DNA of 64,000 nucleotides from Paraburkholderia sp. SOS3. GTDB taxonomy: Bacteria; Pseudomonadota; Gammaproteobacteria; Burkholderiales; Burkholderiaceae. This document shows positions 1 to 64,000 of this stretch, one piece after another. The stretch is from positions 2,170,001 to 2,234,000 of the forward strand of contig NZ_CP018811.1 in the NCBI RefSeq assembly GCF_001922345.1, in the 5' to 3' direction. The notes under the pieces were generated by a model. The model worked only from the letters and a program-made list of their open reading frames with translations, was not told the origin of the DNA and did not search any database. Made by a program: the position numbers and the translations under genes. The stretch's first letter is position 1. Each line of letters begins with the position of its first letter.

Positions 1-1
1 A

Positions 2-1930
<1,929 letters not shown>

Positions 1931-2070
1931 GCAGCACGCATTGCATTGTCCCGGCGGCACTTGCGCGCAAGTACAAGTACTACTACAAGCGCGAGTGCCG
2001 CAAGCGTGCCGGGCAGGCGTCGAGCGCAGACACAAATCGTTCCAGATTCGCGACTGAGTTCGTGCTATAA

Positions 2071-2105
2071 AACACCCCGGATGGTTCCGGGGTGTTTTGT
2101 TTTTG
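2071..2105 (+). terminator. Intrinsic terminator after ppsA
   Basis: A perfect 10-bp stem (AACACCCCGG at 2071-2080 with CCGGGGTGTT at 2087-2096) closes a 6-base loop and runs into a T-rich tract (TTGTTTTT). This is a canonical rho-independent terminator. It separates ppsA from the nfeD-type gene that begins at 2116. Confidence 0.92.
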
Positions 2106-2115
2106 GGAGGCCGAA

Positions 2116-2550
2116 GTGGCGCTAACAGGCTGGTTCTGGTGGGTCGGCGCGGGCGTGCTGATCGTGCTCGAGCTCATGAGCGGCACGTTCTATCTGCTGA
2201 TGATCGCGCTCGGCTTCGTTGCCGCGGCGCTTGCGCGTCTGGCGGGCGCGCCGTTACCGGCGCAGCTTGCGGCGGCGGCGCTCGTCGCGCTTGTCGCCGT
2301 GGCGCTGTTGCGGCGCTCGCGCTTCGGCCGCAACCCGCGCGCCGATGCCGCACAGAATCCCGACGTCAATCTCGATATCGGCGCGACGTTGACGGTGCCC
2401 GAGTGGCACGATCGCCGCGCGCGGACGCAATATCGCGGCGCAGCCTGGGACGTCGAGCTCGCGCCCGGCGAGCCCGAAGATGCGCGCGTGTACCGGATCA
2501 CCGCGTTGCGCGGCAGTTGTCTGGTTGTCGTTGCGAATCCCGAGCGGTAA
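2116..2550 (+). CDS. NfeD-like membrane protein
   Basis: A short NfeD-family protein of 144 residues. The first 75 residues form hydrophobic membrane segments (GWFWWVGAGVLIVLELM onward). A soluble C-terminal OB-fold-like part follows (GATLTVPEWHD to the end), as in the short NfeD proteins. These proteins are partners of SPFH/band-7 proteins in the inner membrane, and the next gene at 2633 is such a protein. The start is taken as GTG at 2116 because a GGGAGG ribosome site lies a few bases upstream; an in-frame ATG at 2092 would lie within the terminator. The exact molecular role of the family is not settled; a role in membrane microdomain organisation or quality control is inferred. Confidence 0.85.
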   Translation: MALTGWFWWVGAGVLIVLELMSGTFYLLMIALGFVAAALARLAGAPLPAQLAAAALVALVAVALLRRSRFGRNPRADAAQNPDVNLDIGATLTVPEWHDRRARTQYRGAAWDVELAPGEPEDARVYRITALRGSCLVVVANPER

Positions 2551-2632
2551 CGGGGCGATAGCGGACCGATAGCGGACCGGCAAGCAGGCCAACCGCCGGC
2601 ATAACGAAGCAAACCAGAAAAGAGGTGCAGCA

Positions 2633-3559
2633 ATGGAATCGACGATCTTCGCGGTCGTGTTTCTGATTATCGTGATCGTGCTGATCGGCCGGACGATCAA
2701 GATCGTGCCGCAGCAGCACGCATGGATTGTCGAGCGGCTCGGCCGCTACCATGCGACGCTGACACCGGGGGCGACGCTCGTGCTGCCGTTTGTCGACCGC
2801 ATCGCGTACAAGCATGTGCTCAAGGAGATTCCGCTCGACGTGCCAAGCCAGGTCTGCATCACGCGCGACAACACGCAGCTGCAGGTGGACGGCGTGCTGT
2901 ACTTCCAGGTGACGGACCCGATGAAGGCGTCGTACGGCTCGAGCAACTTCGTATTCGCGATTACGCAGTTGTCGCAGACCACGCTGCGTTCGGTCATCGG
3001 CAAGCTTGAACTCGACAAGACGTTCGAGGAGCGCGACTTCATCAATCACAGCATCGTGTCCGCGCTCGACGAGGCCGCGTCCAACTGGGGCGTGAAGGTG
3101 CTGCGCTACGAAATCAAGGACCTGACGCCGCCGAAGGAAATCCTGCACGCGATGCAGCAGCAGATCACCGCGGAGCGCGAAAAGCGCGCGCTGATCGCGG
3201 CATCCGAGGGCCGCAAGCAGGAGCAGATCAATATCGCGTCCGGCGGCCGTGAGGCGGCCATCCAGAAGTCGGAAGGCGAGCGGCAGGCGGCGATCAATCA
3301 GGCGCAAGGCCAGGCGGCGGCGATTCTCGCAGTCGCGGAGGCGAATGCGCAGGCAATTCAGAAGATCGCCGCGGCGATCCAGTCGACAGGCGGCATGGAA
3401 GCCGTGAACCTGAAGGTAGCCGAGCAGTACGTGAATGCGTTCGCGAATCTCGCGAAGCAGGGCAATACGCTGATCGTGCCGGGCAACCTGTCGGAGATGA
3501 GTTCGATGATCGCGTCGGCGCTGACGATCGTCAAACAGCAGAAGGGCGCTAACGCCTGA
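2633..3559 (+). CDS. SPFH/band 7 membrane protein (paraslipin/QmcA type)
   Basis: This 308-residue protein has one N-terminal membrane anchor (residues 4-22). The SPFH core follows, starting near QQHAWIVERLGRYHATLTPG and passing through DVPSQVCITRDNTQLQVDG. A long alanine/glutamate-rich helical stretch (about residues 165-245) carries repeated GERQAAINQAQGQAA-like turns, typical of oligomerising band 7 proteins. A C-terminal hydrophobic patch follows. The length and the NFV/KLELDKTFEERD motifs match the stomatin-like bacterial family (QmcA, paraslipin). AGAGGTG is a good ribosome site for the ATG at 2633. With the upstream NfeD gene it forms the usual two-gene unit. It is probably an inner-membrane ring scaffold affecting protease access; this is family knowledge. 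Confidence 0.93.
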   Translation: MESTIFAVVFLIIVIVLIGRTIKIVPQQHAWIVERLGRYHATLTPGATLVLPFVDRIAYKHVLKEIPLDVPSQVCITRDNTQLQVDGVLYFQVTDPMKASYGSSNFVFAITQLSQTTLRSVIGKLELDKTFEERDFINHSIVSALDEAASNWGVKVLRYEIKDLTPPKEILHAMQQQITAEREKRALIAASEGRKQEQINIASGGREAAIQKSEGERQAAINQAQGQAAAILAVAEANAQAIQKIAAAIQSTGGMEAVNLKVAEQYVNAFANLAKQGNTLIVPGNLSEMSSMIASALTIVKQQKGANA

Positions 3560-3679
3560 GTTTTATTATTTCCATGTCGGCGCAATTGGCGGGGCTGCGG
3601 GTTTGGCGCCGCCGCCGGTGCGGACGTGCAGAAGCGCCGAGTAGCGCCGTGTAGCGCCTGGTTGGCGCCGCGGCGCGTG

Positions 3680-4126
3680 TCACGTCGGCGTGCGCATCAG
3701 CCGTGCTTTTTCACGTTCCCAATCGCGTTTCTTCTCGGTCTCGCGCTTGTCGTGCAGTTTCTTGCCCTTCGCGAGGCCGATTTCGCATTTGACACGGCCT
3801 CCCTTGTAGTGAAAGTTCAGCGGCACGAGCGTGTAGCCGCGCTGCTCGATCTTGCCGATCAGTTTGCTGATTTCGGCTGAGTGCAGCAGCAGCTTGCGCG
3901 TGCGTACCGGGTCGGGCGTGATGTGCGTCGAGGCTTCGGGCAACGGGCTGATGTGCGTGCCGATCAGAAACAGCTCCGCATTCTTGATCACGACGTAGCC
4001 TTCCTTGATCTGCCCGCGGCCCGCGCGCAGTGCCTTGACTTCCCATCCTTCGAGCACGAGTCCGGCTTCGTAGCGTTCTTCGATGAAGTAATCGAAGAAC
4101 GCCTTCCTGTTTTCGATGATGCTCAT
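3680..4126 (-). CDS. smpB: SsrA-binding protein SmpB
   Basis: SmpB binds tmRNA and brings it to stalled ribosomes for trans-translation. The 148-residue product is full length. Its beta-barrel starts at [20 protein letters not shown] and includes [19 protein letters not shown] and LIGTHISPL. The lysine/arginine-rich tail ([19 protein letters not shown]) is the part that folds in the mRNA channel. It is transcribed away from ratA, and this smpB/ratA divergent order is common in beta-proteobacteria. A 16-bp palindrome, TAAAATC-AC-GATTTTA (4150-4165), lies in the gap shared by the two promoters. The tmRNA gene itself is not in the window. Confidence 0.98.
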
Positions 4127-4269
4127 GAATGGAAATTGCCCAACTCGTTTAAAATCACGATTTTAGCAAAGCGAAGCCGGAAAGCCGCCGTGTCCGGCGT
4201 GCTTTTTGCGCGATTTTTAGCTGTTTGTCGCGTCAGTGCGTCGGGTTGGGGTCGTGTTTGTGGCCCCGT

Positions 4270-4302
4270 TTGTATCGCGCTTGTATCGCGCTTGTATCCG
4301 GC
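4270..4302 (+). repeat. Three 11-bp tandem repeats upstream of ratA
   Basis: Two exact copies of TTGTATCGCGC (4270-4280, 4281-4291) and a third imperfect copy, TTGTATCCGGC (4292-4302), lie in the leader between smpB and ratA. They are in the upstream region of ratA and could be slippage-prone. No function is assigned. Confidence 0.7.
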
Positions 4303-4395
4303 TTGCGCGTACTTGGGTCACTTGCAGTGCGTTTGCGTTATCAGGTCGCGTACTCTCTTATTACCGTTTTACTCTCGCTACGTGCCGTTTACTTT

Positions 4396-4830
4396 ATGGC
4401 AGATGTCCAGAAAACCGTGTTGATACGCCACTCGGCGGAACAGATGTTCGACCTCGTCACCGACGTCGAGGACTACCCCAATTTCCTGCCGTGGTGCGGT
4501 GGCGTCGAGATTCGTCAGCAGGACGAGAACGGCATGGAAGCGCGCATCGACATCAACTTCAAGGGCATCAGGCAGCATTTCGCCACACACAACACGCAAC
4601 AGCGACCCTCGCGCATCGATATGCAGTTCGCCGACGGGCCGTTTCGCAAATTCACCGGTTTCTGGCGCTTCACGCCGCTGCGCTCGGATGCGTGCAAGAT
4701 CGAATTCGCGCTGCACTACGAATTCTCGAACATCATCCTCGAGAAGCTGATCGGGCCGGTGTTCAGCCATATCGCGAACACGTTCGTCGAATCGTTCGTG
4801 AAGCGCGCAGACCAGCGCTACGGCAAGTAA
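4396..4830 (+). CDS. ratA: RatA-like START/polyketide-cyclase domain protein
   Basis: A 144-residue SRPBCC/START-fold protein of the RatA (Coq10-like) family. The family signature is seen in SAEQMFDLVTDVEDYPNFLPWC, and the fold ends with FSHIANTFVESFVKRADQRYG. E. coli RatA was described as a ribosome-association toxin; the wider family is linked to ubiquinone binding, so the toxin role here is inferred from homology only. The start is the ATG at 4396, as family members begin MA-VxKT; longer upstream frames run through the repeat region and look non-coding. rnfH follows 31 bases after the stop, the conserved ratA-rnfH pair. Confidence 0.93.
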   Translation: MADVQKTVLIRHSAEQMFDLVTDVEDYPNFLPWCGGVEIRQQDENGMEARIDINFKGIRQHFATHNTQQRPSRIDMQFADGPFRKFTGFWRFTPLRSDACKIEFALHYEFSNIILEKLIGPVFSHIANTFVESFVKRADQRYGK

Positions 4831-4861
4831 TGAGGCATGCAATGAGTATGGGCGGCCGGCC

Positions 4862-5194
4862 ATGAATGCTTTGCTGTCGATCGAGGTCTGCTACGCGCTG
4901 CCCGACCAGCAGACGCTGATCCCGCTGCAGTTGCCGCAAGGCGCGACGCTCGAACAGGCGATCGGCGCGAGCGGCATCCTCGCGCGCCATCCCGAGATCG
5001 ATCTGACGAAGCAGAAGGTCGGCGTGTTCGGCAAATTGAAGCCGCTCGATGCGGTGCTCGCCGACCATGATCGCGTCGAGATCTACCGTCCGCTTATCGT
5101 CGACCCGAAGCTTGCGCGGCAGCGGCGCGTCGAGAAGACGCGCCGGGATGGGTCGATCGAAGGGCGGAAGTGGCTGCCGAAGGATTCGCGCTAA
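4862..5194 (+). CDS. rnfH: RnfH family ubiquitin-like protein
   Basis: A 110-residue protein with the RnfH beta-grasp fold. Visible family motifs are SIEVCYALPDQQTLIPLQLPQG near the start, GVFGKLKPLDAVLADHDRVEIYRPL in the middle and DPKLARQRRVEKTR near the end. RnfH is encoded next to ratA in many proteobacteria, as here. Its biochemical function is not established; it was named after rnf operons. The C-terminal tail is basic and probably flexible. The frame has no damage. Confidence 0.93.
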   Translation: MNALLSIEVCYALPDQQTLIPLQLPQGATLEQAIGASGILARHPEIDLTKQKVGVFGKLKPLDAVLADHDRVEIYRPLIVDPKLARQRRVEKTRRDGSIEGRKWLPKDSR

Positions 5195-5369
5195 GGGAGG
5201 CGTGTCTTTCGCAGGCGCTTCCTTCGCCCATGTTTCTTTCGAGCGTTGCCGGCCGCCGCGCTCGCCGCACTGATCGCTGGATGCACTTGCACTTGCACTG
5301 GTCGCGCCTGGCGTTGTTTGCTGTGTGCTTGCTGCGGTTACGGCGCCGGGCGCGCCGACCGTCCGGCAA

Positions 5370-6401
5370 TCAATGCACGGCCGCCTGCGCCTTGTCCTCG
5401 AGTGACGTGCGCTTCGCGCCGTCATCCGCATGCTGGCGCACCGACCAGCTGACCCCTACGAGCAACAGCGCAATCGCGGCGGCTTCGAGAACGCGCGGCA
5501 GACGGTGGTCGTAGATAAACGCGTAAAGCAGCGCGAACAGCGTTTCGAACACGATCAACTGCCCTGACAGCGTGAGCGGCAGGCGCTTGGACGCGGCGTT
5601 CCACAGACCGTTGCCGAGCCACGACGCGCCGATTGCGAGCCCGAGGTTCAGCATCCAGAACAGATGCCAGCGCGAATCGGCGAGGGGGCCATGCGGCGCG
5701 GTCGCGAAGCCGGCCGGCAACGCGGCCACGACGATCCACAGCGCCGCGCCGAGCAGACCCGTGACGATGCCCCACAGCACCGACCATTCGCTGCCGCTGA
5801 AATGGTCGTTGCGCTGCAGATAGCGGGCGTTTTCGACCGCGAACCACGTCCACGAAACGAGCGCGCCCGCGGCGCATGCGAGACCCGCGAGCTTCGTCAG
5901 GATCGGGCTGCCGGCTATCAGCGCCGCGCCGGCGCCCGCAAGCGCGTCCGCGCCCGCACCCGAATCCGCGCCGGCCGAAAACACATCGATATTGATGCAC
6001 GCGATGCCGGCGAGCACCATCGCGAGCGGCCAGACGAGCCGCGCGAGCGGCACCGCGCCATGATCGCGCCGTCCCAGCAAGGTGACGGTGACCGGCAGCA
6101 CGCCGACGATCAGCGAAGCGGGCGCGATGCCGACCATATGCACGGCGCCGGTCAGCAGCAGGTAGTAGAGCAGGTTGCCGGCCAGCGCCAGCTTGAAGAG
6201 CGCGGCAATATCCGCGGCGGTGAGGCGCGCCAGCAGCGAGCGCGCGGACGGCAGCGCGGCAACCATCGACACCGCGCCATACATCATGTATCGGCCCGAA
6301 CTGAGCAGCAGCGGCGAAAAATCGGCGAGCAGCCGCGGCACGAGGAAAACCGTGCCCCATAACGCTCCGGCCATCATTCCATACATCACGCCGCGCCGCA
6401 T
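5370..6401 (-). CDS. DMT superfamily transporter (EamA-like)
   Basis: A 343-residue integral membrane protein with about ten hydrophobic segments, the layout of two EamA repeats. It starts MRRGVMYGMMAGALWGTVFLVPRL, a typical first helix of this exporter group. The start is placed at the ATG at 6401 because a GAGGCAGG ribosome site precedes it, and the upstream open frame has no membrane protein character. Between residues about 140 and 165 there is an unusual alanine/glycine-rich insert (GADSGAGADALAGAGAAL) in a loop. The substrate is unknown; relatives export amino acids or metabolites. It is transcribed divergently from guaB. Confidence 0.9.
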   Translation of the reverse strand: MRRGVMYGMMAGALWGTVFLVPRLLADFSPLLLSSGRYMMYGAVSMVAALPSARSLLARLTAADIAALFKLALAGNLLYYLLLTGAVHMVGIAPASLIVGVLPVTVTLLGRRDHGAVPLARLVWPLAMVLAGIACINIDVFSAGADSGAGADALAGAGAALIAGSPILTKLAGLACAAGALVSWTWFAVENARYLQRNDHFSGSEWSVLWGIVTGLLGAALWIVVAALPAGFATAPHGPLADSRWHLFWMLNLGLAIGASWLGNGLWNAASKRLPLTLSGQLIVFETLFALLYAFIYDHRLPRVLEAAAIALLLVGVSWSVRQHADDGAKRTSLEDKAQAAVH

Positions 6402-6682
6402 TGCCTGCCTCGATCCGAAAGAACTGAAAGTGCGCGCAGCATAGCGTGCGCCATTCGGCCGCGTCTTGTTCGATTCTGCAACTGCGCGCTTGCTCGAGGC
6501 GTAAGCGCAAAACGAAAAACCGGACGCAAATCCGAAACGCAAATCCGAAACGAAAACGGATCGAACCACACCCGAACGGGAAAGCGAAATGCGCTGGCAA
6601 ATACGATGCCATCGGGCATCAAAAAACCTGACGAAATTCGCTAACTGACTGTTCGGACGATGAAAACCGGGGAGGTATCGCG

Positions 6683-6688
6683 TATAAT
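6683..6688 (+). promoter_or_regulatory. Probable -10 element of guaB
   Basis: A perfect TATAAT lies 27 bases before the guaB start codon in the gap between the divergent DMT transporter and guaB. No strong -35 box is evident at the expected distance. Use as the guaB promoter is inferred from position. Confidence 0.55.
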
Positions 6689-6714
6689 TCGCTTTTGCGC
6701 CTATAGGATTTGCC

Positions 6715-8175
6715 ATGCGTCTGATCCAGAAAGCACTCACGTTCGATGACGTGCTCCTCGTCCCGGCCTTCTCCGACGTTCTGCCGCGCGACACCAGCCT
6801 GAAAACCCGACTGACCCGCAATATCTCCCTGAATATGCCTCTCGTGTCCGCCGCCATGGACACGGTCACCGAAGCGCGTCTGGCCATCGTCATGGCGCAG
6901 CAAGGCGGCATCGGCATCGTTCACAAGAATCTGACCGCGGCCGAGCAGGCGCGCGAGGTCGCGAAGGTCAAGCGCTTCGAATCGGGCGTCGTGCGCGATC
7001 CGATCACGGTGCCGCCGCAAATGAAGGTGCGCGATGTGATTGCGCTATCGCAACAGCATGGCATTTCGGGTTTTCCGGTGGTCGAAGGCGCGCAGCTGAT
7101 CGGCATCGTCACGAACCGCGACCTGCGCTTCGAAACGCGTCTGGACGAACCCGTGCGCACGATCATGACGCCGCGCGAGCGCCTCGTCACGGTCAAGGAA
7201 GGCACGCCGCTCGCCGAAGCAAAGGCGCTCATGCATAGCCATCGGCTCGAGCGTGTGCTCGTCGTCAACGATGCATTCGAGCTGCGCGGGCTGATGACGG
7301 TCAAGGACATCACGAAGCAGACCGAACACCCGGACGCCTGCAAGGACGAACACGGCAAGCTGCGCGTCGGCGCGGCGGTCGGCGTCGGCGCGGACAATGA
7401 GGAGCGCGTGTCGCTGCTCGTGCAGGCCGGTGTCGACGTGATCGTCGTCGATACCGCGCACGGCCACAGCAAGGGCGTGCTCGAGCGCGTGCAGTGGGTC
7501 AAAAAGAACTTCCCGCACGTCGATGTGATCGGCGGCAATATCGCCACGGCAAGCGCGGCGAAGGCGCTCGTCGAGTACGGCGCGGACGGCGTGAAGGTCG
7601 GCATCGGCCCGGGCTCGATCTGCACGACGCGTATCGTCGCCGGCGTCGGCGTGCCGCAAATCACGGCTATCTCGAACGTCGCCGAAGGGCTCAAAGGCTC
7701 GGGCGTGCCGCTGATCGCGGACGGCGGCGTGCGCTTCTCGGGCGATGTCAGCAAGGCGCTCGCGGCCGGCGCGAACGCGGTCATGATGGGCAGCATGTTC
7801 GCCGGCACCGAAGAGTCGCCGGGCGACGTGTTCCTGTATCAGGGCCGCCAGTACAAGTCGTATCGCGGCATGGGCTCGGTCGGCGCGATGAAGGACGGCG
7901 CGGCGGACCGCTACTTCCAGGACAACTCCGCGAATATCGACAAGCTCGTGCCGGAAGGCATCGAAGGCCGCGTCGCGTACAAGGGCTCGGTCAGCGCGAT
8001 CCTGTTCCAGATGATCGGCGGCGTGCGCGCGAGCATGGGCTACTGCGGCTGCAACACGATCGACGAACTGCACGAGAAGGCCGAGTTCGTGCAGATCACC
8101 GCGGCCGGCATGCGCGAATCGCACGTGCACGACGTGCAGATCACGAAGGAAGCGCCCAACTATCACGTGGACTGA
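6715..8175 (+). CDS. guaB: Inosine-5'-monophosphate dehydrogenase
   Basis: Oxidises IMP to XMP with NAD, the first step of GMP synthesis. The 486-residue length is standard. The order is N-terminal barrel ([20 protein letters not shown]), two CBS domains (about residues 95-205, for example [11 protein letters not shown] and LERVLVVND), then the rest of the barrel. The catalytic cysteine is in [20 protein letters not shown], the flap region is [11 protein letters not shown], and SADGGVR-like [11 protein letters not shown] binds phosphate. guaA, which uses its product, follows one gene later on the same strand. A TATAAT box lies just upstream. Confidence 0.98.
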
Positions 8176-8181
8176 TCGCCG

Positions 8182-9027
8182 ATGAAGCCGCTCCTGCGTG
8201 CCGTACTGATCATCGATGCGCTATTGCTGCTGGCGTTCGGGTTGCTGTTTCTCGCGACGCCGTGGAAATCGCTGTACGACGCGTTGCACCTCGTGCAGAC
8301 CGATCCGGTGCTGGTCGGGCAAGGCTTCGGGCTCGCGCTGATCGGGCTCGCGTGGCTGGCATTGCATGCGTCGCTCGACGGCGCGCTGACCGCGACGGTC
8401 GCCAAAGTGATCGGGCACGTGAACTGGCTCACGGCGGTGCTGATGCTGGTCTGGCTGATCGGCTTGCATACGCCGCCGCTGACGGGCTTCGGGCAACTGG
8501 TGGCGGTGGTGGTCGCGATCGTATTGCTGGTCGTCGGGCTGGGCGGCGTGCGGCTTGCACGCGCGGTCCGGCGCCGCGAACGCGCGATCGCGGCCGAGGC
8601 GGTCGCCGCGGAACGTGCCGATAAGGCCGCGGCGCGGCAGGCGGCGAAGGACGCGAAGCAGGAAGCGCGAGTCGAGGCGAAGGCGCAGGCGGCCGCACGC
8701 GCGACGCCGGCCGGCGGCGGTTATGCGGCGACCGAGCCTGTCGTCGAACCGGTGCTGTCGCCGCGTCAGGCGACGGTGATCGATCCCGCAACCGGCCGCA
8801 CGATCGACCCGGCGAGCGGACGCGCGGTCGATCCGGTGAGCGGACGTCCGCTGGAACACGCGCGTGGATCTGCGCTCGACTCCGATGCTGCCGCGGTGCC
8901 GGCCAGCCAGCGCGGCCCTGAAACCGACGCTGCGGCGCATGACGAAGCCGCACGCGAAGCACGCGAGGAAGCGCGCCGCGACGCGGCGGGGTCGCCGGGC
9001 TCGCCGAGGCCGCCGTTTCATGGCTGA
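8182..9027 (+). CDS. Membrane protein with repetitive, charged C-terminal tail
   Basis: A protein of unknown function, 281 residues, starting 6 bases after guaB. Residues 1-130 hold four hydrophobic segments. An alanine/arginine/lysine-rich helix follows (about 131-175), then a soluble tail. The tail contains a short tandem repeat of eight residues near positions 195-220: IDPATGRT, IDPASGRA, VDPVSGRP. Such D-P-x-[ST]-G-R repeats look like a low-complexity linker or surface segment. The last 50 residues are acidic/basic and rich in alanine. The tight spacing suggests co-transcription with guaB. Related small membrane proteins exist between guaB and guaA in other Burkholderiales, but no function can be read from the sequence. 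Confidence 0.75.
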   Translation: MKPLLRAVLIIDALLLLAFGLLFLATPWKSLYDALHLVQTDPVLVGQGFGLALIGLAWLALHASLDGALTATVAKVIGHVNWLTAVLMLVWLIGLHTPPLTGFGQLVAVVVAIVLLVVGLGGVRLARAVRRRERAIAAEAVAAERADKAAARQAAKDAKQEARVEAKAQAAARATPAGGGYAATEPVVEPVLSPRQATVIDPATGRTIDPASGRAVDPVSGRPLEHARGSALDSDAAAVPASQRGPETDAAAHDEAAREAREEARRDAAGSPGSPRPPFHG

Positions 9028-9273
9028 GGCGCTCGTCATTGCGCCGCTTCCAGCCGATCCCGCAGTCCGCCCGCGCTTCAGCAAGCATGGTTTTGCGCTA
9101 TCCGGCCTTCGCTGCTTGCGCCCATCTTGCCGCGCACGTGAACAACGAAAAGCCGCTTCATCGGGCCGTCCCGACGACGAGAGCCACGAAAAAATCAGTT
9201 CAAGAATTCAGATCAAACCCGCGCGAGACGCGCAGTTTTCCCTATCTTCATCCATTCGATTCCGCCCGCTGCC

Positions 9274-10857
9274 ATGCATGACAAGATCCTGATCCTCGAC
9301 TTCGGTTCGCAAGTCACCCAACTGATTGCCCGGCGCATCCGCGAGGCGCACGTGCTGTCGGAAATTCATCCGCACGACGTCAGCGACGCGTTTATCCGCG
9401 AGTTCAAGCCCAAGGGCGTCATCCTGTCCGGTGGCCCGAGCTCGGTGGTCGAGACCGACACGCCGCGTGCGCCGCAAGCGGTGTTCGAACTCGGCGTGCC
9501 GGTGCTCGGCATTTGCTACGGCATGCAGACGATGGCCGAGCAGCTGGGCGGCAAGGTCGACAGCGGGCACTTGCGCGAGTTCGGTTATGCGGAGGTGCGG
9601 GCGCGCAACCACACGAGCTTCCTCGAAGGCATCGAAGATTTCCGCACGCCGGAAGGCCACGGCATGCTCAAGGTATGGATGAGCCACGGCGACAAGGTGC
9701 TCGAGATGCCGGAGGGCTTCAAGCTGATGGCGTCGACGGAATCGTGCCCGATCGCCGCGATGGCCGATGAAACGCGCCATTTCTACGGGCTGCAATGGCA
9801 CCCCGAAGTCACGCATACGGTGCAGGGCCGCGCGATGCTCGAACGTTTCGTGCTGCAGATCTGCGACGCGAAGCCGGATTGGGAGATGGGCAACTATATC
9901 GACGAGGCGGTCGAGCAGATTCGTGCGCAGGTTGGTAACGAACACGTCATTCTCGGCCTGTCGGGCGGCGTCGATTCGTCGGTCGCGGCCGCGTTGCTGC
10001 ATCGTGCAATCGGCGATCAGCTGACCTGCGTGTTCGTCGATCATGGTCTGTTGCGTCTGAACGAAGCCGAACAGGTGATGGCAACCTTCGCCGATCACCT
10101 CGGCGTGAAGGTGATTCATGTCGACGCGAGCGAGGCGTTCCTGTCGAAGCTCGCCGGCGTGACCGACCCGGAGGCGAAGCGCAAGATTATCGGCGCCGAG
10201 TTCGTCGAAGTGTTCCAGACCGAAGCGTCGAAGCTGACGGACGCGAAGTGGCTTGCGCAGGGCACGATCTATCCGGACGTGATCGAGTCGGCGGGCAAGG
10301 GCAAGAAAGCGACGCAGACCATCAAGAGCCACCACAACGTAGGTGGCTTGCCCGAAACGCTGAATCTGAAACTGCTCGAGCCGCTGCGCGAGCTGTTCAA
10401 GGATGAAGTGCGCGAACTCGGCGTCAAGCTTGGCCTGCCGCCGGCGATGGTGTATCGCCATCCGTTCCCGGGGCCGGGCCTTGGCGTGCGGATCCTCGGC
10501 GAAGTCCGGCGCGAGTATGCCGATTTGCTGCGCCGCGCCGATGCGATTTTCATCGAGACGCTGCGCACGTTCATCGACAAGGAAACGGGCAAGTCGTGGT
10601 ACGACCTGACGAGCCAGGCGTTCGCGGTGTTTCTGCCGGTGAAGAGCGTCGGCGTGATGGGGGATGGGCGCACTTACGAATATGTCGTTGCGCTGCGCGC
10701 GGTGCAGACGCTCGACTTCATGACCGCGCATTGGGCGCATCTGCCGCATGATCTACTCGGCCATGTGTCGAACCGGATTATCAATGAGGTTCGCGGGATC
10801 AATCGTGTGGTGTACGACATTTCGGGTAAGCCGCCGGCGACAATCGAGTGGGAATAA
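9274..10857 (+). CDS. guaA: GMP synthase (glutamine-hydrolysing)
   Basis: Converts XMP to GMP. The 527-residue product has the N-terminal class I glutamine amidotransferase (catalytic Cys in [15 protein letters not shown], His and Glu in [10 protein letters not shown]). The ATP pyrophosphatase domain follows with its PP-loop, [15 protein letters not shown]. The C-terminal dimerisation domain ends in PPATIEWE, the conserved family terminus. The last codons form a recognised hotspot for integrase-type islands, and an integrase gene starts 222 bases downstream. The coding sequence remains intact, as expected when an element supplies or preserves the final codons. Its end sequence recurs at 50316 and, degenerately, at 57073. 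Confidence 0.98.
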
Positions 10858-10892
10858 TTTAGGATCCTCTGCAGTGGTCTGCAGAGGTCCGT
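10839..10892 (+). repeat. Candidate left attachment site (attL) at guaA 3' end
   Basis: This block comprises the last codons of guaA, a short spacer and a palindrome with 9-bp arms (CCTCTGCAG, spacer TGGT, CTGCAGAGG; 10866-10887). The same arrangement recurs at 57073-57126. There the 27 bases corresponding to 10866-10892 differ at one position, and the stop codon-to-palindrome spacing is identical. The guaA tail 10839-10853 is also repeated exactly at 50316-50330. A complete integrase gene follows. The palindrome may also act as the guaA terminator, although no T-tract follows. Confidence 0.75.
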
Positions 10893-10986
10893 CGATTCCC
10901 TGATTTCCCCCACAAGATCAAGGGTTTATCGACTATTTTGGTCTGCTGCCGTCCGTCGGCAGCGTTACGTCGCCGACGGCATGAGC

Positions 10987-11063
10987 GACGGTATAGCATC
11001 CTTCTCTGCAGACGATCCATTTTGATACCGTCACGGCGGGTGACGGTATCAAACACGGTATCA
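10987..11063 (+). repeat. Repeated ACGGTAT motifs and an inverted repeat before the integrase gene
   Basis: The integrase leader contains GACGGTAT at 10987-10994 and an inverted repeat with perfect 11-bp arms, GATACCGTCAC (11024-11034) and GTGACGGTATC (11040-11050). A further ACGGTATCA lies at 11055-11063. These could be arm-type sites for the integrase or excision factor, or an operator of the int gene. CGGTATCGT repeats occur near the inner attachment site (50242-50262). Confidence 0.6.
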
Positions 11064-11079
11064 GTTCACGGAGTATTGC

Positions 11080-12384
11080 ATGCTTACGGACCTCGAATTG
11101 CGGGCGCTCAAGCCGACCGGCAGGATATACAAGGTGGCTGACCAGCGCGGCCTGTACGTGGCGGTTACCTCGGCCGGAGCGGTGAGTTTCCGCTTCGACT
11201 ATCGTCTCAATGGGCGCCGGGAGACCCTGGTCATAGGCCGCTACGATCCCGGGCTGCCAGCACGCGGCGCACGCGCTGCCGACGAACTTACTTTTGGCAT
11301 GTCGATGCGTCTTGCAGAAGCAAGGCTACTCCTTGAGCGTGCTCGCCGGGAAGTAGAGCAGGGCGTCAGTCCATCCAGAAGGAAGGTTGAAAAGCGCGTA
11401 GAAGCGGCCGACGCGATGACGTTCGGGAAATGGGCCGAAAAATACTTCGTGGAAGCCAAGCTCGCGGAGTCGACCCGCGCGATGAGGAAGTCCGTCTATG
11501 ACCGGAACCTCGCAGCGGAGTTCGGGCGGCTGAAGCTCGAAGAGATCACACCGTCAAGGCTCCTGATGAGGTGTGAAAAGATCAAGGAGCGGGGTGCGGC
11601 CGCACCTGCCGTTCAGGCGCGCGACATCGTTCTCCAGATTTACCGTTTTGCGCAGGCAAGAGGGCTGAAGGTAGCCAATCCGGCGGACGACATCCGGCCC
11701 TCCGCAATCGCTACCTTCAAGCCGCGGGACCGGGCATTGACACCCGGGGAGATCCACGTGTTCTTCAAGGCCCTGGGGCGCACGCCTACGCTTCCTACGT
11801 TGCGTCTGGCGGTCAAGTTTATGCTCATGACAATGGTGCGCAAGTCGGAATTTATTCTGGCAACGTGGGATGAAGTGGACTTCAATGCGGCGATCTGGAC
11901 GATTCCGAAAAACCGTATGAAAGGGGGGCGTCCGCACAACATTTATCTAAGCGATCAAGCCTTGGACATTCTGGTTACTTTCAAGACGTGTTTTGGAGCA
12001 AGCTCGTACCTGCACCCTGGGAGATACGAACTAGAACTGCCTATCAGCGCGGCCACATTGAATCGCGTCATTGACAGCGCGGTCAGACTGATTCGTGAAA
12101 GTGGGACACCGGATTTCGAGTCCTTCTCGGTTCATGACTTGCGAAGAACGGCGAGCACGCAGCTGCATGAAGCCGGGTTCAACAGCGACTGGATAGAAAA
12201 ATGTCTGGCGCACGAACAACGTGGGGTGCGCGCCGTGTACAACAAGGCCGAATATGCCGAGCAGCGAAGGGGGATGCTACAGACATGGGCTGAGATGCTT
12301 GACGGGTGGATTGTGAAGGACCCTGAAATAGAGAACGGCGTAAGGCTACGACCGACCAGAAGTCCTTTGACGTCGACCGCGTAG
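11080..12384 (+). CDS. int: Site-specific tyrosine integrase (DUF4102 type)
   Basis: Inserts and excises the island by recombination at guaA. The 434-residue protein has an N-terminal DUF4102 arm-binding domain (LTDLELRALKPTGRIYKVADQRGLYVAVT, to about residue 100). A core-binding SAM-like domain follows (about 115-205), then the catalytic domain. Catalytic residues visible are Arg in TMVRKSEFILATWDEVDF, Lys in NRMKGGRPH, His-Arg in FSVHDLRRTAST, His in CLAHEQRGV and the nucleophilic Tyr in the VYNKAEYAEQRR region. The position 222 bases after guaA, reading away from it, is typical for guaA-associated islands. All catalytic motifs are present, so it could be active. A short dyad (TGATAAC-TCCG-GTTATCA, 12475-12492) lies after the gene. 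Confidence 0.95.
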   Translation: MLTDLELRALKPTGRIYKVADQRGLYVAVTSAGAVSFRFDYRLNGRRETLVIGRYDPGLPARGARAADELTFGMSMRLAEARLLLERARREVEQGVSPSRRKVEKRVEAADAMTFGKWAEKYFVEAKLAESTRAMRKSVYDRNLAAEFGRLKLEEITPSRLLMRCEKIKERGAAAPAVQARDIVLQIYRFAQARGLKVANPADDIRPSAIATFKPRDRALTPGEIHVFFKALGRTPTLPTLRLAVKFMLMTMVRKSEFILATWDEVDFNAAIWTIPKNRMKGGRPHNIYLSDQALDILVTFKTCFGASSYLHPGRYELELPISAATLNRVIDSAVRLIRESGTPDFESFSVHDLRRTASTQLHEAGFNSDWIEKCLAHEQRGVRAVYNKAEYAEQRRGMLQTWAEMLDGWIVKDPEIENGVRLRPTRSPLTSTA

Positions 12385-12618
12385 TTGTTGTCCAGAACCA
12401 ACGCGAGATTGGGAAAACATTGCAGACGAAAAGTAGCCGAACACGCAAAAGCTGAGAAGCACGTCGCGTATTCGTGATAACTCCGGTTATCAGATGTGTC
12501 GAATCGCTGGCCGGGGTAACTATCGCTTTTCGCTCGCGAAGGCGCCTAGAGCGCTCGCGTGAACCGAGTCAGCGTCGGATAAACTTCGGCAGGACAAAAA
12601 AGATGCGAGAAGCCAAGA

Positions 12619-13761
12619 ATGGAAAAAAAGTATGCCGAAGGTGCGGTTGAAGCTGCCGATGGCGCCATCCAGAAAGCGGCTCCCGCAACTGTCGCGGACG
12701 ACGACGCGAAGCGCGCAGCTGCGCGCCTGAAAGCAAAGGAGAGCTTGATCGCATCGCTCGCTGGGGGCGATTTTTCTAACCAGCAGACGCGCGTCGCCCA
12801 TATCCTCAACCTGCACCCAGCCGCGCGAAACAGTGACGTGGCACTGGCCCTGAAGTATTGGGAGACGTTTCAGCCCGAACTGTACAACCCCGACGGCATC
12901 AAGCCCGCCGACTTCTTCAAGCTCGACCGCGTGCCGTTTCTCGTGCGAGCACGAGCGAAGATTCAGAACGAATACGAGTTGTTTCGGGCCGAAGACAAGG
13001 TGCGACGCCGGCGCAAGGGGCTTGAAGACGAGATGCGTGAGGCCGTGCTCACCGACGAAGCGCCACGGCAGACGCTGCAAGTTTTCTCGGATGAGACGGG
13101 GAAGGGCGATGAACACGTCATCATCGGTTCGGTGTGGGTATTGAATGGTCGCGCAGTGTATGACGTGACCAAAGCCATCAAGGACTGGCAGGCCGGCTCG
13201 AAATTCGCAAAGCGGGAATTGCACTTTTCGGCGTTCGGCAAGGGTGACATGGCGGCCGTAGTTGACTACCTCAACATAGTGGCGGCAAATCGGGAGTTCC
13301 TCAGCTTCAAGCTGATCGCAATGTCGAGGCGCAACACGCGGCGGCCCATCGAAGAAGTGGTGCAGCGTCTGCACGAGTTCATGCTAGTACGCGGGCTACG
13401 ACACGAAATCGAAAGCGGCCGCGTCGGTGTGCCACGACATGTTGCGGTCACGATGGACGAGGAGCAGTCGATCGACCGCATCGTCTTGGCGGAAATGCGC
13501 AACAGGGTAGCCGATGGCGTCGAGCGTGCTCGTCTTGATGGGATTTCGCTCGATGAGCGATTTAACGCTGTATCGTCGAAAGACAGTGCGCTCGTACAGC
13601 TTGCCGACGTCATCGCGGGTGCGGCGAACCGTCGGCTCAGTTTCAAGGGCGAGCGCAACTATAAAGACGAAATTGCGGATCGGGTGATGGACGTCTTGGG
13701 ATTGCAGTTGGAGGAGGGCGTCGCACCCGGGGTCGACGCTGCGGTGCTTTTTCGGATCTAG
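12619..13761 (+). CDS. DUF3800 domain protein
   Basis: A 380-residue protein. The C-terminal two thirds (about residues 155-375) match the DUF3800 family: the first strand with its acidic residue (LQVFSDETGKGDEHVIIGSVWV), a middle HF-containing segment (KRELHFSAFGKGDM) and the conserved end LVQLADVIAGAANRRL. DUF3800 is thought to adopt an RNase H-like fold with acidic active-site residues; the Asp-Glu pair in SDETG fits this. The first 150 residues are an alanine/lysine-rich extension that I do not recognise. The gene sits directly behind the integrase, a position often occupied by defence or toxin-like cargo. DUF3800 genes occur in phage-defence neighbourhoods, but no partner gene is evident here. 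The function is unproven. Confidence 0.8.
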   Translation: MEKKYAEGAVEAADGAIQKAAPATVADDDAKRAAARLKAKESLIASLAGGDFSNQQTRVAHILNLHPAARNSDVALALKYWETFQPELYNPDGIKPADFFKLDRVPFLVRARAKIQNEYELFRAEDKVRRRRKGLEDEMREAVLTDEAPRQTLQVFSDETGKGDEHVIIGSVWVLNGRAVYDVTKAIKDWQAGSKFAKRELHFSAFGKGDMAAVVDYLNIVAANREFLSFKLIAMSRRNTRRPIEEVVQRLHEFMLVRGLRHEIESGRVGVPRHVAVTMDEEQSIDRIVLAEMRNRVADGVERARLDGISLDERFNAVSSKDSALVQLADVIAGAANRRLSFKGERNYKDEIADRVMDVLGLQLEEGVAPGVDAAVLFRI

Positions 13762-13842
13762 CGTCGCTTGCCACCGGGCGGAACGGCTGCAAGGCATACA
13801 CCAGGCAAGGGCGTGCCGATCAGGTAGTGGCTTCCGGCCACA

Positions 13843-13869
13843 GCCTTCGGCGGCCGCCGCGCCGAAGGC
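13843..13869. terminator. Hairpin after the DUF3800 gene
   Basis: Perfect 10-bp arms, GCCTTCGGCG (13843-13852) and CGCCGAAGGC (13860-13869), enclose a 7-base loop, 82 bases after the DUF3800 stop codon. No long T-tract follows, so terminator function is only likely. The rest of the 292-base gap to the next gene holds no gene; an AT-richer part near 13915-13960 may carry the next promoter. Confidence 0.45.
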
Positions 13870-14053
13870 GGTTTGGCCCCATACCGCCGAAAGTTCACGC
13901 CTCATACGTGACGACGTAATATTGACCGTCGATAATTGACAGCGTCTATCATTACGGGACGCCCCGGTCGGCGGATTCCCTCGCGTTCGCCCCGGAAATT
14001 AAGTCTCAATTCGAGCGTCGTTCCTCGCTCCAATTCGTGGACCAGGATAACCG

Positions 14054-16852
14054 ATGTTTTCGCCCGCGCGCCCGCCAATTTTGTTCGGTCAGTTCGAGCT
14101 ACTGCCAGACGAGAGGCAGTTACTCCGCAATGGTGAGTTCATCGAGGTAGGAGGACGCGCTTTCGACGTACTGCTCCTTCTCGTCAGCAAGCCAGGACAG
14201 ATAATTTCACACAGAGAATTCCGCGAGGTCGTTTGGCCCAAAGCAGTAGTCGAGGATGTGAACCTGCGGGTGCACATTACAGCTTTAAGGAAAATCCTGG
14301 CGGTCGGCCTCGACGAATCGCACGGTATCCGCAGCATCACGGGTCGGGGCTACTGCTTCATCGGGCCTGTAAGCGCAGCCGATCGTGCCTTCACGGAACA
14401 GCCCGACGGCGAGGCGCGAGCCGCGGATGACATTGGTCGCCTCATTGGCCGGCGCAGCGATGTCGCTGCAATCTCGAAGCTGCTGCTTGACAAGCGGCTG
14501 GTATCGATAGTAGGGCCCGGGGGCGTTGGCAAGACTGCGGTAGCATTTTCTGTCATACGCTCTTTCGGTCTCGCGCGGCCGGTCACAGCAGTGAGCGTCG
14601 AACTCTCTTCGATCAGCAACACCAACCATGTAGCGAGCACGGTGGCGTCAGTGCTCGGAATCCTGGCCGATTCGGACGCTCCAACAAACGCAATCGTCGA
14701 ATACTTGCGCCAGACCCCGCATCTCTTGCTTTTCGATTGCTGCGAGCGGGTGATCGATGCTGCCGCCGCGCTGGTCGAAACGATAAATCGTCAAGTTGAC
14801 GATGTGACCATCCTTATCACAAGTCGCGAGCCTCTCCGTGTGCCCGAGGAATGGGTGTATCGGCTCAAACCTCTCGACGCACCGAGCGTGTCTGAAGGGA
14901 AGACGCCCGGGCTTGCCATGGCATTTTCAGCTGTGCGGCTCTTTTGCGAGAGAGCCACGGCATTGCAAGCGGACGCGTTCGTGCTCGACGAGGGGAACGT
15001 GGAATGCATTTGTCAACTATGCCGTTCCCTAGACGGGCTTCCGCTCGCGATCGAACTGGCTGCGTCGCAGGTTCACGTTTACAGCGCGCAAGGACTATTG
15101 GATGCGCTTGACGACCGGCTCGACCTTTTGGCGCGAGGTCACCGCACGGCTCTGCCTCGTCACAGAACGCTTCGTGCGACGCTCGATTGGAGCTATGACA
15201 CCCTAACCGAGGAGGAGCGTCGGATTCTCCGGTACGTATCGCTGTTTCGCGGCGAGTTCACCTTGGCACAGATGGCGGCGCTCGTTGAGCCGCAGGAGCC
15301 GTTACCGCGCCGTTCTGTAAGCGGTCTCGTTGACAAATCACTAATGACAGCAGTTCCGAAGACTCATCCACCGAAGTTTCGGCTGCTCGACAGCACTCGG
15401 GCGTATGGAGTCTACAGGCTGAAGCTGCTGCATGAATTCGATGAAGCCGCTCGCCGTCACGCCGCATACTTTCTCTCTCTGTTCACTGAACCCGCTGTCT
15501 GGTCAGCGCACCAGTCTTCAATCGACCCGTTGGCAAGCGATGCGTCGATTCTTGACGATGTGCGCGCAGCCCTGGACTGGTCGCTATCCAGTGAAGGTGA
15601 CGTTGCGACCGGTGTCTCGCTTACTTGGGCCTGCGCCCCTTTGTTTTACCAGCTGTCTCTTTGTAACGAATACCGTCAGAGGGTCAACAAAGCCCTCGAG
15701 CTCGTGCATCGTGCGAGAAATGCTGAACCAGAAGCCGAGTTCAGATTGCAACTTGCCCTAGCACAAGCAGACTTTCTTACGCAGTCGCTCAGAGGTGGGA
15801 TCTCGACTCGCGCATATCATGATGCTTTGTCGCTAGCGGAGGAGTATCAACACGATTCGCGCCAAGTCCAAGTTCTTTACGGGATTATCGTGATGACGAC
15901 GATGGCGGGAGAGTATCAGAGAGCCAACAATTTCTGCGATCGCCTCGACATTCTCACCCGCAAGCGCATTGCCGACGTGCCGTTGTACCATCGTATGAAG
16001 GCACTGGTCGACACTCAGCGTGGAGAAGTGAAGAGCTCCCTCCGCCATTCTGCACTTGCTCTGTCGTTGTATGGGCCGCAAAGCGCGAGGAGAACACTGC
16101 AAGACCCAACACAATACGACGCGCGCGCTGCTCTCACGTCCCTCGAGTCCCGAACCTTGTGGCTCGTGGGTCAGGTCGACGATGCCGCTCGTCTTGCACT
16201 ACAGAGCGTTGAGGAGGCGCGCGCGCTCGGACATGACTTGTCGTTGTGCTGTTCTTTGGCGTCGGGTGCGTGCCCAGTTGCATGCTGGCGTGGTGACCAC
16301 CTCGAGCTGGCGCAGTTCCTCCTGATGCTGGAGGGCTTGGCAACCGAGCGCCTGTTGATTAACTGGCGAGACCAGGCAAAATGCTACGCTTTTGCGCTTC
16401 CAGAGCGAAACTTGCCCGAAGGCCAAGGTTGGTGGCGTCATTTTGACCATTTGGCGCCGACAGCGCACGAAAAGCTCGTAAGCGTCAATCATCGATTGTT
16501 GACGCCGCTTGCGATCGAGCGTGCACGTTCCGGAAAGGCGGGTTGGGCGACGGCGGAAATATGGCGTGCGTTAGGTGAGCAGCATCTTGCTCAGTCGACG
16601 GGGTCGATAAATGAGTCTGAAGTGTTATTTCGTGAAGCCATCGCAGTATCCAAAAAGCAGGGAATGCTATCTTGGGAATTGCGGGCCGCGACCAGTCTGG
16701 CTCGTCTGCTAGATGGCAGCGGGCAGCATGCTGAGGCTGAAGACGTCGTGTCCGACATCTTGACTCGCTTCGATCAAGGTGCTGAAACTAAAGACTTGAA
16801 AGCAGCGCGCTCGGTACTTAGGCAGGTCACAGCAGACAAAAACGCTGGCTAA
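14054..16852 (+). CDS. STAND-type ATPase regulator with OmpR-like winged helix
   Basis: A large (932 aa) one-polypeptide signal-transducing regulator. Residues about 10-104 form an OmpR/CadC-type winged helix (FGQFELLPDERQLLRNGE, VVWPKAVVEDVNLRVHITAL, SITGRGYCF). An NB-ARC/STAND ATPase follows, with Walker A GPGGVGKTAV at 154-163, a Walker B-like LLLFDCCERV at 224-233, a sensor ILITSREPLRV at 253-263 and DGLPLAIELAA at 327-337. The remaining ~500 residues are helical, TPR-like repeats expected to sense a ligand. The Walker B reads FDCCE where relatives often have LDNCE. This architecture is frequent in Burkholderiales as a transcription activator. The target is unknown; the convergent MarR gene ends 6 bases away. 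It might act as a STAND defence sensor, but the DNA-binding head argues for a regulator. Confidence 0.88.
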   Translation: MFSPARPPILFGQFELLPDERQLLRNGEFIEVGGRAFDVLLLLVSKPGQIISHREFREVVWPKAVVEDVNLRVHITALRKILAVGLDESHGIRSITGRGYCFIGPVSAADRAFTEQPDGEARAADDIGRLIGRRSDVAAISKLLLDKRLVSIVGPGGVGKTAVAFSVIRSFGLARPVTAVSVELSSISNTNHVASTVASVLGILADSDAPTNAIVEYLRQTPHLLLFDCCERVIDAAAALVETINRQVDDVTILITSREPLRVPEEWVYRLKPLDAPSVSEGKTPGLAMAFSAVRLFCERATALQADAFVLDEGNVECICQLCRSLDGLPLAIELAASQVHVYSAQGLLDALDDRLDLLARGHRTALPRHRTLRATLDWSYDTLTEEERRILRYVSLFRGEFTLAQMAALVEPQEPLPRRSVSGLVDKSLMTAVPKTHPPKFRLLDSTRAYGVYRLKLLHEFDEAARRHAAYFLSLFTEPAVWSAHQSSIDPLASDASILDDVRAALDWSLSSEGDVATGVSLTWACAPLFYQLSLCNEYRQRVNKALELVHRARNAEPEAEFRLQLALAQADFLTQSLRGGISTRAYHDALSLAEEYQHDSRQVQVLYGIIVMTTMAGEYQRANNFCDRLDILTRKRIADVPLYHRMKALVDTQRGEVKSSLRHSALALSLYGPQSARRTLQDPTQYDARAALTSLESRTLWLVGQVDDAARLALQSVEEARALGHDLSLCCSLASGACPVACWRGDHLELAQFLLMLEGLATERLLINWRDQAKCYAFALPERNLPEGQGWWRHFDHLAPTAHEKLVSVNHRLLTPLAIERARSGKAGWATAEIWRALGEQHLAQSTGSINESEVLFREAIAVSKKQGMLSWELRAATSLARLLDGSGQHAEAEDVVSDILTRFDQGAETKDLKAARSVLRQVTADKNAG

Positions 16853-16857
16853 ACCTA

Positions 16858-17304
16858 TCAGACATTGCTAACCCCCCTGACAAGCGCGAGCAAGCACTGC
16901 AGGTGTTCGCACTCGCCGCTAGGAACCTTGCCCAGCCTGGCACGCAGAATAGCGGAAGCGACATTACAGAGCTTGTTAAAACTAATTGCCCCCGGCTCTG
17001 TCAGAGAGACAAGCACATTTCGGCGATCATCGACGCTGCGCCTGCGCTGGACGAAGTGATTCGCCTCCAGCTTATCGAGTGCTCGGGTCACCACTGCGCG
17101 ATCCACATCAAGTTTTTGCGCGATGCCAGCAGGCGAATGAGCTCGCCCACTAGCTATTGCCACTAGCATGCTCAGCTGTAGGAAATTGACCGCGAAATCC
17201 GACAAACCGGCATCGATCTCGTGGATGACCAGATCGCCTGTTCGGCGCAACGCCATTGCGAGCTCATGTTCACGAAGAAAGCCTTCATCAACTGGGTTTA
17301 TCAT
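16858..17304 (-). CDS. MarR family transcriptional regulator
   Basis: A 148-residue winged-helix repressor. The recognition region reads SPAGIAQKLDVDRAVVTRALDKLEANHFVQRRRSVDDRRNVLVSLTEPG, which contains the MarR signature D-x-R. Helices for dimerisation flank it on both sides. It overlaps nothing; its stop lies 6 bases from the STAND regulator stop, in convergent orientation. The likely ligand is a phenolic or oxidant, as for the family. No divergent target gene is adjacent upstream: the 383 bases before it hold no gene, and LysR further on is read in the same direction. Confidence 0.9.
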   Translation of the reverse strand: MINPVDEGFLREHELAMALRRTGDLVIHEIDAGLSDFAVNFLQLSMLVAIASGRAHSPAGIAQKLDVDRAVVTRALDKLEANHFVQRRRSVDDRRNVLVSLTEPGAISFNKLCNVASAILRARLGKVPSGECEHLQCLLALVRGVSNV

Positions 17305-17687
17305 TACGACCTCAACCTCGTTATCCGGCGGCAGACGTCAATTGGCCCGAAGCATCGTTTGGTCGGGGAAGCATTCATCGGTCTGCCGTGGCTTGCCGAG
17401 TCGTTCTCAATGCCAGTTGCTGTCAGCCGAATGAGTGATGACTGCAGTCGGCTGGCGAGGCCATCTTGATCCTAGGTACAACTGTTCGCCTTAAGCGTAA
17501 GGTTTTGGTAGCATGACTGTCTTCAACTTTGCGCACGGTTGCTCGCCAAATCTGGGAAGAGGACGACGAACTAGCCGCCAAACGGATTTAGCATGGTCCC
17601 TATATCATAGCCATGCAACCCATCGCGTAGTCACCCTCGTCTTTCCGCTCCGCGAACACCGATTCTCTTTGCGGCGACCATGCCGCG
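17305..17687. other. Gap without a recognised gene
   Basis: The 383 bases between the marR start and the lysR stop contain several short frames, none with recognisable protein motifs or a convincing ribosome site. The AT-rich part near 17490-17620 may include the marR promoter. No repeat or element end was recognised. Confidence 0.5.
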
Positions 17688-18605
17688 TCACATATTCAAA
17701 TTCGAAGCATCCGAGGGGCTGAAGGCCTCCGACGCGTGTTCGATAAACGCTCTGACCTTAGCAGGTAGAAGCGTACGACTGCTGTAAGCCAGCCGGATTT
17801 CGATGTTTCTGTCCGAAAGCTCACAGCCAGACAGAACGTTTATCAGACGGCCTGACGCAACATCTTCATGCACCAGTGGCACCGGAAGAATCCCGAGGCC
17901 CAGGCCGGCACGGACCATCTCTGCGTTGAATGCAGGACTGTTAGAAGCCACGTCCGCACTCATTTGTATTTCAAACTTTTCGTCATTGCAGGCACCGTTC
18001 ACAATCGGTTTCCGTATGCCAGGTGACACGGTTACGAATCGGTGACTTGTTAGATCTGCGGGCTTTTCTGGCGTCCCATGCTGCGCGAGATACTCGGGCG
18101 ATGCGACAATTACTTGCGGAATCCGCTCAAGCAATCTTGTGATCACTGTATCGCTCCTGAGCATGTACGGCAGCACAATTCCCAAATCGTAGCCGTCGGC
18201 AGCAAGGTCGACCGGTCGTTCGAGGAGCGTCACGTCGAGTTCGACGCCGGGATAGCGCCGCTTGAAGGTGCTCATCAAAGGCACGAGCAAACTCATTGTC
18301 GCGGTGGTATGCGCGACAATCCTAAGCAGGCCGGTCGCCATCAGCGTCTGGTCGCGAGCGTCGGCTTCCAACGCGACTAAGTCCTCAAGTATGCGTGTAC
18401 AGCGCTCAAGTAGCCTCGCGCCGGCTTCCGTTAGGGCGACCTGGCGTGTGCTTCGATGGAACAGCCGGCTCGAAAGCCGTTTTTCCAACGACGAAATGGC
18501 TCTCGACACAGCCGGCGCCCCAATGCCCAGGATGTCGCCGGCCCGAGTGAAGCTTCCTGTTTCTGTTACAGCGCGAAAAACGCGCAGAGTTTCAAGATAG
18601 TCCAT
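17688..18605 (-). CDS. LysR family transcriptional regulator
   Basis: A 305-residue LysR-type regulator. The N-terminal helix-turn-helix reads YLETLRVFRAVTETGSFTRAGDILGIGAPAVSRAISSLEKRL, and a periplasmic-binding-like effector domain follows (about residues 90-295). The start is taken at ATG 18605, giving the family's MDYLETLRVF opening; an ATG seven codons upstream is also possible. The final residues (SEAFSPSDASNLNM) are unstructured. No divergent gene starts next to it: the next 700 bases lack a recognisable gene. The natural target may have been lost or may be the porin/symporter cluster. Regulators of this group often control oxidoreductase or efflux genes. Confidence 0.9.
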   Translation of the reverse strand: MDYLETLRVFRAVTETGSFTRAGDILGIGAPAVSRAISSLEKRLSSRLFHRSTRQVALTEAGARLLERCTRILEDLVALEADARDQTLMATGLLRIVAHTTATMSLLVPLMSTFKRRYPGVELDVTLLERPVDLAADGYDLGIVLPYMLRSDTVITRLLERIPQVIVASPEYLAQHGTPEKPADLTSHRFVTVSPGIRKPIVNGACNDEKFEIQMSADVASNSPAFNAEMVRAGLGLGILPVPLVHEDVASGRLINVLSGCELSDRNIEIRLAYSSRTLLPAKVRAFIEHASEAFSPSDASNLNM

Positions 18606-19327
18606 GCAGACCAGACCCGGAGCCAAACGTAAGCACCATCGCGGTGCGTTTGCAAGCTTCTGAGGAAGTAGACTAGACGCCGGCGACGAATATTGCCGAT
18701 AGTATGTTCGGGGCGTGCTTTTGAGAAGTTTCCGAGTGTTAATCGCCGTTAAGCAGTGTTAATCGGGCATGGATTCTCTGCCGCAAGCGTTTTTGCAACC
18801 GGGGCGACGGTGGCGTAACTGAAGGTGGTGCGCACGCAGTACTGCTCGTTCGGTATCTTCGCCGCACGCCTGCCAGATCGTGTGTGCGCTGAGCAGAGGG
18901 ATCGAATGCGGAAAACTCATCGCTGGTATTCGCTATGCCGTAGTTCACCTCATCAGTTACATCCAGACCGAGTTTTTATGCGCTTGGCCGACGATCTTGC
19001 GGCGCCTTAGAGCCCAGTGTGTGCAACTCAAAGTGGCAAACCGTCCGGCACACGGACTGGCGAGCGCATCCCGATCGCCGATGCCTTATGCAACGCAACA
19101 AAGCGGCTGCGCTTTTAGAATTCGGCAGCTCGTCGAACTTTTCTATCACGGTTACCGGCTGCGTGAGTGTCTACCCTATGATGTGGCCGCTGGTTGAATA
19201 CCGTTGCTATCGCACGCCGCGCGCGGCGGTTGGAGGGTCAAGCAGTCAGGGCGGCTGGGCGTTAGGCGAGCTCGAGAAACAGTGAGTCGCACGACCGAAA
19301 AGGGTGGGCTGCGCGACGCTAGAAACC
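18606..19327. other. Gap without a recognised gene
   Basis: About 720 bases between lysR and the porin stop codon. Frames of 60-105 codons are present on the plus strand but show no motif and no convincing ribosome site. The region reads like eroded coding sequence. The lysR promoter presumably lies at its left end. Confidence 0.5.
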
Positions 19328-20548
19328 TCAGAATCTATGACGCACCCCCACGACGGCGACGAGCTGGCGATTCGACGTCGACGGTATTGCGTAGGCCAAG
19401 CTCGCCACCGCTTTCTTGCCAGTCGAGTCGTATCCGGACGCCGTCTGGAAGACCGCCATTGCGTAGACGTCCGTGCGTTTCGAAGCGAAGTAGTCCGCGC
19501 CGAGATCGACCTGGTTATACCTTGCACCGTCGCGTCCCGCCAGACCGCCGGCTGCCGTGTATTCGTACGCGGCGCAAAGCATCAACGCAGGCGTCACCAT
19601 GTAGCGCACGCTGATTTCCGCGATGTTGAACACGGCGGCCCTGCCGAGGGCAGCGGAATTGACGCCTGTTACGGCAGTTGCGCCCAGGCTGTTAAAGGAT
19701 GAGTGCGTATAAGCGGCGGCAAGCGTTGCCCGCCCGATCTGATAGCTGCCGCCGACACCGGCGATCTCGAGCGAACCGGCGCCTGCCAGTCCTGAAATGA
19801 CGGGTCCGCTCATGTTGGCTGCGGTCGTGCTGGCCGAGGCGTTGCTGCCGAAAACCGAGAAGTTGGGATTCTTCGCCATTGCGTATGCAGCGCCCAACGC
19901 AATCGGTCCGTTCGCGTAGCTTGCGGCCGCGGAGTAGTAAGCGTTTCTCGAAATGTGGCCCGCGACACCCCCGAAGCTGTACATCGCTGCGAAACTGAAT
20001 CCCTCAAAGCTCGGCGATCGGTATTTAACGGCATTGTTGATCCGCTCACTTCCATCCATATCGTCGAGATCGGCCGGGTGGGCGCCATAACCCGCGCCTG
20101 TGAGCGCCCAGACACCCCCGGCCGTGAATATGCCGACATAGTCATAGGTGATTGGATATTGTCGGCCCAAAGTCAGCGTGCCAAGATCGTTGGATGAAAG
20201 GCCGACGAACGCTTGCCGTCCGAGCAGCGTGCCGCCTTGCGTCATGGTCCCGTTCGATCCGTTAAAGCCGCCCTCCAAGGTGAACAAGGCGCTCAAGCCA
20301 CCACCGAGATCTTCCGTTCCCTTGAGCCCCCAGCGGCTTTGCCCCTCGTTGCCGCTCGTCAGCGCATATTGGCGCTTGCCGCCCGCATTGGTGCTGAACG
20401 TGAGCCCTTCGTCCGCAACGCCGAATAGCGTGATGCTGCTCTGCGCAAGCGCCGGCGTGAGGTGTGCTACCGAAAGGCACACGCCGATTGCGGAGATCAA
20501 TGCGAATCGTCCGTGATTGAGAACAAACTCGATAGACATAGGTTTCAT
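19328..20548 (-). CDS. Outer membrane porin (Gram-negative porin family)
   Basis: A 406-residue trimeric-type beta-barrel porin of the Burkholderia/Neisseria OmpC-like family. A signal peptide ends in LTPALAQS, and the mature part opens SITLFGVADEGLTFSTNAGGKRQYALTSG. The family's GTLTLGRQYPITYDYVG and the closing beta strand ending in GVRHRF (terminal Phe needed for barrel assembly) are visible. It is read in the same direction as the symporter upstream (20685-22151) with a 136-base gap. It may provide outer membrane entry for the substrate handled by that transporter and the M20 hydrolase; this link is inferred. Confidence 0.93.
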   Translation of the reverse strand: MKPMSIEFVLNHGRFALISAIGVCLSVAHLTPALAQSSITLFGVADEGLTFSTNAGGKRQYALTSGNEGQSRWGLKGTEDLGGGLSALFTLEGGFNGSNGTMTQGGTLLGRQAFVGLSSNDLGTLTLGRQYPITYDYVGIFTAGGVWALTGAGYGAHPADLDDMDGSERINNAVKYRSPSFEGFSFAAMYSFGGVAGHISRNAYYSAAASYANGPIALGAAYAMAKNPNFSVFGSNASASTTAANMSGPVISGLAGAGSLEIAGVGGSYQIGRATLAAAYTHSSFNSLGATAVTGVNSAALGRAAVFNIAEISVRYMVTPALMLCAAYEYTAAGGLAGRDGARYNQVDLGADYFASKRTDVYAMAVFQTASGYDSTGKKAVASLAYAIPSTSNRQLVAVVGVRHRF

Positions 20549-20684
20549 TTTTAGGATGCCTAAGTGGGAAAGCTTACGAATCGTTGGATGATGTGTATGG
20601 AAACCGTATCCGTCGATTTAGGTGATATCGATGTGACTGTTTGCCGCTCGAGACTTCTGCTGGCGTTTCGCCGGCGCAGATGAT

Positions 20685-22151
20685 TCAGGGCGTCGACGTG
20701 CGCGACGCCGGAAAGAACCGGTCCATCAGGCTCACAACGGCGAAGACAAGGATGTTGACCGTAAGCGCGACGGCACCGACGTTGACGTCGTGCAGCGAAG
20801 CCGGCAGAAACGGCAGTAGCTTCGCGGTACGTGTACCCGTCAGTGAGATTGATGCGACGCACAGCATGCCGGCTGCGACACCCGCGATCGACCCGCGGGT
20901 CGTGGCTGGGTTACGGTGCAGCAAGCTAGCGAAGAATGCGGGCGCGAGCTGCGTCACGAAGTTGTAGCCCATCAGCAGCAGTGCAACGACGGTCTGGCTA
21001 CCGGACAGCGCAAAGCTCACGCAGACAGTCATAATGACCGGGACGGCAAGCTTAGCGAGGGAGACGGTAAACCGATCGCTGCGCGGCGGCCCAAAGCCGC
21101 CGACCAGATCGCGTGAGAACAGGATCGACGTGGTGAGAACGAGCATCGATCCGGGCACGATCGCGCACAATGCGCCGGCGGCGCCGAGCAGCGCGATGAA
21201 CCACTCGGGCATCGCACCCATCGCCAGTTTAAAGAGACTCAGGTCCGCCTGAGCGCCGGAGAGTCCGGGCACCACACCGACCGCCGTGAAGCCGACGAAG
21301 AATACCAGCGCGAGCAGCAGGCTATACGCTGGCAACAGGCACGCGTTGCGTCGCAGAACCGCGACGTTGCCCGACGTGAAGGTGGCGGCGAACACATGCG
21401 GCCACATGAAGAACCCTAGTGTGGACAGGATGATGGTTGAGGCGAACCACACGGGACTGAATCCACTCTGCGCTATTGCGGTGAACCCCGGCTTAGACGC
21501 TTCCAGCGACGTGAACATCGCGTGGATGCCACCGTAATAGTGGATCGGCAGATAGATGCCAAGGAATACGACCAGTAGAACGATCACGATGTCTTTGACC
21601 GACGAGACCCACGCCGATCCGTGCACGCCCGAAAGCATCACGTTGATCGTAATGGCAACGGCGCCGAGCACGATGCCCGAGGCCGGCGATAACGCATTCG
21701 ACGACGCGGTGCTGACGATGATCGCCATGCCTTTGAGTTGCAGCACGATATATGGAATCAACGCGACGATGCCGACCGTCGCCGCGATCACGCCGAGTGC
21801 TCGACTGTCATATTTTTTCCGCAAGAAATCGGGTAGCGAAACCAACCGGTGTCTTTTTGCGTATCGCCATATGGCAGGCGACAGCCAGAAGGAGAGGGTG
21901 TAGGCGAGACACTCGTATGCGAGGATGTAATACACTGCGCCGCCACGGCCATAGGCGAATCCGCTTGCGCCGAGCACCGTGAAAGTCGTAAAGCTTTCGC
22001 CTGCCATCAGAAGGAACACGAAGACCGTTCCAAACGCACGGTCTCCCACGCTCCATTGCTCGAGGTTCATGTTTGTTCGAAGCCTCGGCAGCGCACTTAC
22101 GAGGACTGACGCGACGACGGTCGCGACGATGACGGTGGTCGAAAAATTCAT
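20685..22151 (-). CDS. Sodium:solute symporter family transporter
   Basis: A 488-residue inner membrane transporter with about 13 hydrophobic segments. The SSS signature is seen in GDRAFGTVFVFLLMAGESFTTFTVLGASGFAYGRG and later RLVSLPDFLRKKYDSRALG. The start ATG at 22151 is preceded by GGAG, and its ATGA overlaps the stop of the DUF3311 gene, so the two are translationally coupled. A longer upstream frame has no membrane character. Small DUF3311 partners with an SSS permease form a known two-component arrangement. The substrate is unknown; the neighbouring M20 amidohydrolase suggests an N-acyl amino acid or peptide-like amide. Confidence 0.92.
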   Translation of the reverse strand: MNFSTTVIVATVVASVLVSALPRLRTNMNLEQWSVGDRAFGTVFVFLLMAGESFTTFTVLGASGFAYGRGGAVYYILAYECLAYTLSFWLSPAIWRYAKRHRLVSLPDFLRKKYDSRALGVIAATVGIVALIPYIVLQLKGMAIIVSTASSNALSPASGIVLGAVAITINVMLSGVHGSAWVSSVKDIVIVLLVVFLGIYLPIHYYGGIHAMFTSLEASKPGFTAIAQSGFSPVWFASTIILSTLGFFMWPHVFAATFTSGNVAVLRRNACLLPAYSLLLALVFFVGFTAVGVVPGLSGAQADLSLFKLAMGAMPEWFIALLGAAGALCAIVPGSMLVLTTSILFSRDLVGGFGPPRSDRFTVSLAKLAVPVIMTVCVSFALSGSQTVVALLLMGYNFVTQLAPAFFASLLHRNPATTRGSIAGVAAGMLCVASISLTGTRTAKLLPFLPASLHDVNVGAVALTVNILVFAVVSLMDRFFPASRTSTP

Positions 22152-22357
22152 GAAGTTTCTCCGTTCGTCTCGTCGTGTTCGTCGCGAATCGTCGAGTCGA
22201 TGATCAGTAACGCTACAGTCGTCAGCATTGCGCACCCCATCATCCAGGCGAGCAGGAAAGGCACGCCGAGGACGTAGGGCGTAACGCGATTGCCGAAGAA
22301 GATCCCCGCGAAAATGGCGATGCAGGGAATGGCAGCAAGTACGTTGATTTTTTTCAC
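22148..22357 (-). CDS. DUF3311 small membrane protein
   Basis: A 69-residue protein with two hydrophobic segments (VLAAIPCIAIFAGIFFGN and LGVPFLLAWMMGCAMLTTVALLII) and the family's ACI/VTPYVLGVPFLLAW pattern, matching DUF3311. It begins with GTG after a GAGGAGAAAC ribosome site and overlaps the symporter start by 4 bases (ATGA). Family members occur almost always beside an SSS permease and are presumed accessory subunits. Confidence 0.88.
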   Translation of the reverse strand: MKKINVLAAIPCIAIFAGIFFGNRVTPYVLGVPFLLAWMMGCAMLTTVALLIIDSTIRDEHDETNGETS

Positions 22358-22393
22358 GGCTTGTTTCTCCTCTCGTCTGTATGGTGGCCCGAT

Positions 22394-23554
22394 TCAGACC
22401 GGCAGGAGTCTGGCTACCAACTGCGTCCAGTAGGCGACGCCAAGCGGGATAATGCCGTCATTGAAGTCGTAGAGCGGGTGATGGAGGCTATGCGTGTGCC
22501 CTTCGTCGTCATTGCCAAACCACACGTAGCAACCGGGCTTCTCGCGAGCGAAATAGGAGAAGTCTTCGGCGGCCATCGACGGAAGATGCCCTTGCAGAAC
22601 GTTTTTTTTGCCAACCACGCTCGCCGCAACCTCGCGTGCGATGTCGGCCAGGCTGGCATCGTTGATGGTCGGTGGATAGTTACGCCGATACCGGACATCG
22701 ACGCTGGCACCAAACGCTGCAGCGACGGATCGCGCAACGTCGTGGAGGCGCGTCTCGAGCAGCTGCCGCACCGACTCCTTGTGCGCGCGGACGGATCCGC
22801 TGAGCGCTAGTCGATTCGGATGGACGTGGTATTCGTCGCCGCCATGTATCTTGGCCACGCCGATGACCGCTGAATCTTGGGGGTGAATGTTCCGCGCCGG
22901 GATCGATTGCAGAGCAGTGACAATATGGCAGGCTGCCAGAACGGCGTCCACGCCTTCCTGCGGCATGCCGCCGTGACATCCTTTCCCAATTATCTCAATG
23001 TCGAAGTAATCGACCGCGGCCATCGTCTCACCGCTGTGCACCACTGCGGTGCCGGTCGGCATTCCGGGCCAGTTATGCAGGCCCCAGAACGAGTCGACCG
23101 GAAAGCGCTCGAGGAGTCGATCGTCAAGCATCGCCTTGGCGCCGCCCGCGCCTTCTTCGGCAGGCTGGAAGATGAGCACGACCGTTCCGTCGAACTCGCG
23201 CGAGCGCGCGAGCACTTCGGCTGCACCGACCAGCATTGCTGTATGGCCGTCGTGGCCGCAGCCATGCATGTGATTGTCGTAAGTCGAGTGATGGGCGACG
23301 CTCTTGTGATCCGGCATCTGCAACGCGTCCATGTCGGCGCGTAATGCAATGCGCCGGCCGCTGGCGGTCGATTTGCCTTCGATCACGCCGACCACACCTG
23401 TGCGGCCGATTCCGGTGTGCACTTCGATGCCAAGTGCGCCGAGCCGCTCTGCGACGAGCGCGGCAGTGCGGCGCTCCTGGAACGCCAGTTCCGGATGGCG
23501 GTGGATGTCTCGCCGTAGTTCTACGAGGCTAAGGATGTGATCTTCGCGTTGCAT
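22394..23554 (-). CDS. M20 family amidohydrolase (hippurate hydrolase-like)
   Basis: A 386-residue zinc-dependent amidase/aminoacylase of the M20D group. Visible motifs are RRDIHRHPELAFQERRTAALV near the start, RADMDALQMPD, the metal-binding HGCGHDGHTAMLVGAAEVL, the catalytic Glu pair region in FQPAEEGAGGAKAML and SGETMAAVDYFDIEIIGKGCHGGMPQEGVDA of the dimer domain. Relatives hydrolyse hippurate, N-acetyl amino acids or IAA conjugates. It starts an operon with the DUF3311 and symporter genes (37-base gap), so import and hydrolysis of an acylated amino acid is a reasonable reading. A GGGAGA ribosome site precedes the ATG. The tetR gene is divergent and likely controls it. Confidence 0.93.
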   Translation of the reverse strand: MQREDHILSLVELRRDIHRHPELAFQERRTAALVAERLGALGIEVHTGIGRTGVVGVIEGKSTASGRRIALRADMDALQMPDHKSVAHHSTYDNHMHGCGHDGHTAMLVGAAEVLARSREFDGTVVLIFQPAEEGAGGAKAMLDDRLLERFPVDSFWGLHNWPGMPTGTAVVHSGETMAAVDYFDIEIIGKGCHGGMPQEGVDAVLAACHIVTALQSIPARNIHPQDSAVIGVAKIHGGDEYHVHPNRLALSGSVRAHKESVRQLLETRLHDVARSVAAAFGASVDVRYRRNYPPTINDASLADIAREVAASVVGKKNVLQGHLPSMAAEDFSYFAREKPGCYVWFGNDDEGHTHSLHHPLYDFNDGIIPLGVAYWTQLVARLLPV

Positions 23555-23607
23555 GGTTTCTCCCTAAATATGTTTGCGGCGCTGCCATCAACCGCGCCTG
23601 ATTTAAT

Positions 23608-23733
23608 GTACGTATAGTAAATAAAGGTGTCACGTACAGGTTTACCCTGATTTAACAGCGACGAACCCATGGTTTCCACAACACGCAACCGGAATTAGTG
23701 GACGTACAGTATGTCAGCGAGCACCTGTATAAT
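23608..23733. promoter_or_regulatory. Divergent control region with repeated ACGTAC motifs
   Basis: Between the M20 and tetR starts, the hexamer GTACGT/ACGTAC occurs three times: 23608-23613, 23632-23637 and 23702-23707. The last copy lies about 20 bases before a perfect TATAAT (23728-23733) that could serve tetR, so it covers the -35 region. These are candidate operator half-sites for the TetR protein; this is inference from position and repetition. Confidence 0.5.
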
Positions 23734-23768
23734 TTTGGTCGCGGTGACTGATAGTTCCGGAGGGACAC

Positions 23769-24401
23769 GTGAACAGCAGCGAAGAGGCAGTCATGGAGAG
23801 GCAGAGAGACGAGTCGTCCAGCAAGGCGAACAAGCATTCGTCGGGTCGGGGCCGGCCCCGATCGCAAACCGCGAGGACGGCGGTACTGGGTGCCGCCTAT
23901 CAATTGGCGGCATCGCAGGGCGGGCAGGGAACGACCATCGAGGCGATCGCCAAGTCCTCCGGCGTGTCGAAAATGACGATCTACAAGTGGTGGCCCGATC
24001 GGCAGACATTGTTGACCGACGCCTTTCTCTGGCAAATCGGACTCGAAGTGCCGTTGTCCGAGAGCGGCGATGCTGCGCAGTCAATTCATCAGCATGCCGC
24101 CCGATATGTTTCGCTCCTGGGTGGCGATATGGGGCGTGTTCTTAAAGTCGTTCTGTCAGAGTGCCTGACCCGGTCAGGCGATACGGCCACGTTCTTCGAT
24201 CGCTATCTCAAGGAGCGCCGCGAACTGGGTGCGCGCGTCATATCCTCTGGCCAGCGATCCGGGGCAATTCGTTCGAAGAGCGAGCCGTTTGATGTTTACG
24301 ACCGGATCTATGGAACGATCTTTTACCGCTTCATTTTTGGCATGCCTGATCTGAATCCGGCGTTTGTCCGGCAACTGGTCGATGACGTGCTCGACCGGTG
24401 A
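23769..24401 (+). CDS. TetR family transcriptional regulator
   Basis: A 210-residue regulator. After a polar N-terminal leader with a GRGRPRSQTARTAVL segment comes the TetR helix-turn-helix (GTTIEAIAKSSGVSKMTIYKWWPDRQTLLTDAF). The C-terminal ligand domain has an LGARVISSGQRSGAIR motif typical of the TetR_C_11-like group. The start is GTG at 23769 with GGAGGG before it; an ATG at 23793 is the alternative. It is divergent from the M20/DUF3311/SSS operon, which it probably represses. The gap carries repeated ACGTAC motifs. Confidence 0.9.
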   Translation: MNSSEEAVMERQRDESSSKANKHSSGRGRPRSQTARTAVLGAAYQLAASQGGQGTTIEAIAKSSGVSKMTIYKWWPDRQTLLTDAFLWQIGLEVPLSESGDAAQSIHQHAARYVSLLGGDMGRVLKVVLSECLTRSGDTATFFDRYLKERRELGARVISSGQRSGAIRSKSEPFDVYDRIYGTIFYRFIFGMPDLNPAFVRQLVDDVLDR

Positions 24402-25277
24402 CCGTGCAAGCCGGGGAGGAGTGAGGCGTTAGAACATTGGCAGATTTCTCGCGCCTCCTAACTGCCCTATGACTCAGCTAGATGCCAGATATCTCCAGTT
24501 GACGGGCGCGGTCCAGACCGTTACGCAGGTTCCCGTCAACATATCGCCGAAGCAAACGTCTACGCACTGACGCCTGCAGGCTGCGAACCCGCCGGAAGTC
24601 GCGCCTCCTTACCGAATACATCATGGAATATTCCCGCGAGGGCGACCGCGTTGGTACCATGGACTCGGTAGTCGCCGGTCCGCGCAAAAACAACAAAGCG
24701 ATCACTGCGCACAACCTGCGAACTGCAGATTGCGGATCGTAGCGTGCGTGCCATAACTGCTGACAGCAAAACTGTTCGCATGAATCGGGCAGTGACGTAC
24801 TTTCGCGCCGTTCACAGTGGCGCCCCCCGTATCTCAAGGGATATCGTCTCAGGACCTCCGACGTTGCGGGAGGTCAATCGCCGGTTTACTGCCTTAGCGC
24901 GACGCCTGTAGCTTTCCCTTGTCTCCCGGCAAAGCGTGCCGGATGGTCTTGAAATAGACCTCGATTAACACGTGTTAAATGAGGCCGCCCACGGCAGCAG
25001 CTCATGGCTACCGATGGTGGCGGTTCAGCCCCAAATGCTTGGCCCTGCAAGAGAGCCAACATTCGTCGCGAAAGACGCCTGCCGGGAGAGTGGCCGGCAT
25101 CGAGGGAAAGCATCGTGGAATTAACACCTTTTAACTCACTGTTTGAGTCTCCACGCCTCATATTACGTTTGAGCCGGGCAATGCGCTCGCTGTACGTGCT
25201 GAAACTCGGTCTCTCTTGACATAGCGTGCGGGATGCCAATGGACAATTGATCGATCTTCTCTTCAAGACAGAGGACG
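24402..25277. other. Long gap without a recognised gene
   Basis: About 875 bases between tetR and the DUF3331 gene. Frames up to ~200 codons exist on the minus strand, but they change character along their length, lack good starts and show no family motifs. It is likely old, eroded sequence. No inverted terminal repeats were found. Confidence 0.5.
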
Positions 25278-25673
25278 ATGGTGGCTGAACTTGACACATA
25301 CGACGTATGGATTCGCGTCGTCGCCTTGCTGTCAGGGGGCGAGACCGAGCTGGCAGTGCCTCGCACGGAACGACGTGCAGTTCATGGGGTGCCGGCAGCA
25401 CTACCTTGGCCGGCAGACGTAAAGATTCGTGTACTTGATCGGGTTTCGTCGCGCAGCATCTCGGTAGCTTTGGCGCATCCGTGCTTGGGCTATTGCGGCT
25501 GGCAAAGGTGGCACCGGGCTCTGGCACGAAAAAGTGGAATATGTGTGCTAAGTGGTGATTCCGTCTCTCGAGGCGACGTCATATACAAGCTCGCCGGCTC
25601 TTTCACCCCTTCTCGCGCGGACCACGTGATGCTCGCGCGGCACGTGGACGTCACCCTAGAAAGCCAGGGATAA
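25278..25673 (+). CDS. DUF3331 domain protein
   Basis: A 131-residue protein of a family seen mainly in Burkholderia and relatives. The matching pattern is VKIRVLDRVSSRSISVALA, followed by a cysteine-containing CGWQRWHRALA and GICVLSGDSVSRGDVIYK, then ADHVMLA near the end. In the family this is the conserved G-x-C-x-L-S-G-x-x-I-x-R-G-D-x-V-Y core. Function is unknown; the two or three cysteines might bind metal. An AGAGGA ribosome site lies before the ATG. The neighbouring stretches hold no other gene, so it appears to be a stand-alone gene. Base composition is moderately lower in GC than the core. Confidence 0.7.
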   Translation: MVAELDTYDVWIRVVALLSGGETELAVPRTERRAVHGVPAALPWPADVKIRVLDRVSSRSISVALAHPCLGYCGWQRWHRALARKSGICVLSGDSVSRGDVIYKLAGSFTPSRADHVMLARHVDVTLESQG

Positions 25674-25968
25674 GCGCTTTCCTTCGCCACATGTCCTTTT
25701 GGGTAAGCAGCGTACATGGCAAGAACAGGCTCGACGACGATCGTGCGTGCGTCGTAAAAGGGAGACGCCGTTTGATACGCGCGCGACGCGAGCAATCAAC
25801 GGAAAGACAAAAATTTGGATTAACAACTTGAACGCGCGACGCGCGTCTAGATTGCGGTGCGATGAGATGCGGTGCGGACGAAAGCTAATTCTGCCGACGA
25901 TCCAACCGAACACGAGTGCGGGCACGCTGCCTGTCTCTGAATTTTATAACGCCTTGCTAAGGTGCTCC

Positions 25969-26433
25969 ATGAATCCTAAACCAGTCACATCTGGTCTTTC
26001 GATCAGTCCACAATTGAGCATTGCGGATATCGAAGCCGCAAAGGCGCAGGGATTTCGATCCATCATCGTCAATCGACCAGATGGTGAGGAAGCTGGGCAA
26101 CCGACCATCGAGGAAATGCGGAACGCTGCGAGCGCCGCCGGCTTGGGTTTCGCCGCGATTCCTGTCACACCCGGCAAGGCAAGCGTCGAAGATGCAGCGC
26201 GGTTCGATCTGGCCATCAGGACGCTGGAAGGCCCTGTAATCGCCTATTGCCGAACCGGCGTGAGAGCCGCCACGCTCTGGGCGCTATCGCTTGGATCATC
26301 GACCGCCCCTGACTTGCTATTGCAAACGCTTTCCTCCGCTGGCTACGACCTAAGCGCTATGAAGCCACGACTTGAAGCGCTCTATAAAGGCAGGGGAGCG
26401 AGCAACAACACGGATTCGACGCAAAACGGGTAG
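25969..26433 (+). CDS. TIGR01244/DUF442 family sulfur transferase
   Basis: A 154-residue phosphatase-like sulfur transferase domain protein. It opens with LSISPQLSIADIEAAKAQGFRSIIVNRPDGEE, the usual start of this family (Q-x-x-x-x-I-x-x-x-G-x-x-x-x-x-N-R-P-x-x-E). The catalytic loop is VIAYCRTGVRAATLWAL, a C-x5-R type. Families with this domain transfer sulfane sulfur, and in Blh proteins it is fused to a persulfide-dioxygenase-like metallo-beta-lactamase domain. Here the two are separate; the metallo-beta-lactamase partner is probably the protein at 31411-32334. The start is ATG 25969; the 90 codons of open frame upstream lack family character. The hydrolase gene follows after 53 bases. Confidence 0.88.
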   Translation: MNPKPVTSGLSISPQLSIADIEAAKAQGFRSIIVNRPDGEEAGQPTIEEMRNAASAAGLGFAAIPVTPGKASVEDAARFDLAIRTLEGPVIAYCRTGVRAATLWALSLGSSTAPDLLLQTLSSAGYDLSAMKPRLEALYKGRGASNNTDSTQNG

Positions 26434-26486
26434 CGAGAACCCTTACGACTCGCTACTCGGGCCAACTCCATCAGGGAAGCTTTCAA

Positions 26487-27374
26487 ATGACAACCACAAC
26501 TCCAACTCTGCCAGCATTCGTCGAGCATCGTGTGCCCTGCGGAAGTGGTTCGGTCGCCGTGCGCGAATTCGCCGGCACCGGCCCTGCCTTCGTTGCCCTT
26601 CATGGGTTTCCTGACGACTCACACATTTACGATCTGGTTATTCCCAGTCTGGTAGCCGCAGGTCGACGGGTGGTGGCAATTGACTTCCTCGGCTTCGGCG
26701 GTTCGGATAAGCCGGTTGGTGCGCGATATAGTTTCCCGCAGCAAGTGGGAGATGTCGAGGCCGTTGTCGATGCGCTCCAGCTTGAAAAGGTCATTCCGGT
26801 TGGTCATGATGCGGGCGGCCCTGCTGCTATTAACTTCGCCTTGAAACACCCCGATCGGACCAGCGCCGTTGTATTGATGAATGCTTTCTATGGGGATTCG
26901 CCTGGCTTGCGGGTACCCGAGTTAATCGAACTCTTCTCGAGCAGGGAATTGCAATCTCTGGCCATGCACTTCTTACAAAGCCCTCAACAGTTTGCATGGC
27001 TGATTGAGTTTCAGCGTAATTTACTAGCGGAAGGCCTCACAAAGGCCCAAAGAGATAACTATTTCGAATTTCTTGGCCCGGTGATTGACAACAACTTCCG
27101 CCAGCAACCGAGTGCGGCTGTCGCATTCGCCCAGATGACGTCCCAACTCCGCGAAGAGGTGACGGCGAATACCGCTCGCATCGTGGAGTTCAGGCGTTCC
27201 AATGTGCCGCTCCACCTGATATGGGGTGACGCAGATCCTTACCTACATCTCAGCGTTGCCAAACACCTGCAATCGCAGGCAAAAAACGTTTCGCTCCACG
27301 TAGTTGGCGCGGGCCATTGGCCGCAAATCGACGCTTACGAAGAAGTTGCGGAGATCATGCTCAAATTTCGGTAA
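26487..27374 (+). CDS. Alpha/beta hydrolase (epoxide hydrolase/haloalkane dehalogenase-like)
   Basis: A 295-residue alpha/beta hydrolase. The oxyanion HG motif is in ALHGFPDDSHIYD, and the nucleophile elbow reads PVGHDAGGPAA, so the nucleophile is Asp, as in epoxide hydrolases and haloalkane dehalogenases. The acid lies in LIWGDADPYLHL, and the catalytic His is in VVGAGHWPQIDA. The G-H-D-A-G-G form, rather than GHDWG, leaves the exact activity open. A cap domain occupies about residues 135-215. It lies 53 bases after the sulfur transferase gene on the same strand and is probably co-transcribed. The substrate is unknown. Confidence 0.9.
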   Translation: MTTTTPTLPAFVEHRVPCGSGSVAVREFAGTGPAFVALHGFPDDSHIYDLVIPSLVAAGRRVVAIDFLGFGGSDKPVGARYSFPQQVGDVEAVVDALQLEKVIPVGHDAGGPAAINFALKHPDRTSAVVLMNAFYGDSPGLRVPELIELFSSRELQSLAMHFLQSPQQFAWLIEFQRNLLAEGLTKAQRDNYFEFLGPVIDNNFRQQPSAAVAFAQMTSQLREEVTANTARIVEFRRSNVPLHLIWGDADPYLHLSVAKHLQSQAKNVSLHVVGAGHWPQIDAYEEVAEIMLKFR

Positions 27375-27599
27375 GCAAAAAAGGCGCGTCTCTGCGGTTG
27401 GCAACATTAACGCTTTTCCTGCGGGCTATCTGCTGGGCGAACATGGAAACTGAAAGCGCAGTGGTGCTGATCGAACGTGCATCGAAGGCGGACCGGGCGC
27501 GATCTCAAGTAGGACGTGAAAAAAGCGATCAACGCAAAGAAATGGAGGCTGCCCGAGCGACGTTAGCAGGTCACACCTCGTCGTGTGGGACGCACCGGG

Positions 27600-27897
27600 G
27601 CGAGCAGCGATGAGCATCATGTCGGCGCGAGATCCGCGTTACGGTTACCGTCGCATCCAGACATTTCTGGAGCGGCTAGGCCGCCCGATGAGCACGGACC
27701 GGCCTTGGCGGCTGTGGCGTCTTGCCGGTGCAGGTGCCGCGAAAGCGATCCCGTCGACGCCTATCGGTCCATCGACCTCGGCCGCAGCCGGCGAGAGCGG
27801 CACGACGCATCTGGCGTACGACTTCGTATTCGATGCGTGCGCTAACCGCCAACAGTTGAAGTGTCTGACGATGATCGATGAGTACATCATCGGCTGA
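27600..27897 (+). pseudogene. IS3-family (IS407-like) transposase OrfB fragment
   Basis: Pieces of the IS407-type OrfB are readable: RYGYRRIQTFLERLGRPMS, then RLWRLAGAG, then YDFVFDACANRQQLKCLTMIDEY. The last segment corresponds to the start of the DDE catalytic domain (Asp in YDFVFDAC). The frame stops straight after IDEYIIG, before the rest of the catalytic triad, so the gene is a broken remnant. No terminal repeats were found, and the adjoining sequence has been overwritten by the araC gene region. Confidence 0.75.
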
Positions 27898-27932
27898 CAG
27901 ATACCTATTTGGAACCGTCAATCGTGGCGAAA

Positions 27933-28874
27933 ATGACCCCGAATCGCCGAGCTGATGAGAGCCAGGATGCCTTGTACGGCGACGCGGTTGCTTCCCGATT
28001 TTCGTTGCTCCAAGCGCCAACGTTGACAACCTCTATTGCCACGCCGGCACCCCCGATTACCGTCTCGCGGCTTCGGAACGATCGGCCCCAGCGGGGGCGA
28101 TTTCTTGACTCCAACCCGGAGGACGCATTCGTCTTCCAGATACCGCTAATCCCAAGCGCCGACCCGAACGTCCGTTTCCGAAATGGTCGCATCGCTTCTT
28201 CTGGACCATGCAAACCGGGATGGTGTTATCTGGTGGACTTGAGGGATGGACCCACACGTCGCCTCGACGTACCCTTTGACAACGTTCGTCTGTATCTGCC
28301 CCAGAAAACGATCGATGAATTCGCGTACTCGCGAGGTGGACCGCGCGCTGGAGACCTTATTCAGTCCGGCTTCGGCGCATGCGACCCGGTTCCGTTTCAC
28401 TTGTCACAAGCGCTGTTGCCAGTTCTGGAAAATCCCGCCTTGGCAAGCGCCCTATATGTGGATCAGGTTGCTCTAGCACTATGCGAGCACGTTGTTTCCC
28501 GATACGGCAGCTCCGACTCTCCACTGGCCCAACGTAGCGCCGGCCTCGCGTCGTGGCAGATGAGGCGAATCGACGAATTCCTTGAAGCCGATCTGGGCGG
28601 GAATCCGGCGATACTAGACCTTGCCCGCCAGTGCGATCTTTCCGCGAGCTATTTCGCGGAAGCATTCAAAAAAACAACTGGCATCTCGCCACATCAATGG
28701 CTCCTAAAACGTCGGATCGAACGCGCTAAATCAATGCTTCGGGAGGCAAACTCTACCCTTGCATCCATTGCGGCGGAGTGCGGCTTTTTTGATCAAAGCC
28801 ACTTCTCACGCGTATTTACACGTCAGGAGGGTTGCGGACCTAAAGAATGGCGTCGGCGCTTTCAAACACGCTAA
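27933..28874 (+). CDS. AraC family transcriptional regulator
   Basis: A regulator of about 313 residues. The C-terminal AraC DNA-binding domain has two helix-turn-helix units: NPAILDLARQCDLSASYFAEAFKKTTGISPHQWLLKRRIERA and STLASIAAECGFFDQSHFSRVFTRQEGCGPKEWRRRF. The N-terminal ~200 residues form the cupin-like effector part of this subfamily (CYLVDLRDGPTRRLDVPFDNVRLYLP). The start is uncertain (TTG 27909, GTG 27924 or ATG 27933). It lies upstream of catalase and the metallo-beta-lactamase gene on the same strand, so control of that stress unit is likely. A decayed relative sits at 48228-48401, sharing a 20-odd-base exact DNA stretch with it. Confidence 0.9.
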   Translation: MTPNRRADESQDALYGDAVASRFSLLQAPTLTTSIATPAPPITVSRLRNDRPQRGRFLDSNPEDAFVFQIPLIPSADPNVRFRNGRIASSGPCKPGWCYLVDLRDGPTRRLDVPFDNVRLYLPQKTIDEFAYSRGGPRAGDLIQSGFGACDPVPFHLSQALLPVLENPALASALYVDQVALALCEHVVSRYGSSDSPLAQRSAGLASWQMRRIDEFLEADLGGNPAILDLARQCDLSASYFAEAFKKTTGISPHQWLLKRRIERAKSMLREANSTLASIAAECGFFDQSHFSRVFTRQEGCGPKEWRRRFQTR

Positions 28875-28960
28875 CTAGCCAGGCGACTTCAACCCTTCAA
28901 CCGAACTTCATCTAGCCGATTTGCACGCGATAGGTCGCTGCGACGCACGCTGTGTCGCCA

Positions 28961-29092
28961 GAGATTCTCCTCGAGCCCCAATTGCTGGTAGCGACGCTCG
29001 ACGGCGCGCGACTGTCGCCGGTCAAGTTCATCCTGCAGAATCCGCGCGAAGGTCTCAAAAAAATGGTCGCCGACTCCTTTGAGCCCTCGGCA
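28961..29092 (-). pseudogene. Possible IS21-family IstB fragment
   Basis: On the minus strand a short segment reads DHFFETFARILQDELDRRQS followed by AVERRYQQLGLEENL. This resembles the N-terminal region of IstB-type transposition helper ATPases just before the Walker A domain. Nothing of the ATPase domain follows, so it would be a small relic. The identification rests on recognition of one short motif. Confidence 0.4.
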
Positions 29093-29272
29093 CTCGTTTG
29101 CCGAGCGTGTCGCGTACGCCCGACGGCGCAATAGCCTCAGTGGGCCTTCGAAGTCGGGTGAGGTGGTGGTCAATAGTCCTCCTTCAGCGCAAAAATCTCC
29201 GACATGCCGCGATGTCCGACGCGTTCTTCGGCGCCGTATTGATGGTGGCGAAATGCCTTCGTCTGTGCCCAA

Positions 29273-29794
29273 TGTCGCCGGCGCTGGCTAGCGCCAGGCT
29301 CGTCTGGCGCGACGGATTCAACAGTCGCTTGATCTCAATCGGTTCGAGTAAACCGGGTCCGCTTATGGCGTGGATGGGCGCCCCGCAGCTCGTCAGTGCG
29401 ACGGTCGCGGATATCAATCGTGGAGTCGTAGGGGATTATCGCCGGCTCAGGCACCGGTCACTTCCGCTTATCCGGCTGTCCGAGATGCCTCAGCCACCTC
29501 TGCCTACCTATGCTTTTGCCATCTTCACAGTGATCGCGGCACTTGCTTTGTCCAAAGCGCCGTTGCTTTATCCAAGATCAGCGCGTTTCGGTCTTATACA
29601 TTGCTAGCACGTTGATACCGCAACGTCTCAACGGAGCGACTCGCTTAGGCAAAATGAGGGGTCGGCAGTCCGGAGCGCGATCAGCTTGATACACAAACAA
29701 CACGACGCCCAATGTATGTTCAGGTAAGCATTTGCGCCGGCCTGAGATGTTGAACGCGTTCGTTCGCACAGTGCACATTTCGTGGAGTTATGGC
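29273..29794. other. Gap before catalase; shares a short stretch with the decayed cluster
   Basis: No gene is recognised. The stretch GCTTTATCCAAGA at 29565-29577 recurs at 48523-48535, in the decayed araC/metallo-beta-lactamase remnant. This suggests both descend from the same kind of cluster. The catalase promoter presumably lies here. Confidence 0.5.
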
Positions 29795-31264
29795 ATGACA
29801 TATCGCGACACGTCAACACGGCTTAGTCACGCAACCGGCGCTCCGGTTGGGGACAATCTGAATATCGAAACGGCGGGCCCCCGCGGACCTGCCCTGCTTC
29901 AAGACGTTTGGCTGATCGAGAAACTCGCGCATTTCGATCGTGAGGTCATTCCTGAGCGGCGCATGCACGCGAAAGGATCTGGTGCCCATGGGGTGTTCAC
30001 CGTCACTCATGACATCTCGCGCTTCACAAAGGCGAAAATATTTTCGGAAGTCGGCAAGACGACCCCGGTCTTCATGCGATTTTCCACCGTGGCAGGAGAG
30101 CGTGGCGCGGCCGACGCGGAGCGCGACATCCGCGGGTTCGCCGTAAAGTTCTACACGGAAGACGGCAACTGGGACATTGTGGGCAACAACACGCCGGTGT
30201 TTTTCTTTCGAGATCCGTTACGCTTCCCTGATCTGAATCACGCGATTAAGCGCGACCCTCGCACTGGACTGCGCAGTGCAAACAGCAATTGGGACTTTTG
30301 GACCCTTCTGCCCGAGGCATTGCATCAGGTCACGATTGTCATGAGCGAGAGGGGTATCCCTCGTAGCTATCGCCACATGCATGGTTTCGGTAGCCATACG
30401 TTTAGCCTTATCGACGCGTCCAACCACCGAACCTGGGTAAAGTTCCACTTCCGCACGCAGCAAGGCATCGAGAATCTGACTGATGCAGAAGCCGAGACGC
30501 TTGTGGGAAAGGATCGCGAGACACATGGTCGAGATCTGTTCGAAAGCATTGAGAACCGGAATTTTCCGCGGTGGACGCTCTTTATACAGGTGATGACAGA
30601 AGAGCAGGCCCATTCCTTTCCATTCAATCCGTTCGATCTTACGAAGGTCTGGCCAAAAGGCGATTTTCCGCTGATCGAAGTCGGCCTCCTTGAACTGAAC
30701 CGCAATCCCGAGAATTATTTCGCCGAGGTCGAGCAGGCCGCTTTCTCGCCCGCTAACATTGTTCCGGGAATCGGCTATTCGCCGGACAAGATGCTTCAAG
30801 CGAGGCTTTTTTCCTACGGCGACACTCAGCGATACCGGCTCGGTGTCAACTTCAACCATATCCCCGTCAACGCCCCGAAGTGCCCTTTCCAGACATATCA
30901 TCGCGACGGCGCGATGCGCACGGACGACAATCTTGGCAACGCTCCATCGTACTACCCGAACAGCTTCGGCGAGTGGGAAGTCAGACCTGGTCTTCAGGAA
31001 CCAGCACTTCCGATTGAGGGGGGTGCTGCACATTGGGACCATCGCGTCGACGACGACCACTTCTCGCAACCCGGCGATCTCTTCCGCCTTATGAGCAAGA
31101 CGCAACAGCAAGCACTATTTGATAACACGGCTCGCCAGATGGAAGCCGTCCAGACGCACATCCGCGAGCGTCACATCCTCAACTGCTCCAGGGCTGACCC
31201 GGACTACGGCGCAGGAATTCGCGAAGCGCTCGCGAAACATATTTCGTCGCCTGTAGCGCGGTAG
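29795..31264 (+). CDS. kat: Catalase (small-subunit, heme)
   Basis: Decomposes hydrogen peroxide in the cytoplasm. The 489-residue length fits clade 3 small-subunit catalases. The distal His is in [20 protein letters not shown], the distal Asn in [16 protein letters not shown] and the heme-ligand Tyr in [17 protein letters not shown]. The start is ATG 29795, preceded by GGAG at seven bases; upstream in-frame starts would add a tail without family character. The predicted regulators nearby are AraC (upstream) and possibly the MBL partner downstream (146-base gap). All catalytic residues are present. Confidence 0.96.
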
Positions 31265-31410
31265 AAAGTGGATCGGCGGTGCCGCCAGGGCAACAAAGGC
31301 ACCGCATCAGCATGCGTGCTGCACGAGCTATTTTTTCGGCCCCGCGACACATTATCCTGGTCACGAGCGGTTTCTTTAACTCAGTCGCGCAAGAGAAGTT
31401 GAGAGGACAT

Positions 31411-32334
31411 ATGGACGAACCACTTGAAAGCGCCTCGGCGGGCATTTTGCAAAGCCAGGCGCGCGATGCTGCGCTACCGGTTGTTCGCTCATTTTTTGAT
31501 GTGGCAACCTGCACGGCGAGTTATGTCGTCCACGATCCTGTCACGCTCGAAGCGGCGATCATTGACCCTGTCATGGCGTTCGACGCATCTTCGGGCCACA
31601 TTTCCCTAGATTCAGCACACGCCATTATTGCATACGTCGAATCAGAAGATCTAAACATCGAATGGTTACTTGAAACGCATGCGCATGCGGATCATCTGAC
31701 TGCTTCGGCATACCTGCAAGGGCAGATCGGCGGCAAGATGGCGATCGGTCGGGGGATAACGGAAGTGCAACGGATTTTCGGCGATCTGTACAACTTAGCA
31801 TCGGAGTTTAAGCGTGACGGGTCGCAGTTCGACCATCTATTTGAAGACGGCGAAGCGTTTTCAATTGGATCCCTCGATTGCTGGACACTGAACGTTCCGG
31901 GCCATACACCAGCCGATGTCGCCTATGTCATCGGAGACGCAGTGTTCTGCGGCGACACCATCTTTATGCCGGACTATGGGACTGCGCGGGCGGACTTTCC
32001 CGGTGGCGACGCAAGCCAACTTTACCGCTCAATTCGCCGACTACTCAGCCTTCCGGATTCGGGACGGCTATTTCTCTGCCACGACTACAAGGCGCCGGGC
32101 CGCGACACATATGTCTGGGAAACGACGGTTGGGGCAGAACGGATGGCCAACGTGCATGTACGGGAAGGGGTGACGGAAAGCGAATTCGTGGTCGCACGCA
32201 ACGCTCGGGATGCGACGTTGGCAGTACCGAAATTAATCCTTCCCGCGATCCAGGTGAACATGCGAGGAGGTGAATTGCCGCCACCGGAAAGTAACGGCAC
32301 ACGTTATCTAAAAATTCCGCTTGATACGCTCTGA
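31411..32334 (+). CDS. Metallo-beta-lactamase fold hydrolase, persulfide dioxygenase-like
   Basis: A 307-residue MBL-fold protein of the ETHE1/Blh-like group. Metal ligands are in ETHAHADHLTASAYLQ (H-x-H-x-D-H), LNVPGHTPADVAYVIGDAVFCGDTIF (His and Asp) and LFLCHDYKAPGRD (His). It opens with VRSFFDVATCTASYVVHDP, as in Blh-type proteins. Family members oxidise glutathione persulfide to sulfite; an iron site would use the first and third ligand sets. The start is ATG 31411, with GAGAGGA before it. It lacks the fused sulfurtransferase domain of Blh, but a stand-alone one is encoded at 25969-26433. A decayed copy of this gene is at about 48640-49318. Confidence 0.9.
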   Translation: MDEPLESASAGILQSQARDAALPVVRSFFDVATCTASYVVHDPVTLEAAIIDPVMAFDASSGHISLDSAHAIIAYVESEDLNIEWLLETHAHADHLTASAYLQGQIGGKMAIGRGITEVQRIFGDLYNLASEFKRDGSQFDHLFEDGEAFSIGSLDCWTLNVPGHTPADVAYVIGDAVFCGDTIFMPDYGTARADFPGGDASQLYRSIRRLLSLPDSGRLFLCHDYKAPGRDTYVWETTVGAERMANVHVREGVTESEFVVARNARDATLAVPKLILPAIQVNMRGGELPPPESNGTRYLKIPLDTL

Positions 32335-32802
32335 ACGATCCGTGGCTCAGATGGCGCGGACTGCAACGACATCGACCATCCACTCCTGGAGCAGGTGGAA
32401 CCAAACGCGGTCTGAATTAACGTTCGATGCCTTGGGATATGTACACCGTGATCGCCAAGCTACTCTCACCCCCACGCATCGGTCATTTCACAACGTGAAC
32501 GTCTTCCGGCAGCAGCGAGGCAAAAGCTCCCGGGACAAAATTCACAGCTGTACAAGATCGGGGCCGACGACTCCTCGACCGGTTTTTAACACTACGTCAG
32601 CACCGTGACAACCATTTTCGCGGTGCCGGCCCTGTCTCTGTTGTGCTGGATGGTTTCTTGGACAACCCGCATATTTCCGGCCTGCCCATATCCCCGGTAG
32701 TGAGAGCAGGACGAAGAGTCTTCGCGGGCAATCACGGTGTTCATTGCAACCGCGATGTTAAGCAAACCCAGTTAAACGTCTTGCTACTTTTTGGAGGTAA
32801 TC
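32335..32802. other. Gap without a recognised gene
   Basis: 468 bases between the metallo-beta-lactamase and SDR genes. Short frames only, without motifs. A good GGAGG ribosome site ends the gap, directly before the SDR start at 32803. No repeats were seen. Confidence 0.5.
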
Positions 32803-33543
32803 ATGAAGATCGAAGGTTCAGTGGTGTTACTCACAGGTGCTAACGGCGGTATTGGACGCGAGTTTGTCAAAGAATTGCTGGCGCGTGGCGCAACGAAAAT
32901 CTACCTTGGTGTGCGAGACGCATCGTCCGTAGAGGATCTGGTCTCTGCATCGGATCGCTTGGTTGCTGTCCAGCTGGATCTCGCAAATCCCGAGCAGATC
33001 GAAAGCGCGGCAAGAATCGCTTCGGACATCACCCTGCTGATCAATAACGCGGGTGCAGCCGCATTCAGTGGCGCGCTGTCAGCCAACGACACAACCGCCG
33101 CGCGCGCCGAAATGGAAGCCAATTACTTTGGTGTTCTTGCACTCACACAGGCCCTTCGGCGCGCACCCGCATTTCAGACCGGCGGTGCACTGGTCAATAT
33201 CCTCTCGGTTCTCTCCCATATCACGCTCCCCATCGCAGGAACGTATTCAGCCTCGAAGGCTGCGGCGTTGCATCTGACCCGAACACTCCGCGCCGAGTTG
33301 AAGGCGCGTGGAGTTCAAGTCCTCGCAGTCTTGCCGGCGCAAACCGACACGGCCATGGGTGCGCCTCTTCCTGAACCGAAACTGAAGCCCCACGACGTTG
33401 CGGCCGAAGCGCTCGATGCACTCGCTGCGGGACAGGAAGAGGTCTTCCCTGGCGAGCTTTCAAAGACGACGGAAAAAGCTTTTAGAGACGACCCGGCTGG
33501 CATTCAGGCTCATATGGCCAACCTCGTTCACGCAATCTCCTGA
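32803..33543 (+). CDS. SDR family NAD(P)-dependent oxidoreductase
   Basis: A 246-residue short-chain dehydrogenase/reductase. The nucleotide-binding motif is VVLLTGANGGIGREFV, followed by the structural LLINNAGAA. The catalytic Ser-Tyr-Lys set is visible as NILSVLSHITLPIAGTYSASKAAALHL. The start ATG 32803 follows a strong GGAGG; a longer reading beginning at 32791 would swallow that ribosome site. It sits 32 bases before a second SDR in the same direction, so the two form an operon. The substrate is not predictable. Confidence 0.92.
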   Translation: MKIEGSVVLLTGANGGIGREFVKELLARGATKIYLGVRDASSVEDLVSASDRLVAVQLDLANPEQIESAARIASDITLLINNAGAAAFSGALSANDTTAARAEMEANYFGVLALTQALRRAPAFQTGGALVNILSVLSHITLPIAGTYSASKAAALHLTRTLRAELKARGVQVLAVLPAQTDTAMGAPLPEPKLKPHDVAAEALDALAAGQEEVFPGELSKTTEKAFRDDPAGIQAHMANLVHAIS

Positions 33544-33575
33544 AACCGTTTTCTTTCGATGCTGGAGTTCGCGTC

Positions 33576-34382
33576 ATGACTAAAAAAGTTGTATTGATTA
33601 CTGGCGTGTCCTCCGGCATCGGGAACGCGACCGCCAAAACGCTGGCGAGCGCGGGTTATCGCGTCTTCGGCACCGTGCGAAATCTCGACTCTGCCGCGCA
33701 CGCTACAGGTGTTGAGTATGTCGCGATGGACGTAAAAGACGAGGTTTCAGTTGCAGCAGCAGTCGCAGCTGTGCTTGAAAAGGCCGGACGGATAGACATA
33801 CTTGTCAACAACGCCGGCGTTTCTCTTGTAGGCCCCGTGGAAGCAACCAGCGACGCTGAAGCGAAAGCTCTGTTTGACGTGAACGTTTTTGGCGTCCTGC
33901 GCGCTGTCAGGGCAGTGTTGCCCTCAATGCGAAGCAATCGCAGTGGGTTGATCGTCAATGTCAGCTCGGTACTGGGCTTCCTTCCGGCACCTTTCATGGG
34001 ACTATATGCAAGTAGCAAGCATGCGCTCGAAGGGCTCTCAGAATCTCTTGACCACGAGATCAGGAACTTTGGAGTCCGCGTTGTCGTGGTCGAGCCAAGT
34101 TTCACTAAAACAAAACTGGATACGAACGCAACGCGCACAAAGGAAACTATTGAGCAATATGCAAGCGATCTCGCATGCAGCGTCGAGGCCGTGCAGCGGC
34201 AGGTTGACCGGGCTCCTGAGCCCGAGAATGTAGCAAAAAAGATCCTTGCGATAGCAAACGGTTCGCGTCAGCTCAGACAGTCGGCCGACGGACGGGCGAG
34301 GTTACTCAGCATTCTTCGACGTTTCGCCCCTTCGAACCAGGTTGACAAGAGTCTGAGGCAATCTTTTGGCTTAAAGATTTGA
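33576..34382 (+). CDS. SDR family oxidoreductase
   Basis: A 268-residue classical SDR. The Rossmann motif is VVLITGVSSGIGNATAKTLA, then DILVNNAGVSLVGPVE. The active site reads IVNVSSVLGFLPAPFMGLYASSKHALEG (Ser, Tyr, Lys present). The C-terminal part is longer than in the preceding SDR, as in the group often annotated as retinol or ketoreductase-like. A GGAG precedes the ATG. It is encoded 32 bases after the first SDR and about 125 bases before a Tat-exported alpha/beta hydrolase. Confidence 0.92.
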   Translation: MTKKVVLITGVSSGIGNATAKTLASAGYRVFGTVRNLDSAAHATGVEYVAMDVKDEVSVAAAVAAVLEKAGRIDILVNNAGVSLVGPVEATSDAEAKALFDVNVFGVLRAVRAVLPSMRSNRSGLIVNVSSVLGFLPAPFMGLYASSKHALEGLSESLDHEIRNFGVRVVVVEPSFTKTKLDTNATRTKETIEQYASDLACSVEAVQRQVDRAPEPENVAKKILAIANGSRQLRQSADGRARLLSILRRFAPSNQVDKSLRQSFGLKI

Positions 34383-34507
34383 AGACAGCGCCGTAGACCT
34401 TGCTTCGACGATAACTCGTGCAGCAATAGTCGAAGAACCTTAGGCGTGTCTTCTACCTACGCACACACAAGAAATTACCAAACGATCTGACTCTAGGAAC
34501 CGGCAAC

Positions 34508-35488
34508 ATGAAAAGAAATTCGTCTCTCTCGGCAACGTCACTGTCCCGCCGTAAAGCGCTTTGGGGTGGCGCGGCGGTCGCGGCCGCGGCGACATCGATG
34601 GCGGGACTCGGAAACGCATCAGCTGCATCGAACTCGAAATTGCCGCGCCACGACGCAAACCACACACGTGATTTTATTACGGTGACGGACGGCACCCGCA
34701 TTTTTTACAAGGATTGGGGTACTGGCGCTCCTGTCGTCTTCTCTCATGGTTGGCCACTCGATGCCGACGCGTGGGATTCGCAAATGCTGTTTTTGTTGCA
34801 GCATGGTTACCGGGTGATCGCGCATGACAGGCGCGGTCATGGAAGGTCATCGCAAACAAGCTCGGGCAATGATATGGACACATATGCCGATGACCTGGCG
34901 GCCCTTATGGATGCACTCGACATAAACGGCGCGATGATGGTGGGTCATTCCACGGGCGGCGGTGAAGTGGCGCGGTACATCGGACGACATGGGAGTCGGC
35001 GGGTGAAGAAGGTGGTGTTGATTGGCGCCGTTCCGCCGATCATGGTTAAAACAGAACAGAATCCTGGCGGTTTGCCTGTCTCTACCTTTGATGGGATTCG
35101 AAATGGGGTATCCGCTAACCGATCGCAGTTTTATCGCGATCTTGCCATACCTTTCTATGGCTACAACCGCCCGAACGCAAAAGTTTCGCAAGCAGTCGTC
35201 GATGAGTTTTGGCGGGAAGGCATGCTCGGCGGTATTAAAGGCCAATATGAATGCATCAAGCAGTTTTCCGAAGTGGATTACACGGAAGATCTGAAGAAGA
35301 TCAACGTTCCCACACTTATCCTGCACGGTGACGACGACCAAATCGTGCCTATAGCAGACGCTGGCATGTTGTCCGAAAAAATCGTGAAAAGCGCGACGCT
35401 CAAAGTCTACCAGGGTGCTCCGCACGGAATGTGTACCACTGAAGCGGATCGCGTGAATGCAGACCTACTTGAATTTGTGTCGACCTGA
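34508..35488 (+). CDS. Tat-exported alpha/beta hydrolase (non-heme chloroperoxidase/esterase-like)
   Basis: A 326-residue hydrolase with a twin-arginine signal: [20 protein letters not shown] ending around NASAAS, so it is probably exported. The hydrolase part has the oxyanion motif [13 protein letters not shown], the nucleophile Ser in [19 protein letters not shown] and the acid in [16 protein letters not shown]. The catalytic His is in [15 protein letters not shown]. The GHSTGGGE and PHGM motifs are those of cofactor-free haloperoxidases/arylesterases. Periplasmic location is unusual for the group, which is mostly cytoplasmic. An AGGAACC ribosome site lies upstream. Confidence 0.92.
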
Positions 35489-35663
35489 CCGATGCCGGAC
35501 CCCGCAACGCAATGCGATGGGCTCCACGACCGTCCGATTTTAGGACGCTTAGGTAAGTCGGACCTTTGCTTCTTCATCAGCAAAGGTCCAACCGTCATCA
35601 TCTATTCACTGGGTACTCGTCCTGCAGCCACCGGGCGGCCCTTTCTGGACAGAGGAACATCGA

Positions 35664-36164
35664 ATGATCGGAACCCACGAGACCGTGCATCACGAACACT
35701 TCAGCGTGCGATCCTACGAGGAAGTCGTGACCGCACTTTATGAAGCAACCGGAAGCATGGATGAAGCAACAGTCGCTACCATTGGCGACGTCGAGTCGCG
35801 CGCCGAATTTGAGGCCATGTGCAAAGCGCGGGAAGGAAGCAGCGGATTCATGCGCTTCATGGTAATAAACCACGGCGACTGGCTGAGCCGCCTTTACGAT
35901 AAGCCTTCGAAGGCGCTCCTTGTCATCCTCGGCAATCCTTTGGTCGCGATCACGATGCTGAGCGGCAGCCTGCAGGTTGGGCTCAACGTGCCCACGCGCA
36001 TCTTCATCTACGTGGACGACGACGGAATAACTCGTGTTTGCTACGATCTTCCGTCCACGCTGATGACGGATATTGAAGGGGAAACCGAAGTAGCCGCAGC
36101 GAAGCTGGACTTGAAGCTAGTCGAACTTGCGACACAGATCAGTGGCGTAGACCCATCCGCTTGA
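35664..36164 (+). CDS. DUF302 domain protein
   Basis: A 166-residue protein matching DUF302: HEHFSVRSYEEVVTALYEATG at the start, then KALLVILGNPLVAITMLSGSLQVGLNVPTRIFIYVDDDGITRVCYDLPSTLM, including the family's L-x-x-GNP and P-x-R-x-x-x-Y-x-D-x-x-G elements. DUF302 folds into a small alpha/beta domain of unknown function; relatives accompany redox and stress genes. AGAGGAAC precedes the ATG. It is 175 bases after the exported hydrolase and could be in the same transcript. Confidence 0.85.
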   Translation: MIGTHETVHHEHFSVRSYEEVVTALYEATGSMDEATVATIGDVESRAEFEAMCKAREGSSGFMRFMVINHGDWLSRLYDKPSKALLVILGNPLVAITMLSGSLQVGLNVPTRIFIYVDDDGITRVCYDLPSTLMTDIEGETEVAAAKLDLKLVELATQISGVDPSA

Positions 36165-36723
36165 TTCACCAACCAGGATCAGCGAGTTTTCTAAGCGCCC
36201 GCCGCGCTGCTACGCAGCGTTAAATGGTGATGGAATCGCCCGGGTATCAAGGAGGCAGGCTGATTTAGGCCAAAATGCATCGTTTGGCTCGCTGGCGATA
36301 TTCCGCCGATACGTATCAGCTTTCTCACAAAGTACGGCATCCGCAGCGGCCGGATGAAATGTTGCGGTGAGTGTTGTTCGGGCCCGACCAGCCCGGTAAC
36401 CTGCCTACGCGCACAAAACCGGGGGGTCACAACAGGCGGCACGAGACACCATGCCTGGGGTGCGATGTGTCGAGGTGAAGAAGGTAGAAGATTTGAAAAG
36501 ACAGGTCGCGGCCCGTCCTCCGCGGGTGGGAAGGTTGCGCGGCACAAGCCGCTCTGAGTCTGCCTGAAGCTGTTTGGGTACAACCGGGTGCCATGGTAGG
36601 CCACCACTCGGTCCGACGTTAGCATGCTTAAACATTGGTTGGCCTGCGTCGCTTGATCATCAACTGCTGATCCTCGGCCATGAATGGCGTGCGCGAATGT
36701 GATCGGCTCAGGAGAACATCGCC
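36165..36723. other. Gap with an unexplained structured stretch
   Basis: 559 bases without a convincing gene. The middle (about 36400-36560) is GC-rich and contains short self-complementary runs, for example around GCGCGGCACAAGCCGC (36537-36552). A 215-codon minus-strand frame spans it but has no protein character and no ribosome site. It may be the relic of a mobile RNA element or intron, but I could not identify one. The AGGAGAAC before 36724 serves the next gene. Confidence 0.45.
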
Positions 36724-37494
36724 GTGTGCGAATTGCAGAAAATCGCTCTCGTGACGAATGCCACGGATTATGCCGGCCCGGCCGCCGTCGACGCTCTGAT
36801 AGCCGCGGGATTCGTCGTGATCGCGCATGATGACGCATTCAGCGACTACGTGCGCTGGGACGCATTTGAACTCGCCCATCGAGGCGCTAAGCGCGTCGGT
36901 GCGACCGCCGCCTCCGACATCATCGACGTTGCGTGGGAGATGCACGGACGCGTCGATGCGATCATCAGCAACGATCATTTTCCCGCCATCCAACGCCCGA
37001 TCAGCGACACCACCTCGGACGATCTCCGCGACACGCTCGAAACATTGCTGGTGCGGCCATTCGCATTGGTGCGCGCGGCCGTTCCGCGTCTGCGCAGACA
37101 GGGCACCGGCAACGTCGTAATGATCACGTCATGCCGCACGCGCTTGCCTATTCCCGGCGCGGCAATTCCCGATGCGGCGCGGGCGGCGGCCAACGCTCTG
37201 GTGCGGTCGTTCGCGACCGAACTTGCGCCGCACGCAATCGCGATCAATGCGATCGCGCCCAATTTTCTGTACAGCGAGGCTTACTATCCACGCGCGGTGT
37301 TCATCGACGATGCAGGCGGCCGCGAATTCGTGCGTACCTATGTGCCGGTGGGACGCCTGGGCGAGCCCGCCGAGATCGGTGAATTGATCGCGTATCTCGC
37401 ATCGACTTCGTCGCGTTTTCTCACTCGCGCCGTGATCGATTTCGCTGGTGGATGGCCAACCGCACCGCTGCGGCCGGGTCCGCAAAAGCGCTAG
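36724..37494 (+). CDS. Halohydrin dehalogenase-like SDR lacking the catalytic tyrosine
   Basis: A 256-residue SDR whose pattern follows halohydrin dehalogenases (HheA/HheC type): a non-glycine-rich N-terminal loop (ALVTNATDYAGPAAVDALI) instead of TGxxxGxG, then VVIAHDDAFSD, AIISNDHFPAIQRPISD and VRPFALVRAAVPRLRRQGTGNVVMITSC. The HHDH triad is Ser-x12-Tyr-x3-Arg. Here Ser (ITSC) and Arg (DAARAAA) are in place, but the Tyr position is Pro (AAIPDAAR). It is thus either inactive as a dehalogenase or does another reaction. GTG start with AGGAGAAC eight bases upstream. A G-G-F/W ending (FAGGWPTAP) is conserved as in HHDHs. Function as dehalogenase is not established. Confidence 0.8.
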   Translation: MCELQKIALVTNATDYAGPAAVDALIAAGFVVIAHDDAFSDYVRWDAFELAHRGAKRVGATAASDIIDVAWEMHGRVDAIISNDHFPAIQRPISDTTSDDLRDTLETLLVRPFALVRAAVPRLRRQGTGNVVMITSCRTRLPIPGAAIPDAARAAANALVRSFATELAPHAIAINAIAPNFLYSEAYYPRAVFIDDAGGREFVRTYVPVGRLGEPAEIGELIAYLASTSSRFLTRAVIDFAGGWPTAPLRPGPQKR

Positions 37495-37573
37495 ATTTTC
37501 GTCCTCCTTGCGATGACTGTATGCGGTCCTTCAGGGACGCCCTAGCAATGGACGAGTGATTCTCTGATGCTAC

Positions 37574-37589
37574 CTGTCCACGTGGACAG
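37574..37589. promoter_or_regulatory. Palindrome upstream of the decayed IS66 tnpA
   Basis: A perfect 16-bp palindrome, CTGTCCAC/GTGGACAG, ends 15 bases before the ATG of the tnpA remnant. Different but similarly built palindromes precede the tnpA genes of the two complete IS66 elements. Confidence 0.65.
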
Positions 37590-37604
37590 CCGGGATGAGA
37601 GTAC

Positions 37605-37882
37605 ATGACAGAAGAGCGAGATTTGGGTCGCCGGCTGGTAGTCGACGCGAAGCGGGAAGGTCGCCGGGAATACGATCCGCAAGTCCGCGAGAAACTGGTC
37701 CAGTTGTGCATGACATCCAGCGCGAGTGGATCACGCGCTATCAGAAGACCCATGCGGCGCAGAATTCGGCCGAGAAAAAACTGAGACAGTAGACGGGGCA
37801 TCGCTTGATGTTACGCCGCCGGCGCTGCGGACTTACGGGCCCGACCTGTCATCAACATTTGTACCGGTCGTTCAGGGGCTGT
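37605..37882 (+). pseudogene. IS66 tnpA remnant
   Basis: An IS66 OrfA (helix-turn-helix, TnpA) broken by an internal deletion and frame changes. Readable pieces are MTEERDLGRRLVVDAKREGR with EYDPQVREKLVQLCM, then in another frame EWITRYQKTHAAQNSAEKKLR, and further on TFVPVVQG before a stop. These follow TnpA order: start, recognition helix end, linker. The remnant is the left part of an older IS66 copy whose tnpC piece is interrupted by the intact IS66 at 38163. Confidence 0.75.
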
Positions 37883-37903
37883 GACGGTTGAACGATTGGA
37901 GAG

Positions 37904-37935
37904 CAGCCTCGTTATCTGGCCAGATAACGAGGCTG
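37904..37935. repeat. Perfect 32-bp palindrome in IS66 remnant
   Basis: Two 16-base arms, CAGCCTCGTTATCTGG and CCAGATAACGAGGCTG, abut with no spacer. It lies between the tnpA and tnpC remnants of the old IS66. It could be a protein binding site, a cruciform-forming site or the relic of a back-to-back insertion. No function is assigned. Confidence 0.85.
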
Positions 37936-38071
37936 AGATCGTGTCAATGGCGACAAACGTGTTGCTCGCGTTGCTCCATGCGATGACATCACCGCGATAC
38001 GACGATATCCGAAGCAGGGATATTGCCCCTGAACAGTGAGGCCGTGCGCCGGTCTAACCCGCCTTGCCGAT

Positions 38072-38162
38072 CAATGTCACGATCACCACCGAGGAACTGA
38101 AGGCGTTGCTCACCGAGCGTGATGCTGCTCGTGAATTGCGAGAGGAACAGGAGGTCTTTGCC
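38072..38162 (+). pseudogene. N-terminal piece of a decayed IS66 tnpC
   Basis: The frame reads VTITTEELKALLTERDAARELREEQEVFA, resembling the N-terminal coiled coil of IS66 TnpC proteins (compare LSAEEYQALLAERDALRGEL in the second IS66). It is cut by the insertion at 38163 and resumes after 40605. It belongs with the tnpA remnant at 37605. Confidence 0.65.
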
Positions 38163-38215
38163 GTAAGCACCCGGTGAAGTCGTCTTGATCGGCAAGTCGT
38201 GCCACCCGACGATCA

Positions 38216-38240
38216 TGTCCATTCAAACTTTAAATGGACA
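38216..38240. promoter_or_regulatory. Palindrome upstream of IS66 tnpA
   Basis: Arms TGTCCATTCAAA (38216-38227) and TTTAAATGGACA (38229-38240) pair at 11 of 12 positions around one base and end 10 bases before the tnpA ATG. It may be an operator for the TnpA helix-turn-helix protein or an mRNA hairpin that limits its translation. Confidence 0.65.
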
Positions 38241-38250
38241 GGTGTACACG

Positions 38251-38631
38251 ATGGACGAAGTTGAGTTTGTACCGGATGTCGTTCAGCCGACACGGCGCCG
38301 GCGGCATAGCAAGGAATTCAAGGAGACGGTCATTCGGGCGGCAATGCAGCCGAACGTGTCGATTGCGGCCGTGGCACTTCATTACCGGTTGAACGCCAAT
38401 CTGCTGCGTAGCTGGGTTGCGGCGCGGGAAGAACGCGATGCCGCTGAAGCGGCCCGGCAGGAATTGAATGTCTCGTCGCCGGAATTTGTACCGCTGCAGA
38501 TGCAGAATGGTGTTGCAGCGGCGACGCACATCGAGGTCGAGGTACGCAGGGGCGCGACGGCGATCACAGTACGCTGGCCACTGTCGGCCGCGGGCGACTG
38601 CGCAACATGGCTGCAGGGGTGGTTGCGTTGA
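38251..38631 (+). CDS. tnpA: IS66 TnpA accessory protein
   Basis: A 126-residue OrfA of IS66. An N-terminal helix-turn-helix of the transposase_8 kind is seen in RRRRHSKEFKETVIRAAMQP followed by NVSIAAVALHYRLNANLLRSW. The C-terminal part (VRRGATAITVRWPLSAAGDCATWLQGWLR) is the conserved tail with hydrophobic strands. The start is ATG 38251, after the palindrome. It overlaps tnpB by 25 bases. The same overlap length occurs in the second IS66, which suggests translational coupling. Confidence 0.92.
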   Translation: MDEVEFVPDVVQPTRRRRHSKEFKETVIRAAMQPNVSIAAVALHYRLNANLLRSWVAAREERDAAEAARQELNVSSPEFVPLQMQNGVAAATHIEVEVRRGATAITVRWPLSAAGDCATWLQGWLR

Positions 38632-38963
38632 TTCGCATCGATGCCGTCTGGCTCGCGACGGACCCGGTCGACATGCGCGCCGGTGTCGATACGCTGCTCG
38701 CACGCGTGGTCAAGGTGTTCGGCGCGGCAAGACCCCATCATGCCTATCTGTTTGCCAATCGGCACTCGACTCGAATGAAGGTGCTGATCTACGATGGCCT
38801 AGGTATATGGCTTGCCGCACGGCGGCTGAACAAGGGGCGCTTCGTCTGGACGAACGGCGAGCAGGCGGTGAGCGTGGGGCTGAGCCCTGAACAGCTTCAG
38901 GCCCTGGTGATGGGACTGCCGTGGCGCACTCTCGCGCCGGATCACGCGATCACGGTGGTTTGA
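38607..38963 (+). CDS. tnpB: IS66 TnpB (Orf2)
   Basis: A 118-residue protein of the IS66 Orf2 family. The family run is readable: IDAVWLATDPVDMRAGVDTLLARV, AYLFANRHSTRMKVLIYDGLGIWLAARRLNKGRFVW and LSPEQLQALVMGLPWRTL. TnpB is required for IS66 transposition, although its biochemical role is unclear. Its start lies inside the tnpA end (25-base overlap). Confidence 0.93.
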   Translation: MAAGVVALIRIDAVWLATDPVDMRAGVDTLLARVVKVFGAARPHHAYLFANRHSTRMKVLIYDGLGIWLAARRLNKGRFVWTNGEQAVSVGLSPEQLQALVMGLPWRTLAPDHAITVV

Positions 38964-39027
38964 TCTCCATAAGTACGTAAACGGTTTCCCTTGCTGCATC
39001 GCGCGCCGCTCTGGCAGACTGGTCGCG

Positions 39028-40560
39028 ATGGATATACCCGCCGATCTTGACGCCCTCAGTACCGAACAGATACGCGAACTGAACGCGAAGCTGATGGCCG
39101 AGATCGCCGAGAAAGAAAGAGAGTTGCAGTACCGGCAAACACGTATCGACCAGCTTACGCACGAACTCTCGGTCATCAAGCGGCAGCAGTTCGGCAAGCG
39201 CAGTGAGCAGCTCAACAAGGAGCAACTGAGCCTGCTCGAGGAAGCGCTCGACGCGGATCTGGCAGCAATCGGGCTCGAGCTGCACGGGCTGAAGTCCGGC
39301 GAGCAGGCAGGAACACCACGGCAACAGCCAAAGCGTGAACCGCTTCCTCCCGAACTGCCACGTACCGACATTCATCACGAGCCGGACAGTACGATCTGTA
39401 CGTGCGGCTGCGAACGCGTTCGCATCGGCGAGGACATCAGCGAGAAGCTGGATTACACGCCCGGCGTGTTCACGGTTGAGCGGCACATCCGGGGTAAATG
39501 GGCATGCAAGGCATGCGAGACGCTAGTGCAGGCTGCGGTGCCGCCGCACGTGATCGACAAGGGCATCCCGACCACCGGTCTGCTGGCTCAAGTGCTGGTG
39601 GCCAAATACAGCGATCACCTGCCGTTGTATCGACAGGAGCGCATCTTTGCGCGGGCGGGTCTGGCGATCGCGCAATCGACGCTCGGCGCCTGGGTTGGCG
39701 CGTGTGGCGTGCGCCTGCAGCCCCTGGTCGATGCACTTCGCGAAGAAGTGTTGCAGCAGGCAGTACTGCATGCCGACGAGACGCCGGTACAGATGCTTGC
39801 GCCGGGAAAGGGCAAAACCCATCGAGCCTATCTGTGGGCGTACAGCACCACGCAGTTCTCCGATATGAAGGCAGTGATCTATGACTTCGCCGATAGCCGC
39901 GCCGGCGAACATGCACGCGCGTTTCTGGGAGAGTGGCGCGGCAAGCTGGCGTGCGACGATTACGGGGGCTACAAGTCCAGCTTCAGGAGTGGGGTCACAG
40001 AGATCGGGTGCCTGGCCCACGCGCGCCGTAAATTCTTCGATTTACAGGTCAAGCACCAGAGCGAGCTGGCCGAGCCAGCGCTGCGATACTTCGGTGCGTT
40101 GTACGAAGTAGAACGCAACGCCGCACAACTTGAGCCCGGTGAAAGACGTCTTGTGCGTCAGGAGCGGGCTCGCCCCATCGCCGACGAACTTCATGCATGG
40201 CTGCTCACGCAACGGCAGCGTGTGCCGGACGGATCCGGGATCGCCTCGGCACTCGACTACAGCCTCAAACGCTGGGAGCCCCTTACGCGCTATCTTGACG
40301 ATGGGAATGTACCAGCCGATAACAACTGGGTCGAAAATCAAATACGGCCGTGGGCCCTGGGGAGGTCGAACTGGTTGTTCGCAGGATCTCTGCGTGCCGG
40401 AAAACGCGCGGCCGCGATCATGACATTGATCCGCTCTGCACAACTGAACGGACACGATCCGCTGGCTTACCTGAAGGACGTGTTGACGCGCTTGCCGACA
40501 CACCGTGCCGCCGACATAGCGCAACTGCTTCCTCATCGCTGGACGCCGACCGCTGCTTGA
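39028..40560 (+). CDS. tnpC: IS66 TnpC transposase
   Basis: A 510-residue DDE transposase. It starts with a leucine-rich coiled coil (TEQIRELNAKLMAEIAEKERELQ), then a zinc-binding domain with CTCGCE and CKAC cysteines. The catalytic domain carries Asp in LHADETPVQML, Asp in KLACDDYGGYKS and Glu in NNWVENQIRPWALGRSNWLFAGS. The C-terminus ends in the usual MTLIRSAQLNGHDPLAYLKDVLTRLP region. All elements look intact, so the element could be active. Confidence 0.95.
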   Translation: MDIPADLDALSTEQIRELNAKLMAEIAEKERELQYRQTRIDQLTHELSVIKRQQFGKRSEQLNKEQLSLLEEALDADLAAIGLELHGLKSGEQAGTPRQQPKREPLPPELPRTDIHHEPDSTICTCGCERVRIGEDISEKLDYTPGVFTVERHIRGKWACKACETLVQAAVPPHVIDKGIPTTGLLAQVLVAKYSDHLPLYRQERIFARAGLAIAQSTLGAWVGACGVRLQPLVDALREEVLQQAVLHADETPVQMLAPGKGKTHRAYLWAYSTTQFSDMKAVIYDFADSRAGEHARAFLGEWRGKLACDDYGGYKSSFRSGVTEIGCLAHARRKFFDLQVKHQSELAEPALRYFGALYEVERNAAQLEPGERRLVRQERARPIADELHAWLLTQRQRVPDGSGIASALDYSLKRWEPLTRYLDDGNVPADNNWVENQIRPWALGRSNWLFAGSLRAGKRAAAIMTLIRSAQLNGHDPLAYLKDVLTRLPTHRAADIAQLLPHRWTPTAA

Positions 40561-40605
40561 TCGTTAGCGATTGCCACCGTCAAGATGCCTTCCCCGGGCG
40601 CTTAC

Positions 40606-40800
40606 TCTTTGCCCGGCGCCTTAGGGCTTATGACAGCAGGGCACGATCTTGCTAAAGGAGCGACTGCGAGCCTACCGTCGCGAACTTGTCGGGGCCAAGA
40701 GCGGGGCACGAGATTCTGAACAACTTGGCTGTACAACGAAGCCGAGGCTCGGCGCGAGCGGCGCGCCTGCCCAGAAAGACACGCGGGAGACGGCGGTTGG
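40606..40800 (+). pseudogene. Continuation of the decayed IS66 tnpC
   Basis: After the second copy of the 8-bp duplication, the broken frame continues as RRLRAYDSRARSC and later, in shifted frames, YNEAEARRERR. This resembles the LKAYRRELFAAKSEA...NEAEA region of IS66 TnpC (compare RLRAYRHELFGASSEARDAD in the second IS66). The frame has stops and shifts and is not functional. Confidence 0.55.
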
Positions 40801-40809
40801 CGAAAGTCG

Positions 40810-41067
40810 CTACTTGATTATTTTATAAACCGGCGGAGAGTAGGGGCTCGCAACCATGTCAGTGCGTTGTTCGGGCAACTTCTTCTCGTCCTGTGTAGCG
40901 GATGCGGTTGAATGTCTCAACAGTAGATGAGCGTTCTCCTCTGCGGGTAGGTCGGCTTCCCGTTTGGCCGACGTGTCGACGTGAGCTGGCGGCACATTAC
41001 TCTGGGCAAAAGTCACCCCGGAAATCGTAATTACGGTGGCAAACGTTAGTTTGAGAAGCTTATTCAT
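40810..41067 (-). CDS. Small predicted secreted protein
   Basis: An 85-residue product with a signal peptide (MNKLLKLTFATVITISGVTFAQS) and a polar remainder rich in Glu, Lys and Pro that ends in PPVYKIIK. No cysteine is present after the signal. I do not recognise a family; such short exported proteins are common in Burkholderia beside transport genes. The start could also be three codons upstream. It lies between the IS66 remnants and the efflux operon, reading in the same direction as the outer membrane component. Confidence 0.6.
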   Translation of the reverse strand: MNKLLKLTFATVITISGVTFAQSNVPPAHVDTSAKREADLPAEENAHLLLRHSTASATQDEKKLPEQRTDMVASPYSPPVYKIIK

Positions 41068-41180
41068 GATTGGCATCAGTGGTTGCTTGGAGAGATCCAA
41101 GCGCAGGGTTTGGAATCGATGGTTGGTTGAAACTTAGAAGGCATCTCTATCACTAAAAGTGCGTATGCACATTCGAGTGG

Positions 41181-42686
41181 TTATGCACCGTCCGAGACTG
41201 CATTATTTCGGGCGGAACCCACTGATGGCGCCTGCTTCGCCGGGAATGGCTCCGGATTCCAGCCCCCGCCAAGTGCCTTGAACGTCGCGATCGCCGCACG
41301 AGCTGATTCGGTTTGCGCCTGCGCTCTTGCGTCGGACGCCTGCAGCAGGGTGTCGTCGGCATGCAAAACGTCGATGAAGCTTGCCGCGCCGCTTCGGTAA
41401 CCCGCCATCGAGGAATCCTTCGCCTTGGACAACGACGCCTCAGCATGCGAAAGGGTGGCCGCCTGTGACTCTCTGTTTACCAATGAGGAGAGCGAGTTTT
41501 CAACATCCTCGGTGGCGCGAAGTACGGCCTGGCGATAGGCGGCAAGGGCCTCCGCATCGGCGCCTTTCGCCGCGCTGACGTCGGCGTTGATGCGCGCGAA
41601 GTCGAACAGGCGCCAGCGCAAACCGACGAGGCCTGCCATCTGATTGGCACCGCCCGTGAATAGCGTGCCGGCTCCGGCTGCGGTTGCACTGCCGAGAAAC
41701 GCGTCCAGCGATACCGTCGGATAGTACTCGCTGATCGCGGCGCCTATGCGCGCGTTGGAGGCGGCAAGGTGGCGTTCGGCTGCGATCAGATCGGGGCGCC
41801 GTTGCAGAAGATCGGCCGGGGTGCCCATGTCGGAGATTGACGGCGCGGCAGGGATCGGCGCGGCCGTGAGCAGTTCCGCCCGGTGGGTACCCGGCGGCGA
41901 GCCCAGCATCACGTCAAGCGCGTTCAACGCCGCATCGAGGCCGGCATTGAGGACTGGCACCGTTGCGCGAACCTGGTCGAGGGTGCCTTGCGCCTGCTGG
42001 ACCTGATAGTCGGCGGCGACGCCCTTCGAGTAAAGGAGCTGCACGTCAGCGAGCAGCTCTTCCTGTGTTTTGACCTGCCGGTTCGCGATATCCAGGCGGG
42101 CCTGAAGGCCTCGTATCGTGACGTAGATGTCCGCTGTCTGGGCTGCGATGGCCAGCCGGGTGGCCACGGCCGACGCCTGGGTGGCGGAATAGTCTGCGAG
42201 CGCGGCTTCGCGCTGTCTGCGCAGACCACCAAAGATGTCGATTTCCCAGCCGGCTTCCAGATTCGCCTCGTACTCGGTACCCCAGCGCTTGTAACCTGGC
42301 GTTGCATTGAGCAGTTGGCCCACCGGTGTATCGACCGACTGGTAGGCCCGGGTTGCCGAGGTTGATACTGTCGCCGAGGGAAGCAGTGCCGCGGTAGCGG
42401 AGCCAACGTTCGCACGTGCCTGTTCAATCCGTGCGACCGCTTGGGCAAGGTCAAGGTTCTGCGCAAGAGCTATGGACACATAGTTTGTCAGAAGCGGATC
42501 GTCGAAACCTTCCCACCAGGCTGACAGATCCGCCGAGGGCGCGATCGCGGCCTTCGCGGCAGGCGGCTGCGTCATGTAGCCGGGAGGGAGCGGGACATCC
42601 GGTCGCCGGTAGTCGGGACCCACCGTGCAGGCGGACAGGACGGCAGCGCTGATCAGCAGAAGAAAAGGGCGATACGAACGCAGCAT
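41181..42686 (-). CDS. RND efflux outer membrane lipoprotein (NodT/OprM family)
   Basis: The outer membrane channel of a tripartite efflux system, 501 residues. A lipoprotein signal ends in AAVLSAC (Cys20), followed by TVGPDYRRPDVPLPPGY. The two TolC-like repeats are visible, with ARIEQARANVGSATAALLPSATVS in the first and TPADLLQRRPDLIAAERHLAASNARIGAAISEYYPTVSL in the second. The start is ATG 42686, giving a proper lipobox distance; an upstream in-frame ATG at 42719 would fall within the operator. The gene is divergent from the tetR/adaptor/permease genes and shares with them a 24-bp operator type. Confidence 0.94.
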   Translation of the reverse strand: MLRSYRPFLLLISAAVLSACTVGPDYRRPDVPLPPGYMTQPPAAKAAIAPSADLSAWWEGFDDPLLTNYVSIALAQNLDLAQAVARIEQARANVGSATAALLPSATVSTSATRAYQSVDTPVGQLLNATPGYKRWGTEYEANLEAGWEIDIFGGLRRQREAALADYSATQASAVATRLAIAAQTADIYVTIRGLQARLDIANRQVKTQEELLADVQLLYSKGVAADYQVQQAQGTLDQVRATVPVLNAGLDAALNALDVMLGSPPGTHRAELLTAAPIPAAPSISDMGTPADLLQRRPDLIAAERHLAASNARIGAAISEYYPTVSLDAFLGSATAAGAGTLFTGGANQMAGLVGLRWRLFDFARINADVSAAKGADAEALAAYRQAVLRATEDVENSLSSLVNRESQAATLSHAEASLSKAKDSSMAGYRSGAASFIDVLHADDTLLQASDARAQAQTESARAAIATFKALGGGWNPEPFPAKQAPSVGSARNNAVSDGA

Positions 42687-42711
42687 GATCGTCTCGGGAA
42701 GTGGTGAGAGT

Positions 42712-42735
42712 GTGACCAATATACAATATGGTCAC
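42712..42735. promoter_or_regulatory. TetR operator candidate upstream of the outer membrane gene
   Basis: A 24-bp dyad of the form GTGACCA-N10-TGGTCAC lies between the divergent starts of the outer membrane lipoprotein and tetR. A second dyad of the same length and half-sites (GTGAC-N14-GTCAC) lies at 43402-43425. Two copies in the two promoter regions of one gene cluster suggest operators of the local TetR. Confidence 0.65.
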
Positions 42736-42773
42736 CGGTTGTCAACTATTCCCTGAAGGTCTAAGCTTGAGAC

Positions 42774-43391
42774 ATGAACACGCCCCTCACATCCGCCCCC
42801 CCGTCCCGTGGTCCTTCGGAGCATGAAGTCCGCGCGCAGATTGTCGATGCCGCGACGGAGTACTTCACCCGATACGGCTACGAAAAGACCACCGTTTCCG
42901 ACCTGGCAAAGCAGATCGGTTTTTCCAAGGCCTACATCTATAAGTTTTTTGACTCCAAACAGGCCATAGGCGAGGTGATCTGTGCGAATCGCCTTGCGGC
43001 CATCATCACGGCAGTCACGGATTCCGTCGAGGACGCCCATAGCGCAACTGAGAAATTCCGCCGAATGTGCAAAGCGCTGCTCGCGTCCGGGCGTGAACTC
43101 TTTTTCCAGGATCGCAAGCTATACGATATCGCCGCTGTTGCGGCCGCTTCGCCTTGGCCCTCAGTCCAAAGATATGAGGAGCAGATCCGGCAGCTTTTAA
43201 CCAAGATCGTGGTTCTAGGCCGCGAAACCGACGAATTCGAGCGCAAGACGCCGCTCGACGAGGTGGTGAGCGCGATCTTTCTGGTGATGAAACCATATTT
43301 CAACCCATTACTTCTGCAATACAACCTCGACTCAGCCGACGAAGCGACGGTGCAGCTTGCAAACCTGGTGCTAAGGAGCCTAGCCCGCTGA
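42774..43391 (+). CDS. TetR family repressor of the RND efflux system
   Basis: A 205-residue TetR-type regulator. The helix-turn-helix is YFTRYGYEKTTVSDLAKQIGFSKAYIYKFFDSKQAIGEVIC. The ligand domain is about residues 75-200 and contains SLARSR-like ending VLRSLAR. The gene is divergent from the outer membrane component and 79 bases before the adaptor, so it is placed to control both transcripts. GTGAC-N14-GTCAC dyads on either side of it are the likely operators. A ligand among the efflux substrates is expected. Confidence 0.93.
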   Translation: MNTPLTSAPPSRGPSEHEVRAQIVDAATEYFTRYGYEKTTVSDLAKQIGFSKAYIYKFFDSKQAIGEVICANRLAAIITAVTDSVEDAHSATEKFRRMCKALLASGRELFFQDRKLYDIAAVAAASPWPSVQRYEEQIRQLLTKIVVLGRETDEFERKTPLDEVVSAIFLVMKPYFNPLLLQYNLDSADEATVQLANLVLRSLAR

Positions 43392-43401
43392 AATTTGTGT
43401 T

Positions 43402-43425
43402 GTGACTATTGACTGAATCGGTCAC
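43402..43425. promoter_or_regulatory. TetR operator candidate upstream of the adaptor gene
   Basis: A 24-bp dyad GTGAC-N14-GTCAC, matching in length and half-sites the dyad at 42712-42735, lies in the 78-base gap between tetR and the adaptor gene. A strong AAGGAG for the adaptor follows. See that site. Confidence 0.65.
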
Positions 43426-43469
43426 TGGAATCAAAATGAGGCCTTCCACTAGTCGCAAGGAGCGACCTC

Positions 43470-44591
43470 ATGTTCCGGCACCGTTACTTTGTTTTCACGC
43501 TGAGCCTGGCATCGCTTGCCCTTGCGGCATGCGGTGACCGGCAACCCCCTGACCCGCGCACCGAGCCCCCGCTCGTGCTCACCCGTGTTGTACAGCAAGC
43601 GATGGGGGCGAGTCGCTCCTTTACGGGTGTGGTCGGTGCCCGCGTTCAAAGCGATCTCGGTTTCCGAGTTCAGGGAAAAGTGATTGAGCGTATGGTGGAC
43701 TCGGGGCAGACCGTAAAACGTGGTCAGCCTTTGATGCGGATTGACCCCATCGATCTGGGGCTGCAGGTGCGCTCACAGCAGGAACTGGTTAATGCGGCGC
43801 AGGCCCGTGCGACTCAGACCGCTGCCGACGAAGCCCGGTACCGCGATCTCGTGGCCGCAGGCGCGGTGTCGGCGTCGACCTACGATCAGCTCAAAGCGGC
43901 TGCAGATTCTGCCAGGGCCCAGCTCGTTGCAGCAAAGGCACAGGCCGATCTGGCGAATAACGCGTCGGGATATGCCGTCCTGGTGGCCGATGCGGACGGC
44001 GTAGTTGTGGACACTCTGGCCGAGCCGGGTCAGGTCGTCGCCGCGGGTCAGATTGTTGTGCGTCTTGCGCACGCCGGGCCGCGCGAAGCTGTTGTACAAC
44101 TGCCCGAAACCCTTCGCCCCGCTCCAGGCTCGGTCGCACAGGCGTCGCTCTATGGCGCGGTTACGAAAAGTCTTCCGGCGACGCTGCGACAACTCTCTGA
44201 CTCTGCTGATCGCCTGACACGCACATACGAGGCCCGGTATGTCCTCAGCGGTGCACTTGCCAACGCCCCGCTTGGCGCCACGGTGATGGTTGATCTTGCA
44301 GGTGAGAACAGGCAGCGTGAAGCCGCTCTGGAGGTGCCGGTAGGAGCATTGTTCGACCCGGGAACCGGCGCAGGCGTCTGGACGATTGAAGGTTCGCCGG
44401 CGCACGCATCCTGGCATAAGGTTCACGTTGCGGCGCTCGGCGACGAGACGGCGACCGTCACCGGGGACCTTCACGAGGGCGAACGGGTAGTGGCCCTTGG
44501 CGCGCAGCTGCTTCATGACGGCGAAAAGGTGCGCCTTGCTGATGACAGCATGGCCACGGCATCGAGCACGCGGGAAGGAGAGACGCGATGA
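43470..44591 (+). CDS. RND efflux periplasmic adaptor (membrane fusion lipoprotein)
   Basis: A 373-residue membrane fusion protein. The lipoprotein signal ends ASLALAACG (Cys21), so it is anchored to the inner membrane. The lipoyl half-motifs are seen in VQSDLGFRVQGKVIERMVDSGQTVKRGQPLMRIDP and later GYAVLVADADGVVVDTLAEPGQVVAAGQ. A coiled-coil hairpin lies between (about residues 105-155), and the beta-barrel follows. The end overlaps the permease start by 4 bases (ATGA). This is a normal operon order: adaptor-permease, with the outer membrane gene divergent. Confidence 0.95.
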   Translation: MFRHRYFVFTLSLASLALAACGDRQPPDPRTEPPLVLTRVVQQAMGASRSFTGVVGARVQSDLGFRVQGKVIERMVDSGQTVKRGQPLMRIDPIDLGLQVRSQQELVNAAQARATQTAADEARYRDLVAAGAVSASTYDQLKAAADSARAQLVAAKAQADLANNASGYAVLVADADGVVVDTLAEPGQVVAAGQIVVRLAHAGPREAVVQLPETLRPAPGSVAQASLYGAVTKSLPATLRQLSDSADRLTRTYEARYVLSGALANAPLGATVMVDLAGENRQREAALEVPVGALFDPGTGAGVWTIEGSPAHASWHKVHVAALGDETATVTGDLHEGERVVALGAQLLHDGEKVRLADDSMATASSTREGETR

Positions 44592-47500
44592 GCGGCTTTA
44601 ATCTCTCGGCTCTGGCCGTGCGCGAGCGCTCGGTTACCCTCTTTCTGATCATCGTGATTTCTGTTGCCGGGATCATCGCTTTCTTAAAACTTGGGCGGGC
44701 AGAGGATCCCCCCTTCACCGTCAAGTCGATGACGGTCATTACGGCGTGGCCGGGTGCCACGGCGCAGGAAATGCAGAACCAGGTTGCCGAGCCTCTCGAA
44801 AAGCGCATGCAGGAGCTTCGTTGGTACGACAGGACCGAAACCTACACGCGCCCGGGACTGGCATTTACAACGGTTACCCTGCTGGACAGCACACCGCCTG
44901 CAGATGTTCCCGAGCAGTTTTACCAGGCCCGCAAGAAGCTCTTCGATGAGGCTGGCAGCCTGCCTCCTGGGGTCATTGGTCCTCTCGTGAACGATGAATA
45001 TTCTGACGTCACGTTCGCGCTGTTCGCGGTAAAGGCGAGAGGGCAGCCTGAACGGCTGCTCGTACGTGACGCCGAAGGTTTGCGTCAGCGACTTCTTCAT
45101 GTGCCGGGCGTCAAAAAAGTCAACATCGTTGGCGAACAGGCAGAGCGGATTTATGTCTCGTTTTCGCACGACCGGCTCGCGACGCTTGGCGTGACGCCAC
45201 AGGACATCTTCGCGGCTCTGAACGGTCAGAACGTCCTGACACCAGCGGGATCGATCGACACGTCCGGCTCCCAGGTATTCGTTCGCATTGAAGGTGCCTT
45301 CGACAAGCTGCAGAAAATTCGCGACACGCCGATCGTCGTCAATGGCCGAACGCTCAGGCTCTCGGACGTGGCCACCGTCGAGCGCGGGTATGAAGACCCG
45401 GCTACCTTCCAGATTCGGAACGACGGTGAACCTGCATTGCTGCTTGGCGTTGTCATGCGTGACGGCTGGAACGGGTTGACCTTGGGCCAGGCGCTCGACA
45501 AGGAAGTGGCTTCAATTAACGCAGGGCTGCCGCTGGGCATGAGCGTGATCAAGGTGAGCGACCAGGCCGTCAATATCCATTCGGCGATTGACGAGTTCAT
45601 GGTCAAGTTTTTTGTTGCACTGCTTGTCGTAATGGTGGTGAGCTTTGCCAGCATGGGCTGGCGTGTAGGGATCGTCGTCTCGGCCGCGGTGCCGTTGACA
45701 CTCGCCGGCGTGTTCGTCGTCATGGCCGCAACCGGGAAGAGCTTCGACCGGATCACATTGGGCTCACTGATTCTCGCGCTCGGATTGCTTGTGGATGATG
45801 CCATCATCGCCATCGAGATGATGGTGGTGAAAATGGAGGAAGGGTTTAGTCGCGTCCAGGCGTCTGCCTATGCCTGGAGCCACACGGCGGCCCCAATGCT
45901 CTCGGGTACGCTGGTCACGGCCATCGGTTTCATGCCCAATGGCTTTGCTCACTCAACGGCGGGCGAATATACCAGCAACATGTTCTGGATTGTGGGTATC
46001 GCGCTGATCACTTCTTGGATCGTTGCTGTTGTCTTCACCCCATATCTCGGTGTCAAACTCTTGCCCGACATCGCAAAAATTGAGGGCGGGCATGAGGCGA
46101 TCTACAACACCCCCAATTACCAACGTTTTCGCCGCTTCCTGATGCGCGTGGTGCAACGCAAGTGGGTTGTCGCGGGCATCGTGATCGCATCGTTCGTGGT
46201 TGCGGTGATGGGAATGGGCATCGTAAAGCAGCAATTCTTCCCGACCTCCGACCGACCGGAAGTCCTCGTGGAGGTGCAGATGCCCTACGGCACGTCTATC
46301 GAGCAAACCTCGGCGGCAACAGCGAAGGTCGAGACGTGGCTTGCAAAACAGCCCGAGGCAAAAATCGTGACCTCGTATATCGGGCAGGGCGCCCCGCGCT
46401 TCTATCTGGCGATGTCTCCCGAATTGCCCGACCCGTCGTTCGCAAAAATCGTGATACTCACGAATGACGAGGAGCAGAGGGAGGCACTCAAGTTACGCTT
46501 GCGCAAGGCAGTTGCCGAAGGGCTCGCGCCCGGAGCGCAGGTTCGCATCACCCAGCTTGTGTTCGGTCCTTATTCACCCTATCCGGTAGCGTTCCGCGTC
46601 ATGGGTCCGGATCCGGCGAAGTTGCGTACGATCGCCGCGCAGGTTGAACGTGTCCTGAGCGCAAGTCCGAAGATGCGAACGGTTAATGCCGATTGGGGTC
46701 CTCTCGTGCCCGCCCTGCATTTCACGCTGGATCAGGACCGTCTGCAGGCGCTCGGTTTGACCTCCAGTTCGGTCGCCCAGCAGTTGCAGTTCCTGTTGAC
46801 TGGCATACCGGTCACCCATGTGCGGGAAGACATCCGCTCAGTCGAGGTCGTTGCGAGATCGGCTGGCGATGTGCGGCTCGACCCCGAACGGATCAATGCG
46901 TTCACGTTGGTGGGTGCCGCGGGTCAGCGTGTCCCGCTCTCACAGATTGGAAAGGTCGATATCCGGATGGAAGATCCGATTCTTCGTCGGCGCGATCGCA
47001 CACCAACTATTACCGTACGAGGCGACATTGCTGAAGGACTGCAACCTCCGGATGTCTCGACGGCGATGCTCGCGCAGCTGCAACCGGTTATCGCGAAGCT
47101 GCCCGACGGTTACCGGATCGAGGAAGCCGGGGCGATTGAGGAAGCCAGCAAGGCGACGAAGGCGCTCGTGCCACTGTTTCCGATCATGATCGCACTCACG
47201 CTGCTGGTCATCATTTTCCAGACGCGCTCGATCGCCGCCACCATGATGGTGTTCGCAACCAGTCCACTGGGGTTAATTGGCGTGGTTCCGACACTGCTGT
47301 TGTTCAATCAGCCGTTCGGGATCAACGCCCTCGTGGGACTCATCGCACTCTCCGGCATATTGATGCGCAATACGCTGATCCTGATAGGCCAGATCGAGCA
47401 GAATACGCGAGATGGGATGACGCCTTTCCATGCGGTGGTGGAGGCGACTATCCAGCGGTCCAGGCCGGTCATCCTGACTGCGCTCGCTGCAATGCTTGCC

Positions 47501-47686
47501 TTCATCCCGCTGACCCACTCCGTGTTCTGGGGGACGCTGGCCTATACCCTGATCGGCGGAACCTTCGCGGGAACGATCCTGACGCTGGTGTTCCTGCCCG
47601 CGATGTACTCCATCTGGTTCAAGATCCGGCCGGACGCGGCGGAAGTTCGAGCAGCGGAGGAGGAGGGCGAAGGCTCGCTTGTGTAG
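44588..47686 (+). CDS. RND efflux permease (AcrB/MMPL type)
   Basis: A 1032-residue inner membrane proton-driven exporter. The N-terminal helix is SVTLFLIIVISVAGIIAFLKLGRAEDPPF. The TM4 relay motif shows LILALGLLVDDAIIAIEMMVVKMEEG, with the paired Asp. Large periplasmic loops carry the porter domains (for example GVKKVNIVGEQAERIYVSF), and the second half repeats the topology (VVPTLLLFNQPFGINALVGLIALSGILMRNTLILIGQIE). The shape is closest to hydrophobic/amphiphilic exporters. The start overlaps the adaptor by 4 bases. Three-component completeness suggests a working pump; the substrate is unknown. Confidence 0.96.
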   Translation: MSGFNLSALAVRERSVTLFLIIVISVAGIIAFLKLGRAEDPPFTVKSMTVITAWPGATAQEMQNQVAEPLEKRMQELRWYDRTETYTRPGLAFTTVTLLDSTPPADVPEQFYQARKKLFDEAGSLPPGVIGPLVNDEYSDVTFALFAVKARGQPERLLVRDAEGLRQRLLHVPGVKKVNIVGEQAERIYVSFSHDRLATLGVTPQDIFAALNGQNVLTPAGSIDTSGSQVFVRIEGAFDKLQKIRDTPIVVNGRTLRLSDVATVERGYEDPATFQIRNDGEPALLLGVVMRDGWNGLTLGQALDKEVASINAGLPLGMSVIKVSDQAVNIHSAIDEFMVKFFVALLVVMVVSFASMGWRVGIVVSAAVPLTLAGVFVVMAATGKSFDRITLGSLILALGLLVDDAIIAIEMMVVKMEEGFSRVQASAYAWSHTAAPMLSGTLVTAIGFMPNGFAHSTAGEYTSNMFWIVGIALITSWIVAVVFTPYLGVKLLPDIAKIEGGHEAIYNTPNYQRFRRFLMRVVQRKWVVAGIVIASFVVAVMGMGIVKQQFFPTSDRPEVLVEVQMPYGTSIEQTSAATAKVETWLAKQPEAKIVTSYIGQGAPRFYLAMSPELPDPSFAKIVILTNDEEQREALKLRLRKAVAEGLAPGAQVRITQLVFGPYSPYPVAFRVMGPDPAKLRTIAAQVERVLSASPKMRTVNADWGPLVPALHFTLDQDRLQALGLTSSSVAQQLQFLLTGIPVTHVREDIRSVEVVARSAGDVRLDPERINAFTLVGAAGQRVPLSQIGKVDIRMEDPILRRRDRTPTITVRGDIAEGLQPPDVSTAMLAQLQPVIAKLPDGYRIEEAGAIEEASKATKALVPLFPIMIALTLLVIIFQTRSIAATMMVFATSPLGLIGVVPTLLLFNQPFGINALVGLIALSGILMRNTLILIGQIEQNTRDGMTPFHAVVEATIQRSRPVILTALAAMLAFIPLTHSVFWGTLAYTLIGGTFAGTILTLVFLPAMYSIWFKIRPDAAEVRAAEEEGEGSLV

Positions 47687-48227
47687 CAGTCGTCCGGCGG
47701 AAACCCGGGACCATTGTAGTGCGCACAACGTGCGACGGCTCGGCAGGCGGCTCGGCGGGCGGGGTCATTCTGCAGGGATATGACGCGATCGAGGCGCATG
47801 GATGCGAGCGCCTCGATCGCGGCTGTGGCCGCATTGACGCAGGACGGTCACAGCGCCACGCGCAGAACATTGCCCCCTCTTTAGTGACGTCAGACGATCT
47901 CGTTTCAAATCTTTGCTTTCGGCATGGCATCCGCAACTTAGCGGGAAGCCGGATGGTTATCGGATGCCTGCAAGCCGCGTAAAGCGGCTGGTTTCGCCGT
48001 GCCCGTTCGTGCCAGCTGCGCATTGCGGGTAGCGTGGGCCGATCCAGTTACCCTGAGCGCCGTAATGTCGGCGATTGATAACGCGTAGCCAGCCACTTAT
48101 GCTTGCTACGCTCACGTTGGACCACAGTCCGTCCTATGACGTGCTACCGTGCTACGGAGGACGGCTACAATCCAGAGCAGGGCCGGCGTCCATCCCGCCG
48201 CGACGGCAGTCGTTGATAGGCCTATGC

Positions 48228-48401
48228 GCGGAAGCCTTCAGACAGACAGCCGGGCTCTCGCCGCACCACTGGCTACTGAGGCGTAGGAATGATCGCGCGA
48301 AATCGCTACTCAGCGGCGCGGGCGCCAGCTTTGCGCCATTGCAGCCGGCTGCGGCTTTTTTGATCAAAGCCATCTCCCCCAGGTGTGCCGTGGCCTCATG
48401 G
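48228..48401 (+). pseudogene. Decayed AraC regulator fragment
   Basis: A fragment of the AraC DNA-binding domain: AEAFRQTAGLSPHHWLLRRR followed by NDRAKSLLS and, with losses, AAAFLIKAISPRCAVASW. It aligns with FKKTTGISPHQWLLKRRIERAKSML of the intact AraC at 27933-28874. At DNA level, TGCGGCTTTTTTGATCAAAG is shared exactly around 48348. The second helix-turn-helix is corrupted. About 240 bases downstream lies the decayed metallo-beta-lactamase gene. Confidence 0.8.
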
Positions 48402-48639
48402 GTCGAAGGCCCAAGGATTCTCGTCCAAACAACCGCGCCCGCTAACGCATCCGTCGCCGCGTCGCTCAAGTCTGGCCGGCTTCATTCCAGGCACATATCG
48501 GCGTTTTGTCCATCCCGCCATAGCTTTATCCAAGACCGAGTCGCCTCACCGCGCTACGCTTCAACATACAACCGGGCTGCGGAGATCGATCTTGGATCAG
48601 CTGCTTCAACACGCGTCGGACGGAATTGTCGGGACGCGA

Positions 48640-49318
48640 ATTCCCAAGCGCAAAGCGCCGATCGTACGTTGGTTCTTCGACGAGGGCCCGTGCACGGCAA
48701 GCTATGTCGTGCACGATCCGGTCACACCTACAGCGGCGGTTATTGACTCCGTGCTGGATTTCGATGCGCCCGCTAGCCGCACCTCAACGCGGTCTGCACC
48801 AGCTATCGTTGCCCAGGTCGAGTCGGAGGGGCTAACGATCGAATGGCTGCTCGCAACTCGCGCTCACGCGGACCATCCCGCCGCCGCGCCTTCTTTGCAG
48901 GCGCAGGTTGGTGGCAGGATCGCCATCGGGCGCGCCATCATAGCCGTACCTAAAATCTTCGGCGACATCTCTAGCGCCGAGCCGGAATCCGCGTGCGATG
49001 AGTCGCAGCCCAATCATCTTTTCGGTGACGGTGGGTTGTTCACAATCGGGACACTTGAATGCACCGTGCTCAACGTTCCAAGCCCCACGCCGGCGGACAT
49101 GGCTTATGCGATGACGACGACGTGTTTTGCAGTGACGCGCTCTTCATGCTGGACTACGGAACCGCGCGAGCAGATTCTCCGGGCGGCGATGCAGGTCAGC
49201 TCAATTGTCCGGCTCGGAGGCTCCTCATTTTGCCCGACGAAGCACGGCTCTGTCTCTGTCACGATTACAAGGCGTCGGGACGCTGTGGCGAACTCGCCGG
49301 TCATGACAGTCGCTACCG
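48640..49318 (+). pseudogene. Decayed persulfide-dioxygenase-like metallo-beta-lactamase gene
   Basis: A copy of the MBL-fold gene at 31411-32334. The left part reads VRWFFDEGPCTASYVVHDPV and IGRAIIAVPKIFGDIS. The metal motif THAHADHLT has become TRAHADHPA, losing the first His, and NVPGHTPAD has become NVPSPTPAD, losing another ligand. Near 49105-49115 the frame shifts, after which SDALFMLDYGTARADSPGGDAGQ and LCLCHDYKASGR continue in a different frame. It cannot make a working enzyme. No catalase lies between it and the araC fragment, though GCTTTATCCAAGA (48523) recalls the catalase leader. Confidence 0.85.
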
Positions 49319-49345
49319 GCGATAACGCGGCTGCCTAGGCGGGCT

Positions 49346-49765
49346 GTGATCGACACCGTTTCCCGGGACCAGCGATCAAGGAATATGGCCGCTGTTTCCA
49401 ACAAGGACACTCTCCCCGAGATTTTGGTGCGGCGTGCGTTGCATCGCCTCGGGTATCGGTTCCGATTGCATCGGAGTGATTTGCCCGGAACGCCCGATAT
49501 CGTATTGCCGAAGTACAAGCTTTGTATCTTCGTCCATGGGTGTTTCTGGCATCGCCACGCGGGTTGTAAGCGGGCAAGCACGCCGTCAACCAACGTGGAA
49601 TTCTGGAAGCGGAAGTTCGAGAAGAACGTTAATAGGGATGCCGCGACGGTTGATCGTTTGACCAAGATGGGATGGCGCGTCGAGGTGATTTGGACATGTC
49701 AGACGTCGCGATCGGAAGACTTGATGAAAGTACTAAATGGATGTCTCTCAGGCACCAAACCTTGA
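49346..49765 (+). CDS. vsr: Very short patch repair endonuclease Vsr
   Basis: Nicks next to T:G mismatches that arise by deamination of 5-methylcytosine. The 139-residue product begins with GTG (VIDTVSRDQRSRNMAAV, matching the family's T-R-S-x-N-M opening). The catalytic strands are LPGTPDIVLPKYKLCIFVHGCFWHRHAGC, with the Asp, the F-H-G-C-F-W-H motif and the zinc-binding residues. A conserved FWKRKFEKNVNRDAATVDRL and GWRVEVIWTC follow. The usual partner cytosine methyltransferase is absent on both sides: decayed sequence upstream and no gene downstream. The length is typical. The tail is short but plausible. Confidence 0.93.
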   Translation: MIDTVSRDQRSRNMAAVSNKDTLPEILVRRALHRLGYRFRLHRSDLPGTPDIVLPKYKLCIFVHGCFWHRHAGCKRASTPSTNVEFWKRKFEKNVNRDAATVDRLTKMGWRVEVIWTCQTSRSEDLMKVLNGCLSGTKP

Positions 49766-50315
49766 TTATGTGTATTGGTTTGACCGTGTCTTGCGGTGGC
49801 CGGACATGAAGTCATACACTGAGCAGAAGCAAGTCATCGTGCGGTTGTGGTACCGCGAGCGTTGCGTTTCGCGACATCGCGTTCGGTTACTTCTCTGAAG
49901 GCGAGGGCTTGAGCGCGTCGCTTCTTGCGGACCGGCTCGCCGTGTTTTGCCGTTCTGCGGGGTAGATCTGTAACTGTACGTCGCCACATTGAGCAATCCC
50001 TTATGGGCTGGCCCTGTACAGCCACAATGAGAAACCCGCCTGTGATCAAACTACGTGAATTGGAGTCCTGGCGCTGGCTGGCTTTAGTCGGATTGGGTTG
50101 GAAAATGTTTGACGGAATCGATGACGGTATTGCCAACACCAATTGTCTCGAGGTACTTCCTCTTCGAGGCCGCTTTAGCAGAGTTGGTACTGAATCTCCG
50201 TTGCGGTCCGCGGAGCGGCAGTAAGTGCCGGTGGTATTTTTCGGTATCGTTGGCGGTATCGTCGCCATATGAACTAGTTGCATCCTTGTCCAGATAAGGT
50301 TGCAGCCGTTGGGTT
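49766..50315. other. Right end of the first element; repeats near the inner attachment site
   Basis: 550 bases without a recognised gene; a long minus-strand frame (to 50607) has no protein character over this stretch. Near its right end the motif CGGTATCGT occurs twice, at 50242-50250 and 50254-50262, with a GACGGTAT at 50123-50130. These resemble the ACGGTATCA motifs before the integrase gene and may be arm-type sites at the other end of the element. Confidence 0.5.
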
Positions 50316-50330
50316 GACAATCGAGTGGGA
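50316..50330 (+). repeat. Inner attachment site copy (guaA tail)
   Basis: GACAATCGAGTGGGA repeats bases 10839-10853 of guaA exactly; translated, it gives the TIEWE ending, followed by a stop (GAGTGA instead of GAATAA). It is a direct repeat, as expected for a guaA-specific element junction. It lies just upstream of an integrase remnant, mirroring the guaA-attL-int order at 10839-12384. It lacks the palindrome present at 10866 and 57100. Confidence 0.75.
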
Positions 50331-50363
50331 GTGAATTGACGTCCTTCGAGGAAACACTAACCC

Positions 50364-50468
50364 ATAGGGCGCTATGGCCCTGACGGTATCTCGCTTGCGA
50401 TGGCGCGTGAACTACTCCTGGACGCACGCAAAGCCGTTCCCAAAGGTACATCGCCCGCGCTTGAGCCG
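50364..50468 (+). pseudogene. Fragment of a second tyrosine integrase
   Basis: The frame reads IGRYGPDGISLAMARELLLD followed by ARKAVPKGTSPALE, the end of the DUF4102 arm-binding domain of integrases (compare VIGRYDP...LAEARLLLERARREVEQGVSPS in the complete one). It then leaves the family. It sits 34 bases after the inner guaA-tail copy, where an integrase gene would be expected. Only about 35 residues survive, and the catalytic domain is gone. Confidence 0.8.
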
Positions 50469-50518
50469 GCCGCGCAAGCGTGCAGCGTCGGACCGAGCTG
50501 ATGAAGTCGGGCGACACT

Positions 50519-50628
50519 GATTCGGACCGGCCCGGTGGATACCCCGGATGCAGATTCATCTCCGCGCCCATCGCGCGTTCGATGACGGCCTTGTTGAACG
50601 CCAGCATCAGCTCCTGTACCGTATCCGG
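50519..50628 (-). pseudogene. IS256-family transposase N-terminal fragment
   Basis: On the minus strand the frame reads PDTVQELMLAFNKAVIERAM followed by GAEMNLHPGYPPGRSE, the opening region of mutator/IS256 transposases. The rest of the protein is missing; the sequence changes character at about 50515. It seems to have replaced most of the integrase gene here. Confidence 0.75.
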
Positions 50629-50766
50629 TCATTTAACGACGCCTCTCGATCGGAACGCCCAATGCGCTGGTAGGGTGGTTGCGTGTGTCGCCGATGACCT
50701 TCAGAATGCGGCAGACCGGTAGCAGGTCAAAGCGTTCTGGCAAGTCAGTCATGGGAGCAAGTCACG

Positions 50767-51231
50767 ATGCCGGCACCCTATCTCGGTACCTGTCTGTGTG
50801 GACAGATCAGATTCGAGCTTCTCGCCGATCCGTTAACGTTTTATGTCTGTCATTGCACAGACTGTCAGCGCAGAACGGGCGGCGCAGCATTGCCTGTAAT
50901 GTGGGTTCGTCGATCTGACATCAAAGTCATTGACGGTGTGCCAGCCCTTCGGGTCTTCGATCTGGGCAATGGAAAGCAACGGCGCAGCAAGCTATGCGAG
51001 CGATGTGATACCCGATTGTGGGCAGAGCCTGCAGATAAGCCCGACATAGCCGTCCTGAGACCCGGCGTCCTGCTCAATCAGAGCGAGTTTGAGCCCGTCG
51101 CACACCTCTACGTACGGAGCAAGCAGTCGTGGTTCTCCATTCCCGAAGGTGTTGCGCAGTTCGAAACGCAACCTGGCCAGCAGGGAGAACTGCTGCGTCT
51201 ATGGCAGCAACGACACAGTCGATTGAGATGA
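50767..51231 (+). CDS. GFA family protein (glutathione-dependent formaldehyde-activating enzyme-like)
   Basis: A 154-residue zinc-binding GFA/CENP-V domain protein. Cysteine motifs are present in order: GTCLCGQIRFEL, VCHCTDCQRRTGGAALP and KLCERCDTRLW. The family was named for formaldehyde-glutathione condensation, but many members probably have other roles; here only the fold can be claimed. GGGAG precedes the ATG. The stop (51229-51231) falls in the sequence likely to be the left terminal repeat of the second IS66, so the last residues may come from the insertion. The second IS66's tnpC stop lies inside this gene in turn. Confidence 0.85.
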   Translation: MPAPYLGTCLCGQIRFELLADPLTFYVCHCTDCQRRTGGAALPVMWVRRSDIKVIDGVPALRVFDLGNGKQRRSKLCERCDTRLWAEPADKPDIAVLRPGVLLNQSEFEPVAHLYVRSKQSWFSIPEGVAQFETQPGQQGELLRLWQQRHSRLR

Positions 51232-52803
51232 CTCCCCGGCAGCGAGAGTTTGCGACCGTCGATGGACAGGCTCGCTCCAGGGCAAGAGCGCGGCGTAGTC
51301 GTCGGCCGTTTCAGCGAGCGGCAGTTTCATGAACAGCCAGGCGAGATAACGGTACGCATCGATGCCGTTCGCCTTGCAGGTCTCGACGAGCGAGTAGAGA
51401 TTTGCACTGGCCTGCGCGCCGGCGACGGTGTCCGAGAACAACCAGCCCTTGCGGCCAATGACGAATGGCCTGATCGCGTTCTCACACAGGTTGTTTGAGA
51501 TCGGCCAGCTTCCATCGTCGATGTAACGGACCAGCTTGGGCCACTGCCCACTCATGTATTGCAGAGCTCTGCCGAGCAGACTCGACGGCATGACGGTCAG
51601 CAGATGCTCAATCATCATGCGTTCGATGATGGCAAGCACGCGGGCGCTATATCGAGCACGTAGCCGCTGCCGACGTTCAGGCTTCCACTTTGTGCTGCGC
51701 GCCTCGGCGGCGAACAGCTTGCCGATCAGCACGATGAACCGCGTAGCCAGCAGGTCTCGTGTGCGAGCCGCCTTCGGCACGTTCTCTTCTGCCTTGATGA
51801 AGCCGCGACGCACATGCGCCCAGCATCCGAGATGCACAAGCTGGTGATCGTGCGCGATGCCGTTGTACAGCTCGTAACCATCGGTCATCAGCACGGTGCC
51901 GGGCTTCACGCCAGCATAGAGCCGCTGCGCGTGCTGTGCACCTCGTCCCGGAGAGTACGAGAACATCCGCACGGGCGGTCCCGAGCCGTTGACCTGCGCC
52001 CACAAATAACTCTTCGCCTGTGGTCGTCGTCCCGGTTCCTTCAGCACCTGGAAGGTCGTCTCATCTCCATGGATGAGCTCAGATTCGAGCAGCACGTCAC
52101 GCATCAGGTTGATGACCGGCTGCACAGCTTGCCCTACGCGCACCACGCTGGCAGCCAGCGTATTCGACGAGATGTCGCCACCAAAGCGACGTAACAGCGT
52201 CGCCTGCCGGTACAGTGGCATGCCGTACTGATACTTGCCGGTGATGATCCACGCCAGTGCCGATTCCGTGAGTAGCCCGCGCGGGATGATCCGTGCCGGC
52301 GCTGGCGTGACCTTGATACCCAGATCGCAGCAGGGGCATGCGTATTTGACGCGCTGATGCTGAATGACGCGTACCTGCTCGGGAACCACGTCGAGCTGCT
52401 CACTTGTCTCGATGCCGATCTCGATGAGCGCATGACCGTCGTGTGCGCAGAACCGCTCCGATTGTGGCAGCTCGTGCCGAACAACTTCGCGAGACAGGCC
52501 TGCATCAAGCGGTTTGCGACCGCGCTTACTACGGCTATGCCCTGCGACCCGTGTGGAGGGTTCGTCCTCGCGGGCCTGCACGGCTGCGCCTGACGCCAGG
52601 GACTCCGCTTCGTTGAACAGGCCGAGCTGGTCAGCATCGCGTGCTTCGCTTGATGCTCCGAACAGTTCATGCCTGTAGGCGCGTAGCCGTTCCTCCGCCA
52701 GATCCCGCTCGGCTGTGACCAATCGCAGTTCGCCACGCAACGCATCGCGCTCGGCGAGCAGCGCCTGATACTCCTCGGCACTCAGCGTGACATCGTTTGG
52801 CAT
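51199..52803 (-). CDS. tnpC: IS66 TnpC transposase (second element)
   Basis: A 534-residue IS66 transposase. The order is coiled coil (LSAEEYQALLAERDALRGEL), a cysteine-containing zinc domain (YACPCCDLGIKVTP) and the catalytic domain with Asp in LIHGDETTFQVL, Asp in VLMTDGYELYNG and Glu in NNLCENAIRPFVIGRKGWLF. Family members generally stop soon after AALLPW; here the frame runs about 25 residues on (EPVHRRSQTLAAGESSQSTV), probably beyond the element end into neighbouring sequence. The remaining protein looks intact. Confidence 0.93.
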   Translation of the reverse strand: MPNDVTLSAEEYQALLAERDALRGELRLVTAERDLAEERLRAYRHELFGASSEARDADQLGLFNEAESLASGAAVQAREDEPSTRVAGHSRSKRGRKPLDAGLSREVVRHELPQSERFCAHDGHALIEIGIETSEQLDVVPEQVRVIQHQRVKYACPCCDLGIKVTPAPARIIPRGLLTESALAWIITGKYQYGMPLYRQATLLRRFGGDISSNTLAASVVRVGQAVQPVINLMRDVLLESELIHGDETTFQVLKEPGRRPQAKSYLWAQVNGSGPPVRMFSYSPGRGAQHAQRLYAGVKPGTVLMTDGYELYNGIAHDHQLVHLGCWAHVRRGFIKAEENVPKAARTRDLLATRFIVLIGKLFAAEARSTKWKPERRQRLRARYSARVLAIIERMMIEHLLTVMPSSLLGRALQYMSGQWPKLVRYIDDGSWPISNNLCENAIRPFVIGRKGWLFSDTVAGAQASANLYSLVETCKANGIDAYRYLAWLFMKLPLAETADDYAALLPWSEPVHRRSQTLAAGESSQSTVSLLP

Positions 52804-52835
52804 GGTCTGTTAGACCGTACTGCCGCGGCGCACGT

Positions 52836-53186
52836 TCAGCTGATCCGTTCGTAATAACGTCGGGGATGCTTCTGGATAACGGCAAGGTCAATGCCGTCGA
52901 GTAACCAGTGGAGTTGCTCGACGCTGAGTGTGACCGTGTCGCTTCCATCTGGCCATATGAAGCGGTCGGCCTCGAGCCGCTTGAGGAGCAGCCAGAATCC
53001 ATTCCCGCCCCAGCCGAGAATCTTGATACGGTCACGACGCCGGTTGCCGAACACGAATAGAGCCGATGTCATTGGGTTCAGGCGCATCGCCTGTTCAACC
53101 AGGATCGACAGTCCATTGATGCCCACGCGGAAGTCGACCGGATCACGATGCAGGTAGACCTTCAGCCCTTCGTCGAACCGGAACAC
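52836..53186 (-). CDS. tnpB: IS66 TnpB (second element)
   Basis: A 116-residue IS66 Orf2: VYLHRDPVDFRVGINGLSIL, ALFVFGNRRRDRIKILGWGGNGFWLLLKRLEADRFIWPD and LSVEQLHWLLDGIDL. The start is taken as GTG 53186 (VFRFDEGLKVY), which gives a 25-base overlap with tnpA, exactly as in the first IS66. A longer upstream frame would extend through tnpA and is not needed. Confidence 0.9.
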   Translation of the reverse strand: MFRFDEGLKVYLHRDPVDFRVGINGLSILVEQAMRLNPMTSALFVFGNRRRDRIKILGWGGNGFWLLLKRLEADRFIWPDGSDTVTLSVEQLHWLLDGIDLAVIQKHPRRYYERIS

Positions 53187-53701
53187 GGCAGCCTCCCGAG
53201 CATCTGGACGATTGCCGTCAGTTCTTCGACGTTCGCTTCCCCCAGGTCGAACTCGACGCCGTTGGTCAACCGCACGTGTAACGCGACGGTCATCGACTGC
53301 GAGGATGCTCGGGGTACGCAAGGAACAGTCGGCGGTGCCGGTGCCGTAGTAACAACGGGAACAAATGCATGTCGTGCTCTTTCTGCCGATGGCTTTTGCA
53401 TCGACGCATGCGGGACCTCTACCTTAACTGGCTCGGCCATCTCAATCGTGGCTGATGATCCCGACTCCACGCGGCCCGACTGAGGCGACGATGGCGCAGC
53501 ATTGTCGCGCTGCATGAGGTACTTCGTCATCCATTTGCGCAGCAGGTTCGCATTGATCCCGTGCTCCAGGGCGAGTCGCGCCACTGATGTACCGGAACTC
53601 AACGCGGCTTCGACCAGCGCGCGCTTTGCGTTCTCGTCGTATCGGCGACGTCCATCCCGGTTCTGCCGTACTACTCTTAACTCTGAGTGATTGTCAGTCA
53701 T
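53162..53701 (-). CDS. tnpA: IS66 TnpA (second element)
   Basis: A 179-residue IS66 OrfA. The helix-turn-helix is in RRRYDENAKRALVEAALSSGTSVARLALEHGINANLLRKWMTKYL. A proline/serine-rich linker follows, then the C-terminal LHVRLTNGVEFDLGEANVEELTAIVQMLGRLPC strand region common to OrfA proteins. Its ATG abuts a perfect 28-bp palindrome. In the mRNA the likely ribosome site (AGGUGG) would lie in the paired 3' arm, suggesting translational limitation. Confidence 0.92.
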   Translation of the reverse strand: MTDNHSELRVVRQNRDGRRRYDENAKRALVEAALSSGTSVARLALEHGINANLLRKWMTKYLMQRDNAAPSSPQSGRVESGSSATIEMAEPVKVEVPHASMQKPSAERARHAFVPVVTTAPAPPTVPCVPRASSQSMTVALHVRLTNGVEFDLGEANVEELTAIVQMLGRLPCSGSTKG

Positions 53702-53729
53702 GGGTGTCCACCTATCTAGGTGGACACCC
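53702..53729. promoter_or_regulatory. Perfect palindrome abutting the tnpA start
   Basis: Arms GGGTGTCCACCTA (53702-53714) and TAGGTGGACACCC (53717-53729) surround TC and touch the tnpA ATG. It contains the TGTCCA/TGGACA core seen upstream of the other two tnpA copies. As RNA it would form a 13-bp hairpin that covers the ribosome site. Confidence 0.75.
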
Positions 53730-53868
53730 TTTTCTCATATATCGTCGGTCGCTACGAGGGTGTCATTAATTGACCGCATACCCTGTACCCGTGCCTATGG
53801 CTAACCTCTGTTGAGCAAAGCATCGGCCTCTCTGTGCGCCTAGGCGAGCCGATACACAGACCGCTCGC

Positions 53869-54303
53869 CTATCGACGCTGGTAGACAACGCCCTGAATCG
53901 AGACCTGATCCGGCTCTGGTTCCTCGTCAAAACGTTTATGCGCTTCGGCAATGGCGAGTTGGTTCCTGTTTGCCCAGTTGACCAGAGCCATGACCGGCTC
54001 CAGCAGCGTTTTTCCCATGTCCGTGAGTTCGTAGTCAACGCGCGGAGGAATGGTCGGAAACATCGTTCGCGTTATCAGTCCATCGCGCTCCAGCCCGCGC
54101 AAGGTCAACGTCAGCATCCGCTGGGAAATGCCGTCGATGCTGCGCTTCAGCTCGTTGAAGCGCCGTGGGCCATTAGCCAGCATGGCGACAATGTAGAGGC
54201 TCCACTTGTCGCCGATGCGATCCAGGATTTCACGGGTCGCCAGACAGCCGCCAGCGTCGGGTGCAGGCATATCGGCAGGTAGCTCGATGTGACCAGGTGA
54301 CAT
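53869..54303 (-). CDS. HxlR family transcriptional regulator
   Basis: A 144-residue winged-helix regulator of the HxlR type. The single conserved N-terminal cysteine is in DAGGCLATREILDRIGDKWSLYIVAMLANGPRRFNELKRSIDGISQRMLTLTLRGLERDGLITRTMF. The fold ends with VDYELTDMGKTLLEPVMALVNWA. Such regulators (for example YodB, QorR) respond to quinones, diamide or other electrophiles through that cysteine. The start is ATG 54303 with a GAAGG site. It is divergent from an azoreductase operon, its expected target, with dyads between. Confidence 0.93.
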   Translation of the reverse strand: MSPGHIELPADMPAPDAGGCLATREILDRIGDKWSLYIVAMLANGPRRFNELKRSIDGISQRMLTLTLRGLERDGLITRTMFPTIPPRVDYELTDMGKTLLEPVMALVNWANRNQLAIAEAHKRFDEEPEPDQVSIQGVVYQRR

Positions 54304-54349
54304 GCGTGTGCCTTCTTGTGGGGAATCGGCAGGAACCATACCATCCTTC

Positions 54350-54400
54350 GTATAAATCGGTAAGTCAGAATCAATATTTTACTTAGTTCTCATTTTATAC
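54350..54400. promoter_or_regulatory. HxlR/azoreductase divergent promoter with inverted repeat
   Basis: GTATAAA (54350-54356) and TTTATAC (54394-54400) form an inverted repeat around an AT-rich core that also contains GTAAGT and ACTTAG. It sits in the 109 bases between the two start codons. It is a candidate HxlR operator; the AT-rich arms also look like -10 elements facing each way. Confidence 0.5.
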
Positions 54401-54412
54401 CTAGGAGCCGTC

Positions 54413-55030
54413 ATGAGCCACACCCTCCTTGTCACTGCCAGCCCGCGCGGGACTGACAGCCTTTCCACCCGTTTTGCCACCGAAATCGCCGATGGCATCG
54501 TGGCCCGCTCGGGCGGCCCGCTGACCGTGCGCGACCTCGCCGCGAATCCGCCGCCGCACATCACATCCGCCTACATCCAAGGCCGGATCACGTCGCCCGA
54601 AGATCGCACATCGGAACAGAGCGAGGCGGTGAAGGTCGCGCAAGAGTTGGTCGATGAGTTAAAGGTCGCCAATGTGATCGTGCTCGGTTCGGGCATGATC
54701 AACTTCGGCCTGCCCTCACAGCTCAAGGCGTGGTTCGATCACGTCACCTGGCCACGCGTCACTTTCGGCTATGGCGACACCGGTCCGACAGGGTTGCTGA
54801 CCGGCAAGAAGGTCTATCTCGTGACCGCCGCGGGAGGTGTGTTCTCGGAAGGCGCCTGGGCATCGTTCGACTTTCAGACCAACTATCTGCTGCACCTGCT
54901 TGGTTTCATCGGCCTGACCGACGTTGAAGTGGTGCGTGTCGAAGGTACTGTTTTAGGCACCGATGCGGTGAAGGCCGCCATCGCCAACGCCGAAACGGCC
55001 ATCAAAGCCTTGCTGGCGGAGGCTGCGTGA
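54413..55030 (+). CDS. azoR: FMN-dependent NADH-azoreductase
   Basis: A 205-residue flavodoxin-fold quinone/azo reductase. Family motifs: [22 protein letters not shown], then [53 protein letters not shown], close to the P-M-x-N-F-G-x-P-x-x-L-K-x-W-x-D and G-P-x-G-L pattern of AzoR. It reduces quinones, azo dyes and nitroaromatics with NADH. First gene of an operon with two reductases, divergent from HxlR; this pairing is typical for electrophile defence. Confidence 0.94.
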
Positions 55031-55034
55031 CCTC

Positions 55035-55688
55035 ATGGCCGGGGAAAAAACCATCGCGCTGTTCGGTGCGACCGGGCCGACCGGAACGCACATCATCGAG
55101 GAAGCTTTGAAGCAGGGCTACAACCTGTCGGTCTATACGCGCGACGCAAGGAAACTCGAGTCGTTCGCGGGAAAGGTAGAGATCGTTGTCGGCAACCTGC
55201 AAGACCAGAGTGCCATTGCGAAGTGCGTCCAAGGTGCCGATGCAGTCATTAGCGCCCTTGGTCCCAACAGTCTCAAGGCGCAGGGCGATAAGCCTATCAT
55301 GCACGGCTTGACCAACATCATCGCCGCGATGAAGCACGCAGGCGTGCGCCGTCTTATCCAGATTTCTACGGCTGCCTATCGCGATCCCAAGGATGGCTTT
55401 GCGTTCAAACCCCATGCGTTCGCGCTGTTGTTCAAGGTTATCGCGCGCAAGGGATATGAGGACATCAAGGCGACTGGCGAATTGGTCGCCAATTCCGACT
55501 TGGACTGGACACTGGTACGCATTCCGAACCTGAAGGATGGCCCTGCCTATGGCGATGTGGATGTCGGTTGGTATGGAAAGGCCAAACTCAGCATGAAGCT
55601 CTCCAGAGGCAATCTTGCGAAGTTCCTGGTTGACCAGATGACCGACAGGAAGTTCGTGCGTGCCGCACCAGGCATCGCTAATCATTGA
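55035..55688 (+). CDS. NAD(P)H-binding reductase (atypical SDR/NmrA-like)
   Basis: A 217-residue protein with a Rossmann opening IALFGATGPTGTHIIEEALKQGYNLSVYTRD and later DAVISALGPNSLKAQGDKP. Atypical SDRs of the NAD(P)-binding family with this pattern act as flavin reductases or quinone-sensing redox proteins. It starts 4 bases after azoR and probably is translated with it. No active-site triad of classical SDRs is visible, as expected. The substrate is unknown. Confidence 0.88.
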   Translation: MAGEKTIALFGATGPTGTHIIEEALKQGYNLSVYTRDARKLESFAGKVEIVVGNLQDQSAIAKCVQGADAVISALGPNSLKAQGDKPIMHGLTNIIAAMKHAGVRRLIQISTAAYRDPKDGFAFKPHAFALLFKVIARKGYEDIKATGELVANSDLDWTLVRIPNLKDGPAYGDVDVGWYGKAKLSMKLSRGNLAKFLVDQMTDRKFVRAAPGIANH

Positions 55689-55717
55689 CGCAGGAACGTC
55701 TCGACAAGGTTTACGCC

Positions 55718-56629
55718 ATGAGCGGATTCACTAATGCCGATGTACCCGATCAATCGGGAAAGACCTTTATCGTCACCGGCGCCAATACCGGCATAGGCTT
55801 TGAAATAGCGAGTGCGCTGGCGGCGCGGCGAGGCAGGGTGCTTATCGGGTGCCGCGATGAGGCAAAAGCGGAAGCTGCTATTAGCCGGATTCGTCTGAAG
55901 ACCCTTGAAGCGAATCTCGCATTCCTGCCGCTTGACCTCGCAGACCTGGCGAGCGTGCGCAACGCAGCAAAACTGGCCGAAAAGGAAGCGCGCATCGACG
56001 CGCTCATCAATAATGCGGGCGTGCAAGGGCCGAAGTTAAAGCACACGGCACAAGGCTTCGAACTGACGTTCGGCGTCAATCATCTTGGTAGCTTTGCGCT
56101 CACTGCGCTCATGTTGCCCAAGCTCACGGAAACATCCGGGTCGCGCATCGTTGTCACGAGCAGCGGTCTGCACAAGGACGCGAAGATCGAGTGGGACGAT
56201 CTTAATGCGGAGAAGAGCTACAAATGGATGCCTCGCTATGCAGCCAGCAAGCTCGCGAATCTGCTTTTTATCTTTGAGTTGGATAGGCGACTGCGAGCGG
56301 CGGGCACACCTGTTACGGCGGTAGCCTGCCATCCGGGTCTTGCTGGAACCAGCCTTGCGCGCGATAGCTGGTGGGGCAACATCGCCATGTCATTGATCGG
56401 CCTGTGTTTCAACACGCCGGCTCAGGGCGCGTGGGGTGCATTGCAAGCGGCGACCGGACAAATAAAGTCCGGCGGCTATTACGGACCGACGAAAATTTCC
56501 GGATTGCGAGGCCCCTCTGGCGAATGCACTCCGTCTCAGGACGCGCGAAATCCGGAACTCGCAAGACGACTGTGGGATGTATCGGTTCAACTGACCGGAA
56601 TCGATGCCGAACTACCTTCAAATTCATAG
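55718..56629 (+). CDS. SDR family oxidoreductase (retinol dehydrogenase-like)
   Basis: A 303-residue classical SDR: KTFIVTGANTGIGFEIASALAARRG, DALINNAGVQGPKL, catalytic Ser in IVVTSSGLHKDAKIEW and Tyr-Lys in MPRYAASKLANLLF. The long insert after the Ser is usual for retinol dehydrogenase-type members. The start is placed at ATG 55718; a TTG at 55685, overlapping the previous stop codon, would be the operon-coupled alternative. Third gene of the azoR operon. Confidence 0.9.
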   Translation: MSGFTNADVPDQSGKTFIVTGANTGIGFEIASALAARRGRVLIGCRDEAKAEAAISRIRLKTLEANLAFLPLDLADLASVRNAAKLAEKEARIDALINNAGVQGPKLKHTAQGFELTFGVNHLGSFALTALMLPKLTETSGSRIVVTSSGLHKDAKIEWDDLNAEKSYKWMPRYAASKLANLLFIFELDRRLRAAGTPVTAVACHPGLAGTSLARDSWWGNIAMSLIGLCFNTPAQGAWGALQAATGQIKSGGYYGPTKISGLRGPSGECTPSQDARNPELARRLWDVSVQLTGIDAELPSNS

Positions 56630-57072
56630 CGCGACGATCAGATTGCGAGAGGATGGTTATGTACTGAAATCATGAAATCACATGTCTGTGGTGCATCGGC
56701 GGACATCACCATCTCGACAAAGTGCTGGCGGAGCGTTTCCAATGGCGGACGCAGCGAAGACGAGATTGCTTCGGCAATACAAGCGGCTTCCCGCACCATC
56801 TCTCGTCGACGCGGTTTCCTTCATTCCCGTGATGTAGGAATTCGGCGGGTACCAAGTCGATAAGATAACGTGGGGCCTGTCGGACGGCATCGACGTCAAG
56901 CAGCTGAACTGCGGTAGCCAGTCCGGTATGATCGAAGCTGATTGATGATGAGCCGATGCCGCGCAAACCCGCGCCAGCAAAAGGGCGTGTTTTTCTAACG
57001 GTAAAAGCGACGGTAAAGGCTTTTTCCGATCACAACCAAACCCTTTATCCACGCGGGTCTGGGCGATCCGTT
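56630..57072. other. Right end of the second element; no gene recognised
   Basis: About 440 bases with only short frames. ACGGTAAA occurs twice (56998-57005 and 57010-57017), close to the right attachment site, similar in kind to the ACGGTAT repeats at 10987-11063. These may be arm-type sites. The sequence otherwise lacks motifs. Confidence 0.5.
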
Positions 57073-57126
57073 GATGATCGGGTGGGCGTAATTCAGAAAC
57101 CTCTGCGGTGGTCTGCAGAGGTCCGT
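57073..57126 (+). repeat. Candidate right attachment site (attR)
   Basis: The block repeats 10839-10892. The part equivalent to the guaA tail is degenerate but keeps the TGG...TAA pattern and the distance from stop codon to palindrome. The palindrome region (57100-57126) differs from the left copy at only one of 27 positions. It lies 13 bases before the stop of the convergent cupin gene, whose reading frame is whole. It marks the right boundary of the island. Confidence 0.75.
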
Positions 57127-57139
57127 TGCCCCGCCGCCG

Positions 57140-57484
57140 TCAGAGAATGACGTAGATCTTGCGCATCGTTTCGTCGACTTGCCACACGCCTTCGGTATTG
57201 GCCTCGAAAAACAGCGTATCGCCGCCGCGAAAGTGGATGGCGCTTTCTCCGTCTGGGGTGAACGACCCCGAGCCGGACAGCAGATGCATCACTTCCGCCT
57301 GTTGGACCACGCGCCGATAGGTGCCGGGCGAGCATTCGAACACGCCGGTATCGACTGCCTCGCTGCCTGCAATCACGTATTGCTTGCCCGATAGGCGCAC
57401 CCCTTCCTGATCTGGAAGAGCGGCGGTGCCCCAGTCTTCAAGCCCGCCGAGTTCGATCGCCTGTTTGATCTGCTGTACTTTCAT
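57140..57484 (-). CDS. Cupin domain protein (DUF861/cupin_3 type)
   Basis: A 114-residue single-domain cupin. Characteristic are GVFECSPGTYRRVVQQAEVMHLLSGSGSFTPDGE and IHFRGGDTLFFEANTEGVWQVDETMRKIYVIL, the small cupins that accompany ureidoglycolate or amine catabolism. The typical metal His set is only partly present, so a binding or structural role is possible. It is the first gene outside the island and is followed, in its own direction, by nothing but the attachment site; the upstream gene (57523-58995) is in the same direction with a 38-base gap. It therefore closes the catabolic operon. Confidence 0.88.
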   Translation of the reverse strand: MKVQQIKQAIELGGLEDWGTAALPDQEGVRLSGKQYVIAGSEAVDTGVFECSPGTYRRVVQQAEVMHLLSGSGSFTPDGESAIHFRGGDTLFFEANTEGVWQVDETMRKIYVIL

Positions 57485-57522
57485 GAGACATCATCCTGTC
57501 TGTATTGATTAGGGGTCGACAC

Positions 57523-58995
57523 TTATTCCAGTCCGCCCTGGCACAGATATTTGATCGACAGATAATCGTCGAGGCCGTATCTGGAGCCTTCCCGGCCGTA
57601 GCCCGATTCCTTGACGCCGCCGAATGGCGCCGCTTCGGATGCGAGCGCTCCTTCATTGATCCCGACGATGCCTGCCTCGAGTGAGCGCGACATGCGCTCG
57701 ATACGGCGCAGATCCTGACTGTAGAAATACGACGCGAGGCCGAACGGCGTGTCGTTCGATGCGTCGATGGCCTGCTGCTCGGTATCGAAACGGAACAGCG
57801 GAGCAACCGGGCCGAAGGTCTCCTCGCAGCACAACGCCATCGTCGAATCGGCGTCGCCGAGCACGGTTGGCGCAAAATAGTTCGGGCCGAGTTCGGCAAG
57901 GCGTTTACCGCCGGTCAACACGGTTGCGCCGTGCGCGACGGCATCGTCGACGTGGCGCGCGATCTTGTCGACGGCACGCGCATTGATCATCGGACCGATC
58001 TGCGACGCCGGATTGCTGGCGGGACCGACGCGCAGCGCGGCAACGCGTTCGCACAGCATCTGCGCAAAGCGTTCATAGACACCGGACTGCACGTACACGC
58101 GGTTCGGGCACACACACGTCTGCCCGCCGTTGCGGAATTTGGCGGCGAGCAAGCCCGTGACCGCGGCATCGAGGTCTGCGTCGTCGAACACGATGAACGG
58201 TGCGTTGCCACCGAGTTCCAGCGACAGCTTCTTCAGCGTTCCCGCCGCTTCACGCGCCAGGTACTTGCCGACGGGCGTCGAGCCGGTGAAGGTGATCTTG
58301 CGCACGCGGCCGTCGGCGAGCCAGTCCGCCACGGCCTCGAGCGTCGATTTCCGGGAGGCCACAATCAGGTTCAGCGCCCCATCTGGCACGCCGGCCTCGT
58401 GCGCGAGATGAACGAGGGCGAGCGCCGTAAGCGGCGTGTCCTCGGCCGGCTTGGCGACGACGGTGCAGCCGGCTGCGAGCGCGGGGGCGATCTTGCGCGC
58501 GATCATCGCGAGCGGGAAATTCCACGGTGTAATGGCCGCGACGATGCCGATCGGCTCCTTCACTACGCTCATGCGCTTACCGCGTTGCTGCTGTGGAATC
58601 AGGTCGCCGTAAATGCGTGTCGCTTCATCGGCGAACCACGCGACGTACGATGCGCCATAGCCGACTTCACCGCGCGCTTCGGCGAGCGGTTTGCCCTGTT
58701 CGAGCGAGATCAGCGCGGCAAGCGCGTCCTGATGTTCGACGATCAGCGCGTGCCAGCGATGCAGCACCGCAGCGCGCTCTTTCGGCAGACGTGCACGCCA
58801 TTGCGGCAGGGCGCGGGCGGCGGCATTGGTGGCGGCGCGCGCGTCGGCGGCGCCGCTATCGGCCACCTCGACGATCGGCTTGCCGGTCGCGGGATTGGTG
58901 ACCGGGAAGCGTCGGCCGCTTTGCGCGGGCAACCATTGGCCGCCGATGAAATTGTCCGCGCGCATCAACGCGGTGGCTTGCTCTTCGAGTGTCAT
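57523..58995 (-). CDS. gabD: NAD(P)-dependent succinate-semialdehyde dehydrogenase
   Basis: A 490-residue aldehyde dehydrogenase of the GabD/SSADH group. Motifs: ITPWNFPLAMIARKIAPALAAGCTVVAKPAEDTPLTALAL, the glutamate base in LELGGNAPFIVFDDADL and the catalytic Cys in FRNGGQTCVCPNRVYV. The PFGGVKESGYGREGSRYGLDDYLSIKYLC ending is the SSADH signature. The start is ATG 58995 with GGAG. It lies 14 bases after the tartrate dehydrogenase gene, in the same operon. With the aminotransferase upstream, it fits conversion of an amine-derived semialdehyde such as succinate semialdehyde. Confidence 0.93.
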   Translation of the reverse strand: MTLEEQATALMRADNFIGGQWLPAQSGRRFPVTNPATGKPIVEVADSGAADARAATNAAARALPQWRARLPKERAAVLHRWHALIVEHQDALAALISLEQGKPLAEARGEVGYGASYVAWFADEATRIYGDLIPQQQRGKRMSVVKEPIGIVAAITPWNFPLAMIARKIAPALAAGCTVVAKPAEDTPLTALALVHLAHEAGVPDGALNLIVASRKSTLEAVADWLADGRVRKITFTGSTPVGKYLAREAAGTLKKLSLELGGNAPFIVFDDADLDAAVTGLLAAKFRNGGQTCVCPNRVYVQSGVYERFAQMLCERVAALRVGPASNPASQIGPMINARAVDKIARHVDDAVAHGATVLTGGKRLAELGPNYFAPTVLGDADSTMALCCEETFGPVAPLFRFDTEQQAIDASNDTPFGLASYFYSQDLRRIERMSRSLEAGIVGINEGALASEAAPFGGVKESGYGREGSRYGLDDYLSIKYLCQGGLE

Positions 58996-59009
58996 GATCG
59001 ACTCCACTT

Positions 59010-60128
59010 TCAATCGCGATATCGATCGATGTCCGCTGCGCCGGCGCGCTTCGCGAGTTGCGCGGCGACTGCCATGCCGACTTCGCGCGTCGAGGCCTTG
59101 CCGCCGAGATCACCCGTATGCGGGCCTTCTTTGAGCACCTGCACGATGGCTTCCAGCATCGCATCGTGCGCGACGCGCTCGGCGCCTTCGCCGTTGCCGA
59201 GGAAATCGAGCATCATCGCCGCCGACCAGATCATCGCGACCGGATTGGCAATACCCTTGCCGGCGATATCGGGCGCGGATCCATGGACCGGTTCGAACAG
59301 CGAAGGGAAGCGGCGCTCCGGATTCAGGTTGCCCGACGGCGCAATGCCGATCGTGCCCGTGCAGGCAGGGCCGAGATCCGACAGGATGTCGCCGAACAGA
59401 TTGGACGCGACGACCACATCGAAGCGATCGGGGTTCAACACGAAGCGCGCACACAGGATGTCGATATGCTGCTTGTCCCACACGACATCGGGATAGTGCG
59501 CGGCCATCTCGGCGGCGCGCGCATCCCACCACGGCATGCTGATCGAAATGCCATTGCTCTTGGTTGCGACCGTGATCTTCTTCTGACGGCGCGCGGCCAG
59601 ATCGAACGCGAATTTCAGTGCGCGCTCGGTGCCGCGGCGCGAGAAAATCGCTTGCTGCATGACGATTTCGCGTTCCGTGCCTTCGTACATCGTGCCGCCC
59701 ACCGACGAATATTCGCCTTCGGTATTCTCGCGCACGATCATGAAATCGATGTCGCCGGGTTTGCGGCCCGCGAGCGGCGAGGGCACGCCGTCGAACAGAC
59801 GGGCAGGGCGCAGATTGATGTACTGGTCGAACTCGCGGCGGAACTTGAGCAGCGAGCCCCAAAGGGAAACGTGGTCGGGTACCTTGTCGGGCCAGCCCAC
59901 TGCGCCGAACAGAATCGCGTCGCAGCCTTCGAGTTGCGCCTTCCAGTCGTCGGGCATCATCTGGCCGTGTTGCGCGTAGTAGTCGCAGCTGGCCCATTCG
60001 ATGTGCCGATAGTGGATCTCGATGCCGAATCGCTGGCAGGCCGCATCGAGTACGCGCAGGCCTTCCGGCATCACTTCCACGCCAATGCCGTCGCCGGGAA
60101 TGACAGCGATGCGATAACTGCGAGTCAT
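59010..60128 (-). CDS. ttuC: Tartrate dehydrogenase/decarboxylase
   Basis: A 372-residue member of the isocitrate/isopropylmalate dehydrogenase family. Family runs: IAVIPGDGIGVEVMPEGLRVL, the substrate site NLRPARLFDGVPSPLAGR and FMIVRENTEGEYSSVGG, and the metal site DVVVASNLFGDILSDLGPACTGTIGIAPSGNLNPE. The details match tartrate dehydrogenase (TtuC), which also acts on D-malate. The start is ATG 60128 with GAGGAG; a start 8 codons upstream is possible. The Lrp-type gene 263 bases upstream and the dehydrogenase 14 bases downstream are on the same strand. Confidence 0.93.
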   Translation of the reverse strand: MTRSYRIAVIPGDGIGVEVMPEGLRVLDAACQRFGIEIHYRHIEWASCDYYAQHGQMMPDDWKAQLEGCDAILFGAVGWPDKVPDHVSLWGSLLKFRREFDQYINLRPARLFDGVPSPLAGRKPGDIDFMIVRENTEGEYSSVGGTMYEGTEREIVMQQAIFSRRGTERALKFAFDLAARRQKKITVATKSNGISISMPWWDARAAEMAAHYPDVVWDKQHIDILCARFVLNPDRFDVVVASNLFGDILSDLGPACTGTIGIAPSGNLNPERRFPSLFEPVHGSAPDIAGKGIANPVAMIWSAAMMLDFLGNGEGAERVAHDAMLEAIVQVLKEGPHTGDLGGKASTREVGMAVAAQLAKRAGAADIDRYRD

Positions 60129-60391
60129 AGCGAGTTTCTCCTCATTGAGCATGCCTGCATGGCACGCGCTAAACGACGAGACTCATTCTATGTGGGTGTT
60201 CACCGCATAAAAATCTGCATTTGACCCGCTGACACAGCATGCATTCTGAAAAACGCACACGAACAGAATGCGGAGGCCATCTGCGTGTCGTGAGCGAAAT
60301 GAAAGAATCTGAAGGGAGAAAGCGGAACGGGGCGCCATTACCTCTCGCGCGAGCCGCGTGAATGCGTGCGTCAAGCACTCGGAACGAGTGC

Positions 60392-60889
60392 TCAATGATG
60401 ATTCGGCGAGAACAGTGTTTCGAGCGGGTAATGCGTCTTGATGAAGGGCGTCTTGATGATGACGTAGCTGAAGTATTTTTCGATGCCAATATCGCGTTCG
60501 AGCAGACCTTCGACAATGCTCTGATAGTGACCGACGCTGCGCGTGACGAACTTCAGCAGGTAGTCGTAACCGCCGCTGGCCAGATGACATTCGACGATTT
60601 CGTCGATATCGCGAATCGCCGCCACGAACTCGATGAAGTCTTCGCGACGGTGATCGGCGAGCGTCACTTCAGTGAATACGATTTGCACGTCGCCGAGCTT
60701 TTCGAGCTGGATCTGCGCACCGTAACCGACGATATAACCGGCTTTTTCCAATCGTTTGACGCGGATCAGGCATGGACTCGGTGACAGTCCCACCGCGTCG
60801 GCAAGCTCGACGTTCGTAATGCGGCCTTTCTTTTGCAGTTGCGAAAGAATACGCAGATCAATCCGGTCGAGTTTGCAGTCGCTGCTCAT
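60392..60889 (-). CDS. Lrp/AsnC family transcriptional regulator
   Basis: A 165-residue Lrp-type regulator. Helix-turn-helix: LDRIDLRILSQLQKKGRITNVELADAVGLSPSPCLIRVKRLEKAGYI. The RAM ligand domain has VTLADHRREDFIEFVAAIRDIDEIVECHLASGGYDYLLKFV and ends with VIIKTPFIKTHYPLE, typical of regulators of amino acid catabolism. The start is taken at ATG 60889, matching the family opening; the longer frame from 60949 is not needed. The aminotransferase gene just upstream (60954-62354) and the ttuC operon downstream are plausible targets. Confidence 0.93.
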   Translation of the reverse strand: MSSDCKLDRIDLRILSQLQKKGRITNVELADAVGLSPSPCLIRVKRLEKAGYIVGYGAQIQLEKLGDVQIVFTEVTLADHRREDFIEFVAAIRDIDEIVECHLASGGYDYLLKFVTRSVGHYQSIVEGLLERDIGIEKYFSYVIIKTPFIKTHYPLETLFSPNHH

Positions 60890-60953
60890 GGCTTTAATTC
60901 TGTCTAACGATCGGAAAATTATTCTCATCGGGCACGGCGATGTTATCACGAAG

Positions 60954-62354
60954 TTATGCGGCTGCGCGGCTTGCTCCCCGAAGCGCGGCGCGGACTTCAG
61001 CGTCGTTCAGCACGTCGTCGAGCGTGTGCTTCAAACGTTTGAAGAGGAGCGCAAATTCGGCTTCCGAATAGCAGAGCGCAGGCGCAAAGCCGAGAATGTT
61101 GTCGCCGAATGCACGGAACACGATGCGGTTTCGATATGCCGCTGCCGCAATGCGTTCGGACAGCTTCAGAGACGCATCGAAACCCTGCTTGCTGTCCTTG
61201 TCCGACACGAGTTCGAGCGCGCCGAGCAGACCGCGATGCCGCGAATCGCCGACGAGCGGATGCTCGAGCAGCGCGTCGAGGCCGGCGGCGAAATGCGGCG
61301 CCATGGCCTGGCCGTTCGCGAGCAGACCGCCTTCGTGATAGAGGCGCATGACCTCGAGTGCGATCGCCGCGCTGACCGGATGCGCCGAGTACGTGTGACC
61401 GTGACCGACGGTCGCAGTGCCGTCGGCGTCGCCGGCAATCCCCTGATAAATCGCGTCCGACATCAATACCGCACCCATTGGCGCGTAACCTGCGGTCAGG
61501 CCTTTCGCGACGGTCATCAGATCGGGCTCCACCTGCTCGCCCTCGCACGCGAAGAGCGGGCCGGTGCGGCCGAAACCGGTAATGACCTCGTCGGCGACGA
61601 ACAGGATGTCGAGACGACGGCACGCGTCGCGCATGGCCTTGAGCCAGCCGGCCGGCGGTACGATTACGCCGCCCGAACCCTGAATCGGCTCACAGAAGAA
61701 GGCGGCGACATTGTCCACACCGAGCTCGGCAACCTTCGCTTCGAGTGCCGCCACGCAAGAGGCGATCAACGCCTGCGAATCGCTGCCGTCCGGTTGACGG
61801 TAAGCATACGGCGACGGTAAATGATGCTGATGCGGCAGCGGCAGATCGAAGTGATGATGGAACGCGGGCAATGCCGTCAACCCGGCGCCTACCGATGACG
61901 AGCCGTGATAGCCGCGTTGCAGCGCGAGCATGTGCTTCCTCGTCGGGCGGCCGGTTGCATTGTAGTAATGCGTGATGAAACGGATCGCCGAGTCCACCGC
62001 ATCCGAGCCGCCCAGCGTGAAATACACATGCTGCAATGAAGCCGGGGCGAGCGACACGAGCTTTTCGGCGAGCTCGATCGCGGGCTCCGATCCGAAGTGG
62101 AAATAGCCGGTCGCATAGGGCAGGCGCGCCATCTGTTCGGTGGCTGCCTTGACGATGCTTTGCTGGCCATAGCCGGTGTTGACGCACCAGAGCCCGGAGA
62201 ACGCGTCCAGCAACTCGTTACCGTCGATATCGCGCAGGAAAGCGCCATGTCCGGATTCGAGCACGGTGACGCCGCGCGCTTCGTGCGCGCGGTAGTTGAT
62301 GACAGGATGGATCAGGTGCTTGCGGTCGGCTTCGATGAGCGATTGATTCGACAT
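60954..62354 (-). CDS. Class III aminotransferase (omega-amino acid/polyamine type)
   Basis: A 466-residue PLP-dependent aminotransferase. Motifs: DIDGNELLDAFSGLWCVNTGYG, the phosphate-binding SDAVDSAIRFITHYYNATGR, the PLP-pocket Asp in DILFVADEVITGFGRTG and the catalytic Lys in DLMTVAKGLTAGYAPMGAV. The GYGQQS and FHFGSEPAIELAEKL patterns are those of beta-alanine/putrescine:pyruvate aminotransferases. It would produce a semialdehyde, which the GabD-type dehydrogenase in the same cluster can oxidise. The next gene in the same direction is Lrp (65 bases). Confidence 0.93.
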   Translation of the reverse strand: MSNQSLIEADRKHLIHPVINYRAHEARGVTVLESGHGAFLRDIDGNELLDAFSGLWCVNTGYGQQSIVKAATEQMARLPYATGYFHFGSEPAIELAEKLVSLAPASLQHVYFTLGGSDAVDSAIRFITHYYNATGRPTRKHMLALQRGYHGSSSVGAGLTALPAFHHHFDLPLPHQHHLPSPYAYRQPDGSDSQALIASCVAALEAKVAELGVDNVAAFFCEPIQGSGGVIVPPAGWLKAMRDACRRLDILFVADEVITGFGRTGPLFACEGEQVEPDLMTVAKGLTAGYAPMGAVLMSDAIYQGIAGDADGTATVGHGHTYSAHPVSAAIALEVMRLYHEGGLLANGQAMAPHFAAGLDALLEHPLVGDSRHRGLLGALELVSDKDSKQGFDASLKLSERIAAAAYRNRIVFRAFGDNILGFAPALCYSEAEFALLFKRLKHTLDDVLNDAEVRAALRGASRAAA

Positions 62355-62587
62355 GGTGGGTATCTCGTCGCGGGGTGGACTGTTGACGAACCCATACTAC
62401 CCATTCACCGCTGTCGGCCGAGTCGTCAAAAAACGTTTGAAAAAGCGCAGGCGCCGCGTTTTGAACCCCACGCGCAGCATTTTGTGCTGCATGCGCTTAA
62501 AAGCCTGCCTGGACGACGGCACTTCAGTCGGCACTTCAGTCGGCACCTGAATCACGCGCGTTATCGTTGAGCTCCGACCGGCGATAC

Positions 62588-63511
62588 TCAATAACCGCGC
62601 GCGCGGTCGATCGCGCCTTGCATCGGTTCGCCGGCGCGATAGCGGCGCAGATTGTCGAGTACGGCATCGACCGCCGTATCGGGCTTTGTCGCGCTTGCGA
62701 CGTGCGGGGTGATGCGCACGCGCGGGTGGTCCCACAGCGCATGACTGGCGGGCAGCGGTTCGGGATCGGTGACATCGAGCACGGCATTGCGCAGCTGGCC
62801 GCTCTCGAGTGCTTCGAGCAGATCGGTCGTCACGAGTTGCGGACCGCGGCCGACATGAACCAGCGAGGCTCCCGCAGGCAATGCGTCGAACACGCGTTTG
62901 CCGAGCAGGCCGCGGGTTGCGCCGGTCAGCGGCAACAGGCAGACCAGCACATCGGAGCGGGCGAGAAACGTGTCGAGCGTGGCCTCGCCGGCAAAGCATG
63001 GCACGCCATCGATCTCGCGCGGCGAGCGGCTCCAGCCCGCGCATGCAAAGCCGAACAGGCGTAATCGCTCGAGCACCGCGGTGCCGAGCATACCGACCCC
63101 GAGTACGCCGACCCGGCGCGTTTCGGCAGTGCGCACCGGCAACGGCTTCCAGATGCGCTCGCGCTGCTGCAGCGCATAGTCGAACAGATCGCGATGAACG
63201 GCGAGCACGGCTTCGGTCACGTATTCGACCATGCCGTCGACAATTCCCGGCTCCATCATCCGTACGACGGGCAGATGCGCCGGCACACCTGTCAGGTCGA
63301 ACTGGTCGACGCCAGCGGCCACCGAGAACACGATCTCGAGATTCGGTAGCGTTCGCGCGAGATCGTCCGGTTGCCAGGCGGCGAGGTAACGGATGGCGGC
63401 CGGATCGCCGACATCGGGCCAGATGCGGAACGGCAGTTCCGGTGCGAGCTGCGCGAAGCGCGCGGCCCATTGCGCGCCGCGAACCGGATCGGCTTTGTAG
63501 AGGAAAGTCAT
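62588..63511 (-). CDS. ghrA: Glyoxylate/hydroxypyruvate reductase A-like dehydrogenase
   Basis: A 307-residue D-2-hydroxyacid dehydrogenase. The nucleotide motif is RVGVLGVGMLGTAVLERLRLFGFACAGWSRSPRE. The substrate Arg lies in LVHVGRGPQLVTTDLLEAL, the Glu in LDVTDPEPLPASHALWDHPRVRITPH and the catalytic His near HVASATKP. The GhrA subgroup reduces glyoxylate and hydroxypyruvate with NADPH. The gene follows the acetyltransferase gene and reads with the rest of the right-hand cluster, separated from the aminotransferase by 233 bases. Confidence 0.93.
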   Translation of the reverse strand: MTFLYKADPVRGAQWAARFAQLAPELPFRIWPDVGDPAAIRYLAAWQPDDLARTLPNLEIVFSVAAGVDQFDLTGVPAHLPVVRMMEPGIVDGMVEYVTEAVLAVHRDLFDYALQQRERIWKPLPVRTAETRRVGVLGVGMLGTAVLERLRLFGFACAGWSRSPREIDGVPCFAGEATLDTFLARSDVLVCLLPLTGATRGLLGKRVFDALPAGASLVHVGRGPQLVTTDLLEALESGQLRNAVLDVTDPEPLPASHALWDHPRVRITPHVASATKPDTAVDAVLDNLRRYRAGEPMQGAIDRARGY

Positions 63512-63524
63512 AGGCGAAGCGTGC

Positions 63525-64000
63525 CTACATCATGGCCTGGTTGATAATGCCGAACTGGCGGAAGTGTGCGTCCGGTGCGCGTTCGTGACGGCCTGGATCG
63601 TCATTGCGGACCATCTTCACCACCGTATCGACGCGCGGAATGCCGAGTCCGATGAGCCAGTCGTTGAGTCCGCTGCCAGCCGGCACGTCGATGCGTATGA
63701 ACGCGCCTTCATTGAGCGCCAGCCAGTGGTGGATCAACGCCTTCGCGCGGCTCGAATCCGGGGAGTCGGCTGCGATCACCGGTCCGATCGCATATCCGCG
63801 CCCGAAGCGTCGGAACAGCGAGAAGCCGAGCAGTTCGCCGTCGCGATCGAGCGCAATGCCATCCGCGCTTTGCCTCAACGCGGTTAGCACGGCGTCCCGC
63901 TCGAGCCCGGTCGCACGCGAGGCCAGCGCGATCAGTCGCGGCGTGTCGTTGATGCCGAGCGGGCGCAGGCGTTCGCCGGCCGGCAGCGAGACGAGCGGCG
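63525..64000 (-). CDS. GNAT acetyltransferase, C-terminal part
   Basis: The open frame continues out of the window at its right end, so the N-terminus is missing. The visible 158 residues include RLRPLGINDTPRLIALASRA, then RDGELLGFSLFRRFGRGYAIGPVIAADSPDSSRAKALIHHWLALN, which is the GNAT acetyl-CoA-binding pattern followed by a second, degenerate acetyltransferase_18-like part. The extended end (FIRIDVPAGSGLNDWLIGLGIPRVDTVVKMVRN) fits YitH-type GNATs. The substrate is unknown. Confidence 0.8.
   Translation of the reverse strand, partial: PLVSLPAGERLRPLGINDTPRLIALASRATGLERDAVLTALRQSADGIALDRDGELLGFSLFRRFGRGYAIGPVIAADSPDSSRAKALIHHWLALNEGAFIRIDVPAGSGLNDWLIGLGIPRVDTVVKMVRNDDPGRHERAPDAHFRQFGIINQAMM

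What the first reader, a model, noticed from the sequence alone, without database searches (positions are those of the whole stretch)
10839..57126. A 46-kb island at guaA with three attachment-site copies implies tandem accretion of two elements
The guaA tail plus palindrome at 10839-10892 recurs at 57073-57126: 26 of 27 bases match in the palindrome part, and the spacing to the stop codon is identical. A third exact 15-bp copy of the guaA tail is at 50316-50330. A complete integrase follows the first copy, and an integrase fragment follows the inner copy. This gives guaA-att-int-cargo (10.8-50.3 kb) and att-(int)-cargo (50.3-57.1 kb). guaA is an established integration site; the two-element reading is inferred.
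Basis: partly seen in the sequence, partly recalled or inferred. Interest (0 to 1): 0.8.

Follow-up and report, generated by a model that had tools for sequence, protein, structure and literature searches.

The report
Three-element island array beside guaA
Mobile DNA elements that target the end of the guaA gene have stacked up head to tail in this bacterium, and the inserted stretch looks about twice as long as first thought because the supposed right-hand edge is the start of a third, broken element.

Summary
The repeats are real: 10,839 and 57,073 match 45/54 (26/27 in the palindrome block); 50,316 is an exact 15-mer. (1) The core is the published guaA-island core GAGTGGGA; the palindrome is an element-borne hairpin of the integrase-side (left) end. 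(2) The 57,073 copy is therefore not the outer attR: it joins a right end (26/32 and 24/32 to two relatives' right ends) to the left end of a third element that has lost its integrase. (3) The inner element (50.3-57.1 kb) starts with the left end of another guaA-integrase family; its integrase is a 38-codon stub. (4) The chromosome does not resume at 57,126: of 17 guaA-downstream stretches from relatives, 7 reach DNA homologous to 106-112 kb and none the cupin block, so the insertion is ~95 kb. The extra ~48.7 kb holds blocks found on secondary replicons in relatives. Of 80 other genomes with a cupin homologue, none shows it near guaA. Only element 1 looks excisable (39.5 kb). Closest known: GIsul2, ICERspD18B. 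New member of a known kind.

The parts
9274..10857 (+). guaA (GMP synthase), host gene whose 3' end is the integration site
   Evidence: ORF; found in 143 of 144 same-genus genomes, own included
10846..10857 (+). Junction J1: guaA | core GAGTGGGAATAA
   Evidence: core GAGTGGGA as in passages of PMC9376610 and PMC7775301
10866..10887 (+). Left-end hairpin of element 1 (CCTCTGCAGTGGTCTGCAGAGG), element-borne
11080..12384 (+). Complete P4-type tyrosine integrase of element 1
   Evidence: such an integrase starts 223-344 bp after the last guaA codon in 22 of 144 genomes, own included
12619..49765 (.). Cargo of element 1: DUF3800, Trans_reg_C/NB-ARC-like regulator, MarR, LysR, porin, monocarboxylate-permease-like, M20 peptidase, TetR, Blh-type phosphatase and MBL fold, alpha/beta hydrolases, AraC, catalase, SDRs, DUF302, IS66 set, RND efflux trio with TetR, Vsr endonuclease
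50313..50322 (+). Right end of element 1 (GTTGACAATC, before the core)
   Evidence: Exact match to the right-end motif found at 27 places in 25 of 144 genomes; the 32 bp further left are not above chance (19/32 at best)
50323..50334 (+). Junction J2: core GAGTGGGAGTGA
50335..50352 (+). Left end of element 2, family B (ATTGACGTCCTTCGAGGA)
   Evidence: 50,316-50,352 is 94.6% identical to the guaA-element junction of G048; same left end after guaA in G080, G128, G033, G039
50350..50477 (+). Integrase stub of element 2 (family B); leader, start and most of the gene missing
   Evidence: 115 bp at 81.7% and 38 aa at 68% to the G048 copy; about 244 bp absent between left end and stub
50767..56629 (.). 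Cargo of element 2: GFA-family protein, IS66 set, HxlR regulator, flavodoxin-like and NmrA/NAD-binding proteins, SDR
57038..57079 (+). Right end of element 2 (32-bp arm plus GTTGATGATC)
   Evidence: Arm 26/32 to G062 and 24/32 to G080, the best site in 124 kb for both (next 19 and 20); 20/32 to G033 and G039, not above chance
57080..57091 (+). Junction J3: degenerate core GGGTGGGCGTAA (2 of the 8 core bases changed)
57092..57126 (+). Left end of element 3 (family A hairpin at 57,100-57,121), integrase absent
57137..64000 (.). Start of the block abutting element 3's left end: cupin, aldehyde dehydrogenase, tartrate-dehydrogenase-type, class-III aminotransferase; continues past the window to about 105.8 kb
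   Evidence: Contiguous with G121:C3 and G038:C11 at about 86-88% to ~90 kb; G121:C3 corresponds to NZ_CP155075.1, Paraburkholderia sp. PREW-6R

Best explanation
The region is a tandem array of guaA-specific integrative elements on the largest contig (C1) of a genome that is most likely Paraburkholderia. Each element recombines at the 8-bp core GAGTGGGA in the last codons of guaA; an incoming element inserts at the guaA-core junction and pushes earlier ones outward. Element 1 (10.85-50.33 kb, family A) has an intact integrase and an intact core at both ends. Element 2 (50.33-57.08 kb, family B left end) keeps both ends but only a stub of its integrase. Element 3 is shown only by its family-A left end at 57.09-57.13 kb; its integrase is gone and it abuts a block typical of secondary replicons. 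The insertion relative to close relatives runs to ~105.8 kb. Shown by sequence: junction anatomy, family assignment of the left ends, distal synteny. Inferred: order of arrival, excision of element 1 as a 39.5-kb circle by J1 x J2 recombination, and whether the 57.1-105.8 kb block came as cargo of element 3 or later.
For: Repeats verified. Integrase right after guaA in 22 of 144 genomes. Hairpin at 20 places in 18 of 144 genomes: tblastn finds an integrase or fragment in 14 of the 20 stretches, remnants were seen by eye in 3 more (G051, G071, G113), none in 3 (G076, G129, J3 itself). Right-end motif at 27 places in 25 of 144 genomes; 14 of the 27 share a contig with guaA and all 14 lie downstream on guaA's strand, 9-108 kb away; by eye 14 of 27 run straight into another left end and 13 do not. 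J2 carries the family B left end and integrase stub. J3's left half matches the right ends of G062 and G080; G080 has the family B left end after guaA and this right end 9.9 kb on. G078 has the family A left end, and a right end 86.9 kb away beside an intrinsic-terminator-like hairpin (by eye). G068 has two full family A integrases 32 kb apart. Distal synteny near 106 kb in G029, G075, G048.
Against: No right end near 105.8 kb (best 13/22; shuffled mean 12.9), so the outer attR is missing. J3's core has 2 of 8 bases changed. Element 3 rests on a 35-bp left end, and two other hairpin places (G076 after guaA, G129 elsewhere) also show no integrase remnant. With the search motif left out, J2's right-end arm is not above chance and J3's arm fails for 2 of 4 comparisons. 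No other strain of the species was available.
Confidence: 0.82

Rival explanations
1. One reading: one island of two elements ending at 57,126, with the 57,073 copy as attR and the cupin gene as the first native gene.
For: Hairpin and stop spacing agree between the two ends; GC is higher at 58-60 and 62-64 kb (0.65) than in the island, though 0.59 at 60-62 kb.
Against: The hairpin travels with the integrase, also away from guaA (G070:C2); guaA-distal DNA of G029, G075 and G048 maps near 106 kb; cupin near guaA in 0 of 80 other genomes that have it; the cupin block is on secondary replicons in relatives.
Confidence: 0.07
2. Sub-question, origin of the 57.1-105.8 kb block: element 3 brought it as cargo. 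A guaA element on a secondary replicon captured the genes, integrated at guaA on C1, then lost its integrase and right end.
For: The block starts about 11 bp after the left end; family A elements occur on other replicons: G070:C2 and plasmid pSYMBR3459 of P. phenoliruptrix.
Against: No integrase homologue or element end in the fetched G121:C3 (80 kb) and G038:C11 (40 kb) stretches; the block is a mosaic, 57.1-90.6 kb as in G121/G038 and 101.7-105.75 kb as in G029:C2; no right end at 105.8 kb.
Confidence: 0.25
3. Sub-question, origin of the block: element 3 is only a scar, and the block was put next to it by later inter-replicon rearrangement or accretion of unrelated segments, deleting the integrase and the outer attR.
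For: Abrupt junctions without att at 57.13 and 105.8 kb; mosaic composition; part of the DNA right of the molybdopterin-dehydrogenase operon in G029:C2 is still collinear on the own C2 (87% over 4.8 kb).
Against: The block begins right at an element end, which would be coincidence; no transposase among the 24 ORFs scanned beyond 57.1 kb (not all ORFs were scanned).
Confidence: 0.5

Closest known systems
GIsul2 (guaA island with attL, attLR and attR; PMC9376610, 12 of 30 passages shown)
   Same: guaA 3' end, integrase, core GAGTGGGA, three att sites allowing more than one excision product
   Different: There excision of the whole island and of the attLR-attR unit was detected by PCR; here the left ends are of two integrase families, the third junction has a degenerate core and the outer attR is missing; excision untested
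ICERspD18B (guaA ICE of Rheinheimera; PMC7775301, 11 passages shown)
   Same: Direct repeat ACAATNGAGTGGGAATNNTT fits J1 exactly; P4-type integrase at guaA
   Different: It has type IV secretion and relaxase genes and transfers; none was found in the ORFs scanned here
Composite / tandem-accretion islands (e.g. CGI48 in Shewanella, PMC8978831; listing and start of abstract only)
   Same: Several elements combined at one locus
   Different: Other integration site; here the junctions seen are guaA-type

Membership tests
guaA-specific P4-type integrase islands | Insertion at the 3' end of guaA with the core GAGTGGGA | tested here: met
   J1 and J2 carry GAGTGGGA exactly; core per passages
guaA-specific P4-type integrase islands | Same core at every element boundary | tested here: not met
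   J3 reads GGGTGGGC, and no right end was found near 105.8 kb
guaA-specific P4-type integrase islands | Integrase gene next to the left end | tested here: met
   Met for element 1; only a stub for element 2; absent for element 3
guaA-specific P4-type integrase islands | AlpA-type regulator near the integrase (passage) | tested here: inconclusive
   None in 56 ORFs of 10.8-57.1 kb scanned; ORFs under 90 aa, and some larger ones, were not scanned
guaA-specific P4-type integrase islands | Relatives without an element after guaA | tested here: met
   G029 and G075: within about 1.1 and 0.7 kb of the guaA stop the sequence joins DNA shared with the own chromosome near 106 kb
Tandem accretion array | Inner junctions joining the right end of one element to the left end of another | tested here: met
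   J2 by motif and left end, J3 by right-end arm and left end
Tandem accretion array | Outer attR joined to native chromosome | tested here: not met
Integrative and conjugative element | Relaxase and type IV secretion genes | tested here: not met
   No such Pfam domain in the 56 ORFs of 10.8-57.1 kb scanned
Any mobile element | Excision as a circle | not testable with these tools
   No reads or bench data

The most novel reading that the evidence does not exclude
guaA element arrays act as a docking platform that moves secondary-replicon DNA to the main chromosome: family A elements that sit on secondary replicons capture neighbouring catabolic operons and deliver them beside guaA, here ~49 kb of them behind element 3.
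Probability: 0.2. Interest if true: 0.6.

Novelty: new member of a known kind. Interest (0 to 1): 0.4.

Why it matters
It shows how a repeat pair can mislead: the apparent outer repeat is an internal element start, and the insertion is about twice as long. It also gives a three-junction example of mixed-family stacking at guaA in (most likely) Paraburkholderia, and a testable case of secondary-replicon-type genes lying on the main chromosome next to an integration hotspot.

Tried and rejected
Palindrome as the attachment core: rejected, since it travels with the integrase and differs between integrase families while GAGTGGGA is shared. Palindrome as native guaA terminator: rejected as the main reading; relatives without the element have other sequence after guaA, some with intrinsic-terminator-like hairpins (by eye). 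A further att copy at 56,182 (13/15, with the 8-bp core exact): it lies inside the SDR reading frame without a following left end and is taken as chance. An outer attR near 105.8 kb: looked for, not found. Right-end arm of element 1: dropped as evidence after one search showed that without the search motif it is no better than chance; the G033 and G039 matches to J3 were dropped likewise. The confidence was lowered from 0.85 to 0.82 for this. Origin of the block by its flanks: the left flank of the G038 copy has five weak scattered matches (68-75%) in the own genome; part of the right side of the G029 operon is on own C2. Block versus core identity: 86.0 vs 82.6% (G121) and 88.5 vs 83.9% (G038) with one 10-kb core stretch as yardstick (one search had used unlike filters): a small excess, not decisive. 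Defence role: among 10 proteins PADLOC gave Vsr and a PDC-M04A match (E 2.5e-7) for the DUF3800 protein. Hairpin covariation: the pattern fixes the inner seven pairs, so only the outer ones inform; G071 and G102 keep pairs through two-sided changes, while 6 of 20 (G041, G076, G077, G095, G098, G099) break one or two of them. The 11.1-36.0 kb stretch against plasmids: 7 records, at most 5% covered.
Full report
Observation. The repeats are present as stated: 45/54 identity between 10,839 and 57,073, 26/27 in the palindrome block but 19/27 in the block before it, and an exact 15-mer at 50,316. The next best independent place for the 27-mer is 18/27. In the own genome (7.5 Mb, 3 contigs; window = C1:2,170,001-2,234,000) the palindrome occurs twice, at these places, with up to 3 mismatches. 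The integrase at 11,080-12,384 is complete.

Core and palindrome. Published guaA islands share the core GAGTGGGA, and ICERspD18B has the repeat ACAATNGAGTGGGAATNNTT (passages of PMC9376610 and PMC7775301). J1 fits the latter exactly, J2 has the core intact, J3 has GGGTGGGC. The palindrome is something else. A pattern for its inner 18 bases, searched in 144 same-genus genomes (own included), gave 20 places in 18 genomes; 14 of the 20 follow guaA. tblastn with the integrase matches 14 of the 20 stretches: ten nearly full length and four fragments (G041, G045, G077, G095). Three more (G051, G071, G113) show leader or C-terminal remnants by eye. Three show none: G076, G129 and the window's J3. It also occurs with a full integrase away from guaA in G070:C2. 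It is thus a left-end feature of one element family, called A here. It folds as a hairpin. Lying just after the guaA stop, it may stand in for the guaA terminator (inference; no T run follows).

guaA as a site in this genus. An integrase match at E up to 1e-100 starts 223-344 bp after the last guaA codon in 22 of 144 genomes; the other 8 of 30 integrase matches lie elsewhere, among them second copies 31.9 kb after guaA in G068 and, in G139, a copy 10.3 kb after guaA. The right-end motif GTTGACRATYGAGTGGGARTRA (one mismatch allowed) gave 27 places in 25 of 144 genomes, the window's J2 among them. Fourteen share a contig with guaA, and all 14 lie downstream on the same strand, 9-108 kb away. By eye 14 of 27 are directly followed by a further left end (G033 and G088 less clearly) and 13 are not.

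The three junctions. J1: guaA, core, family A left end, intact integrase. J2: exact right-end motif GTTGACAATC, core, then the left end ATTGACGTCCTTCGAGGA as after guaA in G048, G080, G128, G033 and G039, then an integrase stub after a gap of about 244 bp relative to G048. The integrases of G033 and G039 are 54% identical to that of element 1, hence a second family, B. J3: GTTGATGATC with a 32-bp arm that matches the right ends of G062 (26/32) and G080 (24/32) better than any other place in 124 kb (next 19 and 20), then a degenerate core, then a family A left end without integrase. Against this: G033 and G039 match J3's arm at 20/32, as well as a second place does, and the arm left of J2 matches nine other right ends at only 8-19 of 32, no better than elsewhere. 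The 42-base scores include the 10 bases used to find the sites and look stronger for that reason. G080 has the family B left end after guaA and this right end 9.9 kb further, which is the best parallel for element 2.

The right edge. With the next 60 kb of the same contig added (numbering continued), 17 stretches downstream of guaA from relatives were compared, 12-78 kb each. G029, G075 and G048 align from about 106.0 kb, G084 from 107.7 kb, and G021, G116 and G121 from about 111.9 kb; the other ten do not reach it within the stretch. None continues from guaA into the 57.1-105.8 kb block; only short matches of 67-72% to it were seen, in G029, G075 and G068. Short similarity begins near 105,797 (by eye). 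G048 is not an empty site: it carries a family B remnant. The insertion relative to G029 and G075 is about 95 kb. From 57,137 to about 90.5 kb it matches contiguous blocks on G121:C3 (86.0%) and G038:C11 (88.5%), against 82.6% and 83.9% for the stretch upstream of guaA. 12 plasmid-collection records hold at least 80% of 57,140-64,000. Host 101.7-105.75 kb, with molybdopterin-dehydrogenase-type genes, matches G029:C2. The segment is a mosaic of secondary-replicon-type DNA. No right end was found at 105.8 kb: best 13/22, shuffled mean 12.9.

Of 80 other genomes with a cupin homologue (E up to 1e-20), none shows it near guaA and only G098 has both on one contig, 5.2 Mb apart (compared by eye). 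Many are drafts, so adjacency across contig ends cannot be excluded there.

How it works. By analogy with GIsul2 the integrase of element 1 should recombine J1 with J2 and release a 39.5-kb circle; J1 x J3 is less likely given the changed core. Elements 2 and 3 would need an integrase from elsewhere. No relaxase or type IV secretion domain was found in 56 ORFs of 10.8-57.1 kb scanned, so transfer would need help. Excision and transfer are not shown here.

Literature. Searches: guaA with genomic island, integrase and GMP synthase (18 papers); with Burkholderia, island and integration site (3); with GAGTGGGA (5); with Paraburkholderia and genomic island (3); guaA, tandem, integrase, attR, GIsul2 (26 with at least 4 of 5 terms, 10 listed); tandem accretion terms (31, 10 listed). 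No listed title or abstract start describes a guaA array in Paraburkholderia. Song et al. 2012 is known to me here only through passages. I saw passages of two papers and no whole paper.

Noticed in passing
window 38185-40560 and 51199-53701: Two IS66-type sets, one in element 1 and one in element 2.
   Followed up: no
window 31279-32334 and 48385-49338: Two ORFs resemble the Blh sulfur transferase/dioxygenase model, the second only over part of it and below the cut-off, perhaps a decayed copy.
   Followed up: no
L101, L088, L085 (G068, G070, G045): Another kind of right end, TAATGGACG..ACTGGAATATG.TGGAGTGGGAGTAA, precedes family A left ends; one frame ends in LEWE-stop, like the guaA tail IEWE-stop (by eye).
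   Followed up: partly
L162 (pSYMBR3459 of P. phenoliruptrix BR3459a): A family A integrase (87%) on this plasmid lies next to mobC and a large LPD7-domain gene.
   Followed up: partly
G105:C1:2954877-2956454: A second guaA-like gene, 81% identical, in one relative.
   Followed up: no
64.8-66.4 kb and 82.4-84.0 kb, window numbering continued past 64,000 (L063): Two stretches of the 57-90 kb block match each other's counterparts at about 80%; the first holds a solute-binding-protein gene, suggesting an internal duplication.
   Followed up: no
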